Shown here in pieces: positions 1 through 52,585 of a DNA stretch of 52,585 nt (the first letter of the stretch is position 1; each line of letters opens with the position of its first letter). The position numbers and the translations under genes were made by a program. Source of the DNA: an uncultured Clostridia bacterium. Its GTDB lineage: Bacteria; Bacillota; Clostridia; Christensenellales; Borkfalkiaceae. Location of the stretch: the NCBI GenBank assembly GCA_947631925.1, contig CANRNE010000015.1, positions 1 through 52,585 on the forward strand. The letters are read 5' to 3'. Under the pieces are notes generated by a model that searched no databases, was not told the origin of the DNA, and saw only the letters and a program-made list of their open reading frames with translations.

Positions 1-978
1 ATTTACAAGAAGCGGAAAAATCTTTCGATTGCCGTCCATGAAACGGAGTTCCCCGAATTATGGTCGTCCAGTTCCGTCGTCAACATTCTTGAAAATCCTG
101 CCTACCTCGGACATACGGTGAACTTCCGAACGAGGAAGAAATCGTATAAAAGCAAGAAAACGATTGATTTGCCGCCCGAGGAATGGGCGACGTTCGAGAA
201 TACGCACGAAGCAATCATCGACGAAGAAACATTCTCAACCGTTCAAAAAATACGTGAGGCACGGCACAGACCGAGCAAACTTGGCGAAATAAGTATGTTT
301 TCGGGGCTTGTGTATTGTGCCGACTGCGGGAAAAGAATGTATCTCTGCCGTTGTAAGGGGATGAAGCAGAAAGAGTATTTCAACTGCTCTTCGTATCGGA
401 AAAAGAAGAAGAGAACCTGCACTTCCCATCAAATCAAGGTGGAAGCCGTGGAAAAAGTTGTGCTTGCAGACTTACAGCGGGTATTCGCTATGGCGACCGA
501 CAGGGAAAGTGAGTTCTTGGCTCTGATAAAGCAGAACGCCGATAAGGAGAGCAGGAAGAAACTTTTGGCTTCCGCACAAGAGAAAGAAACCGCAGAACAG
601 CGAGTACAAACTCTCGACCGTATCATCCGAAACCTCTATGAGGACAAGGTGAACGGCAACCTCTCCGATGAACGCTTTCGCAAACTTTCGCAGGAGTATG
701 AGGAAGAACAGGAAAAGCTGACTGCGCGGATCCGAGAATTGCAGGAAGTATTAGCAAAAGCAAAGGAACAGTCCGACAACGTGACGCGCTTCATGCGCAT
801 TGTGCGGAAGTACACGGAAATCACGGAGCTGACGCCAGAAATCGTGCGAGAGTTCATTGAAAAAGTGATCGTGCATGAGAAGCGGAAGGTTGACGGCGGC
901 AAGCGGACACAGGCGGTGGAAATCATCTACAACTGCGTCGGGGCAATTCCCGACCTCGCGCAGGAAGAAGCCGCTTAA
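1..978 (+). CDS. Large serine recombinase, C-terminal part (5' end outside window)
   Basis: The frame is open from base 1, so the N-terminal resolvase catalytic domain, with its serine, lies outside the window. What remains has the order typical of large serine recombinases of Firmicute integrative elements. First comes the end of the recombinase domain (ILENPAYLGHTV). A zinc ribbon with CADCGKRMYLC and a later NCSS...C pair follows at about residues 105-145, then a long charged coiled coil, then a DUF4368-like tail (FIEKVIVHEKRK). Such enzymes excise and integrate conjugative or mobilisable elements by a phosphoserine mechanism. The gene ends in a region of inverted repeats. Assignment to the family is firm; which element it moves cannot be said. 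Confidence 0.9.
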   Translation: MYKKRKNLSIAVHETEFPELWSSSSVVNILENPAYLGHTVNFRTRKKSYKSKKTIDLPPEEWATFENTHEAIIDEETFSTVQKIREARHRPSKLGEISMFSGLVYCADCGKRMYLCRCKGMKQKEYFNCSSYRKKKKRTCTSHQIKVEAVEKVVLADLQRVFAMATDRESEFLALIKQNADKESRKKLLASAQEKETAEQRVQTLDRIIRNLYEDKVNGNLSDERFRKLSQEYEEEQEKLTARIRELQEVLAKAKEQSDNVTRFMRIVRKYTEITELTPEIVREFIEKVIVHEKRKVDGGKRTQAVEIIYNCVGAIPDLAQEEAA

Positions 979-997
979 ACTTCGGGAAGGGCAACGA

Positions 998-1030
998 ATA
1001 AGCGGTTTGACTAACCGCCAAACCGCTTAT
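998..1030. repeat. Perfect 11-bp inverted repeat after the recombinase gene
   Basis: ATAAGCGGTTT (998-1008) and AAACCGCTTAT (1020-1030) are exact reverse complements around an 11-nt loop. No T-run follows, so it is a poor terminator. It could be a recombinase binding site or an element end. Confidence 0.6.
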
Positions 1031-1048
1031 CCATAGAATCCCTACCGC

Positions 1049-1078
1049 AACCCGCATAAACGCGGCGGGCTGTTTGTT
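1049..1078 (+). terminator. Probable rho-independent terminator of the recombinase gene
   Basis: A short GC stem (CCCGC / GCGGG) is followed by a T-rich stretch (ctgtttgtttt) about 70 bases after the recombinase stop. Nothing else was recognised between 979 and 1230. Confidence 0.45.
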
Positions 1079-1230
1079 TTATTTTGGTTTATTGCTTCAT
1101 AGTTTAAATAAGGGTTACTTTTTCTTAAGTTCCGCCGCGGTATGCTCACATTCTGAGTGGCTGCGGCTTTCTTTTTTACGACTGCGCACCTGCGGCAATC
1201 CCATATTGAGGCCGCGCCGCAAATTTTTCT

Positions 1231-2508
1231 TTACGTCTGCGCGCCGCCCGCTTCTTCGCCGCTCACGACATAGACGCTGAGGCTGAAAAGATTGTCCTTT
1301 ACCACGGCGGATATGTCGCCGCTGTACTTTCTGGCAATCATGCGCATGCTCTTCATGCCGAATCCGTGATAGCCCGCCTCGCTGTCCTTTCTGGTGACGG
1401 GCAGGTCGCCCTGGAATTTTATGCGGCCTTCGCAATAGTTCATTTCGCTGATATAGATTATGTTGCCCCTGCGCTCCACCGTCAGGCTTATAACCTTTTT
1501 ATCGTCTGCGCTTAGTTTTTCAGCCGCCTCTATGGCGTTTGTAAGCATGTTGCCGAAAAGCGAATATATGTCCATGATATCCATGAACGAAAGGCATGAG
1601 CCGTCGCCCCAGAAGGTAAGTTTTATTCCGCTTTTTCTGCACTGATTGCTCTTTTCGTTGAGTATTATATCAAGCACGCTCAAGCCTGTGCGGACGGTGT
1701 TGTCGTAGGCGTCGACAAGGTTCTGCATTTCGCTCAGGCCCGCGCCGTCATTCTGCGCGCCCTGAAGAAAATGCTTTATATCGTGGCACTTTATATTCAG
1801 AAGCTCCATATTCTCCTTGCTTATCATGTACTGTTTGCTCTCCTCTTCGTTTATCCTTTCGAGAGTCATTTTTTCAGACTTTACTATGACGAAGCGGTAG
1901 ACGACGAACTTCAGAATAAGCGTAAGCACGCAGCACGTTATGGCATATATGGCTATGCATGCCGTAGTTACGGGGTCGTAAGGGTAGTTTATGCGCCACA
2001 GTCTGCTAAGACCTATGCAAATAAAAAGGATGACGCAGCACAGCGCAAGAATGCCTCTGCTGCAATTTTTATACAATGAATTTTTTGCTATGAACATGCC
2101 CAGCGTAAAGAAAGCGGCAACGCATGTTGCAACCAGAGTTACGGGCTGAACCCAGGCCGAATCGGATATGGCAGGTATCAGCCTAAGCAACTCAGCCAGC
2201 TGGAAGGAGATATGCTGTATTGCCTGCCCGCCTATGCACACGGCGATTACCGAAGATATTTTGCAGTTGAAGCAGAATATAGCCGCAATTATGGTAAGGG
2301 CGAGCATAAACAGGAACCTCAGCATCTGATACCACTGCGTATATTTCAGCGAATCGGGCATGGGGAACAGAAATGCGAGCAGTATGCACGCCGCCAGCGA
2401 ACCTAAAAGGCGAAGGGCAAAAAAGCTGCGCCTGGGGTACGGCCATATAAGCACGCTCTGGCAAAGAATTACCGTGGCTATATAATAAATATTTTCCACA
2501 TGAAACAT
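1231..2508 (-). CDS. AgrC-like membrane sensor histidine kinase (GHKL ATPase)
   Basis: 425 residues. The N-terminal half (about 5-205) is a run of hydrophobic membrane segments. A short linker carries the dimerisation/phosphoacceptor motif KCHDIKHF (H242 most likely, as in HPK10/AgrC kinases). The C-terminal GHKL ATPase domain has an N box (NMLTNAIEAA) and a glycine-rich G box (YHGFGMKSM). It would autophosphorylate and pass phosphate to the LytTR regulator encoded just upstream. The start codon overlaps the regulator stop by one base (TGATG), so the two are translationally coupled. No AgrB or AgrD-like pheromone gene is nearby, so the signal is unknown. It lies inside the accessory region, next to a serine recombinase. 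Confidence 0.88.
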   Translation of the reverse strand: MFHVENIYYIATVILCQSVLIWPYPRRSFFALRLLGSLAACILLAFLFPMPDSLKYTQWYQMLRFLFMLALTIIAAIFCFNCKISSVIAVCIGGQAIQHISFQLAELLRLIPAISDSAWVQPVTLVATCVAAFFTLGMFIAKNSLYKNCSRGILALCCVILFICIGLSRLWRINYPYDPVTTACIAIYAITCCVLTLILKFVVYRFVIVKSEKMTLERINEEESKQYMISKENMELLNIKCHDIKHFLQGAQNDGAGLSEMQNLVDAYDNTVRTGLSVLDIILNEKSNQCRKSGIKLTFWGDGSCLSFMDIMDIYSLFGNMLTNAIEAAEKLSADDKKVISLTVERRGNIIYISEMNYCEGRIKFQGDLPVTRKDSEAGYHGFGMKSMRMIARKYSGDISAVVKDNLFSLSVYVVSGEEAGGAQT

Positions 2509-3221
2509 CAGCGCCCACCTCCGCCGAGATATTTTACATAACTTTTAATAAAATCGTTGCGGCGCGCGCTGGCAATAAGCAGTTCTTCGCCCGTATCAAG
2601 CACGCACACATCCTTTTTTATGCCCACCACATACCTTAAGTTTACAAGCGTGCCCTTGTTGCATCTTACCATTGTGCCGACGTTTATCTTTTTTTCCGCG
2701 GCGGAAAAAGTTATATATTCGCGGTATACGTTGTCGGGGAAATGGTAGCTGACATAATGCCCTTCCGTTTCTATATACCGCAGCGTATTCGCGTCTATCC
2801 TCACCAGATCCCTGGCAATGTTCAGCACTACGGAATTTTCCGCACGCGGAACAATTCTGCCGAGCGCCCTCTTCATTTTAAGCAGAAAAGACTGCTTGTC
2901 CACAGGTTTTACAATAAAATCGAGCGCATCCACATCATAGCCGCTCACGGCGAGCTGCGCCATATTTGTCACGAAAATAAGTATTACAGTCTGGTCTATC
3001 CTTCTCAGCGCTTTCGCCGCATCTATTCCGTTTGTGGCGCCCATCATTATGTCCATGAACACGATATCGAAATTGAAAGCGTAATTGAGAAGGAATTCCT
3101 CCGCGCCCGAAAATTCGCGGATATCGAAGGCAACGTTTTCCCGTATTTCGCAGAATCTGAGGCATTCACGCAGGCTTTTGCGCGCGCTCTCCTCGTTGTC
3201 CACTATCGCTATATTTATCAT
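2508..3221 (-). CDS. LytTR-family response regulator (AgrA/VirR type)
   Basis: 237 residues from the ATG at 3221; an ATG eight codons upstream is an alternative. The receiver domain (about 1-120) has the acidic pair at D8/E10, phosphoacceptor D57 in FMDIMM, and a conserved lysine in KPVDKQ. The C-terminal LytTR DNA-binding domain (about 135-235) follows, with typical beta-strand-rich sequence (LRYIETEGHYVSYHF). It is the partner of the downstream kinase. Two inverted repeats with TGCGG/CCGCA arms lie upstream at 3250-3268 and 3341-3357 and may belong to its control region. Target genes are not evident. Confidence 0.88.
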   Translation of the reverse strand: MINIAIVDNEESARKSLRECLRFCEIRENVAFDIREFSGAEEFLLNYAFNFDIVFMDIMMGATNGIDAAKALRRIDQTVILIFVTNMAQLAVSGYDVDALDFIVKPVDKQSFLLKMKRALGRIVPRAENSVVLNIARDLVRIDANTLRYIETEGHYVSYHFPDNVYREYITFSAAEKKINVGTMVRCNKGTLVNLRYVVGIKKDVCVLDTGEELLIASARRNDFIKSYVKYLGGGGR

Positions 3222-3249
3222 ATATCTCTCTGACCCGCAATACATTTGC

Positions 3250-3357
3250 GTGCGGAAATCCGCCGCACATAATTATGGCTGAAATGCCGCACAAAAATAA
3301 CTTTTTTATATAAAAAAATAATTATTTTAACAGCATTATTTGCGGCATATTACCGCA
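3250..3357. promoter_or_regulatory. AT-rich upstream region with two TGCGG inverted repeats
   Basis: GTGCGG...CCGCAC (3250-3268) and TGCGG...CCGCA (3341-3357) flank a very AT-rich stretch upstream of the LytTR regulator. The second overlaps the decayed end of the TIR remnant. They could be operator or terminator structures. No convincing -35/-10 pair was found. Confidence 0.3.
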
Positions 3358-3527
3358 TGAATTACCTTTTTTATTATATCATAAAACGTGCAGCAAATCA
3401 ATACAATGCGCAGACTTTTAATATCAAAAAACACGGTATAATTATTTTCAATCAGCTCCTTATACAGCAGATACGCAGGATAAAATCCGTCTTTGCGCCT
3501 GTAACTTATGAATACCTGGTTGCCCAT
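3336..3527 (-). pseudogene. TIR-domain protein, N-terminal remnant
   Basis: The first 40 residues match the start of a bacterial TIR domain: VFISYRRKDG, then an amphipathic helix ending in LYKELIENN, then VFFDIKSLR. The sequence then turns into unrelated hydrophobic residues and stops at 63 residues, whereas a TIR domain alone needs about 130. A ribosome binding site (GGGGGC) precedes the ATG. TIR proteins of this kind are commonly NAD-degrading defence effectors. This copy cannot be functional and is best read as the 5' stub left by a deletion at about 3405. The domain call is good; the original full architecture is unknown. Confidence 0.72.
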
Positions 3528-3679
3528 ATTTGCCCCCTTATCATTTGTTCCTATAAATAATCCTTTATGCTTTTATAGTGCGCTACGGCAATGAGACATC
3601 AACATTTTTCCGTCCCGCACGCAGTCAATCAGAACTTTAAACACGCATGCAAATAAAGATTTTCAGCTTATACCCTACA

Positions 3680-3970
3680 TTAATACATTTTAGTTGCATC
3701 AACAACCAAAATCTCCAAAACCGCGATTATCAGTTTTATTATATCAGTTATCAGTGCCCGTGTCAATATCGGTTGCAGTGCTTCTTTCCGCACTTTATAG
3801 GAGCCGAGTTTGATAAATGGCAGAAGTTTTGCTTTTCTTAACTTGTGGACGTAATCCACGTTTGTTTTAAGGATTTCTGCTACCTCAGCCACGGTAAACA
3901 ACATCGAGCTTTCAATATTGATAATTTTATGTATTGGCTGAGGAGCACAACTAGTGTCATTGTATTTCAT
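3680..3970 (-). pseudogene. Excisionase-like helix-turn-helix protein, 3' end altered
   Basis: 96 residues. Residues about 23-68 form an excisionase/MerR-like winged HTH (FTVAEVAEILKTNVDYVHKLRKAK, then LGSYKVRKEAL). These proteins direct recombination or regulate mobile-element genes. After the HTH the normal C-terminus is replaced by a hydrophobic tail (DIIKLIIAVLEILVV) with no resemblance to the family, which suggests a 3' truncation and fusion to foreign sequence. The start is supported by AAGAGGT four bases before the ATG. It could still make a DNA-binding protein. It stands among other fragments on the same strand. Confidence 0.55.
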
Positions 3971-4043
3971 CTTTACCTCTTGAAATAGTTAATGACCTTG
4001 TTCTCCTTGTATGTCCTTGTAATTCAGTGCCTGTAAGGGCGAT

Positions 4044-4130
4044 TTACTTCGTGGGAATAAACGTGTGAAGGAAATCGACGTTGCGCTTTTTGATTACCGC
4101 GTAAGAGTGATCTCCTGCCGGGATTTTCAC
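4044..4130 (-). pseudogene. Possible C-terminal tail of an unrecognised ORF
   Basis: Directly after the broken methyltransferase and out of frame with it, the minus strand reads about 28 codons ending at a TAA at 4044-4046, including IPAGDHSYAVIKKRN and LHTFIPTK. It looks protein-like and could be the tail of another deleted gene. I do not recognise the family, and the segment is too short to be sure. Confidence 0.3.
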
Positions 4131-4510
4131 AACTCTCTTTTTGGTGTTCCATAAATAACATCAATTCTGCCCTTATATTGAATTAAAAGATTTAACAGTG
4201 CATCATAATTATCACCAATTATGAGTTTATTCGGAACATCACCACTTCCGTCAGAAAAACTTAATTCATCATTCTTCTTGAAGTATTTTATCGTATTGCC
4301 AACCTTCTCAAGCCTTTTATCAAAGTGAAATCCGGTGCGTTTATAGGTAGTTCCAAGTTCAGCGATGGCAATAGCCTCTGTCAAAGTTTCAGCCTGATTT
4401 ATCAGTTTAATAAGCAAATCGGCATTACTCTTCTCAAGAATTTTATCGTCAACTCTGCGGTTTATTTCATCAACAAGATTTTGTTTATTTATAGAAAGGT
4501 TATTTGTCAT
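4127..4510 (-). pseudogene. Type III restriction-modification DNA methyltransferase (Mod), N-terminal remnant
   Basis: About 127 residues from the ATG at 4510, which has AAAGGAG seven bases upstream and is better than the ATG at 4534. The sequence is the start of a type III Mod / adenine-N6 methyltransferase: a helical N-terminus, then LIIGDNYDALLNLLIQYKG and IDVIY. In the family the next residues are the catalytic DPPY motif, but here they are replaced by GTPKREL and a stop. Family members are about 500-650 residues, so over three quarters is missing and no Res subunit is present. It is a dead remnant of a restriction-modification system. Confidence 0.75.
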
Positions 4511-4594
4511 TATAAAACTCCTTTTTTCTTTCACTCTTATAATTTAATGATATTGGTTTGGTGAAACACGACGCTCGTACTAAGAAGATCAATT

Positions 4595-5584
4595 TCAATT
4601 AGAATAACACTGAACAACGTTTGCGATATAATGTCGAAGCAAATCTATGAAATTGTCTGGCCCGATTACTCTCAACTTATCCCCGAAGGAACAGCACCAG
4701 CCGAGAAAGACAGGGCTTAATTGCACAGTTGCGGTAAAGCGGAAAGTATTTTCACCGCGGGCGCTTAACCGCGTATCAAAGCCGAACTTATCCAGAACGG
4801 TATCGATAAGAGAATTGTCCGCTTCGAAAGTAACGGTACATTCTTCACCGGTGAACATTCCGAAAAGCTGCTTTTTATGCTTTTGAATAGAGCAAACTTC
4901 CGAAAGTTTTGACGGCGTAATATTTTCAGCCGAAACTTTCATCTCCGCTATCCTGTCAATGCGGTAGTGCGAAGGGTTGCCGTGTTTATCGTCATAGCAG
5001 AGCAGATAGTATTTATCGTCAGAAAAGATGGTCGCAACGGGATTGACTTTATAAACCTTATTCCCTTTGCGGTATATCCTTCGTTTGGATATATCGTAAT
5101 CAAAATACAGAAATTCTATTTTCTTGCCTTGTTCCAGTGCCTGCGTAATAGTTGCAACTGTTCCGAAAATATCTTCGTTATGGCTTTTGACCGTATTAAA
5201 AGCCACAATGTTCTTCTTGATTGCCTCTGCTTTGCGGCTGCCCGCAAGCTCTGCAATTTTATCGACAAGCAACTTTGTCTTATCGTCAGTGATAAATGAC
5301 GCAGCCTGTACGGCGTCCATCAGAATTTGTATTTCCGCCATACTGAACTCACGGCGCTCTACAAAGTATTCGTTGGTCTTGCGGCGGTTGCAGTTGATTT
5401 TATAGCCGCTTTCATTGAGAGCCTGAATATCGGCATAAAGCGTTCTGCGGTCGCATTTTATGTCGATTGTTTCCAGCCTTTCGAGCAGTTCGACCGAACT
5501 CATAGGATGAGCCTCGTCTGTTTCCTGGCGAAGTATTTCCCATATTTTTAATAGCTTTAACCGTTGTCCTTTTTCAACCGGCAT
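4595..5584 (-). CDS. WYL-domain transcriptional regulator (YafY-like)
   Basis: 329 residues. An N-terminal winged HTH (about 5-70: SSVELLERLETIDIKCDRRTLYADIQALNESG) is followed by the WYL domain (about 140-215, core IEFLYFDYDI, YKVNPVATIFSDDKYYLLCY and HYRIDRI). A WCX-type C-terminal extension (about 240-325) ends the protein. WYL proteins sense nucleic-acid or nucleotide ligands and often control defence or mobile-element genes. A clear promoter (TTTACA-17-TATAAT, 5617-5645) and GGAG before the ATG show an intact gene. Its presumed neighbours (methyltransferase, TIR) are broken, so its current target is unknown. Confidence 0.88.
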   Translation of the reverse strand: MPVEKGQRLKLLKIWEILRQETDEAHPMSSVELLERLETIDIKCDRRTLYADIQALNESGYKINCNRRKTNEYFVERREFSMAEIQILMDAVQAASFITDDKTKLLVDKIAELAGSRKAEAIKKNIVAFNTVKSHNEDIFGTVATITQALEQGKKIEFLYFDYDISKRRIYRKGNKVYKVNPVATIFSDDKYYLLCYDDKHGNPSHYRIDRIAEMKVSAENITPSKLSEVCSIQKHKKQLFGMFTGEECTVTFEADNSLIDTVLDKFGFDTRLSARGENTFRFTATVQLSPVFLGWCCSFGDKLRVIGPDNFIDLLRHYIANVVQCYSN

Positions 5585-5616
5585 AGACTTCTCCGATTTT
5601 ATGATAATACATTTTA

Positions 5617-5645
5617 ATTATAGCACATCTGAACTCATTTGTAAA
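5617..5645 (-). promoter_or_regulatory. Promoter of the WYL regulator gene
   Basis: Minus-strand TTTACA (5645-5640), 17-bp spacer, consensus TATAAT (5622-5617), about 35 bases upstream of the WYL start. Between 5646 and 5858 I see no gene or clear structure. Confidence 0.7.
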
Positions 5646-5858
5646 TAGTAAGTTGTACAAATAATACGACTTTTGCATAGTTACTTTTTCTTTTTCCTTT
5701 CGGCAAAAGGTTTTTGCGGATTTTTGCCTGCGCCGTCAAGGACAGGAAAATATTGCTCTTAAAAATACCCGCCGTATGTGCCTTTATTCGGACATATATG
5801 GCGGGTAATTCTATGCAACAATATTTTCCGCACGTAAGATATGAAACAATAAACAAAC

Positions 5859-5937
5859 CGACCTCCCTTATCCTTGACGGTGCGAGCGAATCCGCCTTTT
5901 TGAGGTTGCCGAAAGGTAAAAAAAGACAAGGAGGTCG
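5859..5937 (+). promoter_or_regulatory. Long hairpin that could sequester the ribosome binding site of a leader ORF
   Basis: CGACCTCC (5859-5866) is exactly complementary to GGAGGTCG (5930-5937), extendable by TT/AA around a bulged C. The 3' arm contains the AAGGAGG ribosome binding site of the small ORF at 5942. A minor internal hairpin (CCTTT/AAAGG) lies in the loop. Confidence 0.4.
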
Positions 5938-5941
5938 TCGG

Positions 5942-6016
5942 ATGAAAGGTTACGTTTTATCCCGTAAAGGTTACAAAATGAGCGGTTTCTTCCACACCGG
6001 TTGCGGTTTTGGGTAG
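5942..6016 (+). CDS. 24-codon small ORF upstream of the integrase, possible leader peptide
   Basis: The ATG at 5942 stands seven bases after a full AAGGAGG. The 24-residue product is basic at the start (MKGYVLSRKGYK) and ends in GFFHTGCGFG. It resembles nothing I know. It lies 41 bases before the first possible start of the integrase gene, with its ribosome binding site in one arm of a long hairpin. It could be a regulatory leader peptide, a tiny toxin-like peptide, or chance. The strong ribosome binding site is the main evidence. Confidence 0.35.
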   Translation: MKGYVLSRKGYKMSGFFHTGCGFG

Positions 6017-6057
6017 AGAAATGCGCTATTATTTTCCAACTGAATGTAGTACACTGA

Positions 6058-7302
6058 TTGCGCCGAAAAAAATCATTCGATTTAATTAAAATGACCTATA
6101 AGGAAATGCAAAAGCTTATGGGCTTGGTGCAATATGCCCCGGAAGAGGAGCAGAACGAACTTGCTACTCTTCTTGCCAAAGCTGCGTCCACAAAGACTGT
6201 CCAGCGAAAAGTTACGGACGAAAAAAAATTAACGGAACGCGGCTCGATCACTTTTACCAAAAAGGAGTTATCGCAAATGTCTGACGACACGAGAAAACTT
6301 TTTATTTACAATAACAATATCGTGCGGTACCGCTATTATAAAGGAATGTATCAGGCACGATTCCGCCGCGACGGATACAACATTGAAGTCGCGTCCAAGG
6401 ACTTCGACGTCATGAAGAACAAATTCTTTGCGGCGCTCATGGAGCAAACAGTTCACAAACCCTCCAAAAAGCCGCTCATGAAAGATTACCTCATGCAATG
6501 GCTTTCCGAGAAGAAGCCGACGCTCAAAGACGGCACTTACAAAAGTTACGAAAGTCTGATCAAAACAGAACTGATCCCCAACCTCGGCAGTAAACATATC
6601 GACCAGATCTCCCGCAAGGAAATTCAGGAGTATCTGTTCCGCATCGTGGAGCAGGGGAAAAACAGAACGGCTCAGAAAGTAAAGCAGCTTCTCGGCGCCG
6701 TATTTTCTCTCGCGGTAGAGGACTACGACTTCAAAAACCCGATGACCAAAATCAAGTTGCCCCATTACGAAGTCAAGAAGGGCTCACCCCTTTCAAAAGC
6801 CGAAGAAAAGCAGCTCGTCGAGTTCTGCAAGAGCAACCCACATTTATACGGCATACACTCGTTGTTGGTGCTGCTCTATACCGGTATGCGCAGAGGAGAA
6901 CTCGCTTCGATGAGGATCGAAAACGAAAACGGGCGCACCTTTATAACGTGCGAGACGGAAAAGACCAGAAAGGGCTATGCGACGATACGCAGGCGCATTC
7001 CCGTTTCACCCATGTTCCGCAAAGTCTGGGATATGATCGATTTCGAGAAAGCTAAAAAGGCTTCCAGCAAAACGCTGTCCGACACCATCAAAAAGGTATT
7101 CCCGGAACGGCACGTCCACGAACTCCGCTATACCTTCATCAGCCGATGCAAGGAGTGCGGGTGCAATTTGGAGCTTGTCATGCTCTGGGACGGGCACGAG
7201 TTCGACAAAGATGTGCGCACTTCAAAGGTTGACCGCGGATACACCCAATATTCCGACGAGATCTATTTCGGCGACATTGAAAAAGTCAATTATGAACTGT
7301 AA
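6058..7302 (+). CDS. Tyrosine recombinase (phage/ICE-type integrase)
   Basis: 414 residues from TTG 6058, or 403 from ATG 6091; an in-frame stop at 6055 rules out earlier starts. An N-terminal arm-binding region (YYKGMYQARFRRDG) is followed by a SAM-like core-binding domain (about 138-225) and the catalytic domain. Visible catalytic residues are R278 (TGMRRGE), H354 and R357 (HELRYTF), H380 (DGH) and the nucleophile Y395 (GYTQYS). It would integrate or excise an element at an attachment site. The gene points towards the adjacent tRNA-Leu and ends in a strong terminator, the usual layout when the tRNA is the target. The start codon is uncertain, as neither candidate has a good ribosome binding site. 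Confidence 0.9.
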   Translation: MRRKKSFDLIKMTYKEMQKLMGLVQYAPEEEQNELATLLAKAASTKTVQRKVTDEKKLTERGSITFTKKELSQMSDDTRKLFIYNNNIVRYRYYKGMYQARFRRDGYNIEVASKDFDVMKNKFFAALMEQTVHKPSKKPLMKDYLMQWLSEKKPTLKDGTYKSYESLIKTELIPNLGSKHIDQISRKEIQEYLFRIVEQGKNRTAQKVKQLLGAVFSLAVEDYDFKNPMTKIKLPHYEVKKGSPLSKAEEKQLVEFCKSNPHLYGIHSLLVLLYTGMRRGELASMRIENENGRTFITCETEKTRKGYATIRRRIPVSPMFRKVWDMIDFEKAKKASSKTLSDTIKKVFPERHVHELRYTFISRCKECGCNLELVMLWDGHEFDKDVRTSKVDRGYTQYSDEIYFGDIEKVNYEL

Positions 7303-7307
7303 CGAAG

Positions 7308-7346
7308 AAGGCTGCCTGACATTTACATCGGGCAGCCTTTCTTTTT
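7308..7346 (+). terminator. Terminator of the integrase gene
   Basis: A perfect 9-bp stem, AAGGCTGCC (7308-7316) with GGCAGCCTT (7331-7339), is followed by tctttttag. Confidence 0.88.
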
Positions 7347-7468
7347 AGCTTTTTACTTCCCAATTTTTTTGTATGTAAAAACAGAACATGCATATTTATG
7401 CATAAACCCATTGAAAAGGGGCTGTTTTACTTCCCAATTGGTTCCCAATGAGGTTTAATAACAAAAAT

Positions 7469-7494
7469 GAGAGGTATTTTTGTGAATACCTCTC
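7469..7494 (-). terminator. Terminator of tRNA-Leu
   Basis: A perfect 10-bp stem (GAGAGGTATT / AATACCTCTC) lies 8 bases past the tRNA 3' end on the minus strand, followed there by a T-run (atttttgtt). It also has T residues on the plus strand and may work in both directions. The rest of 7347-7468 contains only short repeats of ACTTCCCAATT/TTCCCAAT (about 7356, 7429 and 7441), possible attachment-site sequence. Confidence 0.8.
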
Positions 7495-7502
7495 AAAATT
7501 TT

Positions 7503-7589
7503 TGGTGCCCGCGATCGGATTTGAACCGATACGTTCTCGCGAACTCAGGATTTTAAGTCCTGTGCGTCTGCCAATTCCGCCACGCGGGC
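7503..7589 (-). tRNA. tRNA-Leu (anticodon UAA), CCA encoded
   Basis: 87 nt with all expected parts on the minus strand: acceptor GCCCGCG pairing with CGCGGGC, D-arm with GGCAGAC, anticodon stem CAGGA/TCCTG with loop CTTAAAA (anticodon TAA), long variable arm typical of leucine, T-loop GGTTCAAATCC, discriminator A and CCA. It has no promoter directly upstream. The nearest one is at 7726-7754, beyond a broken second tRNA-Leu, so both are probably on one transcript. Confidence 0.95.
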
Positions 7590-7627
7590 ATATTTATTCA
7601 ATTATACACATATTTATGCTATTCGAA

Positions 7628-7669
7628 GGATTTTAAGTCTGAGGCGTCTGCCGATTCCGCCACAGCGGC
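7628..7669 (-). pseudogene. tRNA-Leu(UAA), 5' half only
   Basis: The minus strand carries an acceptor strand (GCCGCTG), D-arm (TGGCGGAATCGGCAGACGC) and the anticodon loop CTTAAAA. From the 3' side of the anticodon stem onward it runs into unrelated AT-rich sequence, with no T-arm and no CAGCGGC acceptor partner. It shares GACTTAAAATCC with the intact tRNA 40 bases away. The break lies inside the anticodon arm, as expected of integration by a tyrosine recombinase. Confidence 0.8.
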
Positions 7670-7725
7670 GTGTTATGATAAAGCAACGGGCTCCGCGAAA
7701 AACCGAACATTTCGGGAACGGGTAG

Positions 7726-7754
7726 ATTGTAGCACAATTTTTCGCCGCTGTCAA
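7726..7754 (-). promoter_or_regulatory. tRNA promoter
   Basis: Minus-strand TTGACA (7754-7749), 17-bp spacer, TACAAT (7731-7726). It starts about 55 bases before the broken tRNA-Leu half and would also serve the intact tRNA-Leu. The remaining gap to 7853 shows no gene. Confidence 0.75.
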
Positions 7755-7853
7755 GCATCGGAGCGCGGCAAAAAGGGGAGATGCAGGCATCAACGCGGCG
7801 CAAAAAGCCGCCACCCCAACAAAAAACCGCAGAAATCAACGGCGGTGCAGGTA

Positions 7854-8744
7854 TCAGAGGGCAACGGCGGGGCCGTCGGAGGAGGCCAGCAGGACGCATT
7901 CCGTGAACGTGGGGTCGGAGCCCGCCTCGTCGGCGCGCACGATTCTCTCGGGCAGGACATACCCCCGCGGCAGGGTCGTGGGCGTGTAGCCCGTGATTTC
8001 TTTGAAGATTCTGTTGAAGTTTCGTATCGTGGAGAACCCGCACCGCGTGGAAATCTCCGCAATCGAGAGGTCCTTCCCCGACTGCAGCATTTCGACCGCA
8101 TTGCTCGTTTTCATATAGTTGAGATATTGCGAAAAAGTCATCCCCGCGAGCCTGTGGAACAGGCTGGAAAAGTACGCGGGGTTCATGCTCATAAACGTCG
8201 CCGCCTCCGAGAGACTGAAAAATTCATACTTCTCGTCGATTTCGTCGAGAAGATGCTTGAACGTCTCCGTGGTGGGTGCGCCCGTCTCACGCTCCGTCGT
8301 CTGCTCGCCGCGCAGAATTTCGATGAACTTCTCCGTCACCATCGCCTCCGTGCGCGACTGGTAGAAGGGCTTCCGTGCGCGCAGTTCCGCGAAGAGGTCT
8401 CCGAAGAAGGGCAGGAGGGCATACTCCCCCGAAAGAACGGGGCACGCAGGCGTCTTGTTCTGTGAGATTCTCCGCACGAGGTCATAGTCGAAGATTGCCA
8501 TCGTGAGCACGGTGTCGGGCTGCAGCGCGTGCATGTGATGCACCTGCTCGCTGTCGATGAACGCGCTCTGCCCCGCGCGGAGGACATACCGCTCCCTGTC
8601 GCAGATGAGCTCCAACTCTCCCCGCTCGACAAGAAGCAGCTCGCAGTCATAGTGCCAGTGCGGCATGTTGTGCGAGTTGCGGTATCTCCCCACCCAGACC
8701 TTCGTCCCGTCGGTGTACTTCCATTGTTCCCTGCTTGCACGCAT
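7854..8744 (-). CDS. AraC-family transcriptional regulator of the glycoside locus
   Basis: 296 residues from ATG 8744, which has GGGGGAG six bases upstream; TTG 8759 is an alternative. The N-terminal cupin sensor domain (about 20-90) carries MPHWHYDCELLLVERGELEL and HHMHAL, a sugar-binding AraC_binding fold. The C-terminal double HTH (about 195-285) shows LSEAATFMSMNPAYFSSLFH, then LSIAEISTRCGFSTIRNFNRIFKEITGYTP with the canonical second helix. It is divergent from the GH3 operon. Its promoter (8790-8818) and the GH3 promoter flank a box that recurs before the GH2-gal operon, so it probably binds there, perhaps sensing a galactoside or glucoside product. It lacks membrane segments and acts in the cytoplasm. 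Confidence 0.88.
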   Translation of the reverse strand: MRASREQWKYTDGTKVWVGRYRNSHNMPHWHYDCELLLVERGELELICDRERYVLRAGQSAFIDSEQVHHMHALQPDTVLTMAIFDYDLVRRISQNKTPACPVLSGEYALLPFFGDLFAELRARKPFYQSRTEAMVTEKFIEILRGEQTTERETGAPTTETFKHLLDEIDEKYEFFSLSEAATFMSMNPAYFSSLFHRLAGMTFSQYLNYMKTSNAVEMLQSGKDLSIAEISTRCGFSTIRNFNRIFKEITGYTPTTLPRGYVLPERIVRADEAGSDPTFTECVLLASSDGPAVAL

Positions 8745-8789
8745 CCTTCTCTCCCCCAAGGCGGCGCAAGCGCGCGCGCCCGTATTCCC

Positions 8790-8818
8790 ATTTTACTATA
8801 CGCGAGGGGCGATGTCAA
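8790..8818 (-). promoter_or_regulatory. Promoter of the AraC-type regulator gene
   Basis: Minus-strand TTGACA (8818-8813), 17-bp spacer, TAAAAT (8795-8790). It is back-to-back with the GH3 promoter, and the putative operator lies between them. Confidence 0.75.
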
Positions 8819-8826
8819 TGATTTAT

Positions 8827-8889
8827 CTAAAAAAATGTCCAAAATCCGCAAAAAAAGTTCTTGATTTCAGGGGGACAAGTGTGTAAAAT
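8827..8889 (+). promoter_or_regulatory. GH3 operon promoter with putative AraC operator box
   Basis: Box CTAAAAAAATGTCC (8827-8840) is followed by TTGATT (8861-8866), a 17-bp spacer and TAAAAT (8884-8889). The same box, the same 34-bp distance and the same -35, spacer length and -10 occur before the GH2-galKTE operon at 13106-13168. Confidence 0.72.
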
Positions 8890-8918
8890 AAAATCAAAAT
8901 CTGTGACCTGTGAAAGGT

Positions 8919-8960
8919 GAAGGGGCATGCCCCTTCTTTGTGCGCCGTGTGGCGCACAAA
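8919..8960 (+). promoter_or_regulatory. Double hairpin in the GH3 leader RNA (copy 1)
   Basis: An 18-bp perfect palindrome (GAAGGGGCATGCCCCTTC, 8919-8936) is followed without a gap by a hairpin with stem TTTGTGCGCC/GGCGCACAAA and loop GTGT (8937-8960). It lies about 30 bases after the -10 box and 46 bases before the start codon. The same two-part structure occurs at 27745-27786. Confidence 0.7.
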
Positions 8961-9006
8961 GGGGAAAGCCATTTATAGGCACAAAATTTGGGGAAGGAGG
9001 ATAAAA

Positions 9007-12000
9007 ATGCACAAAGTTCGTTTGTGGCGTGGCCTCACCGCCGTCATGGCAGTTGTACTTTCCTTGGCAATTTTTATGACGGCATTGTTATTCAGCCCCC
9101 TCGTGGAAGGACAAGTCAATATCATCTTGGGGATTGAAGCGCCCACCGTTGATGTGGGTGGGGACACGCTGTATATCGATGTCGGTTATGAGATGAGCAA
9201 AGAGGGGCTGCAGGAAATGCTTGCGGATTCCGATGCACACGATATCCGAACGATGGAAGAGGGCAGTGTTCTTTTGAAAAACGATAGGAACGCGCTCCCG
9301 CTTGCGTCTACAGAGCGCAGAGTCACGCTCTTCGGCCGTGCCGTTGCCGACCCCGTCTATAAGGGCCGTTCGGGCGGTGCGATGCGCGATCCCGCGCGGC
9401 TTGTGAGTCTGTACGACGCCTTGAAGGGGGAGCAATTCGTCATCAACGACACGCTCTTTGACGCCTACAAGAACAGTGCCACGAAGCGTGTGGCAGAGGG
9501 CGCCACGGGGGACAGCACGGGCAGATTTGCGACCGATATCGGGGAAGAGACGGCAGCCTTCTATACGCAGGATTTGCAGAAAAGCTACGAAGACGACTAT
9601 CATGATGTCGCAATCGTGATGTTCGCGCGCGAAACGGGCGAAGGCGCAGACTTGTCGCTCAACGATAAAGACGGCATCTCCCAGCTCGCGCTCCATCCGC
9701 AGGAAGCAGACCTTCTCAAAATGATTAAGAACTCCAACAAGTTCGGGAAAGTCATCGTTCTCATCAACAGCGCCTATCCCATGGAACTTGGCTGGCTGTA
9801 TGAAGAGGAGTACGGCGTAGACGCCGCTCTGTGGATTGGTGGCACCGGGCTCAAGGGATTTGCGGGCGTCGCGAACGTTCTTGTCGGGAAAGCCGACCCC
9901 TCGGGCAGGCTTGTCGATACTTATGCGGCAGATTCGCTGTCGGGCGCTGCCGTGCAGAATGCCGCCTCTTTCCGCTTTACCAACAGCGACTTCAACAGGA
10001 GCTATCTCATCAATGCGGAAGGCATCTACGCGGGCTATAAGTACTACGAATCCCGCTATCAGGACCAAGTCCTCGGTCTTCACAATGCGACGTCCGAAAA
10101 GGGCGCGTTCGCGTCGGAAGGTGGTTGGAACTATGCGGACGAAATGATTTACACGTTCGGCTACGGCACTTCTTACGCGCAGTTCAAACAGGAAATCAAG
10201 AAGGATACGAATGGCGACCCGCTCTTCAAGTGGGATCGTGACACGCACAGAGTGAGCGTCACCGTCACCGTGACCAACCTCGGCGCGCCCGAAGGAAATC
10301 TCTATACGGGCAAGTCCAAGTCGGTGGTAGAACTTTACGCCCAACTCCCTTGGGAAGAGGGGCAGGCGGAGAAATCCGCAATCCAGCTCATCGGCTTCGG
10401 CAAGACGGGTGAGCTCGCCAAGGGTGACAGTGAAGACGTCATTATCGACGTAGACGATTATCTCTTTGCGACCTACGATGAAAATGCCGAGAACGGCGCA
10501 GATGCCATAAAGAAGGGCTGCTATGTCTTCGACGAGGGCGATTACTACTTCGCCATCGGAAGCGACGCCCATGACGCCCTCAACAACGTCCTTGCGGCAC
10601 GCGGTAAGACGGGCATGTTCGACAGCTTCGGCAAGAGCGTAGACGGCGATGCGGATAAAGTTCTCCATGAACCCTTGGACGCGCTTGACAACACGACTTA
10701 TGCGCGCTCCCGCGAGACGGGCAATGTTGTGAGCAACCTCTTCGAGAATGTGGATTACAACTACTGGGTCGAAGATGCCGTTACCTATATGACGCGCAGC
10801 GACTGGAACACCTTCCCGAAGGCCTATACGGGACTGTCCGCGACCTCGGAAATGATTGCGGAATTCAACGATAAGACTTGGGACGTCCCTGCCGACGCAC
10901 CCTCGTTCGAATCCATCAAGCAGGGAGCAAACGCCACCATTAAGTTTGTCGAGCTCAAAGATTTCGACTGGGACGACGAAAGATGGGACACCTTCCTCGA
11001 CCAGCTGACGATTGCCGATATGTGCAAGATGGTCGGCGAAAACTTCGGCCAGCCTGCAATCAAGAGCGTCGGGAAACCCCTCAACAAAAACTGCGACGGC
11101 CCCTCCGGTACGCAAAATTCTTACTTGACGAAATACGGCGGCGGTTCTGCGACGCAGCATGTAAACGAAATCGTCGCGGCCTCTACATGGAGCAAAGAGC
11201 TACTCGAAGAGCGCGGAAAATTCATCGCTTGCGACTGTGCGTTCTCGGGGACGACTCAGATTTGGGGGCCCGGCGCAAATCTGCACAGAACGCCGTTCTC
11301 GGGAAGAAGTTTCGAATATTACAGCGAAGACAGCATCCTGAGCTACTACTGCGGAGCCTATCAGACTGCGGAAGCGCAAAAACTCGGCTGCAATGTTGCA
11401 ATCAAGCATTTCGCGGGCAACGATCAGGAGACCGGCAGACAGGATATGCACAATTTCATGACCGAGCAAAAGTTGCGCCAAGACCCCTTGAAGGGATTTG
11501 AAGGTGCATACACCGGCGTGTACGGAGCAGATGGGACAGAGGGCGCCGCACTTGCTTCGATGATGTCTTACACAAGTTTCGGAATGCAAAGCGAATTCTA
11601 CACCGACAAAGCCGTCCTCACGGACGTCGTCAGGGGCGAATGGGGCTGGAAAGGCGTAAACATCACCGATAACGTCGGCGGAAACAGCACAATGAATGGC
11701 GTGGAAGCCATTGTCGCGGGGACAGATACCTTCAATGCGGGCCCGCAGTTCGGCGATGAAATCAAGGCCTACCTCAACGACGCTTCTCACACCGACCGCG
11801 GCTATGTTCTTTCCTGCTTGCGGCAGGCAAACAAGCGCTTCTTCTATGCGATGTCCCGCTCGAACATCATCAACGGCTTGACTTTGGAGACGGAAGTCAC
11901 GGATTTCACGCCTTGGTGGAAGCCCGTCGTCATCACAGCTTGCTGTGTGGTGGGGGTCGTGACATTGGGTTGCGCCGCAATGTACGTAATTGGGAATTAC

Positions 12001-12039
12001 GGATTAAAAAAGAAGGAGGGGGCAGAGGATGCTGAATAA
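9007..12039 (+). CDS. Glycoside hydrolase family 3 enzyme, domain-permuted, anchored at both ends
   Basis: 1010 residues; ATG 9007 follows GGAAGGAGG at six bases. The domain order is reversed relative to classical GH3. The GH3 C-terminal-type domain comes first (about 60-350, with EEGSVLLKNDRNALPL and WIGGTGLKGFAGVANVLVG). A fibronectin-III-like segment follows at about 380-520. The GH3 TIM-barrel domain comes last (about 660-940, KNCDGPSGTQ, WGPGANLHRTPFSGRSFEYYSED, NVAIKHFAGND). The nucleophile is probably D888 in GVNITDNVGG. Such permuted enzymes are known beta-glucosidases in rumen Clostridia. Residues about 10-35 and about 965-990 are hydrophobic, so both ends are membrane-anchored with the enzyme presumably outside. 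The stop overlaps the next gene by 11 bases. Exact substrate (beta-glucoside, xyloside or other) is not predictable. Confidence 0.88.
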   Translation: MHKVRLWRGLTAVMAVVLSLAIFMTALLFSPLVEGQVNIILGIEAPTVDVGGDTLYIDVGYEMSKEGLQEMLADSDAHDIRTMEEGSVLLKNDRNALPLASTERRVTLFGRAVADPVYKGRSGGAMRDPARLVSLYDALKGEQFVINDTLFDAYKNSATKRVAEGATGDSTGRFATDIGEETAAFYTQDLQKSYEDDYHDVAIVMFARETGEGADLSLNDKDGISQLALHPQEADLLKMIKNSNKFGKVIVLINSAYPMELGWLYEEEYGVDAALWIGGTGLKGFAGVANVLVGKADPSGRLVDTYAADSLSGAAVQNAASFRFTNSDFNRSYLINAEGIYAGYKYYESRYQDQVLGLHNATSEKGAFASEGGWNYADEMIYTFGYGTSYAQFKQEIKKDTNGDPLFKWDRDTHRVSVTVTVTNLGAPEGNLYTGKSKSVVELYAQLPWEEGQAEKSAIQLIGFGKTGELAKGDSEDVIIDVDDYLFATYDENAENGADAIKKGCYVFDEGDYYFAIGSDAHDALNNVLAARGKTGMFDSFGKSVDGDADKVLHEPLDALDNTTYARSRETGNVVSNLFENVDYNYWVEDAVTYMTRSDWNTFPKAYTGLSATSEMIAEFNDKTWDVPADAPSFESIKQGANATIKFVELKDFDWDDERWDTFLDQLTIADMCKMVGENFGQPAIKSVGKPLNKNCDGPSGTQNSYLTKYGGGSATQHVNEIVAASTWSKELLEERGKFIACDCAFSGTTQIWGPGANLHRTPFSGRSFEYYSEDSILSYYCGAYQTAEAQKLGCNVAIKHFAGNDQETGRQDMHNFMTEQKLRQDPLKGFEGAYTGVYGADGTEGAALASMMSYTSFGMQSEFYTDKAVLTDVVRGEWGWKGVNITDNVGGNSTMNGVEAIVAGTDTFNAGPQFGDEIKAYLNDASHTDRGYVLSCLRQANKRFFYAMSRSNIINGLTLETEVTDFTPWWKPVVITACCVVGVVTLGCAAMYVIGNYGLKKKEGAEDAE

Positions 12040-12451
12040 ATTATACACGAAGTTTGTAAAGGACAGGACGGTCGGATATTGGCTTGCGGTTGCAGCGGCA
12101 GCGGTCTTACTCATAGCCGATATCATCTTCATCGCGACCGATGTCGGAGACAGAACGTTTTCCGTCGTGACGTTTGTGTTCGTTCTGCTCGGCGTTGCGT
12201 CCGAAATCGTCTACATTGTTCTCGATAAAAAAGTCTTGGATTTTCTTCCCGTTCTGAGCTGCGTGTTCTACGGCGTGGCAATCGGACAGCACTGGAATTT
12301 GGGACTTGGCACCCTTTCCGATGTCTGGAACGGTGTCACTTTCGTCGGGGGCAATCCCACTGCGGCACTTTCTTTCGGCATCATCTTCACAATCTGCACC
12401 GTAGCGGCAGTAGTATCCTGCTTCATGAAGCAGAAAAAAGAAATCAAATAA
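12029..12451 (+). CDS. Small membrane protein of the GH3 operon, unknown function
   Basis: 140 residues starting inside the end of the GH3 gene (11-base overlap), with ribosome binding site AGGAGGGGG. Four hydrophobic segments can be seen at about 18-40, 45-65, 72-90 and 108-132, and a basic tail (KQKKEIK). No catalytic motif or known family was recognised. Overlap with GH3 implies translational coupling and suggests it helps place or stabilise the doubly anchored enzyme, or moves its product. That role is inference only. Confidence 0.7.
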   Translation: MLNKLYTKFVKDRTVGYWLAVAAAAVLLIADIIFIATDVGDRTFSVVTFVFVLLGVASEIVYIVLDKKVLDFLPVLSCVFYGVAIGQHWNLGLGTLSDVWNGVTFVGGNPTAALSFGIIFTICTVAAVVSCFMKQKKEIK

Positions 12452-12477
12452 AAAAATAAAATTTAAGGAGAACTATC

Positions 12478-13011
12478 ATGAAAAAACCAGCAAAAATTCT
12501 TATGATCGTAACTGCGCTCATCGCTTGCCTCGCAATGACCATCGGCCTCGCCGCTTGCGGCGGCAATGCCGCTGAAGTCAAGGACATCTATGTCGCCAAC
12601 GGCACCTGCACGGGTCCCGCAGACGACGGCGGCCCTCATGTCATCAATACGAGCTCCACAAACGTTATCCTCTACTCGGACAACACCTACATGCTTGTCG
12701 TCACTGCAAACGGGTATATGAATGCGTACGGCAACTCGCAGGTCATGAAGGCTTGCACAACCAGTTACGGAACATACACCCTCACCGTGAGCGAGGACGA
12801 TGAAGAAGTTGCTACGCTTGAGCTTTCCAAACCCACCCGTATCATTTCCAATACGACGATTACCTCCGTTGGTTCAACCTACTTCGACACCGCGGACGCG
12901 AGCACCTTTGAAGAATCCGAGACGACCGCAGAAGATATGTTGAACGACGGAAAGGCGTACACGCTTACCGTCAATGTCGTCACCAAGACGGTTACGTCGG
13001 GACTCAATTGA
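12478..13011 (+). CDS. Small lipoprotein of the GH3 operon, unknown function
   Basis: 177 residues, ATG preceded by AAGGAG. A signal peptide with a clear lipobox (GLAAC, lipid-modified C27) is followed by a beta-rich domain of about 150 residues without recognised motif. It contains many Thr, Ser and Asn and alternating hydrophobics (TYTLTVSEDDEEVATLELSK). It is the last gene of the GH3 operon and would sit on the outer face of the membrane, possibly binding glycan or the GH3 enzyme. Confidence 0.75.
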   Translation: MKKPAKILMIVTALIACLAMTIGLAACGGNAAEVKDIYVANGTCTGPADDGGPHVINTSSTNVILYSDNTYMLVVTANGYMNAYGNSQVMKACTTSYGTYTLTVSEDDEEVATLELSKPTRIISNTTITSVGSTYFDTADASTFEESETTAEDMLNDGKAYTLTVNVVTKTVTSGLN

Positions 13012-13053
13012 CGCGGCAGTTCAATCTTTGAAAGCATAACCTTTCTCTCCTCC

Positions 13054-13089
13054 AAGGCAGCTCGTCCGCTCGTCGGACGGGCTGCCTTC
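13054..13089 (+). terminator. Strong hairpin after the GH3 operon
   Basis: AAGGCAGC...GCTGCCTT with an inner CGTCCG/CGGACG stem lies 43 bases after the lipoprotein stop. A long T-run is missing, so it may be an imperfect terminator or a processing/stability hairpin. Confidence 0.5.
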
Positions 13090-13105
13090 TCATGGTGGGG
13101 AAGAC

Positions 13106-13168
13106 CTAAAAAAATGTCTAAAAAATACAAACGGTTTTCTTGATTTCGCGCGCGCGAAGGAATAAAAT
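13106..13168 (+). promoter_or_regulatory. GH2-galKTE operon promoter with putative AraC operator box
   Basis: Box CTAAAAAAATGTCT (13106-13119), TTGATT (13140-13145), 17-bp spacer, TAAAAT (13163-13168). Layout is identical to the GH3 promoter at 8827-8889. A second possible -35 (TTGACA at about 13182) lacks a good partner. Confidence 0.7.
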
Positions 13169-13222
13169 ATAATTGTCCTCTTGACAAACGGGGAATTTTG
13201 TGAAACAATAGGAGGGAACTTT

Positions 13223-15568
13223 ATGAAACGCAATGATTTTAATAAAAATTGGAGATGGCGCAGGTGCGGACAAGAGGCTTGGCAGGATGTCACGCTCCCG
13301 CACGATGCGATGCTCTCGGAAGACCGCACGCCCACGGCGCCGAGCGGGATTAACGCAGGCTGGTACGAGGGTGCGGACTATGAATATGAGAAAAATTTCA
13401 CGGCGGAGGGGGACTGCGTGCTCGAGTTCGAGGGGGTCTACCACAATGCCGAAGTGTATATAGACGGCGAGAAGAGGGCATTCCGTCCCTACGGCTATAC
13501 CAACTTCTACGTTGAAGTCCCCAAGGGGGAGCACACGGTGCGCGTCTTCGCCCAAAACGCCGACCAGCCCAACAGCCGCTGGTACACGGGTGCGGGCATC
13601 TACCGTCCCGTCGCCCTCTGGACGGCGCCCAAGGAGCACATCCTCTTAAACGGGGTGCACTGCTCGACGGTGTCCATTCGTCCCGCCGTCGTAAAAATCT
13701 CCGTGAAGACGAACGCCGAGGGCGAGGTGAACGTAAAACTCTTTGACGGCGAAACGCTCGCTGCCGAGGCGGTCGGGGCCACCCATGCCTGCGAGGCGGT
13801 GTTCGAAATCCCCGTCGAAAACGCAAAACTCTGGTCGCCCGAGACGCCTTTTTTATACGGCGTCCGCGTGGATTTCGGGGAAGATTCTTATGAGGGCACG
13901 CTCGGCATCCGCACCATCCGCTGCAACGCCAAGGAGGGGTTTGTCCTCAACGACAAGCGGGTCATCTTATACGGCGCGTGCATTCACAGCGACAACGGCA
14001 TTCTCGGCGCGCGCAGCTATCCCGAAGCGGAGGAGCGCAGGGTGCGCATTCTCAAATCCTGCGGCTACAATGCCATTCGTTCGGCACACAACCCCTGCGC
14101 CAAGTCCCTTCTCGACGCCTGCGACAGGCTCGGTATGCTCGTCATGGACGAGTACACCGACATGTGGTACATCCACAAGAACAAATACGACTACGCCCTG
14201 CATCTCGCCGATTGGTGGGAGAAAGACCTCGAGGACATGGTGGAGAAGGACTTCAACCACCCCTCCGTCGTGCTCTATTCGACGGGCAACGAGGTGGGGG
14301 AGACCTCCGAGAGGCGGGGCATCGAGCTGGTGGAAAAATTTGCCGACTTCCTGCACGGGCTCGACCCCGACCGCTTCGTCACATGCGGCATCAACATCTG
14401 GTTCAACGCCATGTATCACATGGGGTTCGGGCAGTATTCGGACGCGAAGGCGGAGAAGCAGGCGAAGGCGGCGGCAGGGAAGAAGAAACCCGCCGTCGGG
14501 AGCGAATTTTTCAACAACCTCGCGGGCATGGTGGGCGCCGATTTCATGAAACAGATGGCGCGCCTTCCCATCTGTGACCGCGTCACGCGGGAGGCCTATG
14601 CGCGCATGGACGTCGCGGGCTACAACTACGGCATCGGAAGATATCGGCACGACATCAAGAAATATCCCGACCGCGTCATTTTAGGCAGTGAGACGTTCTG
14701 CTCGGACGCCTACAAGTTCCGCAAGTTGGCGGAGGAGAATCCCGCCATCATCGGCGACTTCGTCTGGGCGGGCATGGATTATCTCGGCGAAGTAGGCGTC
14801 GGGAGCTGGGAATACCGCGAGTACGCGCCCGACTTTACGCACGGCGTCGGCTGGCTCACGGCAGGCAGCGGCAGAGTGGACCTCGTCGGAAATCTCCTCG
14901 GCGAAGCGCTCTACACAAGGGTCGCCTTCGGACAGGAGAGCACGCCGCAAATCGCCGTCGTCCCCGTCTCGCACACGGGGGAGAAGCATTCCCCGTCCGC
15001 GTGGAAGTTCTCCAACGCCCTCCCGAGCTGGAGCTGGAACGGCCTCGACGGGAGGAAGGCGCACGTCGAAGTGTACTCCGAGGCCCCCAAGGTAGCCCTC
15101 TTTGTCAACGGCAAGAAGGTGGGGGAGAAGAAGCGCGGCAAGAACTGCAGGTTTGACTTCAGGACCCGCTACCAAGGCGGGGAACTCTGCGCCGTCGCAT
15201 ACGCAAAAGACGGGAGGGAGCTCTCCCGCAACACCTTGAAGACGGCGGGGGAGGAGACGGTGCTCTCCGTCCTTCCCGAGACCAAAGAGGCCAAGGCAGG
15301 CGCGCTCGTCTTTGTCAACCTTCGGTTTACGGACGGTGCGGGCACCGTCAAGCCCTTGGAGCGCGGCAGGGTGAAAGTTTCCGCCGAGGGCGGGAAGCTC
15401 CTTGCGGTCGGCTGTGCCGCGCCCTACAACGAGCTCGGCTACACGACGGACGAGACGGACACCTACTACGGCGAGGCGCTCGCCGTCGTCGAGATGGGAG
15501 AAGCCCCTCTCACCGTGCGCGCAACGGACGGCAAACACGAGGGGAGCGCGCAAATTTTCGTAAAATAA
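13223..15568 (+). CDS. Glycoside hydrolase family 2 enzyme (probable beta-galactosidase)
   Basis: 781 residues from ATG 13223, which has AGGAGGG six bases upstream. Domain order is GH2 sugar-binding (about 10-140: NWRWRR, VTLPHDAML, SRWYTGAGIYRPV), GH2 immunoglobulin-like (about 145-235), TIM barrel (about 240-540), then DUF4982-like and other beta domains to the end. Acid/base E357 in STGNEVGE and nucleophile E490 in LGSETF are both present. There is no signal peptide, so it is cytoplasmic and needs imported oligosaccharide. Directly upstream of galK, galT and galE, it most likely frees galactose for the Leloir pathway. Beta-glucuronidase or other GH2 activities are less likely but not excluded. 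Confidence 0.88.
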   Translation: MKRNDFNKNWRWRRCGQEAWQDVTLPHDAMLSEDRTPTAPSGINAGWYEGADYEYEKNFTAEGDCVLEFEGVYHNAEVYIDGEKRAFRPYGYTNFYVEVPKGEHTVRVFAQNADQPNSRWYTGAGIYRPVALWTAPKEHILLNGVHCSTVSIRPAVVKISVKTNAEGEVNVKLFDGETLAAEAVGATHACEAVFEIPVENAKLWSPETPFLYGVRVDFGEDSYEGTLGIRTIRCNAKEGFVLNDKRVILYGACIHSDNGILGARSYPEAEERRVRILKSCGYNAIRSAHNPCAKSLLDACDRLGMLVMDEYTDMWYIHKNKYDYALHLADWWEKDLEDMVEKDFNHPSVVLYSTGNEVGETSERRGIELVEKFADFLHGLDPDRFVTCGINIWFNAMYHMGFGQYSDAKAEKQAKAAAGKKKPAVGSEFFNNLAGMVGADFMKQMARLPICDRVTREAYARMDVAGYNYGIGRYRHDIKKYPDRVILGSETFCSDAYKFRKLAEENPAIIGDFVWAGMDYLGEVGVGSWEYREYAPDFTHGVGWLTAGSGRVDLVGNLLGEALYTRVAFGQESTPQIAVVPVSHTGEKHSPSAWKFSNALPSWSWNGLDGRKAHVEVYSEAPKVALFVNGKKVGEKKRGKNCRFDFRTRYQGGELCAVAYAKDGRELSRNTLKTAGEETVLSVLPETKEAKAGALVFVNLRFTDGAGTVKPLERGRVKVSAEGGKLLAVGCAAPYNELGYTTDETDTYYGEALAVVEMGEAPLTVRATDGKHEGSAQIFVK

Positions 15569-15585
15569 CTTTTGGGGGAACGGAT

Positions 15586-16734
15586 ATGGACATCCGCGAA
15601 CGTTTCAAAGAGCTGTACGGGGCAGAACCCACCGCCATCTATTCCGCGGCGGGGCGGGTAAACCTCATCGGCGAACACATCGACTACTGCGGCGGGAGGG
15701 TGCTCCCCGCGGCGCTGTCGCTGCGCTGTCGCGTGGCGGTGCGTCCCAACGGGACCAACCTGCTCCGCGTCGCCGCAACCGACCTCTCCTCCACGGCAGA
15801 GCTCTCCCTCGACCGCTTGGACGAGTATCGCGAATTGCGCTGGTGGAAATATCAGGCGGGGGTGGCGCACGTCCTTAAGAATGCAGGCTACCGCCTCGTC
15901 GGATGCGACATGCTCTATGAGTGCACCGTGCCCTTCGGCTCCGGGCTCTCCTCCTCCGCCGCCATCGAAGTTTCGACGGCGTATGCGCTCGCCAAGCTCG
16001 GGGAGAACGAGATTGACAAGCGGGAGCTCGCCGTCCTCTGCCGAGAGGCGGAGAGCGTGTACTGCGGCGTCAACTGCGGCATCATGGACCAGTTTGCCTC
16101 CGCAAACGGCAAGCGGGGGTGCGCCGTCCTGCTCGACTGCGCCACATTGCAGTATGAATATATTCCCATCACGCTGAACGGTTGCGTGCTCGTGCTCACC
16201 GACTGCAACAAGCCGCACAGCCTCGTGGCGAGCAAATATAACGAAAGAATCCGCGAGGTGGAGGAGGCGAAGTCTTTGCTCTCGCGCAAAGTGCCCGTCG
16301 ACCGCCTCGCCGAGCTCGCCTTCTACCAGCTCGAGGAGTACCGCCACCTGCTCCCTCCCGTCATCTACCGCCGTGCGCGGCATGTTGTCACCGAAAACGC
16401 ACGGGTCCGCCGCGCGGTGAATGCCGTCCGCGAGGGGAATTTGGCGGAGTTCGGGCGCATTCTCGTCCAATCGCACGAATCCCTTCGCGACGACTATGAA
16501 GTCACGGGTTATGAGCTCGACGCGCTCGCCGATGCGGCTTGGGCGCGTCCCGAGTGTCTCGGCTCCCGCATGACAGGGGCGGGCTTCGGCGGCTGTACCG
16601 TCTCTTTGGTGCGGCGGAGCGGGCTCAACGACTTCATCTCGCACGTCGGCGAGACGTACAAGCGCCGCACGGGGAGGGAGGCGTCCTTCTACATCGCGGA
16701 AATCGGAGACGGCATCACGGAGGAGACCTTGTGA
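15586..16734 (+). CDS. galK: Galactokinase
   Basis: 382 residues. The galactokinase signature GRVNLIGEHIDY is at 23-34, the GHMP-kinase ATP loop GSGLSSSAA at 118-126, and the catalytic aspartate in CGIMDQFAS. The C-terminal GHMP motif (GAGFGGCTVSLV) is near 325. It phosphorylates galactose to galactose-1-phosphate with ATP in the cytoplasm, the first Leloir step. The ribosome binding site GGGGGAA precedes the ATG, and the gene is 17 bases downstream of GH2. Its TGA overlaps the galT ATG (TGATG), so expression is coupled. Confidence 0.95.
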   Translation: MDIRERFKELYGAEPTAIYSAAGRVNLIGEHIDYCGGRVLPAALSLRCRVAVRPNGTNLLRVAATDLSSTAELSLDRLDEYRELRWWKYQAGVAHVLKNAGYRLVGCDMLYECTVPFGSGLSSSAAIEVSTAYALAKLGENEIDKRELAVLCREAESVYCGVNCGIMDQFASANGKRGCAVLLDCATLQYEYIPITLNGCVLVLTDCNKPHSLVASKYNERIREVEEAKSLLSRKVPVDRLAELAFYQLEEYRHLLPPVIYRRARHVVTENARVRRAVNAVREGNLAEFGRILVQSHESLRDDYEVTGYELDALADAAWARPECLGSRMTGAGFGGCTVSLVRRSGLNDFISHVGETYKRRTGREASFYIAEIGDGITEETL

Positions 16735-18194
16735 TGGAATTTGCAAGCCGCAGTGAGGCGCTCGTCTCCCTCGTCAAGTTCGCCCGCCGTCACCTGCTTC
16801 TCGACGAACGGGACGAAGGCTATGCCCTCTCCCGTCTCCTCGCTGCCGTGGGAGGGGGGTTCTCCCCCTGCGAAGGGAAAATATGCGACGACCCGCAGGA
16901 CCTCATAGACGGCATTCTTGCGGGCACGGAGGGGGACCTTACCGTCCTCGGGGAGCGGCTCATGGACGCCGTCATGCTGCGTCCGAGCGAGTTCGAGCGG
17001 ATTTTTTGGGGAAAATACGCCCAAAGTCCCATCGCCGCGACAAATTGGGCGAACGCCTATGCCATTCACAGCAACTACGTCAAGGCGGCGGCAATCGCCA
17101 AGAATCTCCGCTGGCATGCCGACTGCGGGCTGGAGATTACCGTCAACCTCTCCAAGCCCGAAAAGAACAACGCCGACCTCAAAAAACAGCTGGCGGCGCC
17201 CAGTCTCAGCTATCCGAAATGCACCATCTGCCGCGAAAACGAGGGCTTCGAGCGGGCGGGTTTCTCCCGCGCAAACCTCAGAACAATCTCCTTGACGCTT
17301 GCGGGCGAGCCTTGGTTCTGGCAGTATTCGCCCTATGCGTACTTCAACGAGCACGGGATTGCCGTGCGCTGCGAGCACACCCCCATGGTTCTCGACGGGA
17401 GGACGGCGGAGCGGCTCTTCGACTTCGTCGACCTCTTCCCGCACTACTTCATCGGCAACAATGCCCCCCTGCCCCGCGTCGGCGGCTCCATCCTCATGCA
17501 CGACCACTTTCAGGGCGGCGCCGAGACCCTTCCCATGCAGAAGGCGCCCGTCCGCATCCCGCTCCGGAGCGAACGCCATCCCGCCGTCCGCGCGGGGGTT
17601 CTCGACTGGTACGACACCGCCCTGCGCCTCGAGGGGACGAGAGGGGAAGTCTCCGCACTCGCCTATGAGATTGCGACGGCGTGGGAAACCTTCTCCTTCC
17701 CCGCGGCGGAAATTCTCCCCGCAACAGACGAGCAGCACTCGACGGCGAGCTTCATCGCCCGGAAGAGAGGGGAGGGGTACATCCTCGACGTCATCCTCCG
17801 CAACAATCGCTGCAGCAGCGTCCACCCCGACGGCATCTTCCACGCCCACCGCGACAAGCACCACATCAAACGGGAATCCATCGGGCTCATCGAGGCGATG
17901 GGACTGTTCATTCTGCCCGCCCGTCTCAAGCGTCAGCTCGGCTGCGTCTGCGACGTGTTGGAAGGCAAATCGGAGGGTCTTCCCGCGGACATGGGTGCCT
18001 TCGAATCGATGACGGAGCGTCTTCTTGCCGCCCATGGCAGGTGCTCCCCGGAAGAGGCGAGGCTGGCGGTCAAGGCCGACGTCGAAGCAACTTGCAGGGA
18101 AATTCTCGAGGACTGCGCCGTGTTCAAGCGGGACAGCGTGGGCGACGCTGCCCTCGAAGCATTCTTAAACGCATCAAACCTCAAAAAGGAGTAA
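16734..18194 (+). CDS. galT: UDP-glucose--hexose-1-phosphate uridylyltransferase (class II)
   Basis: 486 residues from ATG 16734, overlapping the galK stop; a GTG one codon upstream is an alternative. It belongs to the long class II GalT of Firmicutes rather than the E. coli type. Recognisable blocks are NWANAYAIHSNYVKAAAIAKN, YPKCTICRENEGF (zinc-type Cys pair), ISLTLAGEPWFWQYSPYAYF and the nucleophile region GGSILMHDHFQGG with an H-D-H triad. It swaps UMP between UDP-glucose and galactose-1-phosphate, giving glucose-1-phosphate and UDP-galactose. It is followed 3 bases later by galE, with AAGGAG at its own 3' end serving galE. Confidence 0.93.
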   Translation: MEFASRSEALVSLVKFARRHLLLDERDEGYALSRLLAAVGGGFSPCEGKICDDPQDLIDGILAGTEGDLTVLGERLMDAVMLRPSEFERIFWGKYAQSPIAATNWANAYAIHSNYVKAAAIAKNLRWHADCGLEITVNLSKPEKNNADLKKQLAAPSLSYPKCTICRENEGFERAGFSRANLRTISLTLAGEPWFWQYSPYAYFNEHGIAVRCEHTPMVLDGRTAERLFDFVDLFPHYFIGNNAPLPRVGGSILMHDHFQGGAETLPMQKAPVRIPLRSERHPAVRAGVLDWYDTALRLEGTRGEVSALAYEIATAWETFSFPAAEILPATDEQHSTASFIARKRGEGYILDVILRNNRCSSVHPDGIFHAHRDKHHIKRESIGLIEAMGLFILPARLKRQLGCVCDVLEGKSEGLPADMGAFESMTERLLAAHGRCSPEEARLAVKADVEATCREILEDCAVFKRDSVGDAALEAFLNASNLKKE

Positions 18195-18197
18195 ACT

Positions 18198-19205
18198 ATG
18201 AAAATTCTGGTAACGGGCGGCGCGGGCTACATCGGTTCGCACACGGCGGTGGAACTTCTCCTCCGCGGCTACGACATCGTCGCGCTCGACAACTTCTCCA
18301 ACTCTTCGCGGGAGAGTCTGCGCAGCGTGGAGAAAATCACGGGCAAGAGCATCGTCTTCTATGAGGGGGACGTGCGCGACCGCAACTTGCTCTCTCGCAT
18401 CTTTTCGGAGAACGACATCGACTGGGTCATCCACTTTGCCGGGCTCAAGGCGGTGGGGGAATCCTGCGAAAAGCCCGTTCTGTACTACGACAACAACATC
18501 GGCGGCACGCTCGCCTTGCTCGAGGCGATGAAGGAGGCGGACTGCAAGAAGATTGTCTTCTCCTCGTCGGCGACCGTATACGGCACGCCCGAGCGCCTTC
18601 CCCTCACCGAGGACTGCGCCGTCGGCGGCACCACCAACCCCTACGGCACGTCGAAGTACATGCAGGAGCTCATCTTAAAGGACGTCTATGCGGCGGACCC
18701 CGCGTGGACGGTCGTGCTTCTGCGCTATTTCAACCCCGTCGGCGCGCATGAGAGCGGCCTCATCGGCGAGGACCCCAAGGGCATTCCCAACAACCTCACG
18801 CCGTACATTGCAAAAGTCGCCGTGGGACTGCTCCCCGCCCTCAACGTCTTCGGCAACGACTATCCCACTCCCGACGGAACGGGCGTCAGAGATTACATTC
18901 ACGTTGTCGACCTTGCAAAGGGGCACGTCGCCGCCATCGAACATGTGAAAGAGGCGGGCGTCTATACCTACAACCTCGGCACGGGCACGGGATACAGCGT
19001 GTTCGACGTCGTGCATGCCTTCGAACGCGCCTGCGGGCATGCCATTCCCTATGTCATCAAACCGCGCCGCGCGGGGGACATCGCCGCCTGTTACGCCAAC
19101 TGCGACAAGGCCGCCCGCGAGCTCGGCTGGCGCGCCGAACACAGCCTCGACGACATGTGCGCCTCCCTCTGGAAGTTCGCCACGACGCACGGCTTCGGAA
19201 AATAA
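18198..19205 (+). CDS. galE: UDP-glucose 4-epimerase
   Basis: 335 residues of an extended short-chain dehydrogenase. NAD-binding [10 protein letters not shown] (6-15), catalytic Ser region SSSATVYG (122-129), Y149 and K153 of the YxxxK motif ([11 protein letters not shown]), and the GalE-typical [14 protein letters not shown] and GTGTGYSV. It interconverts UDP-galactose and UDP-glucose, closing the Leloir cycle. It is the last gene of the GH2-galKTE operon and is followed by a strong bidirectional terminator. Confidence 0.95.
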
Positions 19206-19216
19206 CCGACACGAAA

Positions 19217-19249
19217 AAAACCGTCCCGGGATTGCGGGACGGTTTTTTC
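19217..19249 (+). terminator. Bidirectional terminator between galE and the P-type ATPase gene
   Basis: A 12-bp stem, AAAACCGTCCCG (19217-19228) with CGGGACGGTTTT (19235-19246), has A-run and T-run flanks and can serve both convergent genes. Confidence 0.92.
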
Positions 19250-19263
19250 ATACAATTCTCGTT

Positions 19264-21741
19264 TTATTTGTTTGGCACGGCGAGTTCGCAGAGCTTCTGG
19301 AAGACGGTGGAGACGGGGAATGCCGCGAGCGACACGCAGACGATGTAGAGAACTTGCGGGAAGGTGAGCACGAGGTCCGCCCATGTCGTGACGGCTTCCC
19401 CCTCCCCATAGGAGTAGACGAGGTTGCCGAGCATGGGCACCGAGAGCACGATGATGCAGATTGCCACCGACACACAGTACACCCCGAAGCGGATGACGTT
19501 CATGGGCTGGAGAATGCGGTACAGCGTCACGAGCCCGCCGAAGGTGAGCGCAAGCAGGAAGAGCGCACTGCGCGTCGCGGGGTCGGAGAAGCCGTACGCC
19601 GCGGGCAGATACAGCGAGGCGACATACACCGCCATCACGGACAGAACGAGGGTGAGCGAGTTGGGGAAACTTCGCGACAGGACGTAGGGGATGAACTTCC
19701 CCTTGACCCGTTCGCCGTTGGGTTGGAGGGAGACGACAAAGGAGGGGAGCGCCGCGATGAACATCTCAAAGAGCAACATGTTGTTGGTCTTGAAGAAGTA
19801 GGGCTCGCCGAGCGCGATGCAGATGACGGCGAGCATCGTGATAAACAGCGTCTTGGTGATGTAGAGCGCGGCACACGACTTGATGTTGTTGATGACCCGT
19901 CTGCCCTCATAGACGACGGTGGGAAGGCTCGTGAAGTTGTTGTCCATGAGCACGAGGTGGGAGACGTTGCGCGCCTCCTCCGCACCCGAGGCGACGGAAA
20001 TCGCACAGTCCGCTTCCTTGAGGGCGAGAATGTCGTTGACGCCGTCCCCCGTCATGGCGACGGTGTTGCCGAGCTTTTTGAGGGCATTGACGAGCACCGC
20101 CTTCTGTTCGGGCGTCACCCGTCCGAAGACGGTATACTGCCCCGCGACCGTCTCCACCTCGATGTCGGTGAGCCCGTCGAGGGAGATGTATTTTTCCGCA
20201 TCCTTGACGCCCACCCGTTTGGCGACTTCGGACACCGTGAGGGGATTGTCGCCCGAGATGATGCGAATGTCCACGTCGTTCTTTCGGAACCAGCGGACGG
20301 TTTCGGCGGCGTCGGGACGGATGTTATCCGCGAGCGCGATGAGGGCGGCGGGACGGAGCACTGCGGGCGGCTTGTCCCCCGCGATGGGGTTGGGCGAATA
20401 GGCGACGAGCAGCACGCGCAGCCCCTTCGCCGCATAGCCCCTGATGGCCTTGTCGATTTTGGGCGGCATGGGACGGAGCACGAATTCGGGCGCGCCGAAG
20501 ACGTACGTTCCCACCTCCCCGAAGGTGACCGCCGAAAGCTTTCTCCTCGAAGAGAAGGGAATGACCGCCGTGGCCTTGAGCTCGGCGGAGGCGGGGAAGC
20601 GCTCCTTGAGCGCAATCGAGGTCTGGTTGTTGTCGTCGAGGGCGGCGAGCATGCTCCCCATGATTTCCTCAAAGGGAACCTCGCTGTACTTGTTGAGCAT
20701 GCGCACGTCGCTCACCGTCATGCGCCCGTCCGTGATGGTCCCCGTCTTGTCGAGGCAGAGCACGTTGACGCGGGCGAGCATCTCGAGGGAGTAGAGGTCC
20801 TGCACGAGGGTCTGCTTCTTGGCGAGCCGCCTCTCGCCAATCTCCATCGCAAGGGAGGTGAGGAGCATGAGCCCGGAGGGAATCATGCCGATGACGACGG
20901 CGCCCGTGAGCTGGATGGACTGCGGAATGTTGCCGCCCGTTGCCTCCCAAGTCCGCCAGAACATCAGCGCGGCGATTCCGACAATGAGAATGCCGATGAC
21001 GCGGATGAAGAGCTTGATGGAGGACATAATCTCCGAATGCGGCTTCTTGTACTTCTTCGCCTTGGAGGTGAGCGAGCTCAAATAGGTCGCCCCGCCCACG
21101 CGCTCCACGCGCACGCGGCACTTCCCGCCCGCGATGTACGTCCCCGCATACAGCATGTCGTCGGGACGCTTCTTTACCGGGACGCTCTCCCCCGTGAGAA
21201 GAGACTCGTTGACTTCGGCAATGCCGTCGGCAAGGCGGCAGTCCGCGGGGACCTGGTTGCCCGTCTCGAGGAGGAGCACGTCGTCGAGCACGATGTCCTT
21301 GGTGGGAATCTCGCGCAGGTGCCCGCCCCGCATGACTTTGGAGGTGGGGGTGACGAGCACGGCAAGTTTGTCTATCTGCCGCTTGGCGAGAATCTCCTGC
21401 ACGATGCCGATGAGCAGGTTGACGCCGAAGATGAGCACGAACAGGAACTGCGTCCACGGCGCGCCTGCATAGATGAGCGCGATGGCGACGAGCACGCAGA
21501 GCAGGTTGAAGAAGGTGCAGATGTTGCCGAGGAAGATGCTCGTGTACGACTTGGAGTATTTTTTGTTGACGTCGTTGAAGAGGAACTGCTCGAAGCGTTT
21601 GTCCACCTGCTCCTGCGAAAGACCTTCGCGGAGCGCGGGAGAGAACCGCTCGACCTCGTCGGCGGAGGGAATATTTTTCGCGTGACGGAATTTTTTGCGG
21701 ATTTGTTTGAGTTTGTCCTGCGGGGACCGTTCGTTGTTCAT
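19264..21741 (-). CDS. Cation-transporting P-type ATPase (CtpE/PacL-like)
   Basis: 825 residues. An actuator domain with TGES (183-186), phosphorylation motif DKTGT (D331), nucleotide-binding domain, hinge TGDGVND, and about ten membrane helices. It drives an ion across the membrane with ATP. In Ca2+ pumps the fourth helix carries PEGL, but here 287-291 reads IPSGL, replacing the acidic ion ligand. With no heavy-metal-binding domain or CPC motif it is not a copper/zinc pump. Best guess is a Ca2+- or Mg2+-like substrate, similar to CtpE-type pumps. It has its own promoter (21771-21799) and is convergent with galE. Confidence 0.85.
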   Translation of the reverse strand: MNNERSPQDKLKQIRKKFRHAKNIPSADEVERFSPALREGLSQEQVDKRFEQFLFNDVNKKYSKSYTSIFLGNICTFFNLLCVLVAIALIYAGAPWTQFLFVLIFGVNLLIGIVQEILAKRQIDKLAVLVTPTSKVMRGGHLREIPTKDIVLDDVLLLETGNQVPADCRLADGIAEVNESLLTGESVPVKKRPDDMLYAGTYIAGGKCRVRVERVGGATYLSSLTSKAKKYKKPHSEIMSSIKLFIRVIGILIVGIAALMFWRTWEATGGNIPQSIQLTGAVVIGMIPSGLMLLTSLAMEIGERRLAKKQTLVQDLYSLEMLARVNVLCLDKTGTITDGRMTVSDVRMLNKYSEVPFEEIMGSMLAALDDNNQTSIALKERFPASAELKATAVIPFSSRRKLSAVTFGEVGTYVFGAPEFVLRPMPPKIDKAIRGYAAKGLRVLLVAYSPNPIAGDKPPAVLRPAALIALADNIRPDAAETVRWFRKNDVDIRIISGDNPLTVSEVAKRVGVKDAEKYISLDGLTDIEVETVAGQYTVFGRVTPEQKAVLVNALKKLGNTVAMTGDGVNDILALKEADCAISVASGAEEARNVSHLVLMDNNFTSLPTVVYEGRRVINNIKSCAALYITKTLFITMLAVICIALGEPYFFKTNNMLLFEMFIAALPSFVVSLQPNGERVKGKFIPYVLSRSFPNSLTLVLSVMAVYVASLYLPAAYGFSDPATRSALFLLALTFGGLVTLYRILQPMNVIRFGVYCVSVAICIIVLSVPMLGNLVYSYGEGEAVTTWADLVLTFPQVLYIVCVSLAAFPVSTVFQKLCELAVPNK

Positions 21742-21770
21742 ACAGCCTTCTTTGAGAAGAGGATACTCTT

Positions 21771-21799
21771 ATTATACACCAAATGCGCGGGAAAGTCAA
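21771..21799 (-). promoter_or_regulatory. Promoter of the P-type ATPase gene
   Basis: Minus-strand TTGACT (21799-21794), 17-bp spacer, TATAAT (21776-21771). Confidence 0.75.
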
Positions 21800-21870
21800 A
21801 ACGTTGCGGGCAACAGTTTGCGCTTTGGGGCGGAAATTTGCGAAGCGGGAGATTTGTCCGCCCAAAAGCG

Positions 21871-21899
21871 TTGCCTTTCCGCCCGAAAAGGTGTATAAT
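21871..21899 (+). promoter_or_regulatory. Promoter of serS
   Basis: TTGCCT (21871-21876), 17-bp spacer, TATAAT (21894-21899), 31 bases before the serS start. There is no T-box-like leader, as the 5' UTR is too short. Confidence 0.75.
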
Positions 21900-21929
21900 G
21901 GAGAAAACATTGCAAGAAAGAGGCAGGAA

Positions 21930-23219
21930 ATGATTGATATCGCCCTTTTGCGCGCCGACCCCGACCGCGTGCGCGCCAACCTCGAAAAGAAATTCCAGCA
22001 TCACAAACTTCCCCTCGTGGACGAGGCGCTCGCCCTCGACGAACAGCGCCGCGCCCTGCAGACGGAGGGGGACAACCTCCGCGCGAGCCGCAACGCCCTC
22101 TCCAAGCAGATAGGGCAGCTCATGCGCGAGAGGAAGACGGAGGAGGCTGAGGCCGTCAAGGCGGAAGTTGCAAAGGACGCCGCCCGTCTCGCGGAAATCG
22201 AGAAGGAGACCCCCGAAGTCGAGGAACGGCTGAAGCGCGTGATGATGCGCATTCCCAACTTCATCTCGCCCGAGACGCCCATCGGCAAAGACGACAGCGA
22301 AAACGTCGAGGGGCAGCGCTTTTTGGAGCCCAAGGTCCCCGATTTCGAAGTTCCCTATCATCTCGACATCCTCGAACGGCTTGCAGGCATCGACATCGAC
22401 AGCGCGAGAAGGACGAGCGGGCAGGGATTCTACTACCTCACGGGGGACGTCGCCCGCCTGCACTCCGCCGTGCTCACCTATGCCCGCGACTTCATGATTG
22501 ACAAGGGCTTCACCTACTGCATTCCGCCCTTCATGATTCGCTCGGACGTCGTCTCGGGCGTCATGTCCTTTGAGGAGATGGAGGGGATGATGTACAAGAT
22601 TGAGGGGGAGGACCTCTTCCTCATCGGCACGAGCGAGCACTCGATGATCGGGCGGTTCATGAACACGACCCTTGCCGAGAGCGAACTGCCGCTCACGCTC
22701 ACGAGCTATTCCCCCTGTTTCCGCAAGGAGAAGGGCGCGCACGGCATCGAGGAGCGGGGCATCTACCGCATCCACCAGTTCGAGAAGCAGGAGATGATTG
22801 TCATCTGCAAGCCCGAGGACAGCGCGGTGTGGTACGAGAAGATGTGGAATTACACCGTGGAGCTCTTCGTCTCGATGGGCATTCCCGTCCGCACCCTCGA
22901 ATGCTGCTCGGGGGACCTCGCCGATCTCAAATACCGCAGTGTGGACGTGGAGGCATGGTCGCCCCGCCAGAAGAAGTACTTCGAAGTGGGGTCCTGTTCC
23001 AACCTCACCGACGCACAGGCGAGAAGACTGGGCATCCGCTACAAGGGAGAGGGGGGCACGAAGTTCGCGCATACCCTCAACAACACCGTCGTGGCGCCCC
23101 CGCGCATGCTCATCGCCTTCCTCGAAAATCACCTCCGCGCGGACGGCAGCGTGGAAATCCCCGAAGTTCTCCGCCCCTACATGGGGGGGAAGAGCGAAAT
23201 CTCACCCAAGACCAAGTAA
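21930..23219 (+). CDS. serS: Seryl-tRNA synthetase
   Basis: 429 residues from ATG 21930 (AGGCAGG upstream). The N-terminal helical arm that grips the tRNA-Ser variable arm occupies about 30-105. Class II motifs follow: TSEHSMIGRF, motif 2 FRKEKGAHG...GIYRIHQFEKQE, SCSNLTDAQARR, and motif 3 NNTVVAPPRMLIAFLENH. It charges tRNA-Ser with serine and is essential. It heads a probable transcript with the exonuclease and RsmF-like genes (gaps of 6 and -4 bases). Confidence 0.95.
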   Translation: MIDIALLRADPDRVRANLEKKFQHHKLPLVDEALALDEQRRALQTEGDNLRASRNALSKQIGQLMRERKTEEAEAVKAEVAKDAARLAEIEKETPEVEERLKRVMMRIPNFISPETPIGKDDSENVEGQRFLEPKVPDFEVPYHLDILERLAGIDIDSARRTSGQGFYYLTGDVARLHSAVLTYARDFMIDKGFTYCIPPFMIRSDVVSGVMSFEEMEGMMYKIEGEDLFLIGTSEHSMIGRFMNTTLAESELPLTLTSYSPCFRKEKGAHGIEERGIYRIHQFEKQEMIVICKPEDSAVWYEKMWNYTVELFVSMGIPVRTLECCSGDLADLKYRSVDVEAWSPRQKKYFEVGSCSNLTDAQARRLGIRYKGEGGTKFAHTLNNTVVAPPRMLIAFLENHLRADGSVEIPEVLRPYMGGKSEISPKTK

Positions 23220-23225
23220 AGACGG

Positions 23226-24173
23226 ATGAAATATCTCTTTTTCGACATCGAATGCGCCTGCGTATTCAAAAATGTTGCCAAGATGTGCGCGTTCGGGTAC
23301 GTCCTCACGGACGAAAACTTCAACGTGCTCGCCCGCGAGGATATCCTCATGAATCCCAAAGGGAAATTCCATCTGATGGGCAGGAAGGGCAAGGAGGGAC
23401 TGGTCCTTCCCTACGACGAGGACTTCAAGGAGTTCCCGCCCTTTCCCGCATCCTATAAAAAGCTCAAATCGCTCCTCGAGGACAGGGAGAGCATCGTTTT
23501 GGGACATGCGACGCTCAACGACGTCAACTACCTCAACCTCGAGACCAACCGCTTCAAACTCCCGTCCTTCACCTTCGAATATCACGACACGCAGTTCTTC
23601 TGGATGAACGTGACGGGGGAATTCTCCCATCAGGTGGGGCTGGGGGCGATGGCAGAGGCGCTCGGCGTCGAATTCACCCCCCACCGCGCCGTGGATGACG
23701 CCTATGCCACCATGCGCGTCTGCGAGGCGCTCTGCAAGCGGGAGGGGACGGACGTCGCGGGGCTCATCTCCCGCTACAACATCCGCGGCGGACGGCTGGA
23801 AAATCACCGCATCCGCACCTGCACCTCCCTCGGACAGAAGAAATATTACGCGGAGAAGGCGCGCGAGCGCGAGCAGTACCACCGCGCGCACGAGGAATTT
23901 TACCGCTACGTCAATAAATACATGCACAGGCGGAGAAAGGGCCCCCTCGAGGGCAAGGTGTTCTGCTTCGCCAAGGACGTCGAGGTGGATGTGCCCCGCT
24001 CCGTACAGCTCGTCGCGGACATCTTCGCCGCAGGGGGAAGGTACACCTCCCATCCCGCGGAGTGCAACGTCTACGTCGCAAAGAGCGAGGAGGGGATGCG
24101 CTTTGAGAGCGCCATCAAGGGCGGCGCGCGCTATCTTCCCTACGAAGAGGCGCTCAAAGGAATCGAGGCATGA
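23226..24173 (+). CDS. DnaQ-like 3'-5' exonuclease with C-terminal BRCT-like domain
   Basis: 315 residues. The N-terminal DEDDh exonuclease shows D7 and E9 (FFDIECA), the GHATLNDVNYL block and HRAVDDAY with the catalytic His and Asp. After a basic, charged helical linker (about 195-240, EKAREREQYHRAHEE) the C-terminus (about 240-310) has a BRCT-like pattern (GKVFCFAKDVE, then VQLVADIFAAGGRYTSHPAECNVYVAKSEE). The combination suggests a DNA repair or proofreading nuclease recruited by BRCT contacts. Exonuclease assignment is solid; the BRCT call is moderate. Confidence 0.8.
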   Translation: MKYLFFDIECACVFKNVAKMCAFGYVLTDENFNVLAREDILMNPKGKFHLMGRKGKEGLVLPYDEDFKEFPPFPASYKKLKSLLEDRESIVLGHATLNDVNYLNLETNRFKLPSFTFEYHDTQFFWMNVTGEFSHQVGLGAMAEALGVEFTPHRAVDDAYATMRVCEALCKREGTDVAGLISRYNIRGGRLENHRIRTCTSLGQKKYYAEKAREREQYHRAHEEFYRYVNKYMHRRRKGPLEGKVFCFAKDVEVDVPRSVQLVADIFAAGGRYTSHPAECNVYVAKSEEGMRFESAIKGGARYLPYEEALKGIEA

Positions 24174-25462
24174 AACTTCCCGAAGAATTTTTGAGAATCA
24201 TGCAAAAAAGGCTGGGCGACGCATTCCCCGCCTTTTTGCATTCTTATGAGACGCCCGCCTGCCGCGCCCTCCGCGTCAACACGGGCAAAATTTCCGCCGC
24301 GGAATTTGCCGCCCGCGCGCCCTTCCCCTTGGGGGAGAGGGTGGAGTGGGAGCAAAGCGCCTTCTACGTCGACGGGGAGAAGCTCGGGGCGGACGTCTAC
24401 CACTTCGCGGGGCTGTACTACCTGCAGGAGCCGTCCGCGATGTGCGCCGCGCCCCTTCTCGAGGTGAAAGAGGGGGAGCTCGTGCTCGACCTCTGCGCCG
24501 CGCCGGGGGGGAAAACTACCCAGCTCGCCGCGGACATGGGTGGCTCGGGCGTGCTCATTGCCAATGAAATCGACTTCAAGCGGGCGAAAATTTTGTCGCA
24601 AAATGTCGAACGCATGGGCATTTCCAACTGCGCCGTCACCTGCGCCTCTCCCCGGACGCTTGCCGAACACTTCGGCGCCATCTTCGACAAAGTTCTGGTG
24701 GACGCCCCCTGTTCGGGCGAGGGGATGTTCAAAAAAGAGGAGAGCGCCGTCCTCGAATGGAGCAGGGAGAATGTTCTGGGTTGCGCCGCAAGGCAGAGGG
24801 GCATTCTCGACTGCGCGGCAAATCTTGTCAAAGCCGGCGGGCGGATGGTGTATTCCACCTGCACGTTCTCCGAGGAAGAGGACGAGGGACAGGTGGAGGA
24901 CTTCCTCCGCCGCCACCCCGAATTTGCCCTGCTCTCCATGAAAAAACTCCTCCCGCACGAGGTGAGAGGAGAGGGGCATTTCGCCGCCGTCTTCGAAAAA
25001 CAGGCGGGGGAGACCCGCCGCATAAAACCCTGCAAAATTTCGTCGAATTCCGACGCAAATCGCGCGTTTTCGACATTTTCCGACAAGTTTTTCGGGGAAA
25101 TTCTCCCCACGGACCGCGTGCACTTGGGGCAGGACCGCAAGATGTCCCTCGTCCCCGCGGGCATGCCGCAGCCCTCGGGCATGTTCCTGTTCCGCCTCGG
25201 CGTCGAATTGGGCGAATGGGACGGGAGAGTGTTCAAGCCCGCGCACGCCCTCGCGATGGCGCTTGGAAATAGGGCCGCGCGCAAAGTCGTCCTCTCCCGC
25301 GAGGAGGCGAAGACGTACCTGCGCGGCGAGACGGTGGAAAACAATCTTTCGGACGGCTGGTGCGCCGTCTGCGTGGAGGAGTTCCCGCTCGGCATCGGGA
25401 AATGCGTCTCGGGCACGGTGAAGAACCACCTTCCCAAGGCGCTCCGCCTATACCATGGCTGA
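24170..25462 (+). CDS. RsmF/RsmB-like rRNA (cytosine-5)-methyltransferase
   Basis: 430 residues, starting with a 4-base overlap (ATGA) on the exonuclease gene. SAM-binding motif I is DLCAAPGGKTTQLA. The catalytic cysteines stand in DAPCSGEGMFKK (motif IV) and YSTCTFSEEEDE (motif VI), the two-Cys arrangement of the NOL1/NOP2/Sun family. The C-terminal RsmF-type extension (about 290-430) contains a PUA-like region. It methylates a cytosine in 16S rRNA using S-adenosylmethionine. The precise base cannot be told from sequence. Confidence 0.9.
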   Translation: MKLPEEFLRIMQKRLGDAFPAFLHSYETPACRALRVNTGKISAAEFAARAPFPLGERVEWEQSAFYVDGEKLGADVYHFAGLYYLQEPSAMCAAPLLEVKEGELVLDLCAAPGGKTTQLAADMGGSGVLIANEIDFKRAKILSQNVERMGISNCAVTCASPRTLAEHFGAIFDKVLVDAPCSGEGMFKKEESAVLEWSRENVLGCAARQRGILDCAANLVKAGGRMVYSTCTFSEEEDEGQVEDFLRRHPEFALLSMKKLLPHEVRGEGHFAAVFEKQAGETRRIKPCKISSNSDANRAFSTFSDKFFGEILPTDRVHLGQDRKMSLVPAGMPQPSGMFLFRLGVELGEWDGRVFKPAHALAMALGNRAARKVVLSREEAKTYLRGETVENNLSDGWCAVCVEEFPLGIGKCVSGTVKNHLPKALRLYHG

Positions 25463-25464
25463 AC

Positions 25465-26253
25465 TCAGCGCCGCTTTTCCCGCTTTTTCTTGACGCGGTC
25501 GAGCTCGGGAAGATAGGCGACACTCCAGTCGTAGCTCTTGCAGAATTCCCCGTTATAGTCCCCCTTGCCGCTCCGCAAAAACGTCCAATAGTCGCAGACA
25601 ATCCCCTTTTTGTCGAGGGTAAGTTTTGCGCGCTCGTACCCCACGCAGTGAATGCCGTGCTCGTCGAGCGTCTTGCGGAGGCGGAAGACGGCGTTCCGAT
25701 AGGAAATTTTTGCCTTCTCGACGTCGGAATTCTCCCAGAGGTGGTCGATGGCGTCTGTCATCGTCAGCGTCTTGCCGTTGTAGGCGAGGAGAAGGGCGAA
25801 GAGCTCCTTGGACTTGGCGGAGGGGAAGTCGATGAGCTCCCCGTCCACGAAGCAGTCGAAGACGTCGAACATCTTCACGGTGAGCACGGGCGTGCGCTTT
25901 TGCAGGATGTTGAGAAGCTCCGCCAGCCGCGCGGACTTGAAGGGCTTATACAAAAATCCGACGGTGTGCGAACGCACCCGCTCGCTGAGGTCGTCCTCGG
26001 TGACCGCCATGCCCGTGATGAAGACGAGGGCGACGTCGGGGCAGACGCCGATAATCTTTTCCGCAAGGTCCAGCCCGCTGACCGAGGGCATGCCGATATC
26101 CGTAAACACCGCACCGACGGTGTTTTCTTTTACATAATCGAGGATGGCGGCCTCGTCGTCCTTGAAAAATTTATATTCGACGTCATAGCCGATGCTCTCG
26201 CCGAGAAAGGACTGCAGGGCGTGCATCTCGTCGTCGATGACCACGATTTTCAT
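25465..26253 (-). CDS. Response regulator with SARP/BTAD-like winged helix
   Basis: 262 residues. The receiver domain (about 1-120) has IDDE, phosphoacceptor D52 (FTDIGMPS), the FITGM block and KPFK lysine. The C-terminal half (about 125-240) is a winged helix of the OmpR/SARP type (FDCFVDGELIDFPSAKSKE, then LWENSD...NAVFRLRKTLDEHG, then CDYWTFL). It is not LytTR or AraC, although its kinase is LytS-like. It overlaps the kinase gene in the ATGA manner (26250-26253), with the kinase translated second-last on the transcript. Targets are unknown; the adjacent LRR lipoprotein gene is a candidate. Confidence 0.83.
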   Translation of the reverse strand: MKIVVIDDEMHALQSFLGESIGYDVEYKFFKDDEAAILDYVKENTVGAVFTDIGMPSVSGLDLAEKIIGVCPDVALVFITGMAVTEDDLSERVRSHTVGFLYKPFKSARLAELLNILQKRTPVLTVKMFDVFDCFVDGELIDFPSAKSKELFALLLAYNGKTLTMTDAIDHLWENSDVEKAKISYRNAVFRLRKTLDEHGIHCVGYERAKLTLDKKGIVCDYWTFLRSGKGDYNGEFCKSYDWSVAYLPELDRVKKKREKRR

Positions 26254-27614
26254 GTAAGGTCTCCTTTGGGGGGAAGGGGAATGAGGATTTTCACCCTGCA
26301 GCCCGCATCCGGGCGGCTTAAAACCTCCGTCTTCGCCCCGAGGGTGAGGAGCAGGCGGTCGGACGCGTTGCGGATGCCGTGGGAGGAGGGGGAAACGGTT
26401 GCGGGGTCAAAGCCCTTGCCGTTGTCCGAAATTTCGAGGACGGCGAAGTCTCCGTCGCGAAGGGAGGAGACCACGACGCAGCCGCCCGTCGCCTCCACGC
26501 CGCTGTACTTTATCGCATTCTCGACGAAGGGCTGGACGGAGAGGGGCGGGACCGAATAGTCGGTATATTCGATGTTGAAGAGCACATCCACCTTTTTATC
26601 CCGCTTTAAGTTTTCGAATTCGGTATAGCTGAACACGGCGTCGAGCTCCTCCTCGACGGGGACGAGTTCGCTGTCGAAGGCGCGCACGCTGTCGCGGAGA
26701 AAGTCGGACAGGTGCTTCACGCCCGCATCCCCCGCGGCGAGGTCCTCATGGTAGAGGGCGCGCACGGCCTCGAGCGCGTTGAAGAGAAAGTGCGGCTTGA
26801 TTTGCCCCGAGAGGGCGCGGCTCTCGAACATCTCCGCGCGGCTTCGGTACTCCGCGGACTTCACCGCCTTGCTGTCCGAGCGGATGGTGAAGGTGAGATA
26901 GACGAGAAGGTAGAGGGAAAGGCTCGCCGTAAGATAGGCAAAGGTGACCCCGGGAAGGAGGGACGTCGCCCCCGAAAAGCAGAGCGCATTGACCGCCTGC
27001 GCGCCCGAGACAAGGCAGAACATCAGCGCGGTGATATACGTCGTAAAGGCGATTTTGTGCGTCTTTTCCGCCTTGAAGACGATGGTGCAGAAGGCGAGCG
27101 AGAAGAGCAGAATGAGCGCAAATCCGAAGGGATAGCCGTATCCGAAGGGGAGCGCCGCCGCATAGCCCGCGAAGAGGAGCACGGCGGGGATAAAGATGGC
27201 GTAGCACCACTTGGCGCGCATCTTCAGCCCGTACAAGTACATCACATAGCCGCAGCAGGCGAGCGCGACGAAGAGGTAGGCGCATTCGCTCACATAGCCG
27301 AAGAGAAGGGGGGAGAGGGGTGCATTTGCGCTCTCGAAGAAGAGGGCGGTGTCCGCGGAGAAGAAGTAAAAAACGACCGTGCCGCCCGCAATCAGCATCG
27401 TGTGGTAGGTGCTGTCGTCGATTTTGAACACGGAGACAATCTCGACGCCGAAGACGCAGAGAAGGAGGCCGACGACGGTGAGATGGACGATGCCGACGGC
27501 AAGATTCGGGACGGACGGCACGCCGCAGAGGGTGGGGACGGCGACCGCCGCCGCGCCGAGCAGGACGGAGACTGCCACCCCAATCCCCGTAAACGTCAAC
27601 GCCTTGTTTTTCAT
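26250..27614 (-). CDS. LytS-type membrane sensor histidine kinase
   Basis: 454 residues. The first 245 residues hold about seven to eight hydrophobic helices. After a linker comes the His_kinase domain with QIKPHFLFNALEAV (H275) and a HATPase region with PFVENAIKYSG (N box) and DNGKGFDP (G1). It phosphorylates the winged-helix regulator downstream. The gene has its own promoter (27621-27649) and is divergent from the LRR lipoprotein gene. The signal is unknown, as the membrane part does not resemble a characterised sensor. Confidence 0.87.
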   Translation of the reverse strand: MKNKALTFTGIGVAVSVLLGAAAVAVPTLCGVPSVPNLAVGIVHLTVVGLLLCVFGVEIVSVFKIDDSTYHTMLIAGGTVVFYFFSADTALFFESANAPLSPLLFGYVSECAYLFVALACCGYVMYLYGLKMRAKWCYAIFIPAVLLFAGYAAALPFGYGYPFGFALILLFSLAFCTIVFKAEKTHKIAFTTYITALMFCLVSGAQAVNALCFSGATSLLPGVTFAYLTASLSLYLLVYLTFTIRSDSKAVKSAEYRSRAEMFESRALSGQIKPHFLFNALEAVRALYHEDLAAGDAGVKHLSDFLRDSVRAFDSELVPVEEELDAVFSYTEFENLKRDKKVDVLFNIEYTDYSVPPLSVQPFVENAIKYSGVEATGGCVVVSSLRDGDFAVLEISDNGKGFDPATVSPSSHGIRNASDRLLLTLGAKTEVLSRPDAGCRVKILIPLPPKGDLT

Positions 27615-27620
27615 ACTATC

Positions 27621-27649
27621 ATCATACCATACTCAAAAAATTTTTTCAA
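27621..27649 (-). promoter_or_regulatory. Promoter of the LytS-like kinase operon
   Basis: Minus-strand TTGAAA (27649-27644), 17-bp spacer, TATGAT (27626-27621), a few bases before the kinase start. Confidence 0.65.
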
Positions 27650-27698
27650 GAATTTTTTCGGAAAACCCCGAATATTAACGCTTCTTTAACGGTTGGTA

Positions 27699-27707
27699 TG
27701 ATAAAAT
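27699..27707 (+). promoter_or_regulatory. Probable extended -10 promoter of the LRR lipoprotein gene
   Basis: TGATAAAAT (27699-27707) is an extended -10 (TGn + TAAAAT). No good -35 precedes it. It lies 38 bases before the double hairpin. Confidence 0.45.
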
Positions 27708-27744
27708 AGGGGAAAATCGGGCCGAAATCGGCGAAATTCTTGCG

Positions 27745-27786
27745 TAAGGGATATATCCCTTATTTGTGCGCCTTTGGGCGCACAAA
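27745..27786 (+). promoter_or_regulatory. Double hairpin in the LRR lipoprotein leader RNA (copy 2)
   Basis: Perfect 18-bp palindrome TAAGGGATATATCCCTTA (27745-27762), then directly the hairpin TTTGTGCGCC-TTTG-GGCGCACAAA (27763-27786). The second stem is identical to copy 1 at 8937-8960. The palindrome differs in sequence but keeps full pairing. It ends 72 bases before the start codon. Confidence 0.7.
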
Positions 27787-27858
27787 TAAAAAATTCGTAA
27801 AAAGCCGCCCGAAGGCTCAAAAAAATCCAAGGACATCTGTCCGAAACAAGGAGGATTT

Positions 27859-30800
27859 ATGAAAAAGAAATGGCTTCTTGCGGCATGCTCCGTCGCCATG
27901 ACGGCGTGCTGCGCGCTCGCGCTCGTCGCCTGCGCGCCCGATGACGGAGAGGGCAAACACAACTTCTCGGACCGGTGGGCGAGTGACGAGAAGTTCCACT
28001 GGCACGACTGCCTCGACGGCGACGGCGCAACATCCGATTGGAACCCGCACTTCGACAGTGACGGCGACAGCTTTTGCGACGATTGCGGCTTCCCGATGGG
28101 CGGCAAGTACAACCCCACGGTGGATTCCGTCAAAATTTACGGCTCCGACGGCATTTTGGTTTCCCTGCGCAATGAGGAAAGCGGGGACATCCACCTCGAA
28201 GTCGAGGGCGACATCGAAGACTTCGGCTCCCTGAACTTCGAATGGGACGTCGAGGACGAAACCGTAGCCACCGTTGTCCCCTATGAGGGCAACTCCTTGT
28301 GGTTCCGCGCCATCGGGCACAAGGAGGGCTTCACGGACGCGACCGTCACCGTTGGCGGCAAGAGCGCGACCGTCACCCTCTACGTCGTGGACTGCAACCC
28401 CTTCGAGGTGGGCGAGCTCGACATCCATGTGCCCCAATTTATCCGCATCGAGAAGGGCGAGACGGTCAAAATCCCCGCCACGGGCGAGTATTCCTGGCTT
28501 CCTCTCACGATACGGCTCTCCCACGGGGAGGAATCCGACTCCTTCCGACTCAACGATGACGGAAGCATCACGGCGCTCGACGAGGGCGAATGCGAATTTT
28601 CCTACGAGATTTTCGGGATGTGGGTTTCCCTTGTGGATTACCCGACCGTCTATTGCAATCAGGGCTCTGAGGGACTGCATTACCGTGCCGTGTTGGACAG
28701 CCCCGACTATGACGGCCCGTATTCGGAGCTTGCGGGCATCGATGCGTCGTGCGAAAAGGACGTCGTCATCGCCGACACCTACCGCGGCCTCCCCGTCACG
28801 CGCCTCGCTTCCTATTCGCAAAGCACCTACCTTGACAGGTATATTTCCTTCTCCGAAGCGGGGATTACCTCGGTGAAGATGTCGGAGAATCTCCAATATA
28901 TCTCGGCTTTTGAATTCAAGGACTGCACGCAGCTCACTGCGGTGGATTTCAACGGCGCAACGTTTGATGCGGAGGACAGCGGCCTTGACAGCGAGGTATT
29001 CGCGGGCTGCACCCTGCTCGAAGGCATCGACCTCCCGGACGGCATCAAATTCATGTATAACAGTACGTTTACGGGTTGCACGAGCCTCTCGGAGATAGAC
29101 CTTCCCGGCAGCCTGCAATACCTTACGAGCTCCATCTTCGATGGCTGTACCAATCTTTCGCGCGTCGGCCTGAACGACGGTCTCGAAATCATCTACGAGC
29201 ATGCGTTTGACGGCTGCACGAGTCTGACGCACATCACCATTCCCTCCTCGGTAACAAAGATTGGCTACGGTGCGTTTGCCAATTCGGGCCTCGTGGAATT
29301 TGTCTTCCCCGAGACGGTCGAAACGGTTGAGAATGCCATTCTCGAGGGCTCGCAGGTGGCCTCCATCACCTTCCCCACCGACTTCGGCATGTTCAATGTG
29401 CCGCTGTCCTACAGAGCCGGAGAATATTATGAATATCTGTTCGGCTCCACGCGCGACACCAACTCCCGCTCCGTCGCCCCGTGTCCCAACCTGAAGGCGG
29501 TGATTTTCCAAGAGGGCACCACGACGATTCCGTATTATGTCCTCAACGCCGTCTCGCATATGGTAGAAGATGGTTATGAGGGGACAGCTTACGATACGGT
29601 GACCAAAGTCTCCATTCCCGACTCCTTCCTTGGTTTTACGGGAGAGGAAGTCTACGGCAGCAACGATAAAGACACGAACGACAACGGGCAATATCATTAC
29701 ATGTGGAATCTCATGCGGATTGCGACGAAGGCGGGCAGCGGCTGCTATCTCGGCAACGATGACAATCCCTACGTCTTTCTGCTGGGGATAGACAGAGACT
29801 TCGTGCCGAACGCAGAGAGCGTCACGACCATTCATGAAAACACGAAGGTCATCGGCTGGCAATCGGTGTGGGCGAAAGGGGACGTGACGGTTCCCGACGG
29901 CGTCGTCGCAGTGGAAGAGGACGCCTTTGTCGTCAACGAAGACGAATCGTCCTCGTACCAACACACTGTCACTTCAATTTCCTTGCCCGCCTCCCTCAAA
30001 TCGCTCGCCGTTCCCTTCACCCAAGGCACCAAGGTGGCGACCGTCGAGGTGCGCGGCGACAACGGGGAATATGTCTCCGAGGGGAACGTCATTTATCATC
30101 GGAATGAGGTCTGCTACGTCGCCCCCGCCATATCGGGCGCACTGGCCTTCGCGGAGGGCACGACTTCCATCGGGGAGGGCGCCATGTCGGGCACGTTCAA
30201 CGCCGTCACCTCCCTCTTCATTCCGAAGAGTCTGACGACCCTGCCCGAATTCGAGGGGAAATTTGCCGCCCTGCAGTCCATCACCGTGGCGGACGAGAAC
30301 GCGGAATATGCCTCCAAGACGGGCGTTCTGTACGATGCGGACCTTGCAAACATTCTCTATATTCCTTCAGACCTCGCGGGCGACGTCGTCATCTCGGACA
30401 AAATCACCGAAATCGGAACGCAGTTTGCGGGCCACAGCCGCATCACCTCGCTCGTCATTCCCGACGGCGTGACCGTCTTCGAAAAGAGCGCAATCGCGGG
30501 TCTTACGGGCCTTGAAAAGCTCACCCTGCCTTGGCTCGGCGCGGGGGAGAACGTCACAACGTATGCACAGACCGTCGAAGAGGAAGTCAACTTCTACTTC
30601 GGGTATATCTTCGGACAGGACTACCTCAACCGGGAACGCTACCCCGACCCCGCCTTCAATGGCGTTCCCGAGACCCTCAAAGAGGTGGTAGTCACCAAGC
30701 AAATCAACGTTTTCGCGCGGACATTCTATGTTGAGAGCCAAAACATCGAGACCATTCGCTTCATCTCGACGGAGCACTGGAACGACAAAACAACCGATGG

Positions 30801-31224
30801 GCGCCCGCTTCTTTCGGGAGTTATCGACAGCAATGCCTTTTCGGGCGGCTTGAAGAATTTGTACCTTGCCCGCGGCATCGGTAAACTCGGCTATCTCGGC
30901 ACGAAGCTCGAAGTACTGGTACTTCCCAACATGAGCGCCGTGAAGGACGCGACGGGGGACATCGGAGGGATTGCCAAGACGGTGTACTATGCCGAGGCGA
31001 CGACAAGCGGAACCTACGGGCAGAGCTACAACGCTGTTGCGGACCGACTGGTGGTGCGCGCGAAGGAACAATCCACGCGGGAAATAACCATTTATACGGG
31101 CACGCAGTGGCACTGGGAAGACGGACAGGGCAAAACGATTGGCGACGGCAGTGACGACGCATCCGTCTGGGCGCTCGGCGTCCCCGTCCCCAACGACGCG
31201 AGCGTATGTTATTATAAGCAGTAA
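27859..31224 (+). CDS. BspA-type leucine-rich-repeat surface lipoprotein
   Basis: 1121 residues, start after AAGGAGG. Signal peptide with lipobox LVAC (C25). Then a His/Asp/Cys-rich stretch (about 33-90, HWHDCLDGDG...CDDCGFPMGG) that resembles a metal-binding module, an Ig-like beta region to about 260, and from about 290 many LRR_5 repeats of the BspA/TpLRR kind (DGCTSLTHITIPSSVTKIGYGAF and relatives) to about 1050. Such proteins mediate adhesion or binding on the surface of gut bacteria. It has no LPXTG or second membrane anchor. It is preceded by the conserved double hairpin and divergent from a two-component system. Confidence 0.88.
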   Translation: MKKKWLLAACSVAMTACCALALVACAPDDGEGKHNFSDRWASDEKFHWHDCLDGDGATSDWNPHFDSDGDSFCDDCGFPMGGKYNPTVDSVKIYGSDGILVSLRNEESGDIHLEVEGDIEDFGSLNFEWDVEDETVATVVPYEGNSLWFRAIGHKEGFTDATVTVGGKSATVTLYVVDCNPFEVGELDIHVPQFIRIEKGETVKIPATGEYSWLPLTIRLSHGEESDSFRLNDDGSITALDEGECEFSYEIFGMWVSLVDYPTVYCNQGSEGLHYRAVLDSPDYDGPYSELAGIDASCEKDVVIADTYRGLPVTRLASYSQSTYLDRYISFSEAGITSVKMSENLQYISAFEFKDCTQLTAVDFNGATFDAEDSGLDSEVFAGCTLLEGIDLPDGIKFMYNSTFTGCTSLSEIDLPGSLQYLTSSIFDGCTNLSRVGLNDGLEIIYEHAFDGCTSLTHITIPSSVTKIGYGAFANSGLVEFVFPETVETVENAILEGSQVASITFPTDFGMFNVPLSYRAGEYYEYLFGSTRDTNSRSVAPCPNLKAVIFQEGTTTIPYYVLNAVSHMVEDGYEGTAYDTVTKVSIPDSFLGFTGEEVYGSNDKDTNDNGQYHYMWNLMRIATKAGSGCYLGNDDNPYVFLLGIDRDFVPNAESVTTIHENTKVIGWQSVWAKGDVTVPDGVVAVEEDAFVVNEDESSSYQHTVTSISLPASLKSLAVPFTQGTKVATVEVRGDNGEYVSEGNVIYHRNEVCYVAPAISGALAFAEGTTSIGEGAMSGTFNAVTSLFIPKSLTTLPEFEGKFAALQSITVADENAEYASKTGVLYDADLANILYIPSDLAGDVVISDKITEIGTQFAGHSRITSLVIPDGVTVFEKSAIAGLTGLEKLTLPWLGAGENVTTYAQTVEEEVNFYFGYIFGQDYLNRERYPDPAFNGVPETLKEVVVTKQINVFARTFYVESQNIETIRFISTEHWNDKTTDGRPLLSGVIDSNAFSGGLKNLYLARGIGKLGYLGTKLEVLVLPNMSAVKDATGDIGGIAKTVYYAEATTSGTYGQSYNAVADRLVVRAKEQSTREITIYTGTQWHWEDGQGKTIGDGSDDASVWALGVPVPNDASVCYYKQ

Positions 31225-31228
31225 AAGG

Positions 31229-31379
31229 TTTCGACAAAAATCTTTGCTTGTTTCGGCGAAAAGCTTTGCTTGGGGCAAATCTTTTCGTCGAGCGGATTGG
31301 CGTTCGTACCTTCTCCTGCTCTTAGCCGCGCAAGCGGTACTGTTTCATCGGACAATAAGCCTGCGGTGGCGTGGCAAAT
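31229..31379. repeat. Dispersed repeat R1, copy A
   Basis: About 130-150 bp, beginning 5 bases after the LRR gene stop. It contains the arm-loop-arm hairpin TCGGCGAAAA...TTTTCGTCGA, the CCGCGCAAGCGG hairpin, and the end TAAGCCTGCGGTGGCGTGGC. Copies B, C and D are at 43792, 52236 and 52410. Its first hairpin with trailing T residues may end transcription of the LRR gene. Confidence 0.85.
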
Positions 31380-31528
31380 GGAGTGGAGCGCCGCAATTCT
31401 CGCTCAACAGCACGGGGTGCTGTGAGCGGCGGCGCGACATGAGCGGTGGCCTCCGCGAAGAGGCGTGCGGCGGTCCCTGCCGCCCACGCAAAAGCGCAAA
31501 AGCGTGGTTTTGCTCGCGCAAGTATTTG

Positions 31529-31584
31529 GAAATGACACCCCCTCAGTCACTGCGTGACAGCTCCCCCTCAAGGGGGCGCCAAGT
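31529..31584. repeat. Intergenic repeat module R2, copy 1
   Basis: 56 bp starting GAAATGACACCCCCTCAG and containing GTCACTGCGTGAC (a small palindrome) and CCCCCTCAAGGGGG. It is almost identical to 43966-44021. A partial second copy of its end follows at about 31597-31636 (CTCAAGGGG...CCCCTTGAG inverted repeat). Similar sequences are common between genes of gut Firmicutes. Confidence 0.8.
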
Positions 31585-31692
31585 TGCTTGCCCGAGTCTC
31601 AAGGGGGCGCCAAGTCACTTGCCCACCCCTTGAGGTGGAGCAACGCGTTCTGCGAAAAGTCCAGTGAACTTTTCGCGCGTTGCGACAGGAGT

Positions 31693-31717
31693 GAGCGCAT
31701 TTGCCGCGCGAACGGTG
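31693..31717. repeat. 25-bp repeat, inverted relative to its partner at 44136
   Basis: The 25 bases beginning GAGCGCATTTGCC here are the exact reverse complement of 44136-44160, showing that the modules have been rearranged in both orientations. Confidence 0.75.
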
Positions 31718-31749
31718 ACCGAGGGCAGGACTCTACCTGCCCGAGAAGG

Positions 31750-31806
31750 GTGGCGCGAACGAAGAGAGCGACGGAAGGGGTGGCGCTTGTTCACACGGCA
31801 CCCCCT
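31750..31806. repeat. Intergenic repeat module R3, copy 1
   Basis: 57 bp beginning GTGGCGCGAACGAAGAGAG and ending CACCCCCT, nearly identical to 44047-44103. Like R2, it looks like a mosaic piece of non-coding repeat. The remaining bases of the 31225-32082 gap show no credible gene. Confidence 0.8.
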
Positions 31807-31910
31807 ACCCCCCCTCAGGTATAAGGGGGGAGGTGAAAGACCTCCCCCTTTTTGCAGAGCAAAAGGGGGGAGGATGTCGCGTCAGCGACAGGAAGGGGGT
31901 CATTCCACTT

Positions 31911-31985
31911 CGTCATGCTGAGCGGAGCGTAGCGAAGTCGAAGCATATCCGCATTATATTAAGCTTCGACAGGCTCAGGGTGACG
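31911..31985. repeat. REP-like extragenic palindrome
   Basis: An imperfect inverted repeat: CGTCATGCTGAGC...GTCGAAGC on the left pairs with GCTTCGAC...GCTCAGGGTGACG on the right, about 75 bp long. This kind of sequence is widespread between genes in many gut bacterial genomes. Confidence 0.7.
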
Positions 31986-32082
31986 GATTGGGAAGCGGCA
32001 CCCCCTCCTCTCACATGGGGTCGGTTCGCGAAGCGAGACCGGTGGGGGCATGGCGCCCCACGGAGAATCCTTCAACCGCAAT

Positions 32083-32116
32083 AAAAAAATCGGCGCGAAT
32101 GCGCCGATTTTTTTGT
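32083..32116 (-). terminator. Terminator of the large surface lipoprotein gene
   Basis: A stem of 12 or more bp (AAAATCGGCGC / GCGCCGATTTT) with A and T runs on both sides and a GAAT loop. It can act in both directions. Confidence 0.9.
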
Positions 32117-32122
32117 GTACCC

Positions 32123-35100
32123 TTATTCGTTGTAGGGGTCGTTTTCGTCCTTCTTGGCAGGGGCGGGAGCGGGGGCGGGAGCCTCGTCTTCGGGAGCGGC
32201 TTCGCGCTTCTCGGGGACTACCCGCTTCGTCGCTTTCTTTGCCACCTTCTTCTTGGGCTTGTAGTACTTGCGGACGATGACTGCCACGATGGCGAACACG
32301 AGCGCCACGACGAGCAGGATGGAGACGATGGAGAGCCAAAGCGCACTGCTGTCGCCGTCCTCATCGGTATCCGTATCCGTGTCGGTGTCCGTATCCGTAT
32401 CGGTATCCGCGGTCGGGGCAGGGGTGACGGTGACTTCGTTGGAGGCAAAGCTCATGAACTTGCTCACGGAGGGTCCGAGCAGGCCGAGCAGGTCGCCGTT
32501 CACGTCATTCACATACAGATAGACGAGCTCTTCGGAGTAGGCGGACTGGTCGTAATCTCTCCACGGGTCGCCCGCGTTCTTTTCGTCCTGCGTCTTGTCG
32601 TAGCGGGCAAATTCGGGGGAGTCGAAGAAGGAGAAGGTGTAGTAGACCGCATTCTCGGTGAGGTTTTCGTCCTCGGCGATGTCCTTTTCGCGCTTGATTG
32701 CCTCTTCCGCGGCGTCGCGCTCGGCATCGTAGTTGGAGTAGCTCGTCGAGGTCTGAATTCTGTCGAAGAACGCATAGCTGTTTGCGGGAATCTTCACGGT
32801 GCCGTCACGGCTGCCCGTCCACAGCTCGATGCGATAGTCCTTCGCCTCGCTGCCCGTTTTGATATAGAAGGAAACGGTCACCCACTTTTCGCCGTACAGC
32901 GAGCCGTCCACTTCGATGACGCCCTCGTACTTGTCACTGTCCGTGACGTGCGCGCGGAGGATGTCCTCGATGCCCTCTACCTTGGTGAGGTCGGAGACTT
33001 CCACCGAGTAGGTGTCGCTGTCCTTGTCGTAGTAGGCGTAATATTTGTCGTTGTGCTTGTAGAACGCCGTGCCCGAAGAGGTGATGAGGTTGCCGTCGTC
33101 GTCCGTGTCGAAGGGGGCGAGGTTGGCATAGTACTTGTCATCGGTCGTGACGCGTGCGTTCTTGTAGAGGCCGTTCTCCTGCTTCGTGAACCAAATGTGG
33201 TCCGCGCTGTCGTCGTAGTCCTTGTCCGTGGGGTCGGTGTCGACGATGTTGCCGTCCTTGTCATACCAGAAGGTATATTCGGGCAGCGTGGAGGAGAGGA
33301 AGTTGTCCACCTTGATGTCGGAGGCATCGATGAGGTAGAGGTACGCCTTGACGCTCTCGGAGAGCTTCATGCGGACGCTGACACGCGTCGTGGAGTTGGC
33401 GGAGAATGTCGCCTTGTTGCCGTTGGTAAAGCCGTAGCCCGGCATCTCTTGCTGTGTGTTGATGACGACGAGGGGACGGTATGCGGGGTTGGCATTGCTG
33501 CCGTCGCCGAACGTCGTCTTCCACCAGTCTCCTCCCGTCGCGCCGATGAGTGAGGACCAAGGCTCGCCCGTGTATTTATCCGCAAATTCCTCGGAGAGGA
33601 GACCCGTGTAGAAGCCGTCGGCCTCCAAAGCCTCGCGGGTGGGATTTTCGGGTGCGCCTTCGTCGGAGACGAGGCGGTCGCAACCAGCCTGCACGCCCTG
33701 ATAGTTGGCGGGGGTTGCAAGCCCTTCTTCCAAAGAGGTGCCGCTCGCCGCCGCATCGTCGAACTTGGAGGAGTCGCGCACGGTGGAGGTCAAAGAGACC
33801 TTCTGTGCATAGGTGCCCGTCGCGGCGTAGCTGTACTGCTTGGTCGTGAGCGAGCAGGTGCGGAAGTTCGCGAATGCCGCATAGCCCATGCAGTAGTCGT
33901 CCTTGGTGGCGCTTGCAACGGACGTGGGTCCGTAGGTGAGTTCGAGGTGGTATTCCTTCGCTTCGTCGGTGTCGTTCTCCACGAAGAAGAAGCACTGCAC
34001 CCAGCCGCTGTAGATGTCATCCTCGCTGTCGATGTCCACGGTGGGGACGAGGGTGGAGTTGAAGGGGGTGATGGTGGAGGTGTTGTCCCCGTCCACGAGC
34101 TTGGCGCCCGCGCCGTACGCACCCGAACGGAGCGCACTCGTCTTGACGAAGAAGGAGATGAGCTCGCGGGTGTTGGGAGCGACTTTCCAAGTCTGCAACT
34201 CTACCGTGTACGCCGCACCGTTCGTCGAGAGGATGAAGATGATGTCGTCGTCGCCGACTGCGTCGTGGGGGAAGGGGAAGTTGACTTTGTCGTCCGTGTT
34301 TTCGAAGTCATCTTTGATGATGTTCTTCGCATAGCCGTTGGTATCGGCGAGCTTGAGGAGATTTGCGTAAGAAAATCTGTCCACAATGCTCTTTCTGTCG
34401 CCATCGATGCCCGTGGTGCGGTTGTCGCCCACGCCGACCTCTGCAGAAGTGAAGGTCTTGCTTCCCTGCGTCTCGGTGGTGAGGCGGGGCTCGCCGTTGA
34501 ATTCGAACTGCTTCGCGACGTCCGCGTGCTCGGAGGAGCTGCTCCAGTCCGTGAAGGTCGTGAATTCGGAGGCAAGGTCGATGGCAAATTTATCGGTGGT
34601 GTCGAGCGTGCCGTCGGAGTCGATGACGGAGAAGATTTTCTTGTTGCCCGTCGAGTTGAGGCCGCACTTGGCTTCTTCGGGAAGGGGGGACGCCAAAGTT
34701 GTGTATTCGTCCGTTCCCACGATGTCGCACTTGAGGTCGTCGAAGAAGGCATAACCGTCAACGAATTCGGTGCGCTGCGAGGAGCTGCCGAGGCCGAGGC
34801 CGAGCTCGACGCGGAACGTCGTCGTCGCAAAGGTATTGGCGCGCAGGTACACGGTGTACTGCTTCCAGCCGTTGGTCTCGTCGAGGCCCGTGTACTTCTC
34901 GGTGTTGATGTTCTTAATCTGCATCGCATCGAGAGTGGTGCCGCCCACCGTCTGCGTGATGCCGATATAGGCGCCCGCGCCCTTGTCCACGTCGTCGTTT
35001 TCGAAGTGGACGAGACCCGCCGTCTTGACCCAGACGGAGAGGACGGCCGCCGTGCCCGCCGACACCGTGACGGAGGTGGAGGTGTAATGCTGTGCCGTGC

Positions 35101-35872
35101 CGTACTTGTCGTCGTTGTCGTAGCGGTTGTGAATCATGAGGATGCCCGTCTCGGGCTTCTCCCCCGTGGCCTTGTCGTCGTCATAGAGACCGGGGCCCGC
35201 GAGCTTCTTCGTCTTGTCCGCGCCCTCGTAGTAGTCGGCAAAGTCCTTGATGTCGTCGAACTTGACGGTGTAGTAGTCGTCCTCGTACTTTTCGAACTCG
35301 CTCTTGCTGTCGATGCCGTAGAAGGAGTAGAACTCGATGCGGTCGCGCAGGGAAGTCGAATTCCAGACGGAGATGGCGTGGTTTATGGCTTGGTCGGAAA
35401 GCGTTCCGCTCGTCGCCTCGATGCGCTTGCCGCCGTTTTCCGCGGCCGCGTCAAGTTTGTAGCCCTCGTCGTCCTTGTAGGAGTCGCTGCTGCTCGCCTT
35501 GACATAGCGGTCTTCCTCGAGGATGAGGGAGCTCCTCGACGTAGAGAGCTCTTCCCACTCGTCCGTCTTGACGATGCCCGATTTTGCCTTGCTCGAGACA
35601 GCGGACGAGAGCGTCCAGTTGTAGCTCGACGGGTCGTTGATATAGTCGTGCTTGTCCGCGTCCTCCTTGTTCATCTCCGCGAAGAACTCGAAGTTGCCGT
35701 TCTTGAGGAGTTGCACATCGGTGGGCGTGGGCGTGGAAGAAGAGCTGCCCCCATCCTCCCCGTCGTCGGGCGCGCAGGCAGCGACGCCCATCGCCAAAGT
35801 CACGGAGAGGGCAGAACAGAGCAGCGCCGTCCAGCGCTTTTTCCGATTTTTCGAATCAAAGAATTTTGCCAT
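32123..35872 (-). CDS. Very large surface lipoprotein with C-terminal membrane anchor, unknown function
   Basis: 1249 residues from ATG 35872; an upstream ATG at 35899 is less likely. Signal peptide with lipobox VAAC (C33), then a Ser/Thr linker. Several beta-rich, Asp- and aromatic-rich regions of carbohydrate-binding-module flavour follow (repeated NGNFEFF-like starts and VSVRMKLSESVKAYLYLID, VTVSFYIKTGSEAKDYRIELW). Near the end a (TD)n run precedes a hydrophobic helix (about 1160-1185) and a Lys/Ala/Pro/Glu tail. The protein is thus tethered at both ends. It shares CAPDDGE after the lipid-modified Cys with the LRR lipoprotein 900 bases away. No enzyme motif was seen; glycan binding is a guess. 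Confidence 0.8.
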   Translation of the reverse strand: MAKFFDSKNRKKRWTALLCSALSVTLAMGVAACAPDDGEDGGSSSSTPTPTDVQLLKNGNFEFFAEMNKEDADKHDYINDPSSYNWTLSSAVSSKAKSGIVKTDEWEELSTSRSSLILEEDRYVKASSSDSYKDDEGYKLDAAAENGGKRIEATSGTLSDQAINHAISVWNSTSLRDRIEFYSFYGIDSKSEFEKYEDDYYTVKFDDIKDFADYYEGADKTKKLAGPGLYDDDKATGEKPETGILMIHNRYDNDDKYGTAQHYTSTSVTVSAGTAAVLSVWVKTAGLVHFENDDVDKGAGAYIGITQTVGGTTLDAMQIKNINTEKYTGLDETNGWKQYTVYLRANTFATTTFRVELGLGLGSSSQRTEFVDGYAFFDDLKCDIVGTDEYTTLASPLPEEAKCGLNSTGNKKIFSVIDSDGTLDTTDKFAIDLASEFTTFTDWSSSSEHADVAKQFEFNGEPRLTTETQGSKTFTSAEVGVGDNRTTGIDGDRKSIVDRFSYANLLKLADTNGYAKNIIKDDFENTDDKVNFPFPHDAVGDDDIIFILSTNGAAYTVELQTWKVAPNTRELISFFVKTSALRSGAYGAGAKLVDGDNTSTITPFNSTLVPTVDIDSEDDIYSGWVQCFFFVENDTDEAKEYHLELTYGPTSVASATKDDYCMGYAAFANFRTCSLTTKQYSYAATGTYAQKVSLTSTVRDSSKFDDAAASGTSLEEGLATPANYQGVQAGCDRLVSDEGAPENPTREALEADGFYTGLLSEEFADKYTGEPWSSLIGATGGDWWKTTFGDGSNANPAYRPLVVINTQQEMPGYGFTNGNKATFSANSTTRVSVRMKLSESVKAYLYLIDASDIKVDNFLSSTLPEYTFWYDKDGNIVDTDPTDKDYDDSADHIWFTKQENGLYKNARVTTDDKYYANLAPFDTDDDGNLITSSGTAFYKHNDKYYAYYDKDSDTYSVEVSDLTKVEGIEDILRAHVTDSDKYEGVIEVDGSLYGEKWVTVSFYIKTGSEAKDYRIELWTGSRDGTVKIPANSYAFFDRIQTSTSYSNYDAERDAAEEAIKREKDIAEDENLTENAVYYTFSFFDSPEFARYDKTQDEKNAGDPWRDYDQSAYSEELVYLYVNDVNGDLLGLLGPSVSKFMSFASNEVTVTPAPTADTDTDTDTDTDTDTDEDGDSSALWLSIVSILLVVALVFAIVAVIVRKYYKPKKKVAKKATKRVVPEKREAAPEDEAPAPAPAPAKKDENDPYNE
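32362..32409. repeat. Short tandem repeat encoding a Thr-Asp run
   Basis: About eight units of a 6-bp GTATCC-like repeat inside the large lipoprotein gene encode (TD)n just before the membrane helix. It could vary in length by slippage without shifting frame. Confidence 0.8.
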
Positions 35873-35971
35873 ATAACACCTTGTATGCGGCGGCGCCATG
35901 GTTGGCCGTCCGTTATTTTTCCGAAGCTCCGCGCACGGGAAAAGGACTCGTGCTCGGGCGAATTCTTCTCT

Positions 35972-36000
35972 ATTTTAATATAAAACGCCGAGAGTTGCAA
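35972..36000 (-). promoter_or_regulatory. Promoter of the large surface lipoprotein gene
   Basis: Minus-strand TTGCAA (36000-35995), 17-bp spacer, TAAAAT (35977-35972), leaving a leader of about 90 bases. This leader does not contain the double hairpin seen before the other two surface genes. Confidence 0.65.
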
Positions 36001-36091
36001 GCAGTTTCGCGCGAAATCTGAAAAAAAGGAAAAGTTTTTTTGACTTGGCGCAAACTTTTATCGTCAATTGCCCGCACGGCGGGGTACATAT

Positions 36092-36433
36092 ATGCTTCTC
36101 TCCCTCTTCGGCGGCGCCGCGGTGGGGGCGGTGAACGGTCTCTTCGGCGGCGGAGGCGGCATGATAGCCGTCCCCGTCCTCAAAGCCGCAAAAAAGAGTA
36201 CGCACCAAGCCCATGCGACCGCCATCGCCGTCATCTTTCCCGCCAGCCTCGTGTCCGCCGTCGTCTATCTCCTCCACGGGCTCGTCCCCATGGACATCTT
36301 TCTCCCCGCCGCCTGCGGCGTCCTCCTCGGGGGAATGTTCGGCGCGCGCCTTCTCCCGCGCCTTCCCGTCCGCATTGTCACTCTCATCTTTGCCGCCTTC
36401 ATGCTCGCGGCGGGCGTGAGGATGCTCTTTTAA
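36092..36433 (+). CDS. TauE/SafE (TSUP) family permease, half-size subunit 1
   Basis: 113 residues with four hydrophobic helices. The N-terminal glycine-rich signature GAVNGLFGGGGGMIAVP matches the first half of TauE/SafE proteins, which are normally about 250 residues with eight helices. Family members export sulfite, sulfoacetate or related organic anions. The stop overlaps the start of the second half (TAATG), so the two products are made together and probably pair into one transporter. The start has only a weak ribosome binding site (GGCGGGG). Confidence 0.82.
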   Translation: MLLSLFGGAAVGAVNGLFGGGGGMIAVPVLKAAKKSTHQAHATAIAVIFPASLVSAVVYLLHGLVPMDIFLPAACGVLLGGMFGARLLPRLPVRIVTLIFAAFMLAAGVRMLF

Positions 36434-36831
36434 TGTCCTTTCTCGTCTTCTTTCTCTGCGGCATCGCGGGAGGGGTGCTCGGGGGGATGGGAATGGGCGG
36501 CGGCACCGTGCTCATCCCCCTTCTCACCCTCGTCTGCGGGGTGAGCCAGTCCGCGGCGCAGGGCGTCAATCTTCTCTCCTTTCTGCCGATGTCCCTCGCC
36601 GCCCTCTCCGTCCACGCAAAGAACGGGCTCGTCGCAAAGGGCGACATCTTGCCGCTCGTCCTTCCCGCTCTCCTCTTTTCCGCGCTCTTTTCCCTGCTCG
36701 CGGCCCGTCTTCCCGCCGCCGCACTCGGGAAAGGTTTTGCAATTTTTATCATTTTTTTGTCAATTTGTTACTTTCGCGAGGCGGTTTGCGGATTTCGGAG
36801 CGAAAATTCACAAAAAAAATTTGGAAAATGA
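36433..36831 (+). CDS. TauE/SafE (TSUP) family permease, half-size subunit 2
   Basis: 132 residues and four hydrophobic helices; the motif GGVLGGMGMGGGTVLIPLL is the counterpart of the signature in subunit 1, and QGVNLLSFLPMSLAAL is typical of TSUP proteins. It is coupled to subunit 1 by a one-base overlap. The last 20 residues are charged. The frame differs from that of subunit 1, but the clean TAATG junction and own signature argue for a real two-gene form rather than a recent frameshift. Confidence 0.82.
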   Translation: MSFLVFFLCGIAGGVLGGMGMGGGTVLIPLLTLVCGVSQSAAQGVNLLSFLPMSLAALSVHAKNGLVAKGDILPLVLPALLFSALFSLLAARLPAAALGKGFAIFIIFLSICYFREAVCGFRSENSQKKFGK

Positions 36832-36963
36832 TATAAAATTTTCGCCAACCCTATGGACAAACCCGTTAAACTGTGTTAAAATAGGGTATAGTTTTAGAAT
36901 AGGGAATTTTGTAGTCTACCCGCGCGAGAACTCGCGGCGGGGAAAAGGACGGGACTTGCAATT

Positions 36964-38478
36964 ATGGAAAAAATCGGCATCATCGACCTCGGCTCCAACT
37001 CCGCGCGCCTCGTGATTGTACAGCTCTTCGGCGACGGACATTTCATGGTGGAGGACGAACTCAAGGAAAGCGTGCGTCTCGGTCAGGATATGGACCGCGA
37101 CGGCTTCCTCAAACCGCAGCGCGTGACGGAGACCATCCGCACGCTCAAGATGTTCAAGCGCCTCTGCGACGCAAAGGGGGTGGAGCGCATCATCGCCGTT
37201 GCGACGGCGGCGGTCCGCCGCGCCAAGAACCAGCGCTCCTTCCTCGACGAGATTCAGGCGACTTGCGGCCTGCGCGTCTCCGTGCTCTCCGAAGAGGAGG
37301 AGGCGACCCTCGTCTACCGCGGCGTCATCAATTCGATGGACATCCCCAAGGGCATCATCCTCGAAATCGGGGGCGGCAGTACCAAGATTATCTACTACAA
37401 CCGCCGCAGTATCCTCAACTTCGTCAATCTGCCCTTCGGCGCCGTCACGCTCTCCGACCTCTTTGCGGACGAGGGCGTCTCTCCCGAGGAACAGACGGCA
37501 AAGATTGAGGAATTCTTCACCGAGCAGTTCAAGAAGATTGACTGGCTCAAGGAAGTGGAACCCGACACGCAGATGATAGGCGTGGGCGGCTCCTTCCGCA
37601 ACCTCTATAAAATCAACCGCATCATCCGCAAATATCCCCTCAACATCGTGCACAACTACCAGTTCACGACGGAGGATTTCCGCTCCGTCTACGGCATGGT
37701 GCGCGTGCTCGACGTCGAAAAGCGGATGCGCATCCGCGGTCTCTCCCCCGAACGGGCGGACATCATGCCCGCCGCGCTCGCCGTCATCAAGGCGTTCACC
37801 GACTATCTCGGTATCGAGAACTTCGTCATCGGCGGATGCGGACTGCGGGAGGGGATTATGTTCAATCAGGCGCTCCCGCTCACGGTGGAGCGGCCCATCT
37901 CCGACGTCCTCAGCTACTCGCTCGGCACCCTCGTCACCTACTACGGTTGCGACCCCGCGCACGTCGAGAACGTCGTCCATCTCTCCATTCAGCTCTTCAA
38001 ACAGCTCCGCGTGCTGCACAAATTCCCCCGCGTCTATCTCAAGGTCTTGAAGATTGCGGCGAGCCTGCACGACGCGGGACTTCGGGTGCGCTACTACAAC
38101 AACCAGCAGCACAGCCGCTACATGATTCTCAACAGCAGCATCTACGGGGCCACCCACAAGGAGATTGTGCTCGCCGCCTTCGTCGCGGGCTGCCACAAGA
38201 AGGAGAACATCACGCCCGCCGAGTGGAACCGCTACAAGGACATCGTGACGGACGAGGACCTCGACGTCGTCAAGAAGCTCGGCGTGCTCCTCCGCGTCGC
38301 GGAGGCGCTCGACAGGAGCGGCCTCGGCATGGTGAAGGGCATCAACTGCGACGTCTTGGGCGACAGCGTCATCATGAAGACGGAGCTCGCGGGGGATGCC
38401 GCCCTCGAAATCCGGCAGGCGACGCTCGCGGGGACGGAATTCAAGCGCGCCTTCCACAAGAATCTCGAGATTCTCTGA
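36964..38478 (+). CDS. ppx: Exopolyphosphatase / pppGpp phosphatase family protein (Ppx/GppA)
   Basis: 504 residues. The actin-like ASKHA N-terminal domains carry IIDLGSNSARL (8-18), VATAAVRRAKN (about 80) and EIGGGSTK. The C-terminal half (about 310-500) is an HD-like helical domain with SLHDAG. The enzyme removes phosphate from polyphosphate or pppGpp. TGA overlaps the maf ATG (TGATG), and maf overlaps the MreB-like gene, so the three form a tightly coupled unit. In the 36832-36963 gap, an AT-rich stretch with TAAAAT near 36879 may hold the promoter. Confidence 0.9.
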   Translation: MEKIGIIDLGSNSARLVIVQLFGDGHFMVEDELKESVRLGQDMDRDGFLKPQRVTETIRTLKMFKRLCDAKGVERIIAVATAAVRRAKNQRSFLDEIQATCGLRVSVLSEEEEATLVYRGVINSMDIPKGIILEIGGGSTKIIYYNRRSILNFVNLPFGAVTLSDLFADEGVSPEEQTAKIEEFFTEQFKKIDWLKEVEPDTQMIGVGGSFRNLYKINRIIRKYPLNIVHNYQFTTEDFRSVYGMVRVLDVEKRMRIRGLSPERADIMPAALAVIKAFTDYLGIENFVIGGCGLREGIMFNQALPLTVERPISDVLSYSLGTLVTYYGCDPAHVENVVHLSIQLFKQLRVLHKFPRVYLKVLKIAASLHDAGLRVRYYNNQQHSRYMILNSSIYGATHKEIVLAAFVAGCHKKENITPAEWNRYKDIVTDEDLDVVKKLGVLLRVAEALDRSGLGMVKGINCDVLGDSVIMKTELAGDAALEIRQATLAGTEFKRAFHKNLEIL

Positions 38479-39035
38479 TGCTCATTCTCGCCAGCAATTC
38501 CCCGCGACGGCGGGAGATTCTCGCCTCGCTCGGGGTAGCCTTCACGGTACAGCCCTCCCTGTTCGAGGAACGGGGAGAGGGGCTCTCCCCCGCGGAGACG
38601 GCGCTCGTCTTCGCGAGAGGGAAGGCAAAGGACGTCTTCTCGCGCAACCCGCACGCGCTCGTTCTCGGCGCGGACACCGTGGTGGCATTGGACGGGCAGA
38701 TTTTCGGCAAGCCGAAGGACGAAGAGGACGCGGCGCGCATGCTCCGTGCGCTCTCGGGAAGGACGCACAGCGTGCTCACGGGGGTCTGTCTTCTCGGAGA
38801 GGACTTTTGTTCGGAGTGCGTCGCCGAGACGAAAGTCTCTTTTTTTGCGCTGGACGAAGCGCTGATTGCGCGGTATATCAGAGAAAAACGCCCCCTCGAC
38901 AAGGCGGGGGCATACGGAATACAGGACGAATTTCCCCTCGTGCGCTCGTATGAGGGGAGCTATACCAACGTCGTGGGATTGCCCGCGGAAAAGGTCCGCG
39001 AAATGCTCACGGCACACGGAGGAAAGGAATGCTGA
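38478..39035 (+). CDS. maf: Maf-family nucleoside triphosphate pyrophosphatase
   Basis: 185 residues starting on the ppx stop. The family hallmarks are LASNSPRRREIL at the N-terminus, GADTVVALDGQIFGKPKD in the middle and KAGAYGIQDE near 150. Maf proteins hydrolyse dTTP/UTP or modified nucleotides and are linked to septum formation. In many Firmicutes maf precedes mreB, as it does here. Confidence 0.93.
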   Translation: MLILASNSPRRREILASLGVAFTVQPSLFEERGEGLSPAETALVFARGKAKDVFSRNPHALVLGADTVVALDGQIFGKPKDEEDAARMLRALSGRTHSVLTGVCLLGEDFCSECVAETKVSFFALDEALIARYIREKRPLDKAGAYGIQDEFPLVRSYEGSYTNVVGLPAEKVREMLTAHGGKEC

Positions 39036-40015
39036 AAATTGCCATCGATTTTGGGACTGCCGTCACAAAGATTTATCGGATTGGGAGCGGAATCGTTCTC
39101 GCCGAACCCACCTGCGTCACCGTCTCGCGGGATACCAACATCCGCGCGTTCGGCTCGGACGCCAAGCGCCTGCTCGGCAAGACCGCGGAGCTCTCCGAAG
39201 TCGTCTTCCCCGTCTATGAGGGGGAGATTGTCAACGAACAGCTCGCGGGCGCCATCCTCTCCTACTTCCTCGGGAAGGCGTGCCCCCGCAAATTCGGCGG
39301 CATCGAGGCGCTCTTCTGCGTCCCCACGGGCTGCACGGAGGAGAGCAGGGCGAAGTATTACCGCGTCGCGAAGGCGGCGGGCATCTCCCGCATCAACTTC
39401 GTCGAGGCGCACTATCTCGCCGCCCTCGGGCAGGACGTCCCGCTCTCGGAATCCAACCCCGTCTTCACGGTGGATGTGGGCGCGGGGAAGACTTCGCTCG
39501 CCGTCTTCTCTCTCGACAGCACCATCGCGGGGCTCACGATGTGCGTGGGCGGCAACAACATGGATATCCACATCATCGACCACATCGCCGACCTCTACAA
39601 CCTCAAGATAGGGGCGCTCACGAGCGAGAAGCTCAAGAACTCGGTGGGGAGCCTCATCCCCGGGGACAACCAGAGCGTCATCGTCAACGGGCGGGACATC
39701 GCAACGGGCAAGCCGCGCGCCATCTCCGTCTCCTCGGAGGACGTGCTCTTTCCCATCCGCGTCTATGTGGACAAGATTATCGAATACGCCGAACTCATGC
39801 TCGCCAAACTCCCCGCGGAGGTCTCTGCGGCGATGTGCAAGAACGGCATCCTGCTCTCGGGCGGCGTGTGCGCGATTGCGGGCTTTGCCGACTACGTCTC
39901 GCGCAAATTGCAGATGGAGGCCCACCTCGCAAGCGACGTGCAGACGGCGGTCGTCCTCGGCGGCGGCAGGGTAATCGGGAGCGCTTCCCTCACCAAAAAA
40001 CTCTGCATGGAATAA
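39029..40015 (+). CDS. MreB-like actin homologue
   Basis: 328 residues overlapping maf by 7 bases. Actin-fold motifs: phosphate-1 IDFGTAVTKIY (5-15), FCVPTGCTEESRAKYYRVAKAAG, phosphate-2 VDVGAGKTSLAVF, and adenosine loop GILLSGGVCAIAG. It would form filaments under the membrane that guide wall synthesis. It is a little short for MreB (usually 330-345) and mreC and mreD do not follow; a terminator does. It may be a secondary paralogue (Mbl/MreBH-like) rather than the main MreB. Confidence 0.85.
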   Translation: MLKIAIDFGTAVTKIYRIGSGIVLAEPTCVTVSRDTNIRAFGSDAKRLLGKTAELSEVVFPVYEGEIVNEQLAGAILSYFLGKACPRKFGGIEALFCVPTGCTEESRAKYYRVAKAAGISRINFVEAHYLAALGQDVPLSESNPVFTVDVGAGKTSLAVFSLDSTIAGLTMCVGGNNMDIHIIDHIADLYNLKIGALTSEKLKNSVGSLIPGDNQSVIVNGRDIATGKPRAISVSSEDVLFPIRVYVDKIIEYAELMLAKLPAEVSAAMCKNGILLSGGVCAIAGFADYVSRKLQMEAHLASDVQTAVVLGGGRVIGSASLTKKLCME

Positions 40016-40032
40016 CGGTTTTGAATGGCAAA

Positions 40033-40056
40033 CCCCCGACATGGTCGGGGGCTTTT
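40033..40056 (+). terminator. Terminator of the ppx-maf-mreB-like unit
   Basis: CCCCCGAC (40033-40040) pairs with GTCGGGGG (40044-40051), followed by cttttc. A second hairpin (GGCTCAC/GTGAGCC, 40076-40092) next to it probably ends the convergent EF-G-like gene. Confidence 0.85.
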
Positions 40057-40099
40057 CGTTGGGATTGGGGGATTCGGCTCACGCCGTGAGCCCAATTTC

Positions 40100-42148
40100 T
40101 CATTTCTTCAGACTCTGGAGCACGGTATCGGGCGCCTGTTCGTAGCGCGCGAATTCCTGCGAGAACTTGCCCCGTCCCTGCGTCATGGAGCGCAGCGAGG
40201 TCGCATAGGTGAGAAGTTCGCCCTCGGGCGCCTCTGCGGTGATTACCTGCAATCCGTCCTTGGTGTCCATGCCGATGATGCGGCCGCGGCGCTTGTTGAG
40301 GTCGCCCATGATGTCGCCGACGTACTGCTCGGGCACGACAATCTGCATGCTCGCGATGGGCTCGAGAATGATGGGCTTCGCGCGCGGAATGCCGTCCTCA
40401 TAGGCGAGGCGGGCAGCCGAGACGAAGGCAACTTCCTTACTGTCGACGGGGTGGGATTTTCCGTCGAAGAGCGTCGCCTTGAGGTTGACCATGGGATAGC
40501 CCGCGAGCACACCCTTCTGAATGGCTTCGCGCAGACCTTTTTCGACGGCGGGGATGAAGTTCTTGGGCACAGAGCCGCCGACGGTCGCGTCTACGAATTC
40601 AAACACGCCGTCCGCAGCGCCCGGTTCGAAGCGGATGTTGACGACGCCGAACTGGCCCGCGCCGCCCGACTGCTTCTTGTGCTTGCCCTCTGCCTCCGAC
40701 TTGGAGAGGATGGACTCGCGGTATGCAATCGTGGGGGTGGTGAATTCCGCCTCGGCGCCGAACTTTGCCTTGAGGCGTTTTTTGATGATGTCGAGCTGAA
40801 TCTCGCCCTGCCCGCAGGCGAGCGTCTCGCCCGTCTCGTGATTCTTGCGGACCTGAAAACTTCTGTCCTCTTCGGCGAGACGGTTGAGCCCGCCGAACAC
40901 TTTGTCCTCGGTGCCGCGCACGACGGCGTTGACCGCCATGGAGAGCACGGGTTCGGGGAAGTGGATGGGCTCGAACTGCACGGGGTTGTTCCCGTCGCAG
41001 AGGGTGTCGCCCGTGCCCGTTGCGGCGAGCTTGGAGACGACGCCGAGGTCGCCCGCGCTGAGCTGCTGGACGGGTTCGAGCTTCTTGCCGCGCATGATGT
41101 AGAGGGAGTTGATGCGCTCCGTCGTGTCCGAGTTGGGATTATAGGCGTCAATGCCCGTCTTGAGCACGCCGCGGCAGACGCGGACGTAGTTCATCTTGCC
41201 GACGAAGGGGTCCACGGCGGTCTTGAAGACCTGTGCCGCGAGGGGAGCCGAGGCGTCGCAGGAGACGGTCGTCTGCTCCTTCGTCTTGAGGTCGGTAGCG
41301 GGAAGGCCCGCCCGCTCCGCCGCCTGCGGAACGTATTCGACCAGCTCGTCGAGGAGATTGATGACGCCCTTGTTGAGGAGCGCGCTGCCCGCGAGCGCGG
41401 GGATGACGCTGATGTTGAGAATGCCCTTGCGGAGACCCACCACGGTGTCTTCGGGGGAGAGGGAGCCGTTCTCGAAGTACTTGTCGAGCAGTTCCTCGTC
41501 GTTCTCCGCCGCGGATTCCTGCAGAATGGCCTGCATCTCTTCGAGTTCGCCCTGATAGGAGGCGGGAACCGCAACTTCTTCGACGCCCTTGGCGGCAAAG
41601 GTGTACGCCTTCCCCGAGATGACGTTGATGTAGCCCGTCATCTTTGCGCCGTCCATGATGGGGATTTGCACGGGCGCGATTTTGCCCTTATACTGCGTCT
41701 GATATGCCTCGATGGTGCTGCGGTAGTCCGCATTCTCCTTGTCCATGCCGTTGATGAAGAGCACGGTGGGTTTTTTCTCTTTGAGACAGAGGTTGATTGC
41801 CTTCTCCGCACCGACGGTCACCGTCCCGTTTGCGCCCGCCACGACGAGCGCCGCGCCCGCGGCACGCATCGCAGAGGAGCATTCGCCCTCGAAGTCGTAG
41901 AAGCCGGGGACGTCGAGCAGGTTGATTTTGACGTCCTTCCAGACGAGATAGGCGAGTGCGAGGGAGACGGAGGAGTGCCTTGCAATCTCCTGATCGTCAT
42001 AGTCGCACACCGTCGTGCCGTTCTCTATCTTGCCCATACGCTCGATTGCGCCGGCGTCATAGAGCATTGCTTCGCAGAGGGTGGTCTTGCCCTCTCCGCT
42101 GTGACCCATGACCGCGATGTTGCGGATATTCTTTGCCGTGAAGTCCAT
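40100..42148 (-). CDS. Elongation factor G-like GTPase (EF-G paralogue)
   Basis: 682 residues with EF-G domain order: GTPase (about 1-270), domains II to V. The P-loop reads GHSGEGKTT (15-23) instead of GHVDHGKTT/GHIDAGKTT, G3 is DVPGFYDF rather than DTPGH, and G4 is NGMDKE. These changes are typical of the diverged EF-G-like group found in many Firmicutes beside the true FusA. The C-terminal domain IV/V (GGSVPKNFIPAVEKGLREA, GRIIGMD) is intact. It may act in ribosome recycling, under stress, or in another GTP-dependent ribosomal step. A neat promoter (42206-42234) shows it is transcribed alone. Confidence 0.88.
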   Translation of the reverse strand: MDFTAKNIRNIAVMGHSGEGKTTLCEAMLYDAGAIERMGKIENGTTVCDYDDQEIARHSSVSLALAYLVWKDVKINLLDVPGFYDFEGECSSAMRAAGAALVVAGANGTVTVGAEKAINLCLKEKKPTVLFINGMDKENADYRSTIEAYQTQYKGKIAPVQIPIMDGAKMTGYINVISGKAYTFAAKGVEEVAVPASYQGELEEMQAILQESAAENDEELLDKYFENGSLSPEDTVVGLRKGILNISVIPALAGSALLNKGVINLLDELVEYVPQAAERAGLPATDLKTKEQTTVSCDASAPLAAQVFKTAVDPFVGKMNYVRVCRGVLKTGIDAYNPNSDTTERINSLYIMRGKKLEPVQQLSAGDLGVVSKLAATGTGDTLCDGNNPVQFEPIHFPEPVLSMAVNAVVRGTEDKVFGGLNRLAEEDRSFQVRKNHETGETLACGQGEIQLDIIKKRLKAKFGAEAEFTTPTIAYRESILSKSEAEGKHKKQSGGAGQFGVVNIRFEPGAADGVFEFVDATVGGSVPKNFIPAVEKGLREAIQKGVLAGYPMVNLKATLFDGKSHPVDSKEVAFVSAARLAYEDGIPRAKPIILEPIASMQIVVPEQYVGDIMGDLNKRRGRIIGMDTKDGLQVITAEAPEGELLTYATSLRSMTQGRGKFSQEFARYEQAPDTVLQSLKK

Positions 42149-42205
42149 ATTGGGAATTACCTCTTGCTTGAAATTGCGGACAAGCGAAAAGCCCGCTTAC
42201 GTTCT

Positions 42206-42234
42206 ATTGTAACATCATTCCACGGAAAAATCAA
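42206..42234 (-). promoter_or_regulatory. Promoter of the EF-G-like gene
   Basis: Minus-strand TTGATT (42234-42229), 17-bp spacer, TACAAT (42211-42206). Confidence 0.7.
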
Positions 42235-42345
42235 GAGGGATTTTCAAAAAAGCTACCATTTTATGAAAAAAATTTGCGGCGCCCGCCTTCTAACCGCCCG
42301 CAGCCGCTCATAGAATACTCCGAAATCCATCTTTCGGAGGTCGCC

Positions 42346-43788
42346 ATGCGAAAAATTGCATGCGTCATTTCGGCGGTTTTGCTCCTGTTCGGCGCCGCGG
42401 CGGGGCTCTCTTCCTGCGCAGGCGGTGAAAACCTGACGGTCTACACGATTGCCGCAACCTACGACGACGCCTCTTCCACCCTCTCCGCCGCTTTGCAGAC
42501 GGACGTCGCCCTGCCCTTTGCGACGGACACCCTCAAGTTCCAGCTCTGGGCGAATGCCTACCGCGAGGACGCCGTGCAACGCCCCGTCTCCGACCTCTTC
42601 GCTCCCTCCGCTTACTACGCGGGGAAGAGCTACGGACACATCACGGTGCATGCCGTGGAGGGCGCCGCGGAGTTCGAAGTGGGCGGCGAGGACGAGAATA
42701 TTCTCACGGTCAAACTTCCCAAGCCGCTCGCGGCGGGGGAGAGGGTGGCGCTCACCGTTGAGTATGAGGTACTGCTTCCAAAAATCAACCACCGCCTCGG
42801 CATCACGGAGACGGGCGTCAACCTCTCCGGGTTCTATCCCGTGCTCTGCGCCGCCGAGGACGGCGCCTTCCGCGAGTGCGTCTACAGCGCCTGCGGCGAC
42901 CCGTTCGTCAGCGAAATCGCCGACTACGAGGTCACGCTCACCGTGCCCCAAAAGTATGAACTCATCACGGGATTTCCCTCCGAGGAGAGCGCCTCAGACG
43001 GAAAACGGACATACCATGTCCGAGCAGAGGGGGTCAGAGACGTCGCCTTCGTGCTCGGAGAATCCTACTCCTGCGTCCGCGGGGAAGCGGGCGGCGTGCC
43101 CGTCTCTTACTACTATGTCTCGGATAAAAATGCCGAGCGCACCCTCGAAGCCGCCTGCCGCAGCCTCGCCTTCTTCGCGGAAAATTTCGGAAAGTACGAC
43201 TATCCCGCCTACACCGTCGTCGAGACGGGATTCGTGTACGGCGGCATGGAATTTCCCGCCCTGTCCATGATTTCCACGGGGCTCTCCGAGCAGGAATCGC
43301 CCGCCGTCGTCGCCCATGAGACCGCCCACCAGTGGTGGTATTCCATGGTCGGGAGCGACCAGTACTGCAGGGCATGGCAGGATGAGGGGCTCGCCGAGTT
43401 CTCCTCCGCTCTCTTTTTGGACGCCTACCCCGAATACGGAACAACATATCGGGACTTTGTCGCCGCATCCGAGCGCTCCTTCCGCGCCTATTTTTCGGTG
43501 ACATCCCAGCTCGACGGCGCCGCGGATACCACGATGAACCGCGCCCTTCCCGCCTATTCGGGGGACTATGAATACCGCAACATCGCCTACGACAAGGGGG
43601 TCATCCTATTCGACCGCGTCCATGAGACCGCAGGGCACAAGAAGTGCATGCAGGCGCTCCGCCGCTACAAGGAGAAATTTTGCGGAAAAATCGCAACCGA
43701 CGGCGACCTCATCGCCTGTTTCGACGCCGTCGGCGCCAACACCCGCGCCCTCTTCGGCTCCTTCATCGACGGGAAATGTGTGATATAA
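42346..43788 (+). CDS. M1-family zinc metallopeptidase, lipoprotein
   Basis: 480 residues from ATG 42346 (CGGAGG five bases upstream). Signal peptide with lipobox LSSC (C24) anchors it outside. A beta-sandwich N-terminal domain (about 30-220) is followed by the gluzincin domain. There the exopeptidase motif is GGMEFPAL (the family norm is GAMEN). H324-E325-T-A-H328 plus E347 give the HEXXH-18-E zinc site (HETAHQWW, then WQDEGLAEF). The C-terminal helical domain is short compared with PepN, so it is a compact M1 enzyme. It presumably trims extracellular peptides. Repeat copy B starts 4 bases after the stop and may provide the terminator. Confidence 0.9.
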   Translation: MRKIACVISAVLLLFGAAAGLSSCAGGENLTVYTIAATYDDASSTLSAALQTDVALPFATDTLKFQLWANAYREDAVQRPVSDLFAPSAYYAGKSYGHITVHAVEGAAEFEVGGEDENILTVKLPKPLAAGERVALTVEYEVLLPKINHRLGITETGVNLSGFYPVLCAAEDGAFRECVYSACGDPFVSEIADYEVTLTVPQKYELITGFPSEESASDGKRTYHVRAEGVRDVAFVLGESYSCVRGEAGGVPVSYYYVSDKNAERTLEAACRSLAFFAENFGKYDYPAYTVVETGFVYGGMEFPALSMISTGLSEQESPAVVAHETAHQWWYSMVGSDQYCRAWQDEGLAEFSSALFLDAYPEYGTTYRDFVAASERSFRAYFSVTSQLDGAADTTMNRALPAYSGDYEYRNIAYDKGVILFDRVHETAGHKKCMQALRRYKEKFCGKIATDGDLIACFDAVGANTRALFGSFIDGKCVI

Positions 43789-43791
43789 AAA

Positions 43792-43919
43792 TTTCGACGA
43801 AAATCTTTGCGTGCGCAAATCTTTTCGCCGAGCGGATGGGCGTTCGTACCTTCTCCCGCTCTTAGCCGCGCAAGCGGGGTCGTTCCATCGGACAATAAGC
43901 CTGCGGTGGCGTGGCAAAT
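43792..43919. repeat. Dispersed repeat R1, copy B
   Basis: 128 bp, same orientation as copies A, C and D. The first hairpin is CGAAAA-TC-TTTGC...GCAAA-TC-TTTTCG with a two-base internal loop. It lies directly after the M1 peptidase gene. The 43920-44343 remainder of this gap holds R2 and R3 modules and no credible gene. Confidence 0.85.
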
Positions 43920-43965
43920 TGTGTGAAAAAGCAAAAAGCGCGGTTTTTGCTTTTTCCGTTATTTA

Positions 43966-44021
43966 GAAATGACACCCCCTCAGTCACTGCGTGACAGCTC
44001 CCCCTCAAGGGGGCGCCAAGT
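43966..44021. repeat. Intergenic repeat module R2, copy 2
   Basis: Near-identical to 31529-31584; followed by an extra hairpin-forming CCCCTCGAGGGG at about 44033-44044. Confidence 0.8.
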
Positions 44022-44046
44022 CACTTGCCCACCCCTCGAGGGGTGG

Positions 44047-44103
44047 GTGGCGCGAACGAAGAGAGCGACGGAAGGGGTGGCGCTTGTTCACACGACACCC
44101 CCT
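44047..44103. repeat. Intergenic repeat module R3, copy 2
   Basis: Near-identical to 31750-31806. It is followed at 44136-44160 by the inverted partner of 31693-31717. Confidence 0.8.
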
Positions 44104-44343
44104 CAGTCTCACGCGGGTAGACCCCCGCGTTCGGGCACCGTTCGCGCGGCAAATGCGCTCACTCACCGCAAACGCCGCGCACAGCGCACTGTGCTGTGCG
44201 CGAGAAATGCGTTTGCGACCCTCAAGGGGGCGCCAAGAAGGCTCTACCTGCCCGAGAAGGCGTCTCGGGCAGGATTTTTGTTAATTTTGTTCCCGATTTT
44301 CCGCGGGTTTCACGCAATTTTCACCGCATGTCCGCCGTTACGG

Positions 44344-44372
44344 TTGCAATCTGCCCGAAAACGTGGTATAAT
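44344..44372 (+). promoter_or_regulatory. Promoter of trpS
   Basis: TTGCAA (44344-44349), 17-bp spacer, perfect TATAAT (44367-44372), 31 bases before the trpS start. Confidence 0.8.
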
Positions 44373-44403
44373 ACCAAAGAGCAACTGTTTTCGGAGGCGC
44401 ATC

Positions 44404-45399
44404 ATGGAAGGGAAAACCGTCTATTCCGCAGTCCAACCCACGGGGAGTCTGACCATCGGCAACTATGTCGGGGCGATTCGCAACTGGGTGGAACTTCAGA
44501 GCGGGTATAACTGCTTTTTTGCGATTGCAGACCTGCACGCCATCACCGTAAGGCAGGACCCTGCCGAACTGCGCCGCCGCACGGTGGAGCTCGCCGCGCT
44601 CTATCTCGCCTGCGGGATAGACCCCGCGCAGTGTGCGCTGTATGTGCAGTCCCATGTCCCCGCGCATGCCGAGCTCGCGTGGGTGCTCAACACCGTCACC
44701 TATGTGGGAGAGGCCTCCCGCATGACCCAATTCAAGGATAAATCCGCCAAACACGCGGACAATATCAACATGGGGCTCATGGATTATCCCGTCCTCATGG
44801 CGGCGGATATTCTGCTCTACCGCACCGACCTCGTCCCCGTGGGCGCCGACCAGAAACAGCATGTCGAGCTCGCCCGCGACCTCGCCCTGCGCTTCAACAA
44901 CCGCTATGGGGAGACCTTCACCGTTCCCGAGCCGCTCATCGGCAGGAACACGGCGAAGATTTCCTCCCTGCAGGACCCCTCTAAAAAGATGTCCAAGTCG
45001 GACGAGAACCCCAACGCGTCCGTCTTCCTCTCGGACGACCGCGACGCCATTCTGCGCAAATTCAAGCGCGCCGTGACGGACAGCGACAACTGCGTGCGCG
45101 CCTCTTCGGAGAAGCCCGGCATCACCAACCTTCTCAACATCTACTGCGCCTTTGCGGGTGTCACGTTGGAGGAGGCAGAGCGCACCTTCGACGGCAAGGG
45201 CTACGGGGAGTTCAAGCTCGCGGTGGGGGAGACCGTCGCCGACAGGCTCGCCCCCGTTCAGGCGGAGCAAAGGCGCATTTTGGCGGACAAGGCGTATCTT
45301 TCGGAGACGCTCGCTGCGGGCGCCGAACGCGCGTCGCGGGCGGCGGGAAGAACGCTCGGGAAAGTCTTCCGCAAAGTGGGCTTCTATCGGGGGGAGTGA
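44404..45399 (+). CDS. trpS: Tryptophanyl-tRNA synthetase
   Basis: 331 residues. The HIGH-like class I motif is TGSLTIGNY (13-21), and KMSKS is intact in KKMSKSDEN (about 197). LMDYPVLMAADILLYRTDLVPVGADQKQHVELARDLA is clear TrpRS sequence, seen in segments. It charges tRNA-Trp. It is the first gene of a probable transcript with the DUF5685 gene, whose ATG overlaps the trpS TGA. The ribosome binding site is CGGAGG. Confidence 0.95.
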   Translation: MEGKTVYSAVQPTGSLTIGNYVGAIRNWVELQSGYNCFFAIADLHAITVRQDPAELRRRTVELAALYLACGIDPAQCALYVQSHVPAHAELAWVLNTVTYVGEASRMTQFKDKSAKHADNINMGLMDYPVLMAADILLYRTDLVPVGADQKQHVELARDLALRFNNRYGETFTVPEPLIGRNTAKISSLQDPSKKMSKSDENPNASVFLSDDRDAILRKFKRAVTDSDNCVRASSEKPGITNLLNIYCAFAGVTLEEAERTFDGKGYGEFKLAVGETVADRLAPVQAEQRRILADKAYLSETLAAGAERASRAAGRTLGKVFRKVGFYRGE

Positions 45400-46262
45400 T
45401 GTTCGGATACGTTGGCTACGACCTCCCCAACCTCTTCGTCAAGGATGCCGTACTCTATAAGGCATGCTATTGCGGCCTCTGCCGCGGAATCGGCGCCTCC
45501 TGCGGGCAGACGGCGCGCACGGGGCTCTCCTATGACGTGACATTCCTCGCCGTCCTGCTGCATAACATCAAGGGGGAGGATATCGTCATCGAGGAGCGCG
45601 GCTGTTTCGGCCACACGGTGCGAAAGAAGCCGATGGCAAAGGTTGACCCCCTCTTCGAGGAGCTGGGCGCCTTCAACACCGTCCTCTGTTACTACAAATT
45701 GGCGGACGACGTCAAGGACGAGGGGAAGGGCAGGGCGAAACAGCTGGTATTCCGCAAGGGATTTCGCCGCGCCAAGCAAAAATATCCCGCCCTCGTCGCC
45801 CTCGTCGAGCAATACATCAGCGAGCAAAACGAGGCGGAGACCTCGGACATGGTATGCCCCGATTCCGCCGCAGAGCCGACGGCAAAGCTCATGGAGCGCA
45901 CCTCGGATTACTTTCTCGGCGAAAAGGCGACCGAGCACACCCGCGCGCTCTTCTACGGACTGGGCAAGTGGATTTACCTCATCGACGCCCTCGACGACTG
46001 CGACGAAGACGCGAAAGCGGGGACGTTCAACCCCTTCCTCGGCGCCTACGGGGCGAGCGGGAGGGCAGACCTTCTCGAAAAGAACGGAGAGGACGTCCGT
46101 TTCCTCTTCGACACACTGTTCTATTCCATTCGCGAGCACCTCGCGCACATCCCCTTCCCCTTCAACCGCGACCTCTCCGACAACGTCATTCTGCGCGGCC
46201 TGCCCATTGAGACGGAGCGCGTCATGAGAGGGGAGCCGCGGCGCAAGATGAAGACGGTCTGA
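45399..46262 (+). CDS. DUF5685 family protein, helical, with Asp-rich motifs
   Basis: 287 residues coupled to trpS by TGATG. The N-terminus holds a conserved Cys cluster (YKACYCGLCRGIGASCG, about 21-37). The rest is helical, with two acidic motifs: YYKLADDVKDEGKG (about 104-117) and LGKWIYLIDALDDCDED (about 187-203), followed by NPF. The family has no known function. The pair of Asp-rich helices, and the likeness of the second to the motif of squalene/phytoene synthases, suggest a terpenoid-synthase-like fold; this is my inference. No transmembrane helix is obvious. It sits before a Cys-rich J-like protein and a membrane protein. Confidence 0.75.
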   Translation: MFGYVGYDLPNLFVKDAVLYKACYCGLCRGIGASCGQTARTGLSYDVTFLAVLLHNIKGEDIVIEERGCFGHTVRKKPMAKVDPLFEELGAFNTVLCYYKLADDVKDEGKGRAKQLVFRKGFRRAKQKYPALVALVEQYISEQNEAETSDMVCPDSAAEPTAKLMERTSDYFLGEKATEHTRALFYGLGKWIYLIDALDDCDEDAKAGTFNPFLGAYGASGRADLLEKNGEDVRFLFDTLFYSIREHLAHIPFPFNRDLSDNVILRGLPIETERVMRGEPRRKMKTV

Positions 46263-46294
46263 GCGCAAGACGGAAATCATGCAAGGAGACGATA

Positions 46295-46912
46295 ATGGTC
46301 AATCGTGAAAATTATGAAATTTTAGGGCTGGACGAGAGCGCGACGCTCGAGGAGATTGAGGCGCGCTATCAGACGCTCAAGGCCCAATACGACGAGGAGA
46401 AGTGGCAGGACGGGGAAGCGGGCAACGCCGCGGCGCGCAAGCTCACCCGCCTCAATGCCGCCTACGAGGAGATTATGGAGGAGCGCCGCAGCGCGCAAAA
46501 GCCCGAGACCTCTTCATCGGACGCCTTCGAGGACGTCTCCGCCGCCATCCGCGGGGGAGATTTGTCCCGTGCGCAAAATCTTCTCGACGCCTTCAACGAG
46601 CGGAACGCCGAGTGGCACTATCTCCAATCCGTCGTGTTCTACAAGAAGAATTGGATGAATGAAAGCAAGAAACAGCTCGAAATCGCCATGCAGCTCGACG
46701 AATCCAACGAAAAATATAAGGAAGCGTACGAAAAACTCAAACACCGCGCGGAGTATCGCAATGAGACGGGCGGCGCGCCCAACACCGACCCCAACCCCGT
46801 CCCGCCCGAGGGGCAGATGGGGGGCAATTGGTGCTCGACGTGCGCGACCGCTTGCTATACCTACCTCTGCGTGGACTGCCTCTGCAACCTCTGTATGTGC
46901 GGGTGCAGATAG
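46295..46912 (+). CDS. J-domain-like protein with Cys-rich tail
   Basis: 205 residues, ribosome binding site AAGGAG. Residues 5-68 follow a DnaJ J-domain (NYEILGLDESATLEEIEARY...LTRLNAAYEEIM), but the HPD tripeptide needed to stimulate DnaK is absent: the loop between helices II and III reads DEEKWQDGEAG. A middle helical/TPR-like part (about 75-150) leads to a C-terminal tail with nine cysteines in about 28 residues (WCSTCATAC...CLCNLCMCGC). The tail could bind metal, carry lipid or attach to a membrane. Its location between DUF5685 and a membrane protein suggests a joint role. Function unknown. Confidence 0.75.
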   Translation: MVNRENYEILGLDESATLEEIEARYQTLKAQYDEEKWQDGEAGNAAARKLTRLNAAYEEIMEERRSAQKPETSSSDAFEDVSAAIRGGDLSRAQNLLDAFNERNAEWHYLQSVVFYKKNWMNESKKQLEIAMQLDESNEKYKEAYEKLKHRAEYRNETGGAPNTDPNPVPPEGQMGGNWCSTCATACYTYLCVDCLCNLCMCGCR

Positions 46913-46920
46913 GGGAAGGG

Positions 46921-47469
46921 ATGAACCGCCCGAAGAAAAGTTTTGAAATCGCGCTCTCCGCAATCGCCTGCGCCCTCGCGGCGGTGGCGCTCACCGTGGG
47001 GGCATGGGTGGATTTTCTGCTCCCGTCGGGGTATCTCTTTGCGATTTTTGCGCTCATGCTGCCCCTTTCCCGCGACTTTGTCTGGGGAGAGGCGCTCGCC
47101 CTCATCGGCGCGGTGCTCCTCGCCCTTTTGTGTGCCATGCCGCACATTCTTCTCCTTGTTCCCTTTGCGGTCTTCTTCGGCTGGCATCCGCTCCTCAATT
47201 ATCTGCAGTTGAAGTTTACGAAGAAGAAGCCCCTGCACGCGCTCTGGCTTCTCTTAGAGGCCGCCCTCTTCGACGGAACACTCCTCCTCGTCTGGTTCAC
47301 CTTAGGGGACGTGCTCGGCTTTACGGGCTCGACATGGTACCCCTTTTTCGAGCAATATCTCTACTATCTCGTGTTCATCGGCGGCACGGTGCTCTTCGTC
47401 GTCTATGACGTCCTCATCTTTCTCTGCCAGCGGTCGGTAAATCGCATCGTGGCGCGCATACGGAGGTAG
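46921..47469 (+). CDS. Multi-spanning membrane protein, unknown function
   Basis: 182 residues, ATG 46921 just after AGGGGAAGGG. About five hydrophobic helices (8-30, 36-50, 58-88, 102-125, 135-165) and basic ends. The pattern of long, tightly packed helices with LPSGYLFAIFALMLPLSRDF is faintly like ECF-transporter S components, but I cannot claim the family. It is 8 bases after the J-like gene and 3 bases before the RNA methylase gene, so it belongs to the trpS transcript. Confidence 0.65.
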   Translation: MNRPKKSFEIALSAIACALAAVALTVGAWVDFLLPSGYLFAIFALMLPLSRDFVWGEALALIGAVLLALLCAMPHILLLVPFAVFFGWHPLLNYLQLKFTKKKPLHALWLLLEAALFDGTLLLVWFTLGDVLGFTGSTWYPFFEQYLYYLVFIGGTVLFVVYDVLIFLCQRSVNRIVARIRR

Positions 47470-47472
47470 CCC

Positions 47473-49170
47473 ATGGAAAAAAATACCGTAATCACCGTCA
47501 CGGCGGAGGGTTTGGGAAGCTACGGCGAGGGGATTGCCCATGTCGACGGCTTCACCGTCTTCGTACCCTATCTTCTGAAGGGGGAGCGGGCGTCCGTCAA
47601 AATTCTCAAGAGCAAGGGGAACATCGCCTACGGGAAGGTGGAGGAACTCTTCACTCCCGCCGAGGAGCGGGTGCGTCCGCGCTGTGCCGTCTTTCCCCGC
47701 TGCGGCGGCTGCCAGCTCCAACATCTTCGGTATCGCGACCAGCTCGCCTTCAAGGCGGAACTCGTCAAAAATACGCTGAAAAAGGTAGGAGGGGTGGATT
47801 TTCCCGTCTCCCCATGCGAGCGGAGCGACAGGGAATACGGCTACCGCAACAAACTGCAACTCCCCGTGGGGAGGGCGAACGGCCAAAACGCCGTCGGATT
47901 CTTCGCCGAGCGCTCCCACCGCATCATTCCCATCGAGGACTGTCCCATTCACCCCGCATGGACCAAGCCGCTCATCTCCGCCCTGCTTTCCTTCATGGAG
48001 AAGTGCGGGCTGGACGGATATGACGAAGCGACGGGGGAGGGACAAATCCGCCGCATCGTCGTCCGCGAGCTCAAGAGAAAATACCTCGTCACCCTCGTGA
48101 CTACCGTCCCCGAACTCAAGGGGATTGACTACTTTTGCCACCTTTTGGAGGAAATTTTCCCCGAATTCAGCGTCTTTCTGAACATCAACACCTCGACGGG
48201 CAACGCCGCGTTCGGCGAGCAGTTTCTCCTCGTGCGCGGGCAGGAGACCTATCCGTGCAGCGAGGGGGGGATTTTGTTCGAGGCGGGACCGAATACCTTT
48301 GTGCAGGTCAACGACAACGTGCGCGCCAAGCTGTATGCACGCGTCGTCGAGGGGATTGACGCCCCCGTCGCCATCGATTGCTATGCGGGCGGCGGACTTC
48401 TCACCGCAATGCTCGCCAAGAAGTGCGGGAAAGCGTACGGGATTGAAGTTGTCCCCGAGGCAACGTCCTGTGCGGATACCCTCGCCCGCGCAAACGGGCT
48501 CGAGGGACGCATGACGAATATCTGCGCACGCGTGGAGGACGCGCTCCCTGCCCTTCTCAAGGAGGAAAAGAATGCCGCCGTCGTGCTCGACCCGCCCCGC
48601 GCAGGGGTGGAGCGGTCGGTGATTTCCGCCATCCTTGCGGCCGCGCCGCCGCAGATTGTCATGATTTCCTGCAACCCCGCAACGCTCGCGCGCGATGTCG
48701 GTCTGCTCTGCGGAACGCTGACGGAAAATGAACGCGGAGAACTCGTCAAGACGGAGAATCCCCATACCATGTACGAGATTGAGGAGATAAAACCGTACGA
48801 CATGTTCGCCCAAACCCGCCACGTTGAGACATTGGTCGTGCTTTCCCACAAAAAACCCGACGGACATATCGGCGTAAAAGTCGAGTTTGGAGAGGAAGAA
48901 GGACAAATCTCTTTGAAAGAAGTACAAAAACGCGCCGAGGAACGCAAGCCGAAAGAGAAAGTTACTTATAAGATGATACAGGAATATACCGAAAAGACTT
49001 ACGGCTTCAAAGTTCATACCGCTTACATTGCCGAAGTCAAGCGCAGTTTGGGTTTGCCCATGTACGACGCTCCCAACGCCGTGGAAGAACTAAAAAGACC
49101 TCGTTCGCATCCCTCGCCGCAAATGGTCGAGGCAATCAAAGAGACCTTGAAGCATTTTGAAATTATATAA
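47473..49170 (+). CDS. RlmD/RumA-like RNA (uracil-5)-methyltransferase with extra C-terminal domain
   Basis: 565 residues, about 100 longer than usual. TRAM domain (about 1-60), the iron-sulfur cysteines C71, C77, C80 (CAVFPRCGGC) with a later Cys in EDCPIH, then the SAM-dependent core with CYAGGGLLT, VVLDPPRAGVE and the catalytic Cys in ISCNPATLARD. It methylates uracils in 23S rRNA. After the normal end (HVETLVVLSHKKP, about residue 462) follows a helical basic domain (VTYKMIQEYTEKTYGF, then YIAEVKRSLGLPMYDAPNAV). That part has AT-richer codons than the enzyme. I believe this extension also occurs in related gut Firmicutes. Confidence 0.88.
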   Translation: MEKNTVITVTAEGLGSYGEGIAHVDGFTVFVPYLLKGERASVKILKSKGNIAYGKVEELFTPAEERVRPRCAVFPRCGGCQLQHLRYRDQLAFKAELVKNTLKKVGGVDFPVSPCERSDREYGYRNKLQLPVGRANGQNAVGFFAERSHRIIPIEDCPIHPAWTKPLISALLSFMEKCGLDGYDEATGEGQIRRIVVRELKRKYLVTLVTTVPELKGIDYFCHLLEEIFPEFSVFLNINTSTGNAAFGEQFLLVRGQETYPCSEGGILFEAGPNTFVQVNDNVRAKLYARVVEGIDAPVAIDCYAGGGLLTAMLAKKCGKAYGIEVVPEATSCADTLARANGLEGRMTNICARVEDALPALLKEEKNAAVVLDPPRAGVERSVISAILAAAPPQIVMISCNPATLARDVGLLCGTLTENERGELVKTENPHTMYEIEEIKPYDMFAQTRHVETLVVLSHKKPDGHIGVKVEFGEEEGQISLKEVQKRAEERKPKEKVTYKMIQEYTEKTYGFKVHTAYIAEVKRSLGLPMYDAPNAVEELKRPRSHPSPQMVEAIKETLKHFEII

Positions 49171-49179
49171 GAAAGATAG

Positions 49180-49202
49180 AGCACAGGAGAAATCTTGTGC
49201 TT
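49180..49202 (+). terminator. Weak terminator-like hairpin after the RNA methylase gene
   Basis: AGCACA (49180-49185) pairs with TGTGCT (49196-49201) and is followed by ttatatttt. Confidence 0.45.
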
Positions 49203-49276
49203 TATATTTTATATGACACTATTACCGTACAGCGTAAGCCGTGCGGTTATTTTTATTTATAAGGATAATGTTCTAC

Positions 49277-49311
49277 AATAGGTTTGCGAATTAAGGCAGA
49301 CCTATTTTTTT
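49277..49311 (+). terminator. Terminator-like hairpin before the DUF262 remnants
   Basis: AATAGGT (49277-49283) with inner TTGC pairs with GCAGACCTATT, followed by TTTTTT. It probably ends the trpS-to-methylase transcript. Confidence 0.65.
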
Positions 49312-49321
49312 GAGCTTGTAG

Positions 49322-49933
49322 CTCCTTCTTTTCAACATTATGAGCTCTGACAAACAGGAAGGAGCCAGATTCCCCTTCGACCGTTACAAGTCGCTGAAGA
49401 AAGGCGCGCGCTGGAGTTTGGAGCATATCCATGCACAGCATTCGGAGGGCATGAAGACGGAGGCCGAATGGCGGGAATGGCTCACGGTGCATCGGGAGGC
49501 GATAGCCGCAATTTCGGAGGGGGACACATCCATTCTCGATGAAATCGATAAAGTCCTCGGCAAGGCGCGCATCTCGGGTTTGCGGTTCGCCGAACTTCAG
49601 GAGAGGATATTTGCTGAGCTGTCCGCAGGCGGAGAGATGAATTTGGACGGCATCGGGAATTTGGCGCTCCTCGATACGGGGAACAACGCCGCATTGAGCA
49701 ATTCCGTCTTCGCCGTCAAACGCAATCATATCATCGAAATGGATAAACGCGGCGAGTTTATTCCGCCCTGCACCAAAAAAGTCTTCCTGAAATATTACAG
49801 CATGTCCGCGGGAACGCAACTTCATTTTTGGGGGAAGGCCGACGCGGACGCCTATGTGGATGAGATGAACAGCGTACTGCGGCCCTACCTGAGCGGGTCG
49901 TTATATGCCGAAGCCGAGGGGGGAGAGGAATGA
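49322..49933 (+). pseudogene. DUF262/DUF1524 (GmrSD-like) protein, C-terminal remnant
   Basis: The frame opens after a TAG at 49319 with LLLFNI, then RFPFDRYKS and WSLEHIHAQ, the HNH-like DUF1524 core of GmrSD-type restriction proteins. IGNLALLDTGNNAALSNSVFAVKR and TKKVFLKYYS follow. Family proteins are about 550-700 residues with an N-terminal DUF262 domain; only the last 200 residues are left. The internal ATG at 49340 lacks a ribosome binding site, so it is probably not translated well. It is a remnant of a type IV-like restriction (anti-modified-DNA) gene. Confidence 0.72.
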
Positions 49934-49934
49934 G

Positions 49935-50803
49935 ATGAGCACCGGGGTTGGCACGAAATTACATTCTTTCATCAGCATTTTCGAAGAAGTGGATAAAATC
50001 GTAATCCCCATCATTCAGCGTGACTATGCGCAGGGGAGACGCAATGCATTTGTCGACCGCGTGCGGGCAGCCTTTCTGGATTCCCTGTATGAGGCAATCG
50101 TCACCGCCCCGACAACGTTAGACTTTGTTTACGGCGATATCCCACCAAAGAGGCGTGGAGAAATCTCTTTCACCGAAGCGCATCCGACAACTTCGAAGAG
50201 ACGAAGAGAATCTTACACGCATTGCTTTCGGAGCGGGAAGAGATGACGGATGAGTATCTTGTAGAAAAGAAGAACGCGTATCTTGCCGAATGCGAGCGGA
50301 TGGGGGCATATGATTGGAGATATTATTATATCAAATATGCCGAATTCCGCCCGAGAAGATACGGCAAATATTTGTGGGGAGATTATTGGAATAAACCCTA
50401 CGAGATGTCCGTGCTTTGGACAGCGAGCAAGGAATCGGAGAACGCCTATCAGCCGTTTTTGCGGGCAATCGGAGAAGTGGACAGGAACGACCTCGGGAGA
50501 AGAATCGTCTGCCGGCATAGCTATATCCGTGCGCAAAACGACTGTTATGCGGCGTACGATTTGGAGACGGGCGCGGAGATAGCGAGGCTCACGATACCGC
50601 AAAATGACGACGGAATCGATACTGAGGATCGAATTCAACTTGCTTCCGCATGGCTCTCGAAATGTGATTTTTGGTTTTCTGTCCAACCCAACCGGTCAAT
50701 TTCGGGCCCTTGGAGCAAAAACGGGCATACCATGTCCAAAGGGGAGGGAATGGGTAGGCTAATTTACAACTGCGCCGATTTGCAACACGGCTGTGCGGCA
50801 TGA
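49935..50803 (+). pseudogene. Second DUF262 protein, internally deleted and frameshifted
   Basis: The ATG at 49935 follows GGGAGAGG and the first 65 codons are a good DUF262 N-terminus (VDKIVIPIIQRDYAQGR, DFVYGDI). Near 50140 the frame breaks. In the +2 frame the protein goes on with EAWRNLFHRSASDNFEETKR, LLSEREEMTDEYLVEKKN and, later, VCRHSYIRAQNDCYAAYD and NDDGIDTEDRI, which looks like the C-terminal part of the same or a related protein. So the ends were joined with loss of several hundred codons and of frame. The genuine gene would be the partner of the remnant at 49322. Confidence 0.7.
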
Positions 50804-50854
50804 CAGACTTTCGGGAAGAAAAACCCCGCGGGGAAAAAAATCAACCCCAACGGG

Positions 50855-50884
50855 TTGACGGCGGAGCGGGTTTTCGGCTATAAT
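50855..50884 (+). promoter_or_regulatory. Promoter of the ADP-ribosylglycohydrolase gene
   Basis: TTGACG (50855-50860), 18-bp spacer, TATAAT (50879-50884), about 73 bases before the start. Confidence 0.7.
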
Positions 50885-50957
50885 AAAAGCGCGAACACGT
50901 GAGAGGTGAGACTTTTTCGGTTATTATAAAGGCGAAAACGCGCGAAAGGGGGAGGAC

Positions 50958-51791
50958 ATGATAGGGGCGATTATCGGGGACATTGTCGGCAGCAGGTTCG
51001 AATTTGTCGAGCACGACAACCGCGGAAAAAATTTTCAACTGTTTACGGGCGCCTGCCGCGCCACGGACGATACTTTCATGACGGTGGCAATCGCCGAGGC
51101 GCTGTATCTTTGCAAGGGCGACTATGCAACGCTTGCGGAAAAAACCGTCCACTGCATGCGCGCGGTCGCAAAGGCGCATCCCAAAACGGGCTGGGGGGAG
51201 AAGTTCTACCACTGGCTGTTCGACAGCAATACCTCTTCGCCCATCAACAGTTATGGGAACGGCGCGGGAATGCGGGTAAGCCCCGTCGGCTGGGTCGCGG
51301 ATTCCGAAGCACAGTTAAAATCGCTCGCAAACATCGTCACGGGGGTGACGCACAATCATCCCGAGGGGCTGAAAGGGGGCGAGGCGGTGGCGCTCTGCGT
51401 CTATCTTGCGCGCATCGGCGAGGAGAAGGAGACCATCAAGCGCCGCGCCGCCGAATACTATCCGATTTTGCGTGACAAGACCTTCACGATTGCCAACCTG
51501 CAGCTCTCCTACGGGTATGACGAGCGCGGGGATTGGGTGACCTGCCAAGGGAGCGTCCCCCACGCCATCCTGGCATTTCTGGAGAGTGACAGCTTCGAAG
51601 ATGCCGTCCGCAACGCCGTGTCCATCGGCGGAGATTCCGACACGATAGGGGCGATGGCGGGCAGCATTGCGGAGGCCTACTACGGGGTGCCGCCGCACCT
51701 CGAAGAACAGGCGCTCTCCTATCTTTCCGACGATTTGAAGGGGATATATTATGCGTTTGAGCTCATCAGAAAAAGGCGCGTCCGAAGATGA
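50958..51791 (+). CDS. ADP-ribosylglycohydrolase family protein
   Basis: 277 residues, ribosome binding site GGGGGAGGAC. The N-terminus MIGAIIGDIVGSRFEF and metal-binding TDDTF (D37, D38) together with GGDSDTIGAMAGSIAEAYYG near 225 give the two-Mg2+ active site of ADP-ribosyl hydrolases (DraG/ARH type). The enzyme removes ADP-ribose from a protein, nucleic acid or small molecule in the cytoplasm. No matching ADP-ribosyltransferase is in the window. It follows dead restriction genes and faces the DUF1828-like gene. Confidence 0.9.
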   Translation: MIGAIIGDIVGSRFEFVEHDNRGKNFQLFTGACRATDDTFMTVAIAEALYLCKGDYATLAEKTVHCMRAVAKAHPKTGWGEKFYHWLFDSNTSSPINSYGNGAGMRVSPVGWVADSEAQLKSLANIVTGVTHNHPEGLKGGEAVALCVYLARIGEEKETIKRRAAEYYPILRDKTFTIANLQLSYGYDERGDWVTCQGSVPHAILAFLESDSFEDAVRNAVSIGGDSDTIGAMAGSIAEAYYGVPPHLEEQALSYLSDDLKGIYYAFELIRKRRVRR

Positions 51792-51803
51792 GCTCGCTCT
51801 TTT

Positions 51804-52178
51804 TTACAAGTCAATGTTTGCGATAATGGAAATCGCCTGAATGAAGCACCCGAGATTTCTTTCGACATGCAGGGGGCTGTTTGTCGGCATTTCCATGACG
51901 AAGGCGCCGTTTTCTTCCTTGATTCCGAACCGCTTCATGATGGCGTCCAATTTTTCCCGATATTTTTTCAGACTGATTTCCCGTATGTCGAGGTAATCTT
52001 TGGTCGTTCCGCAGTCGGTGAGGACGGGCCTGCCGTCCGCTTTCTCGGAAAACCGCAGCGCGATGCTGTCATCGCTTTCCAGATGAAAGAAGGGCGGGGT
52101 GACAAAAACATATTCCCCGCTGCGCCGTATCGTCGTGCGCTCTCTGTACTCGTCCAACAACTTTTCGATATCCATCAT
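51804..52178 (-). CDS. DUF1828-like small protein
   Basis: 124 residues from ATG 52178, five bases after GGAGG; a second ATG follows directly. The pattern YVFVTPPFFHLESDDSIALRF...GRPVLTDCGTTKDYLDI is that of DUF1828, a small domain found in phage- and element-linked proteins of unknown role. The rest is helical (KKYREKLDAIMKRFGIK). It has a consensus promoter immediately upstream (52207-52235 area). It converges on the ADP-ribosylglycohydrolase gene, 12 bases apart, with no space for a terminator between. Confidence 0.7.
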   Translation of the reverse strand: MMDIEKLLDEYRERTTIRRSGEYVFVTPPFFHLESDDSIALRFSEKADGRPVLTDCGTTKDYLDIREISLKKYREKLDAIMKRFGIKEENGAFVMEMPTNSPLHVERNLGCFIQAISIIANIDL

Positions 52179-52206
52179 AATTGCCTCCTTACGGCCGTTT
52201 TTTTTA

Positions 52207-52234
52207 TTATACCATAAAATTGCCCGTATGTAAA
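52207..52234 (-). promoter_or_regulatory. Promoter of the DUF1828-like gene
   Basis: Minus-strand TTTACA, 17-bp spacer, TATAAT. The -35 abuts the edge of repeat R1 copy C, so insertion or excision of the repeat could affect it. Confidence 0.7.
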
Positions 52235-52235
52235 G

Positions 52236-52359
52236 TTTCGACAAAAATCTTTGCGTGCGCAAATCTTTTCGTCGAGCGGATGGGCGTTCGTACCTTCTCC
52301 CGCTCTTAGCCGCGCAAACGGTACTGTTTCATCGGACAATAAGCCCCGAGGTCGCAAAT
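52236..52359. repeat. Dispersed repeat R1, copy C
   Basis: About 124 bp, same orientation as the others; the end is slightly divergent (AAGCCCCGAGGTCGC). It begins at the -35 box of the DUF1828-like gene. Confidence 0.85.
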
Positions 52360-52409
52360 TGTGGCGCGCAGCGCAAAAGCGTGGTTTTGCTCGCGCAAGT
52401 GGGTTTAGG

Positions 52410-52537
52410 TTTCGGCGAAAAGCTTTGCTAAAGCAAATCTTTTCGCCGAGCGGATAAACGTCCGCGCCTTCATATACTCTTAGCCGCGCAAGCGCTACTG
52501 TTTCATCCGACACTAAGCCTGCGGTGGCGTTGCAAAT
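52410..52537. repeat. Dispersed repeat R1, copy D
   Basis: The most divergent copy (middle reads TAAACGTCCGCGCCTTCAT). Its main hairpin is the best paired of the four: TCGGCGAAAA/TTTTCGCCGA and TTTGCT/AGCAAA. Copies C and D are tandem and separated by the GCGTGGTTTTGCTCGCGCAA stretch also found at about 31500. Bases 52538-52585 show nothing. Confidence 0.85.
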
Positions 52538-52585
52538 TGAGGCGCCCACGGCGGAAGTGAATTCCGCCTAAGGCAAGGAATTCAG

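Follow-up and report, generated by a model that had tools for sequence, protein, structure and literature searches.

A twin-hairpin element ahead of two surface-protein genes

The window, by which we mean the whole stretch of 52,585 nucleotides analysed, carries two genes for large surface proteins, each preceded by a copy of the same two-part palindromic element. The first gene (9007..12039, + strand, start ATG 9007) encodes a GH3 family exported protein of 1010 aa with Pfam GH3 C, GH3 N and Fn3-like matches and a hydrophobic N-terminus (score 2.76). The second (27859..31224, + strand, ATG 27859) encodes a BspA-type leucine-rich-repeat lipoprotein of 1121 aa (Pfam LRR_5, 1.6e-63), at whose N-terminus a lipobox-like ALVAC was recognised by eye. 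Copy 1 opens with P1, the perfect 18-bp even palindrome GAAGGGGCATGCCCCTTC (8919..8936, + strand), followed by P2, a 10-bp hairpin TTTGTGCGCC-GTGT-GGCGCACAAA with the loop GTGT (8937..8960, + strand). Copy 2 consists of the equally perfect, even 18-bp P1 palindrome TAAGGGATATATCCCTTA (27745..27762, + strand) and the 10-bp P2 hairpin TTTGTGCGCC-TTTG-GGCGCACAAA with the loop TTTG (27763..27786, + strand), and in both copies P2 abuts P1 with a gap of 0. The first-pass annotation had reported this structure at 8919-8960 and 27745-27786, a palindrome joined without a gap to a hairpin of the same P2 stem before large surface-protein genes, and it was exact to the base and right about both genes.

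The same annotation had placed each copy 3' of a TAAAAT box, and such boxes do lie at 8884-8889 (29 nt 5' of P1) and 27702-27707 (37 nt 5' of P1). For copy 1 the best-scoring site is a sigma-A-like promoter, TTGATT - 17 - TAAAAT (8861..8889, + strand, score 12.5); for copy 2 an overlapping TATGAT (27697-27702) scores better as a -10 box than TAAAAT, giving the putative promoter TTAACG - 16 - TATGAT (27675..27702, + strand, score 9.2). The 3' flank of copy 1 (8961..8980, + strand) contains TTATAGG, a weak family motif defined post hoc from the flanks, which is missing from copy 2. An intrinsic terminator was rejected as an identity for the element: no T run stands right after P2, where GGGGAAAG and TAAAAAAT follow in the window copies.

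Allowing at most 3 mismatches, the P2 pattern occurs exactly twice in the window, at these two copies; 100 dinucleotide shuffles give an expectation of 0.00. Treated as RNA, each of the two leaders is predicted to fold better than any of its 200 shuffles (z -4.5 for copy 1, -4.1 for copy 2). A sequence-agnostic descriptor, which asked for a perfect even palindrome (16 bp or longer) directly next to a hairpin (8 bp or longer), marked 6 places in 452,585 bases and none in three shuffles of the whole set; these places fall in 5 of the 21 sources, all five chosen for a known match, and the other 16 stretches gave 0. A hairpin descriptor that tolerates G-U pairs misses the element, P2 being able to pair outward into P1. 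Rfam 15, searched at curated thresholds, returned only tRNAs in the window and at 20 element loci; the sub-threshold matches of copy 1 are far under the cut-offs (best E 0.36). Open-licence papers yielded no description of a twin-palindrome element.

A family of elements in related genomes

The element belongs to a family rather than a pair. Five or more copies lie in the window's own genome, and family-derived models mark at least 24 of 103 genomes of the genus, besides a few more elsewhere in the order and class; these counts are lower bounds, part of the first-look candidates having been scored (between 16 and 64 per genome, for instance). When the P2 sequence itself served as query, of 15 loci drawn from other genomes only L007 held the element, away from the matched place, and the P2-like match at L018 was set aside, by eye, as a pair of terminator-like hairpins.

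Family members share a perfect palindrome P1 of 14-24 bp with the core AAGGG/CCCTT, an abutting P2 whose loop sequence varies, and an A-rich 3' flank. The centre of P1 varies in base and in length yet remains self-complementary. In many copies T-rich sequence lies 3' of P1, which by eye is P2's own arm. Units of 37-38 bp stand in tandem at L110, L131 and L186. The flank carries a weak UUAWnGG motif, set post hoc and present in 20 of 46 flanks, compared with a shuffle mean of 12% and a maximum of 35% over 300 shuffles; the count is without L110, L113, L186 and the short L125 flank. A separate motif search on the flanks used 25 restarts for the true flanks and 8 for the shuffles.

Inspection by eye removed weak model matches that looked like terminators or coding sequence or had no P2 (most of L063-L082, L112, L117, L118, L120-L122, L132-L141 and L240-L247). 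Among them, L243 (28.5 bits) has an odd P1 with loop AGG, a perfect P2, a centre that is not self-complementary and no ORF behind it, and L135 is a less clear twin hairpin with a non-self-complementary centre. The tandem L131 was not counted. Of those that were counted, L130 reads CTTG at its centre, and L113, L161, L185 and L191 have one mismatch each by script reading. The scripted element lists demand even, near-perfect palindromes; L113, for which the script took a P2 on the wrong strand, is absent from the comparison of place and own copies and from the fold and spacing sets.

Exact pairing is maintained through sequence change

The window's two copies, whose P2 arms are identical, offer by themselves thin evidence for covariation, and the relatives fill this gap. 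In an alignment of 30 distinct copies to the model, pairing holds in 486 of 489 cells (99.4%) and 116 cells are changed on both sides; none of 500 shuffles reached the observed pairing or both-side change, and slid partners pair in 41-64%. Further pair types did not exceed those in shuffles (29 vs 27.2; 130/500). These counts come from model matches with no even or near-perfect palindrome demanded, the source loci were hand-picked (17 and 30 sources); moreover, the structure was used in fitting the alignments, and the rows include relatives that are not independent of each other. Leaders of GH3 homologues carry P2 in four different sequences, each fully paired. All 52 P1+P2 stretches are predicted to form two hairpins (mean -22.5 kcal/mol), with a mean fold z of -5.0 against 60 shuffles each. 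Comparison of the copies shows a predicted twin hairpin of strict Watson-Crick pairing with extensive compensatory change. The earlier proposal that the differing palindromes reflect compensatory change is borne out, and further covarying matches were found in relatives, in leaders of exported-protein genes.

Not one of the 486 paired cells is a G-U pair, compared with 33 of 506 (6.5%) in terminator-like hairpins, a control drawn from the own genome and relative G001 in which some two-way hairpins were counted on both strands. RNA-level selection normally tolerates G-U, and for this reason the zero count speaks against a plain RNA-only reading.

Elements lie downstream of promoters or between genes, mostly before exported-protein genes

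The copies sit downstream of promoters or between genes. A promoter scoring at least 9 was found within the 75 nt upstream of 18 of 50 elements and within the 75 nt downstream of 0 of 50. All 23 genus matches of at least 35 bits have a same-strand start codon within 300 nt downstream; 16 of these are rows on which the model was trained, and L109 was judged by eye. The downstream ORFs were scored as exported in 34 of 40 cases against a background of 57 of 265 (p 7e-15); the 40 derive from 44 elements, as L116, L125, L129 and L185 yielded no ORF. Six cases missed: a wrong start was taken at L019 and L109, the score was weak at L108 and L128, and the proteins at L110 and L191 are not exported. 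Outside the training rows of model R3, eight places reach at least 33 bits, and seven precede exported or membrane-anchored proteins by eye. The non-exported targets are a LytTR response regulator (L110), a xylose-isomerase-like protein (L129) and a GH88 protein (L191), and the frame behind L131 was named LuxS-like by eye; L129 and L131 stand outside the 40 scored ORFs. Own-genome targets are long, at 706-1330 aa. Comparison thus shows a promoter-downstream or intergenic place, a single orientation and a strong preference for genes of predicted exported proteins. Many copies are apparently intergenic and not 5'-terminal.

A leader module that may set mRNA fate, and its alternatives

The reading we favour, at a probability of roughly 0.4, is a dispersed, transcribed twin-hairpin leader module of about 42 nt, P1 and P2 with a short 3' flank, that sets the fate of secretome mRNAs. 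The mechanism we infer is that the element would act on the mRNA, after transcription starts. At the 5' end of the coding segment, whether primary or processed, P1 and P2 would stack into a rigid pair of hairpins, the A-rich, UUAWnGG-bearing flank may offer a single-stranded contact, and the outcome would be the extent to which long mRNAs for exported proteins survive or undergo processing. The analogy is with the stem-loops of clostridial selective RNA processing and stabilization (SRPS), which, in the portions of PMC10311766 and PMC4423207 consulted, control what becomes of the mRNA of a clostridial operon. The likeness, on the same portions, lies in intergenic stem-loops of Clostridia secreted-enzyme genes that determine transcript fate; SRPS-type stem-loops are described there within one operon, whereas the element here precedes unrelated genes, is two-part with a shared palindrome and also occurs directly after promoters. 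This mRNA-fate reading leaves the self-complementary P1 centre and the missing G-U pairs unexplained. A generic stabiliser needs neither the stem AAGGGG nor a self-complementary centre, some targets are not exported, and the element is absent from most leaders of GH3 homologues. The first-pass suggestion of a leader RNA controlling exported-protein genes stands as to compensated structure and leader place, and is qualified by the zero G-U count, which an RNA-only element does not predict, and by the many copies that seem to be intergenic.

Unlikely, but to be weighed seriously, is that a dispersed palindromic repeat has been co-opted, its structure being maintained in DNA (say, as a single-stranded hairpin involved in spread) and any gene effect being secondary. 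REP/BOX/MITE-like repeats are short, dispersed and palindromic. Own copies 1 and C4 are 83% identical over 72 bp, and copies 2 and C5 86.5% over 52 bp, each pair before unrelated proteins and with no other matches at E 1e-3 within 150 bp. Similarity between copies before unrelated own genes is confined to 50-70 bp, and the element is present at 5 of 30 GH3 loci, homologous leaders occurring both with and without it. Comparison shows that the element has been copied among unrelated leaders within one genome, a feature that the favoured reading includes as well, as dispersed, bounded copies independent of their flanking genes. The tandem units and the absence of G-U pairs also fit a repeat. Against it, and unlike such repeats, the element keeps a single orientation in leaders (23/23 strong genus matches), its targets are biased to the secretome, the own genome's perfect AAGGG palindromes lie in such leaders in 5 of 5 cases, and P2 is altered by in-place compensation among homologues. 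Randomly placed or mobile repeats had been named as what would undo the first-pass proposal; random placement, lack of covariation and lack of leader preference were not what we found, and a mobile-like spread is true in part, because copies are dispersed among unrelated genes and patchy in homologous leaders.

Somewhat more doubtful is a patchy, widespread secretome regulon in which pairing is selected as an exact Watson-Crick duplex, P1 serving in mRNA-mRNA dimers or being needed on both DNA strands, P2 acting as a fixed clamp, and copying into leaders recruiting genes. A P1 centre that stays self-complementary whatever its bases or length fits such a duplex between two copies or a two-strand requirement.

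It is improbable that the element is a cis antitermination signal, either like HK022 put, whose two stem-loops need no dedicated protein, or a hairpin-boxA arrangement as in rrn leaders, shielding long secretome transcripts. Two abutting stem-loops soon 3' of a promoter, predicted in the nascent leader in 52 of 52 cases, and long target genes suit it, as does the UUAWnGG flank motif, which we take to resemble boxA. As described in the consulted part of PMC9378689, put RNA likewise has two cis-acting stem-loops, with putL just 3' of its promoter, but is a phage RNA of about 70 nt with demonstrated antitermination and with a triplex and RNA polymerase contacts unmatched in our two predicted hairpins. 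The LoaP branch is disfavoured: 0 of 103 genus genomes pass the cut-off for a LoaP-type NusG paralogue, and the window P2 loops, GTGT and TTTG, are not UNCG. The dfn leader in a Bacillus, as far as the consulted part of PMC12691694 goes, shares a small hairpin controlling a long operon, but involves a UNCG-type hairpin and LoaP, neither found for the element here.

Least probable is that P1 serves as an operator, bound as DNA by a dimeric regulator and lying just 3' of the promoter: the half-site AAGGG(G) is conserved in a perfect dyad near promoters and its conserved bases lie within the paired part, operator-like, but among 52 elements the spacing from G-run to C-run is 4 bp in 32 cases, 2 bp in 15 and 6 bp in the remaining 5, which rotates the half-sites relative to each other, the -10 box (promoters scoring at least 9) lies 11 to 77 nt from P1, and the own genome's perfect AAGGG palindrome never occurs without P2 (5/5). 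A fixed-spacing operator, the dimeric-regulator site that had been offered as an alternative, is disfavoured.

Relation to described elements and significance

Two further systems were compared by description. The xyl-doc 5'-UTR of Clostridium papyrosolvens has two perfect stem-loops before secreted hydrolases and blocks transcription in a reporter; it is longer than 400 nt, and the consulted part of PMC5815224 mentions no abutting palindrome. The PBC-10 motif, a candidate cis-regulatory RNA, contains a palindromic stretch and has had a dimeric ligand suggested for it, but includes a terminator stem according to the part of PMC6429828 consulted.

The element looks like an undescribed control element for secreted and surface-protein genes. 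If functional, it would be a short portable module that, in little-studied members of one bacterial class, joins glycoside hydrolases, solute-binding lipoproteins, adhesin-like repeat proteins and prepilins, and it would provide a handle for finding such genes. The missing G-U pairs and the self-complementary centre form an unusual constraint, which poses the question of whether a leader hairpin may be selected as RNA or as duplex DNA.

Twin element in the window and its surroundings

The first-pass annotation had claimed a twin structure in the window, an 18-bp perfect palindrome (P1) directly abutted by a hairpin (P2) whose 10-bp arms are the same in both copies and whose loop measures 4 nt, and our analysis confirmed it. 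Copy 1 (P1 and P2) lies at 8919-8960, 46 nt upstream of the ATG of the exported glycoside hydrolase (GH3) protein, and copy 2 at 27745-27786, 72 nt upstream of the start codon (ATG) for the BspA-type LRR lipoprotein. With up to three mismatches allowed, P2 was found at 2 places in the window, against none expected from 100 shuffles.

Divergent from these two genes are regulator genes, encoding a cupin-AraC protein at copy 1 (7854-8744, minus strand) and a sensor histidine kinase at copy 2 (26250-27614, minus strand). Downstream of the LRR gene (31560-31641), two 31-nt arms that are 81% complementary form an inverted repeat, and a 1258-aa open frame without any Pfam match occupies 32123-35899 on the minus strand. 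Elsewhere, adjacent GHKL histidine kinase and LytTR response regulator genes form an agr-like pair (1231-3245, minus strand), and a tyrosine integrase gene adjoins a tRNA gene (7506-7589, minus strand) within 6058-7589; such a position beside a tRNA gene is typical of an integrated element.

Distribution in the genome and its relatives

We searched the organism's own assembly (1.92 Mb, 75 contigs). The P1 core pattern alone occurred at 14 places, not above the reversed control (19). Five of these were perfect palindromes, and all five carried an abutting P2 and stood before large exported proteins, namely those of the two window genes and three (706, 1330 and 1073 aa) encoded on other contigs. 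Genome G001 holds a copy with quite different arms.

Three models were searched in turn: R1 (built from 4 own copies), R2 (16) and R3 (32 rows). At a threshold of at least 33 bits, R3 marked 24 of 103 genus genomes. R2 marked 6 genomes from outside the genus among the 297 order genomes searched, and 2 from outside the order among 391 class genomes, all counts being lower bounds because weak matches are lost to filters. In 398 phylum genomes, R3 marked none besides the own genome, the best other match reaching 28.5 bits; the four samples overlap, and each includes the own genome. The own copy C12 scores 27.8 bits and is absent from the listed matches of every genome search.

Covariation and pairing

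In the model-aligned row set, 486 of 489 cells were paired and 116 had changed on both sides, with no one-sided (G-U) changes. None of 500 shuffles reached these pairing values, and slid partners paired in 41-64%; one further covariation measure, the number of further pair types, lay within the shuffles (130/500). Terminator-like hairpins, taken from the own genome and G001 only, contained 33 G-U pairs in 506 paired cells, a contrast with the element of p 1.7e-10 when relatedness is ignored.

Homologous GH3 leaders in four genomes (G000, G049, G256 and G106, the last joined on its N-terminus only) carry differing P2 sequences, each fully paired. Another orthologous set has P2 alike in four genomes while its P1 centre reads GATC, GATC, CATG or CTAG; in G027 and G035, which also belong to the set, no intact element is present. 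These in-place changes in P2 and the P1 centre indicate that pairing is maintained in place, beyond simple inheritance. At the element's place, the G035 leader (L183, before the orthologue of the L056 gene) bears rearranged palindromes (CCCCTTCGGAAGGGG plus a C/G-rich hairpin); the 3' flank is similar, and the set may be the element in decayed or inverted form.

Anatomy of the element

P1 spans 14-24 bp, with the core AAGGG or AAGGGG in most of 52 listed elements. Its central four bases are CATG (19), GTAC (10), CGCG (7), TATA (6), GCGC (3), ATAT, GATC and CTAG (2 each), all self-complementary, and CTTG once (L130); the script-made list favours such centres. The models do not demand them, and all 32 model-aligned rows have one (26 four-letter, 6 two-letter TA). 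Contrary cases are L130 and an uncounted weak match, L243. The latter (G675, minus strand, about 1501-1540) combines an odd P1 (loop AGG) with a perfect P2, had no ORF found behind it, and is possibly a distant or unrelated form.

P2 arms extend about 7-13 bp beyond P1, with a loose 5' consensus UUYGUGCG, and the loop measures 3-6 nt in 29 of 37 elements and 0 or 2 nt in 8. The right arm of P1 often overlaps P2 by one to five bases. P2 is followed by A-rich sequence in which a weak motif, roughly UUAWnGG, appears (likelihood 228 versus 179-198 in six shuffles, which had fewer restarts). A simple form of this motif, defined post hoc from the flanks themselves, occurs in 20/46 flanks versus 3/46 in the next 26 nt; copy 1 has it and copy 2 lacks it.

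Spread and patchiness

In the own genome, copy 1 resembles C4 (83% over 72 bp) and copy 2 resembles C5 (86.5% over 52 bp), each pair with unrelated proteins downstream and nothing further matching at E 1e-3 within 150 bp. Copy 1 and copy 2 themselves are 80% alike across 41 bp; C12 matches no other own copy. Across 161 family genomes, 30 GH3 loci were compared, and 5 of them have the element. The leaders of G000, G049 and G256 can be aligned, both at the promoter and close to the start, with leaders that lack the element in G504, G329 and G410 and, less clearly, G340. Tandem P1-P2 units, 37-38 bp long, stand at L110 (G128:C53), L131 (G371) and L186 (G807). Own-copy likeness, patchy GH3 leaders and tandem units together indicate a module that moves, is copied or is often lost.

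GH3-homologue leaders L153, L155, L156 and L157 show a second hairpin near the start codon, followed by GTTATAA. It occurs whether or not the leader has the twin element, and its loop is purine-rich in several.

Position and proposed function

Promoter scores of at least 9 occurred in 18/50 cases within 75 nt before the element versus 0/50 after it, and in 49% of 43 windows of 110 nt versus 15% in shuffles. In 29/50, the 250 nt upstream contained the end of an open frame of 150 aa or more on the same strand, a count that may include spurious frames such as that of copy 2, opposite a kinase gene. Copies including L055 and L114 lie 27-30 nt past the upstream frame and so seem intergenic.

A hydrophobic N-terminus was scored in 34 of 40 downstream ORFs versus 57 of 265 background ORFs. 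Pfam scans of 16 downstream proteins besides the window genes returned Big_3, solute-binding proteins, List_Bact repeats, subtilase and the prepilin methylation motif, and no match for 5. Non-exported targets comprise a LytTR response regulator (L110), a xylose-isomerase-like protein (L129), a GH88 protein (L191) and, judged by eye, a LuxS-like frame (L131).

Its position after promoters, its orientation and the class of gene it precedes suggest that the element acts on the downstream gene's transcript. Control of mRNA fate is the most likely role suggested by our analysis, and stem-loop precedents for it in clostridia appear in PMC10311766. This reading leaves the absent G-U pairs and the self-complementary P1 centre unexplained, and these are the best reason for keeping action at the DNA or duplex level under consideration. 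An operator read as DNA at fixed spacing is disfavoured, since the half-site distance varies: the G and C runs of P1 are 4 bp apart in 32/52 elements, 2 bp in 15/52 and 6 bp in 5/52. The NusG-type antitermination protein LoaP is likewise disfavoured as the factor, with 0 of 103 genus genomes giving a match above the cut-off.

As far as searches of Rfam and the open-licence literature show, the twin element is undescribed, and it was assigned to no known family. It is a real family with strong comparative support, whose function we infer: in controlling mRNA fate, the element would act on the coding segment's 5' end, through its processing or stability.
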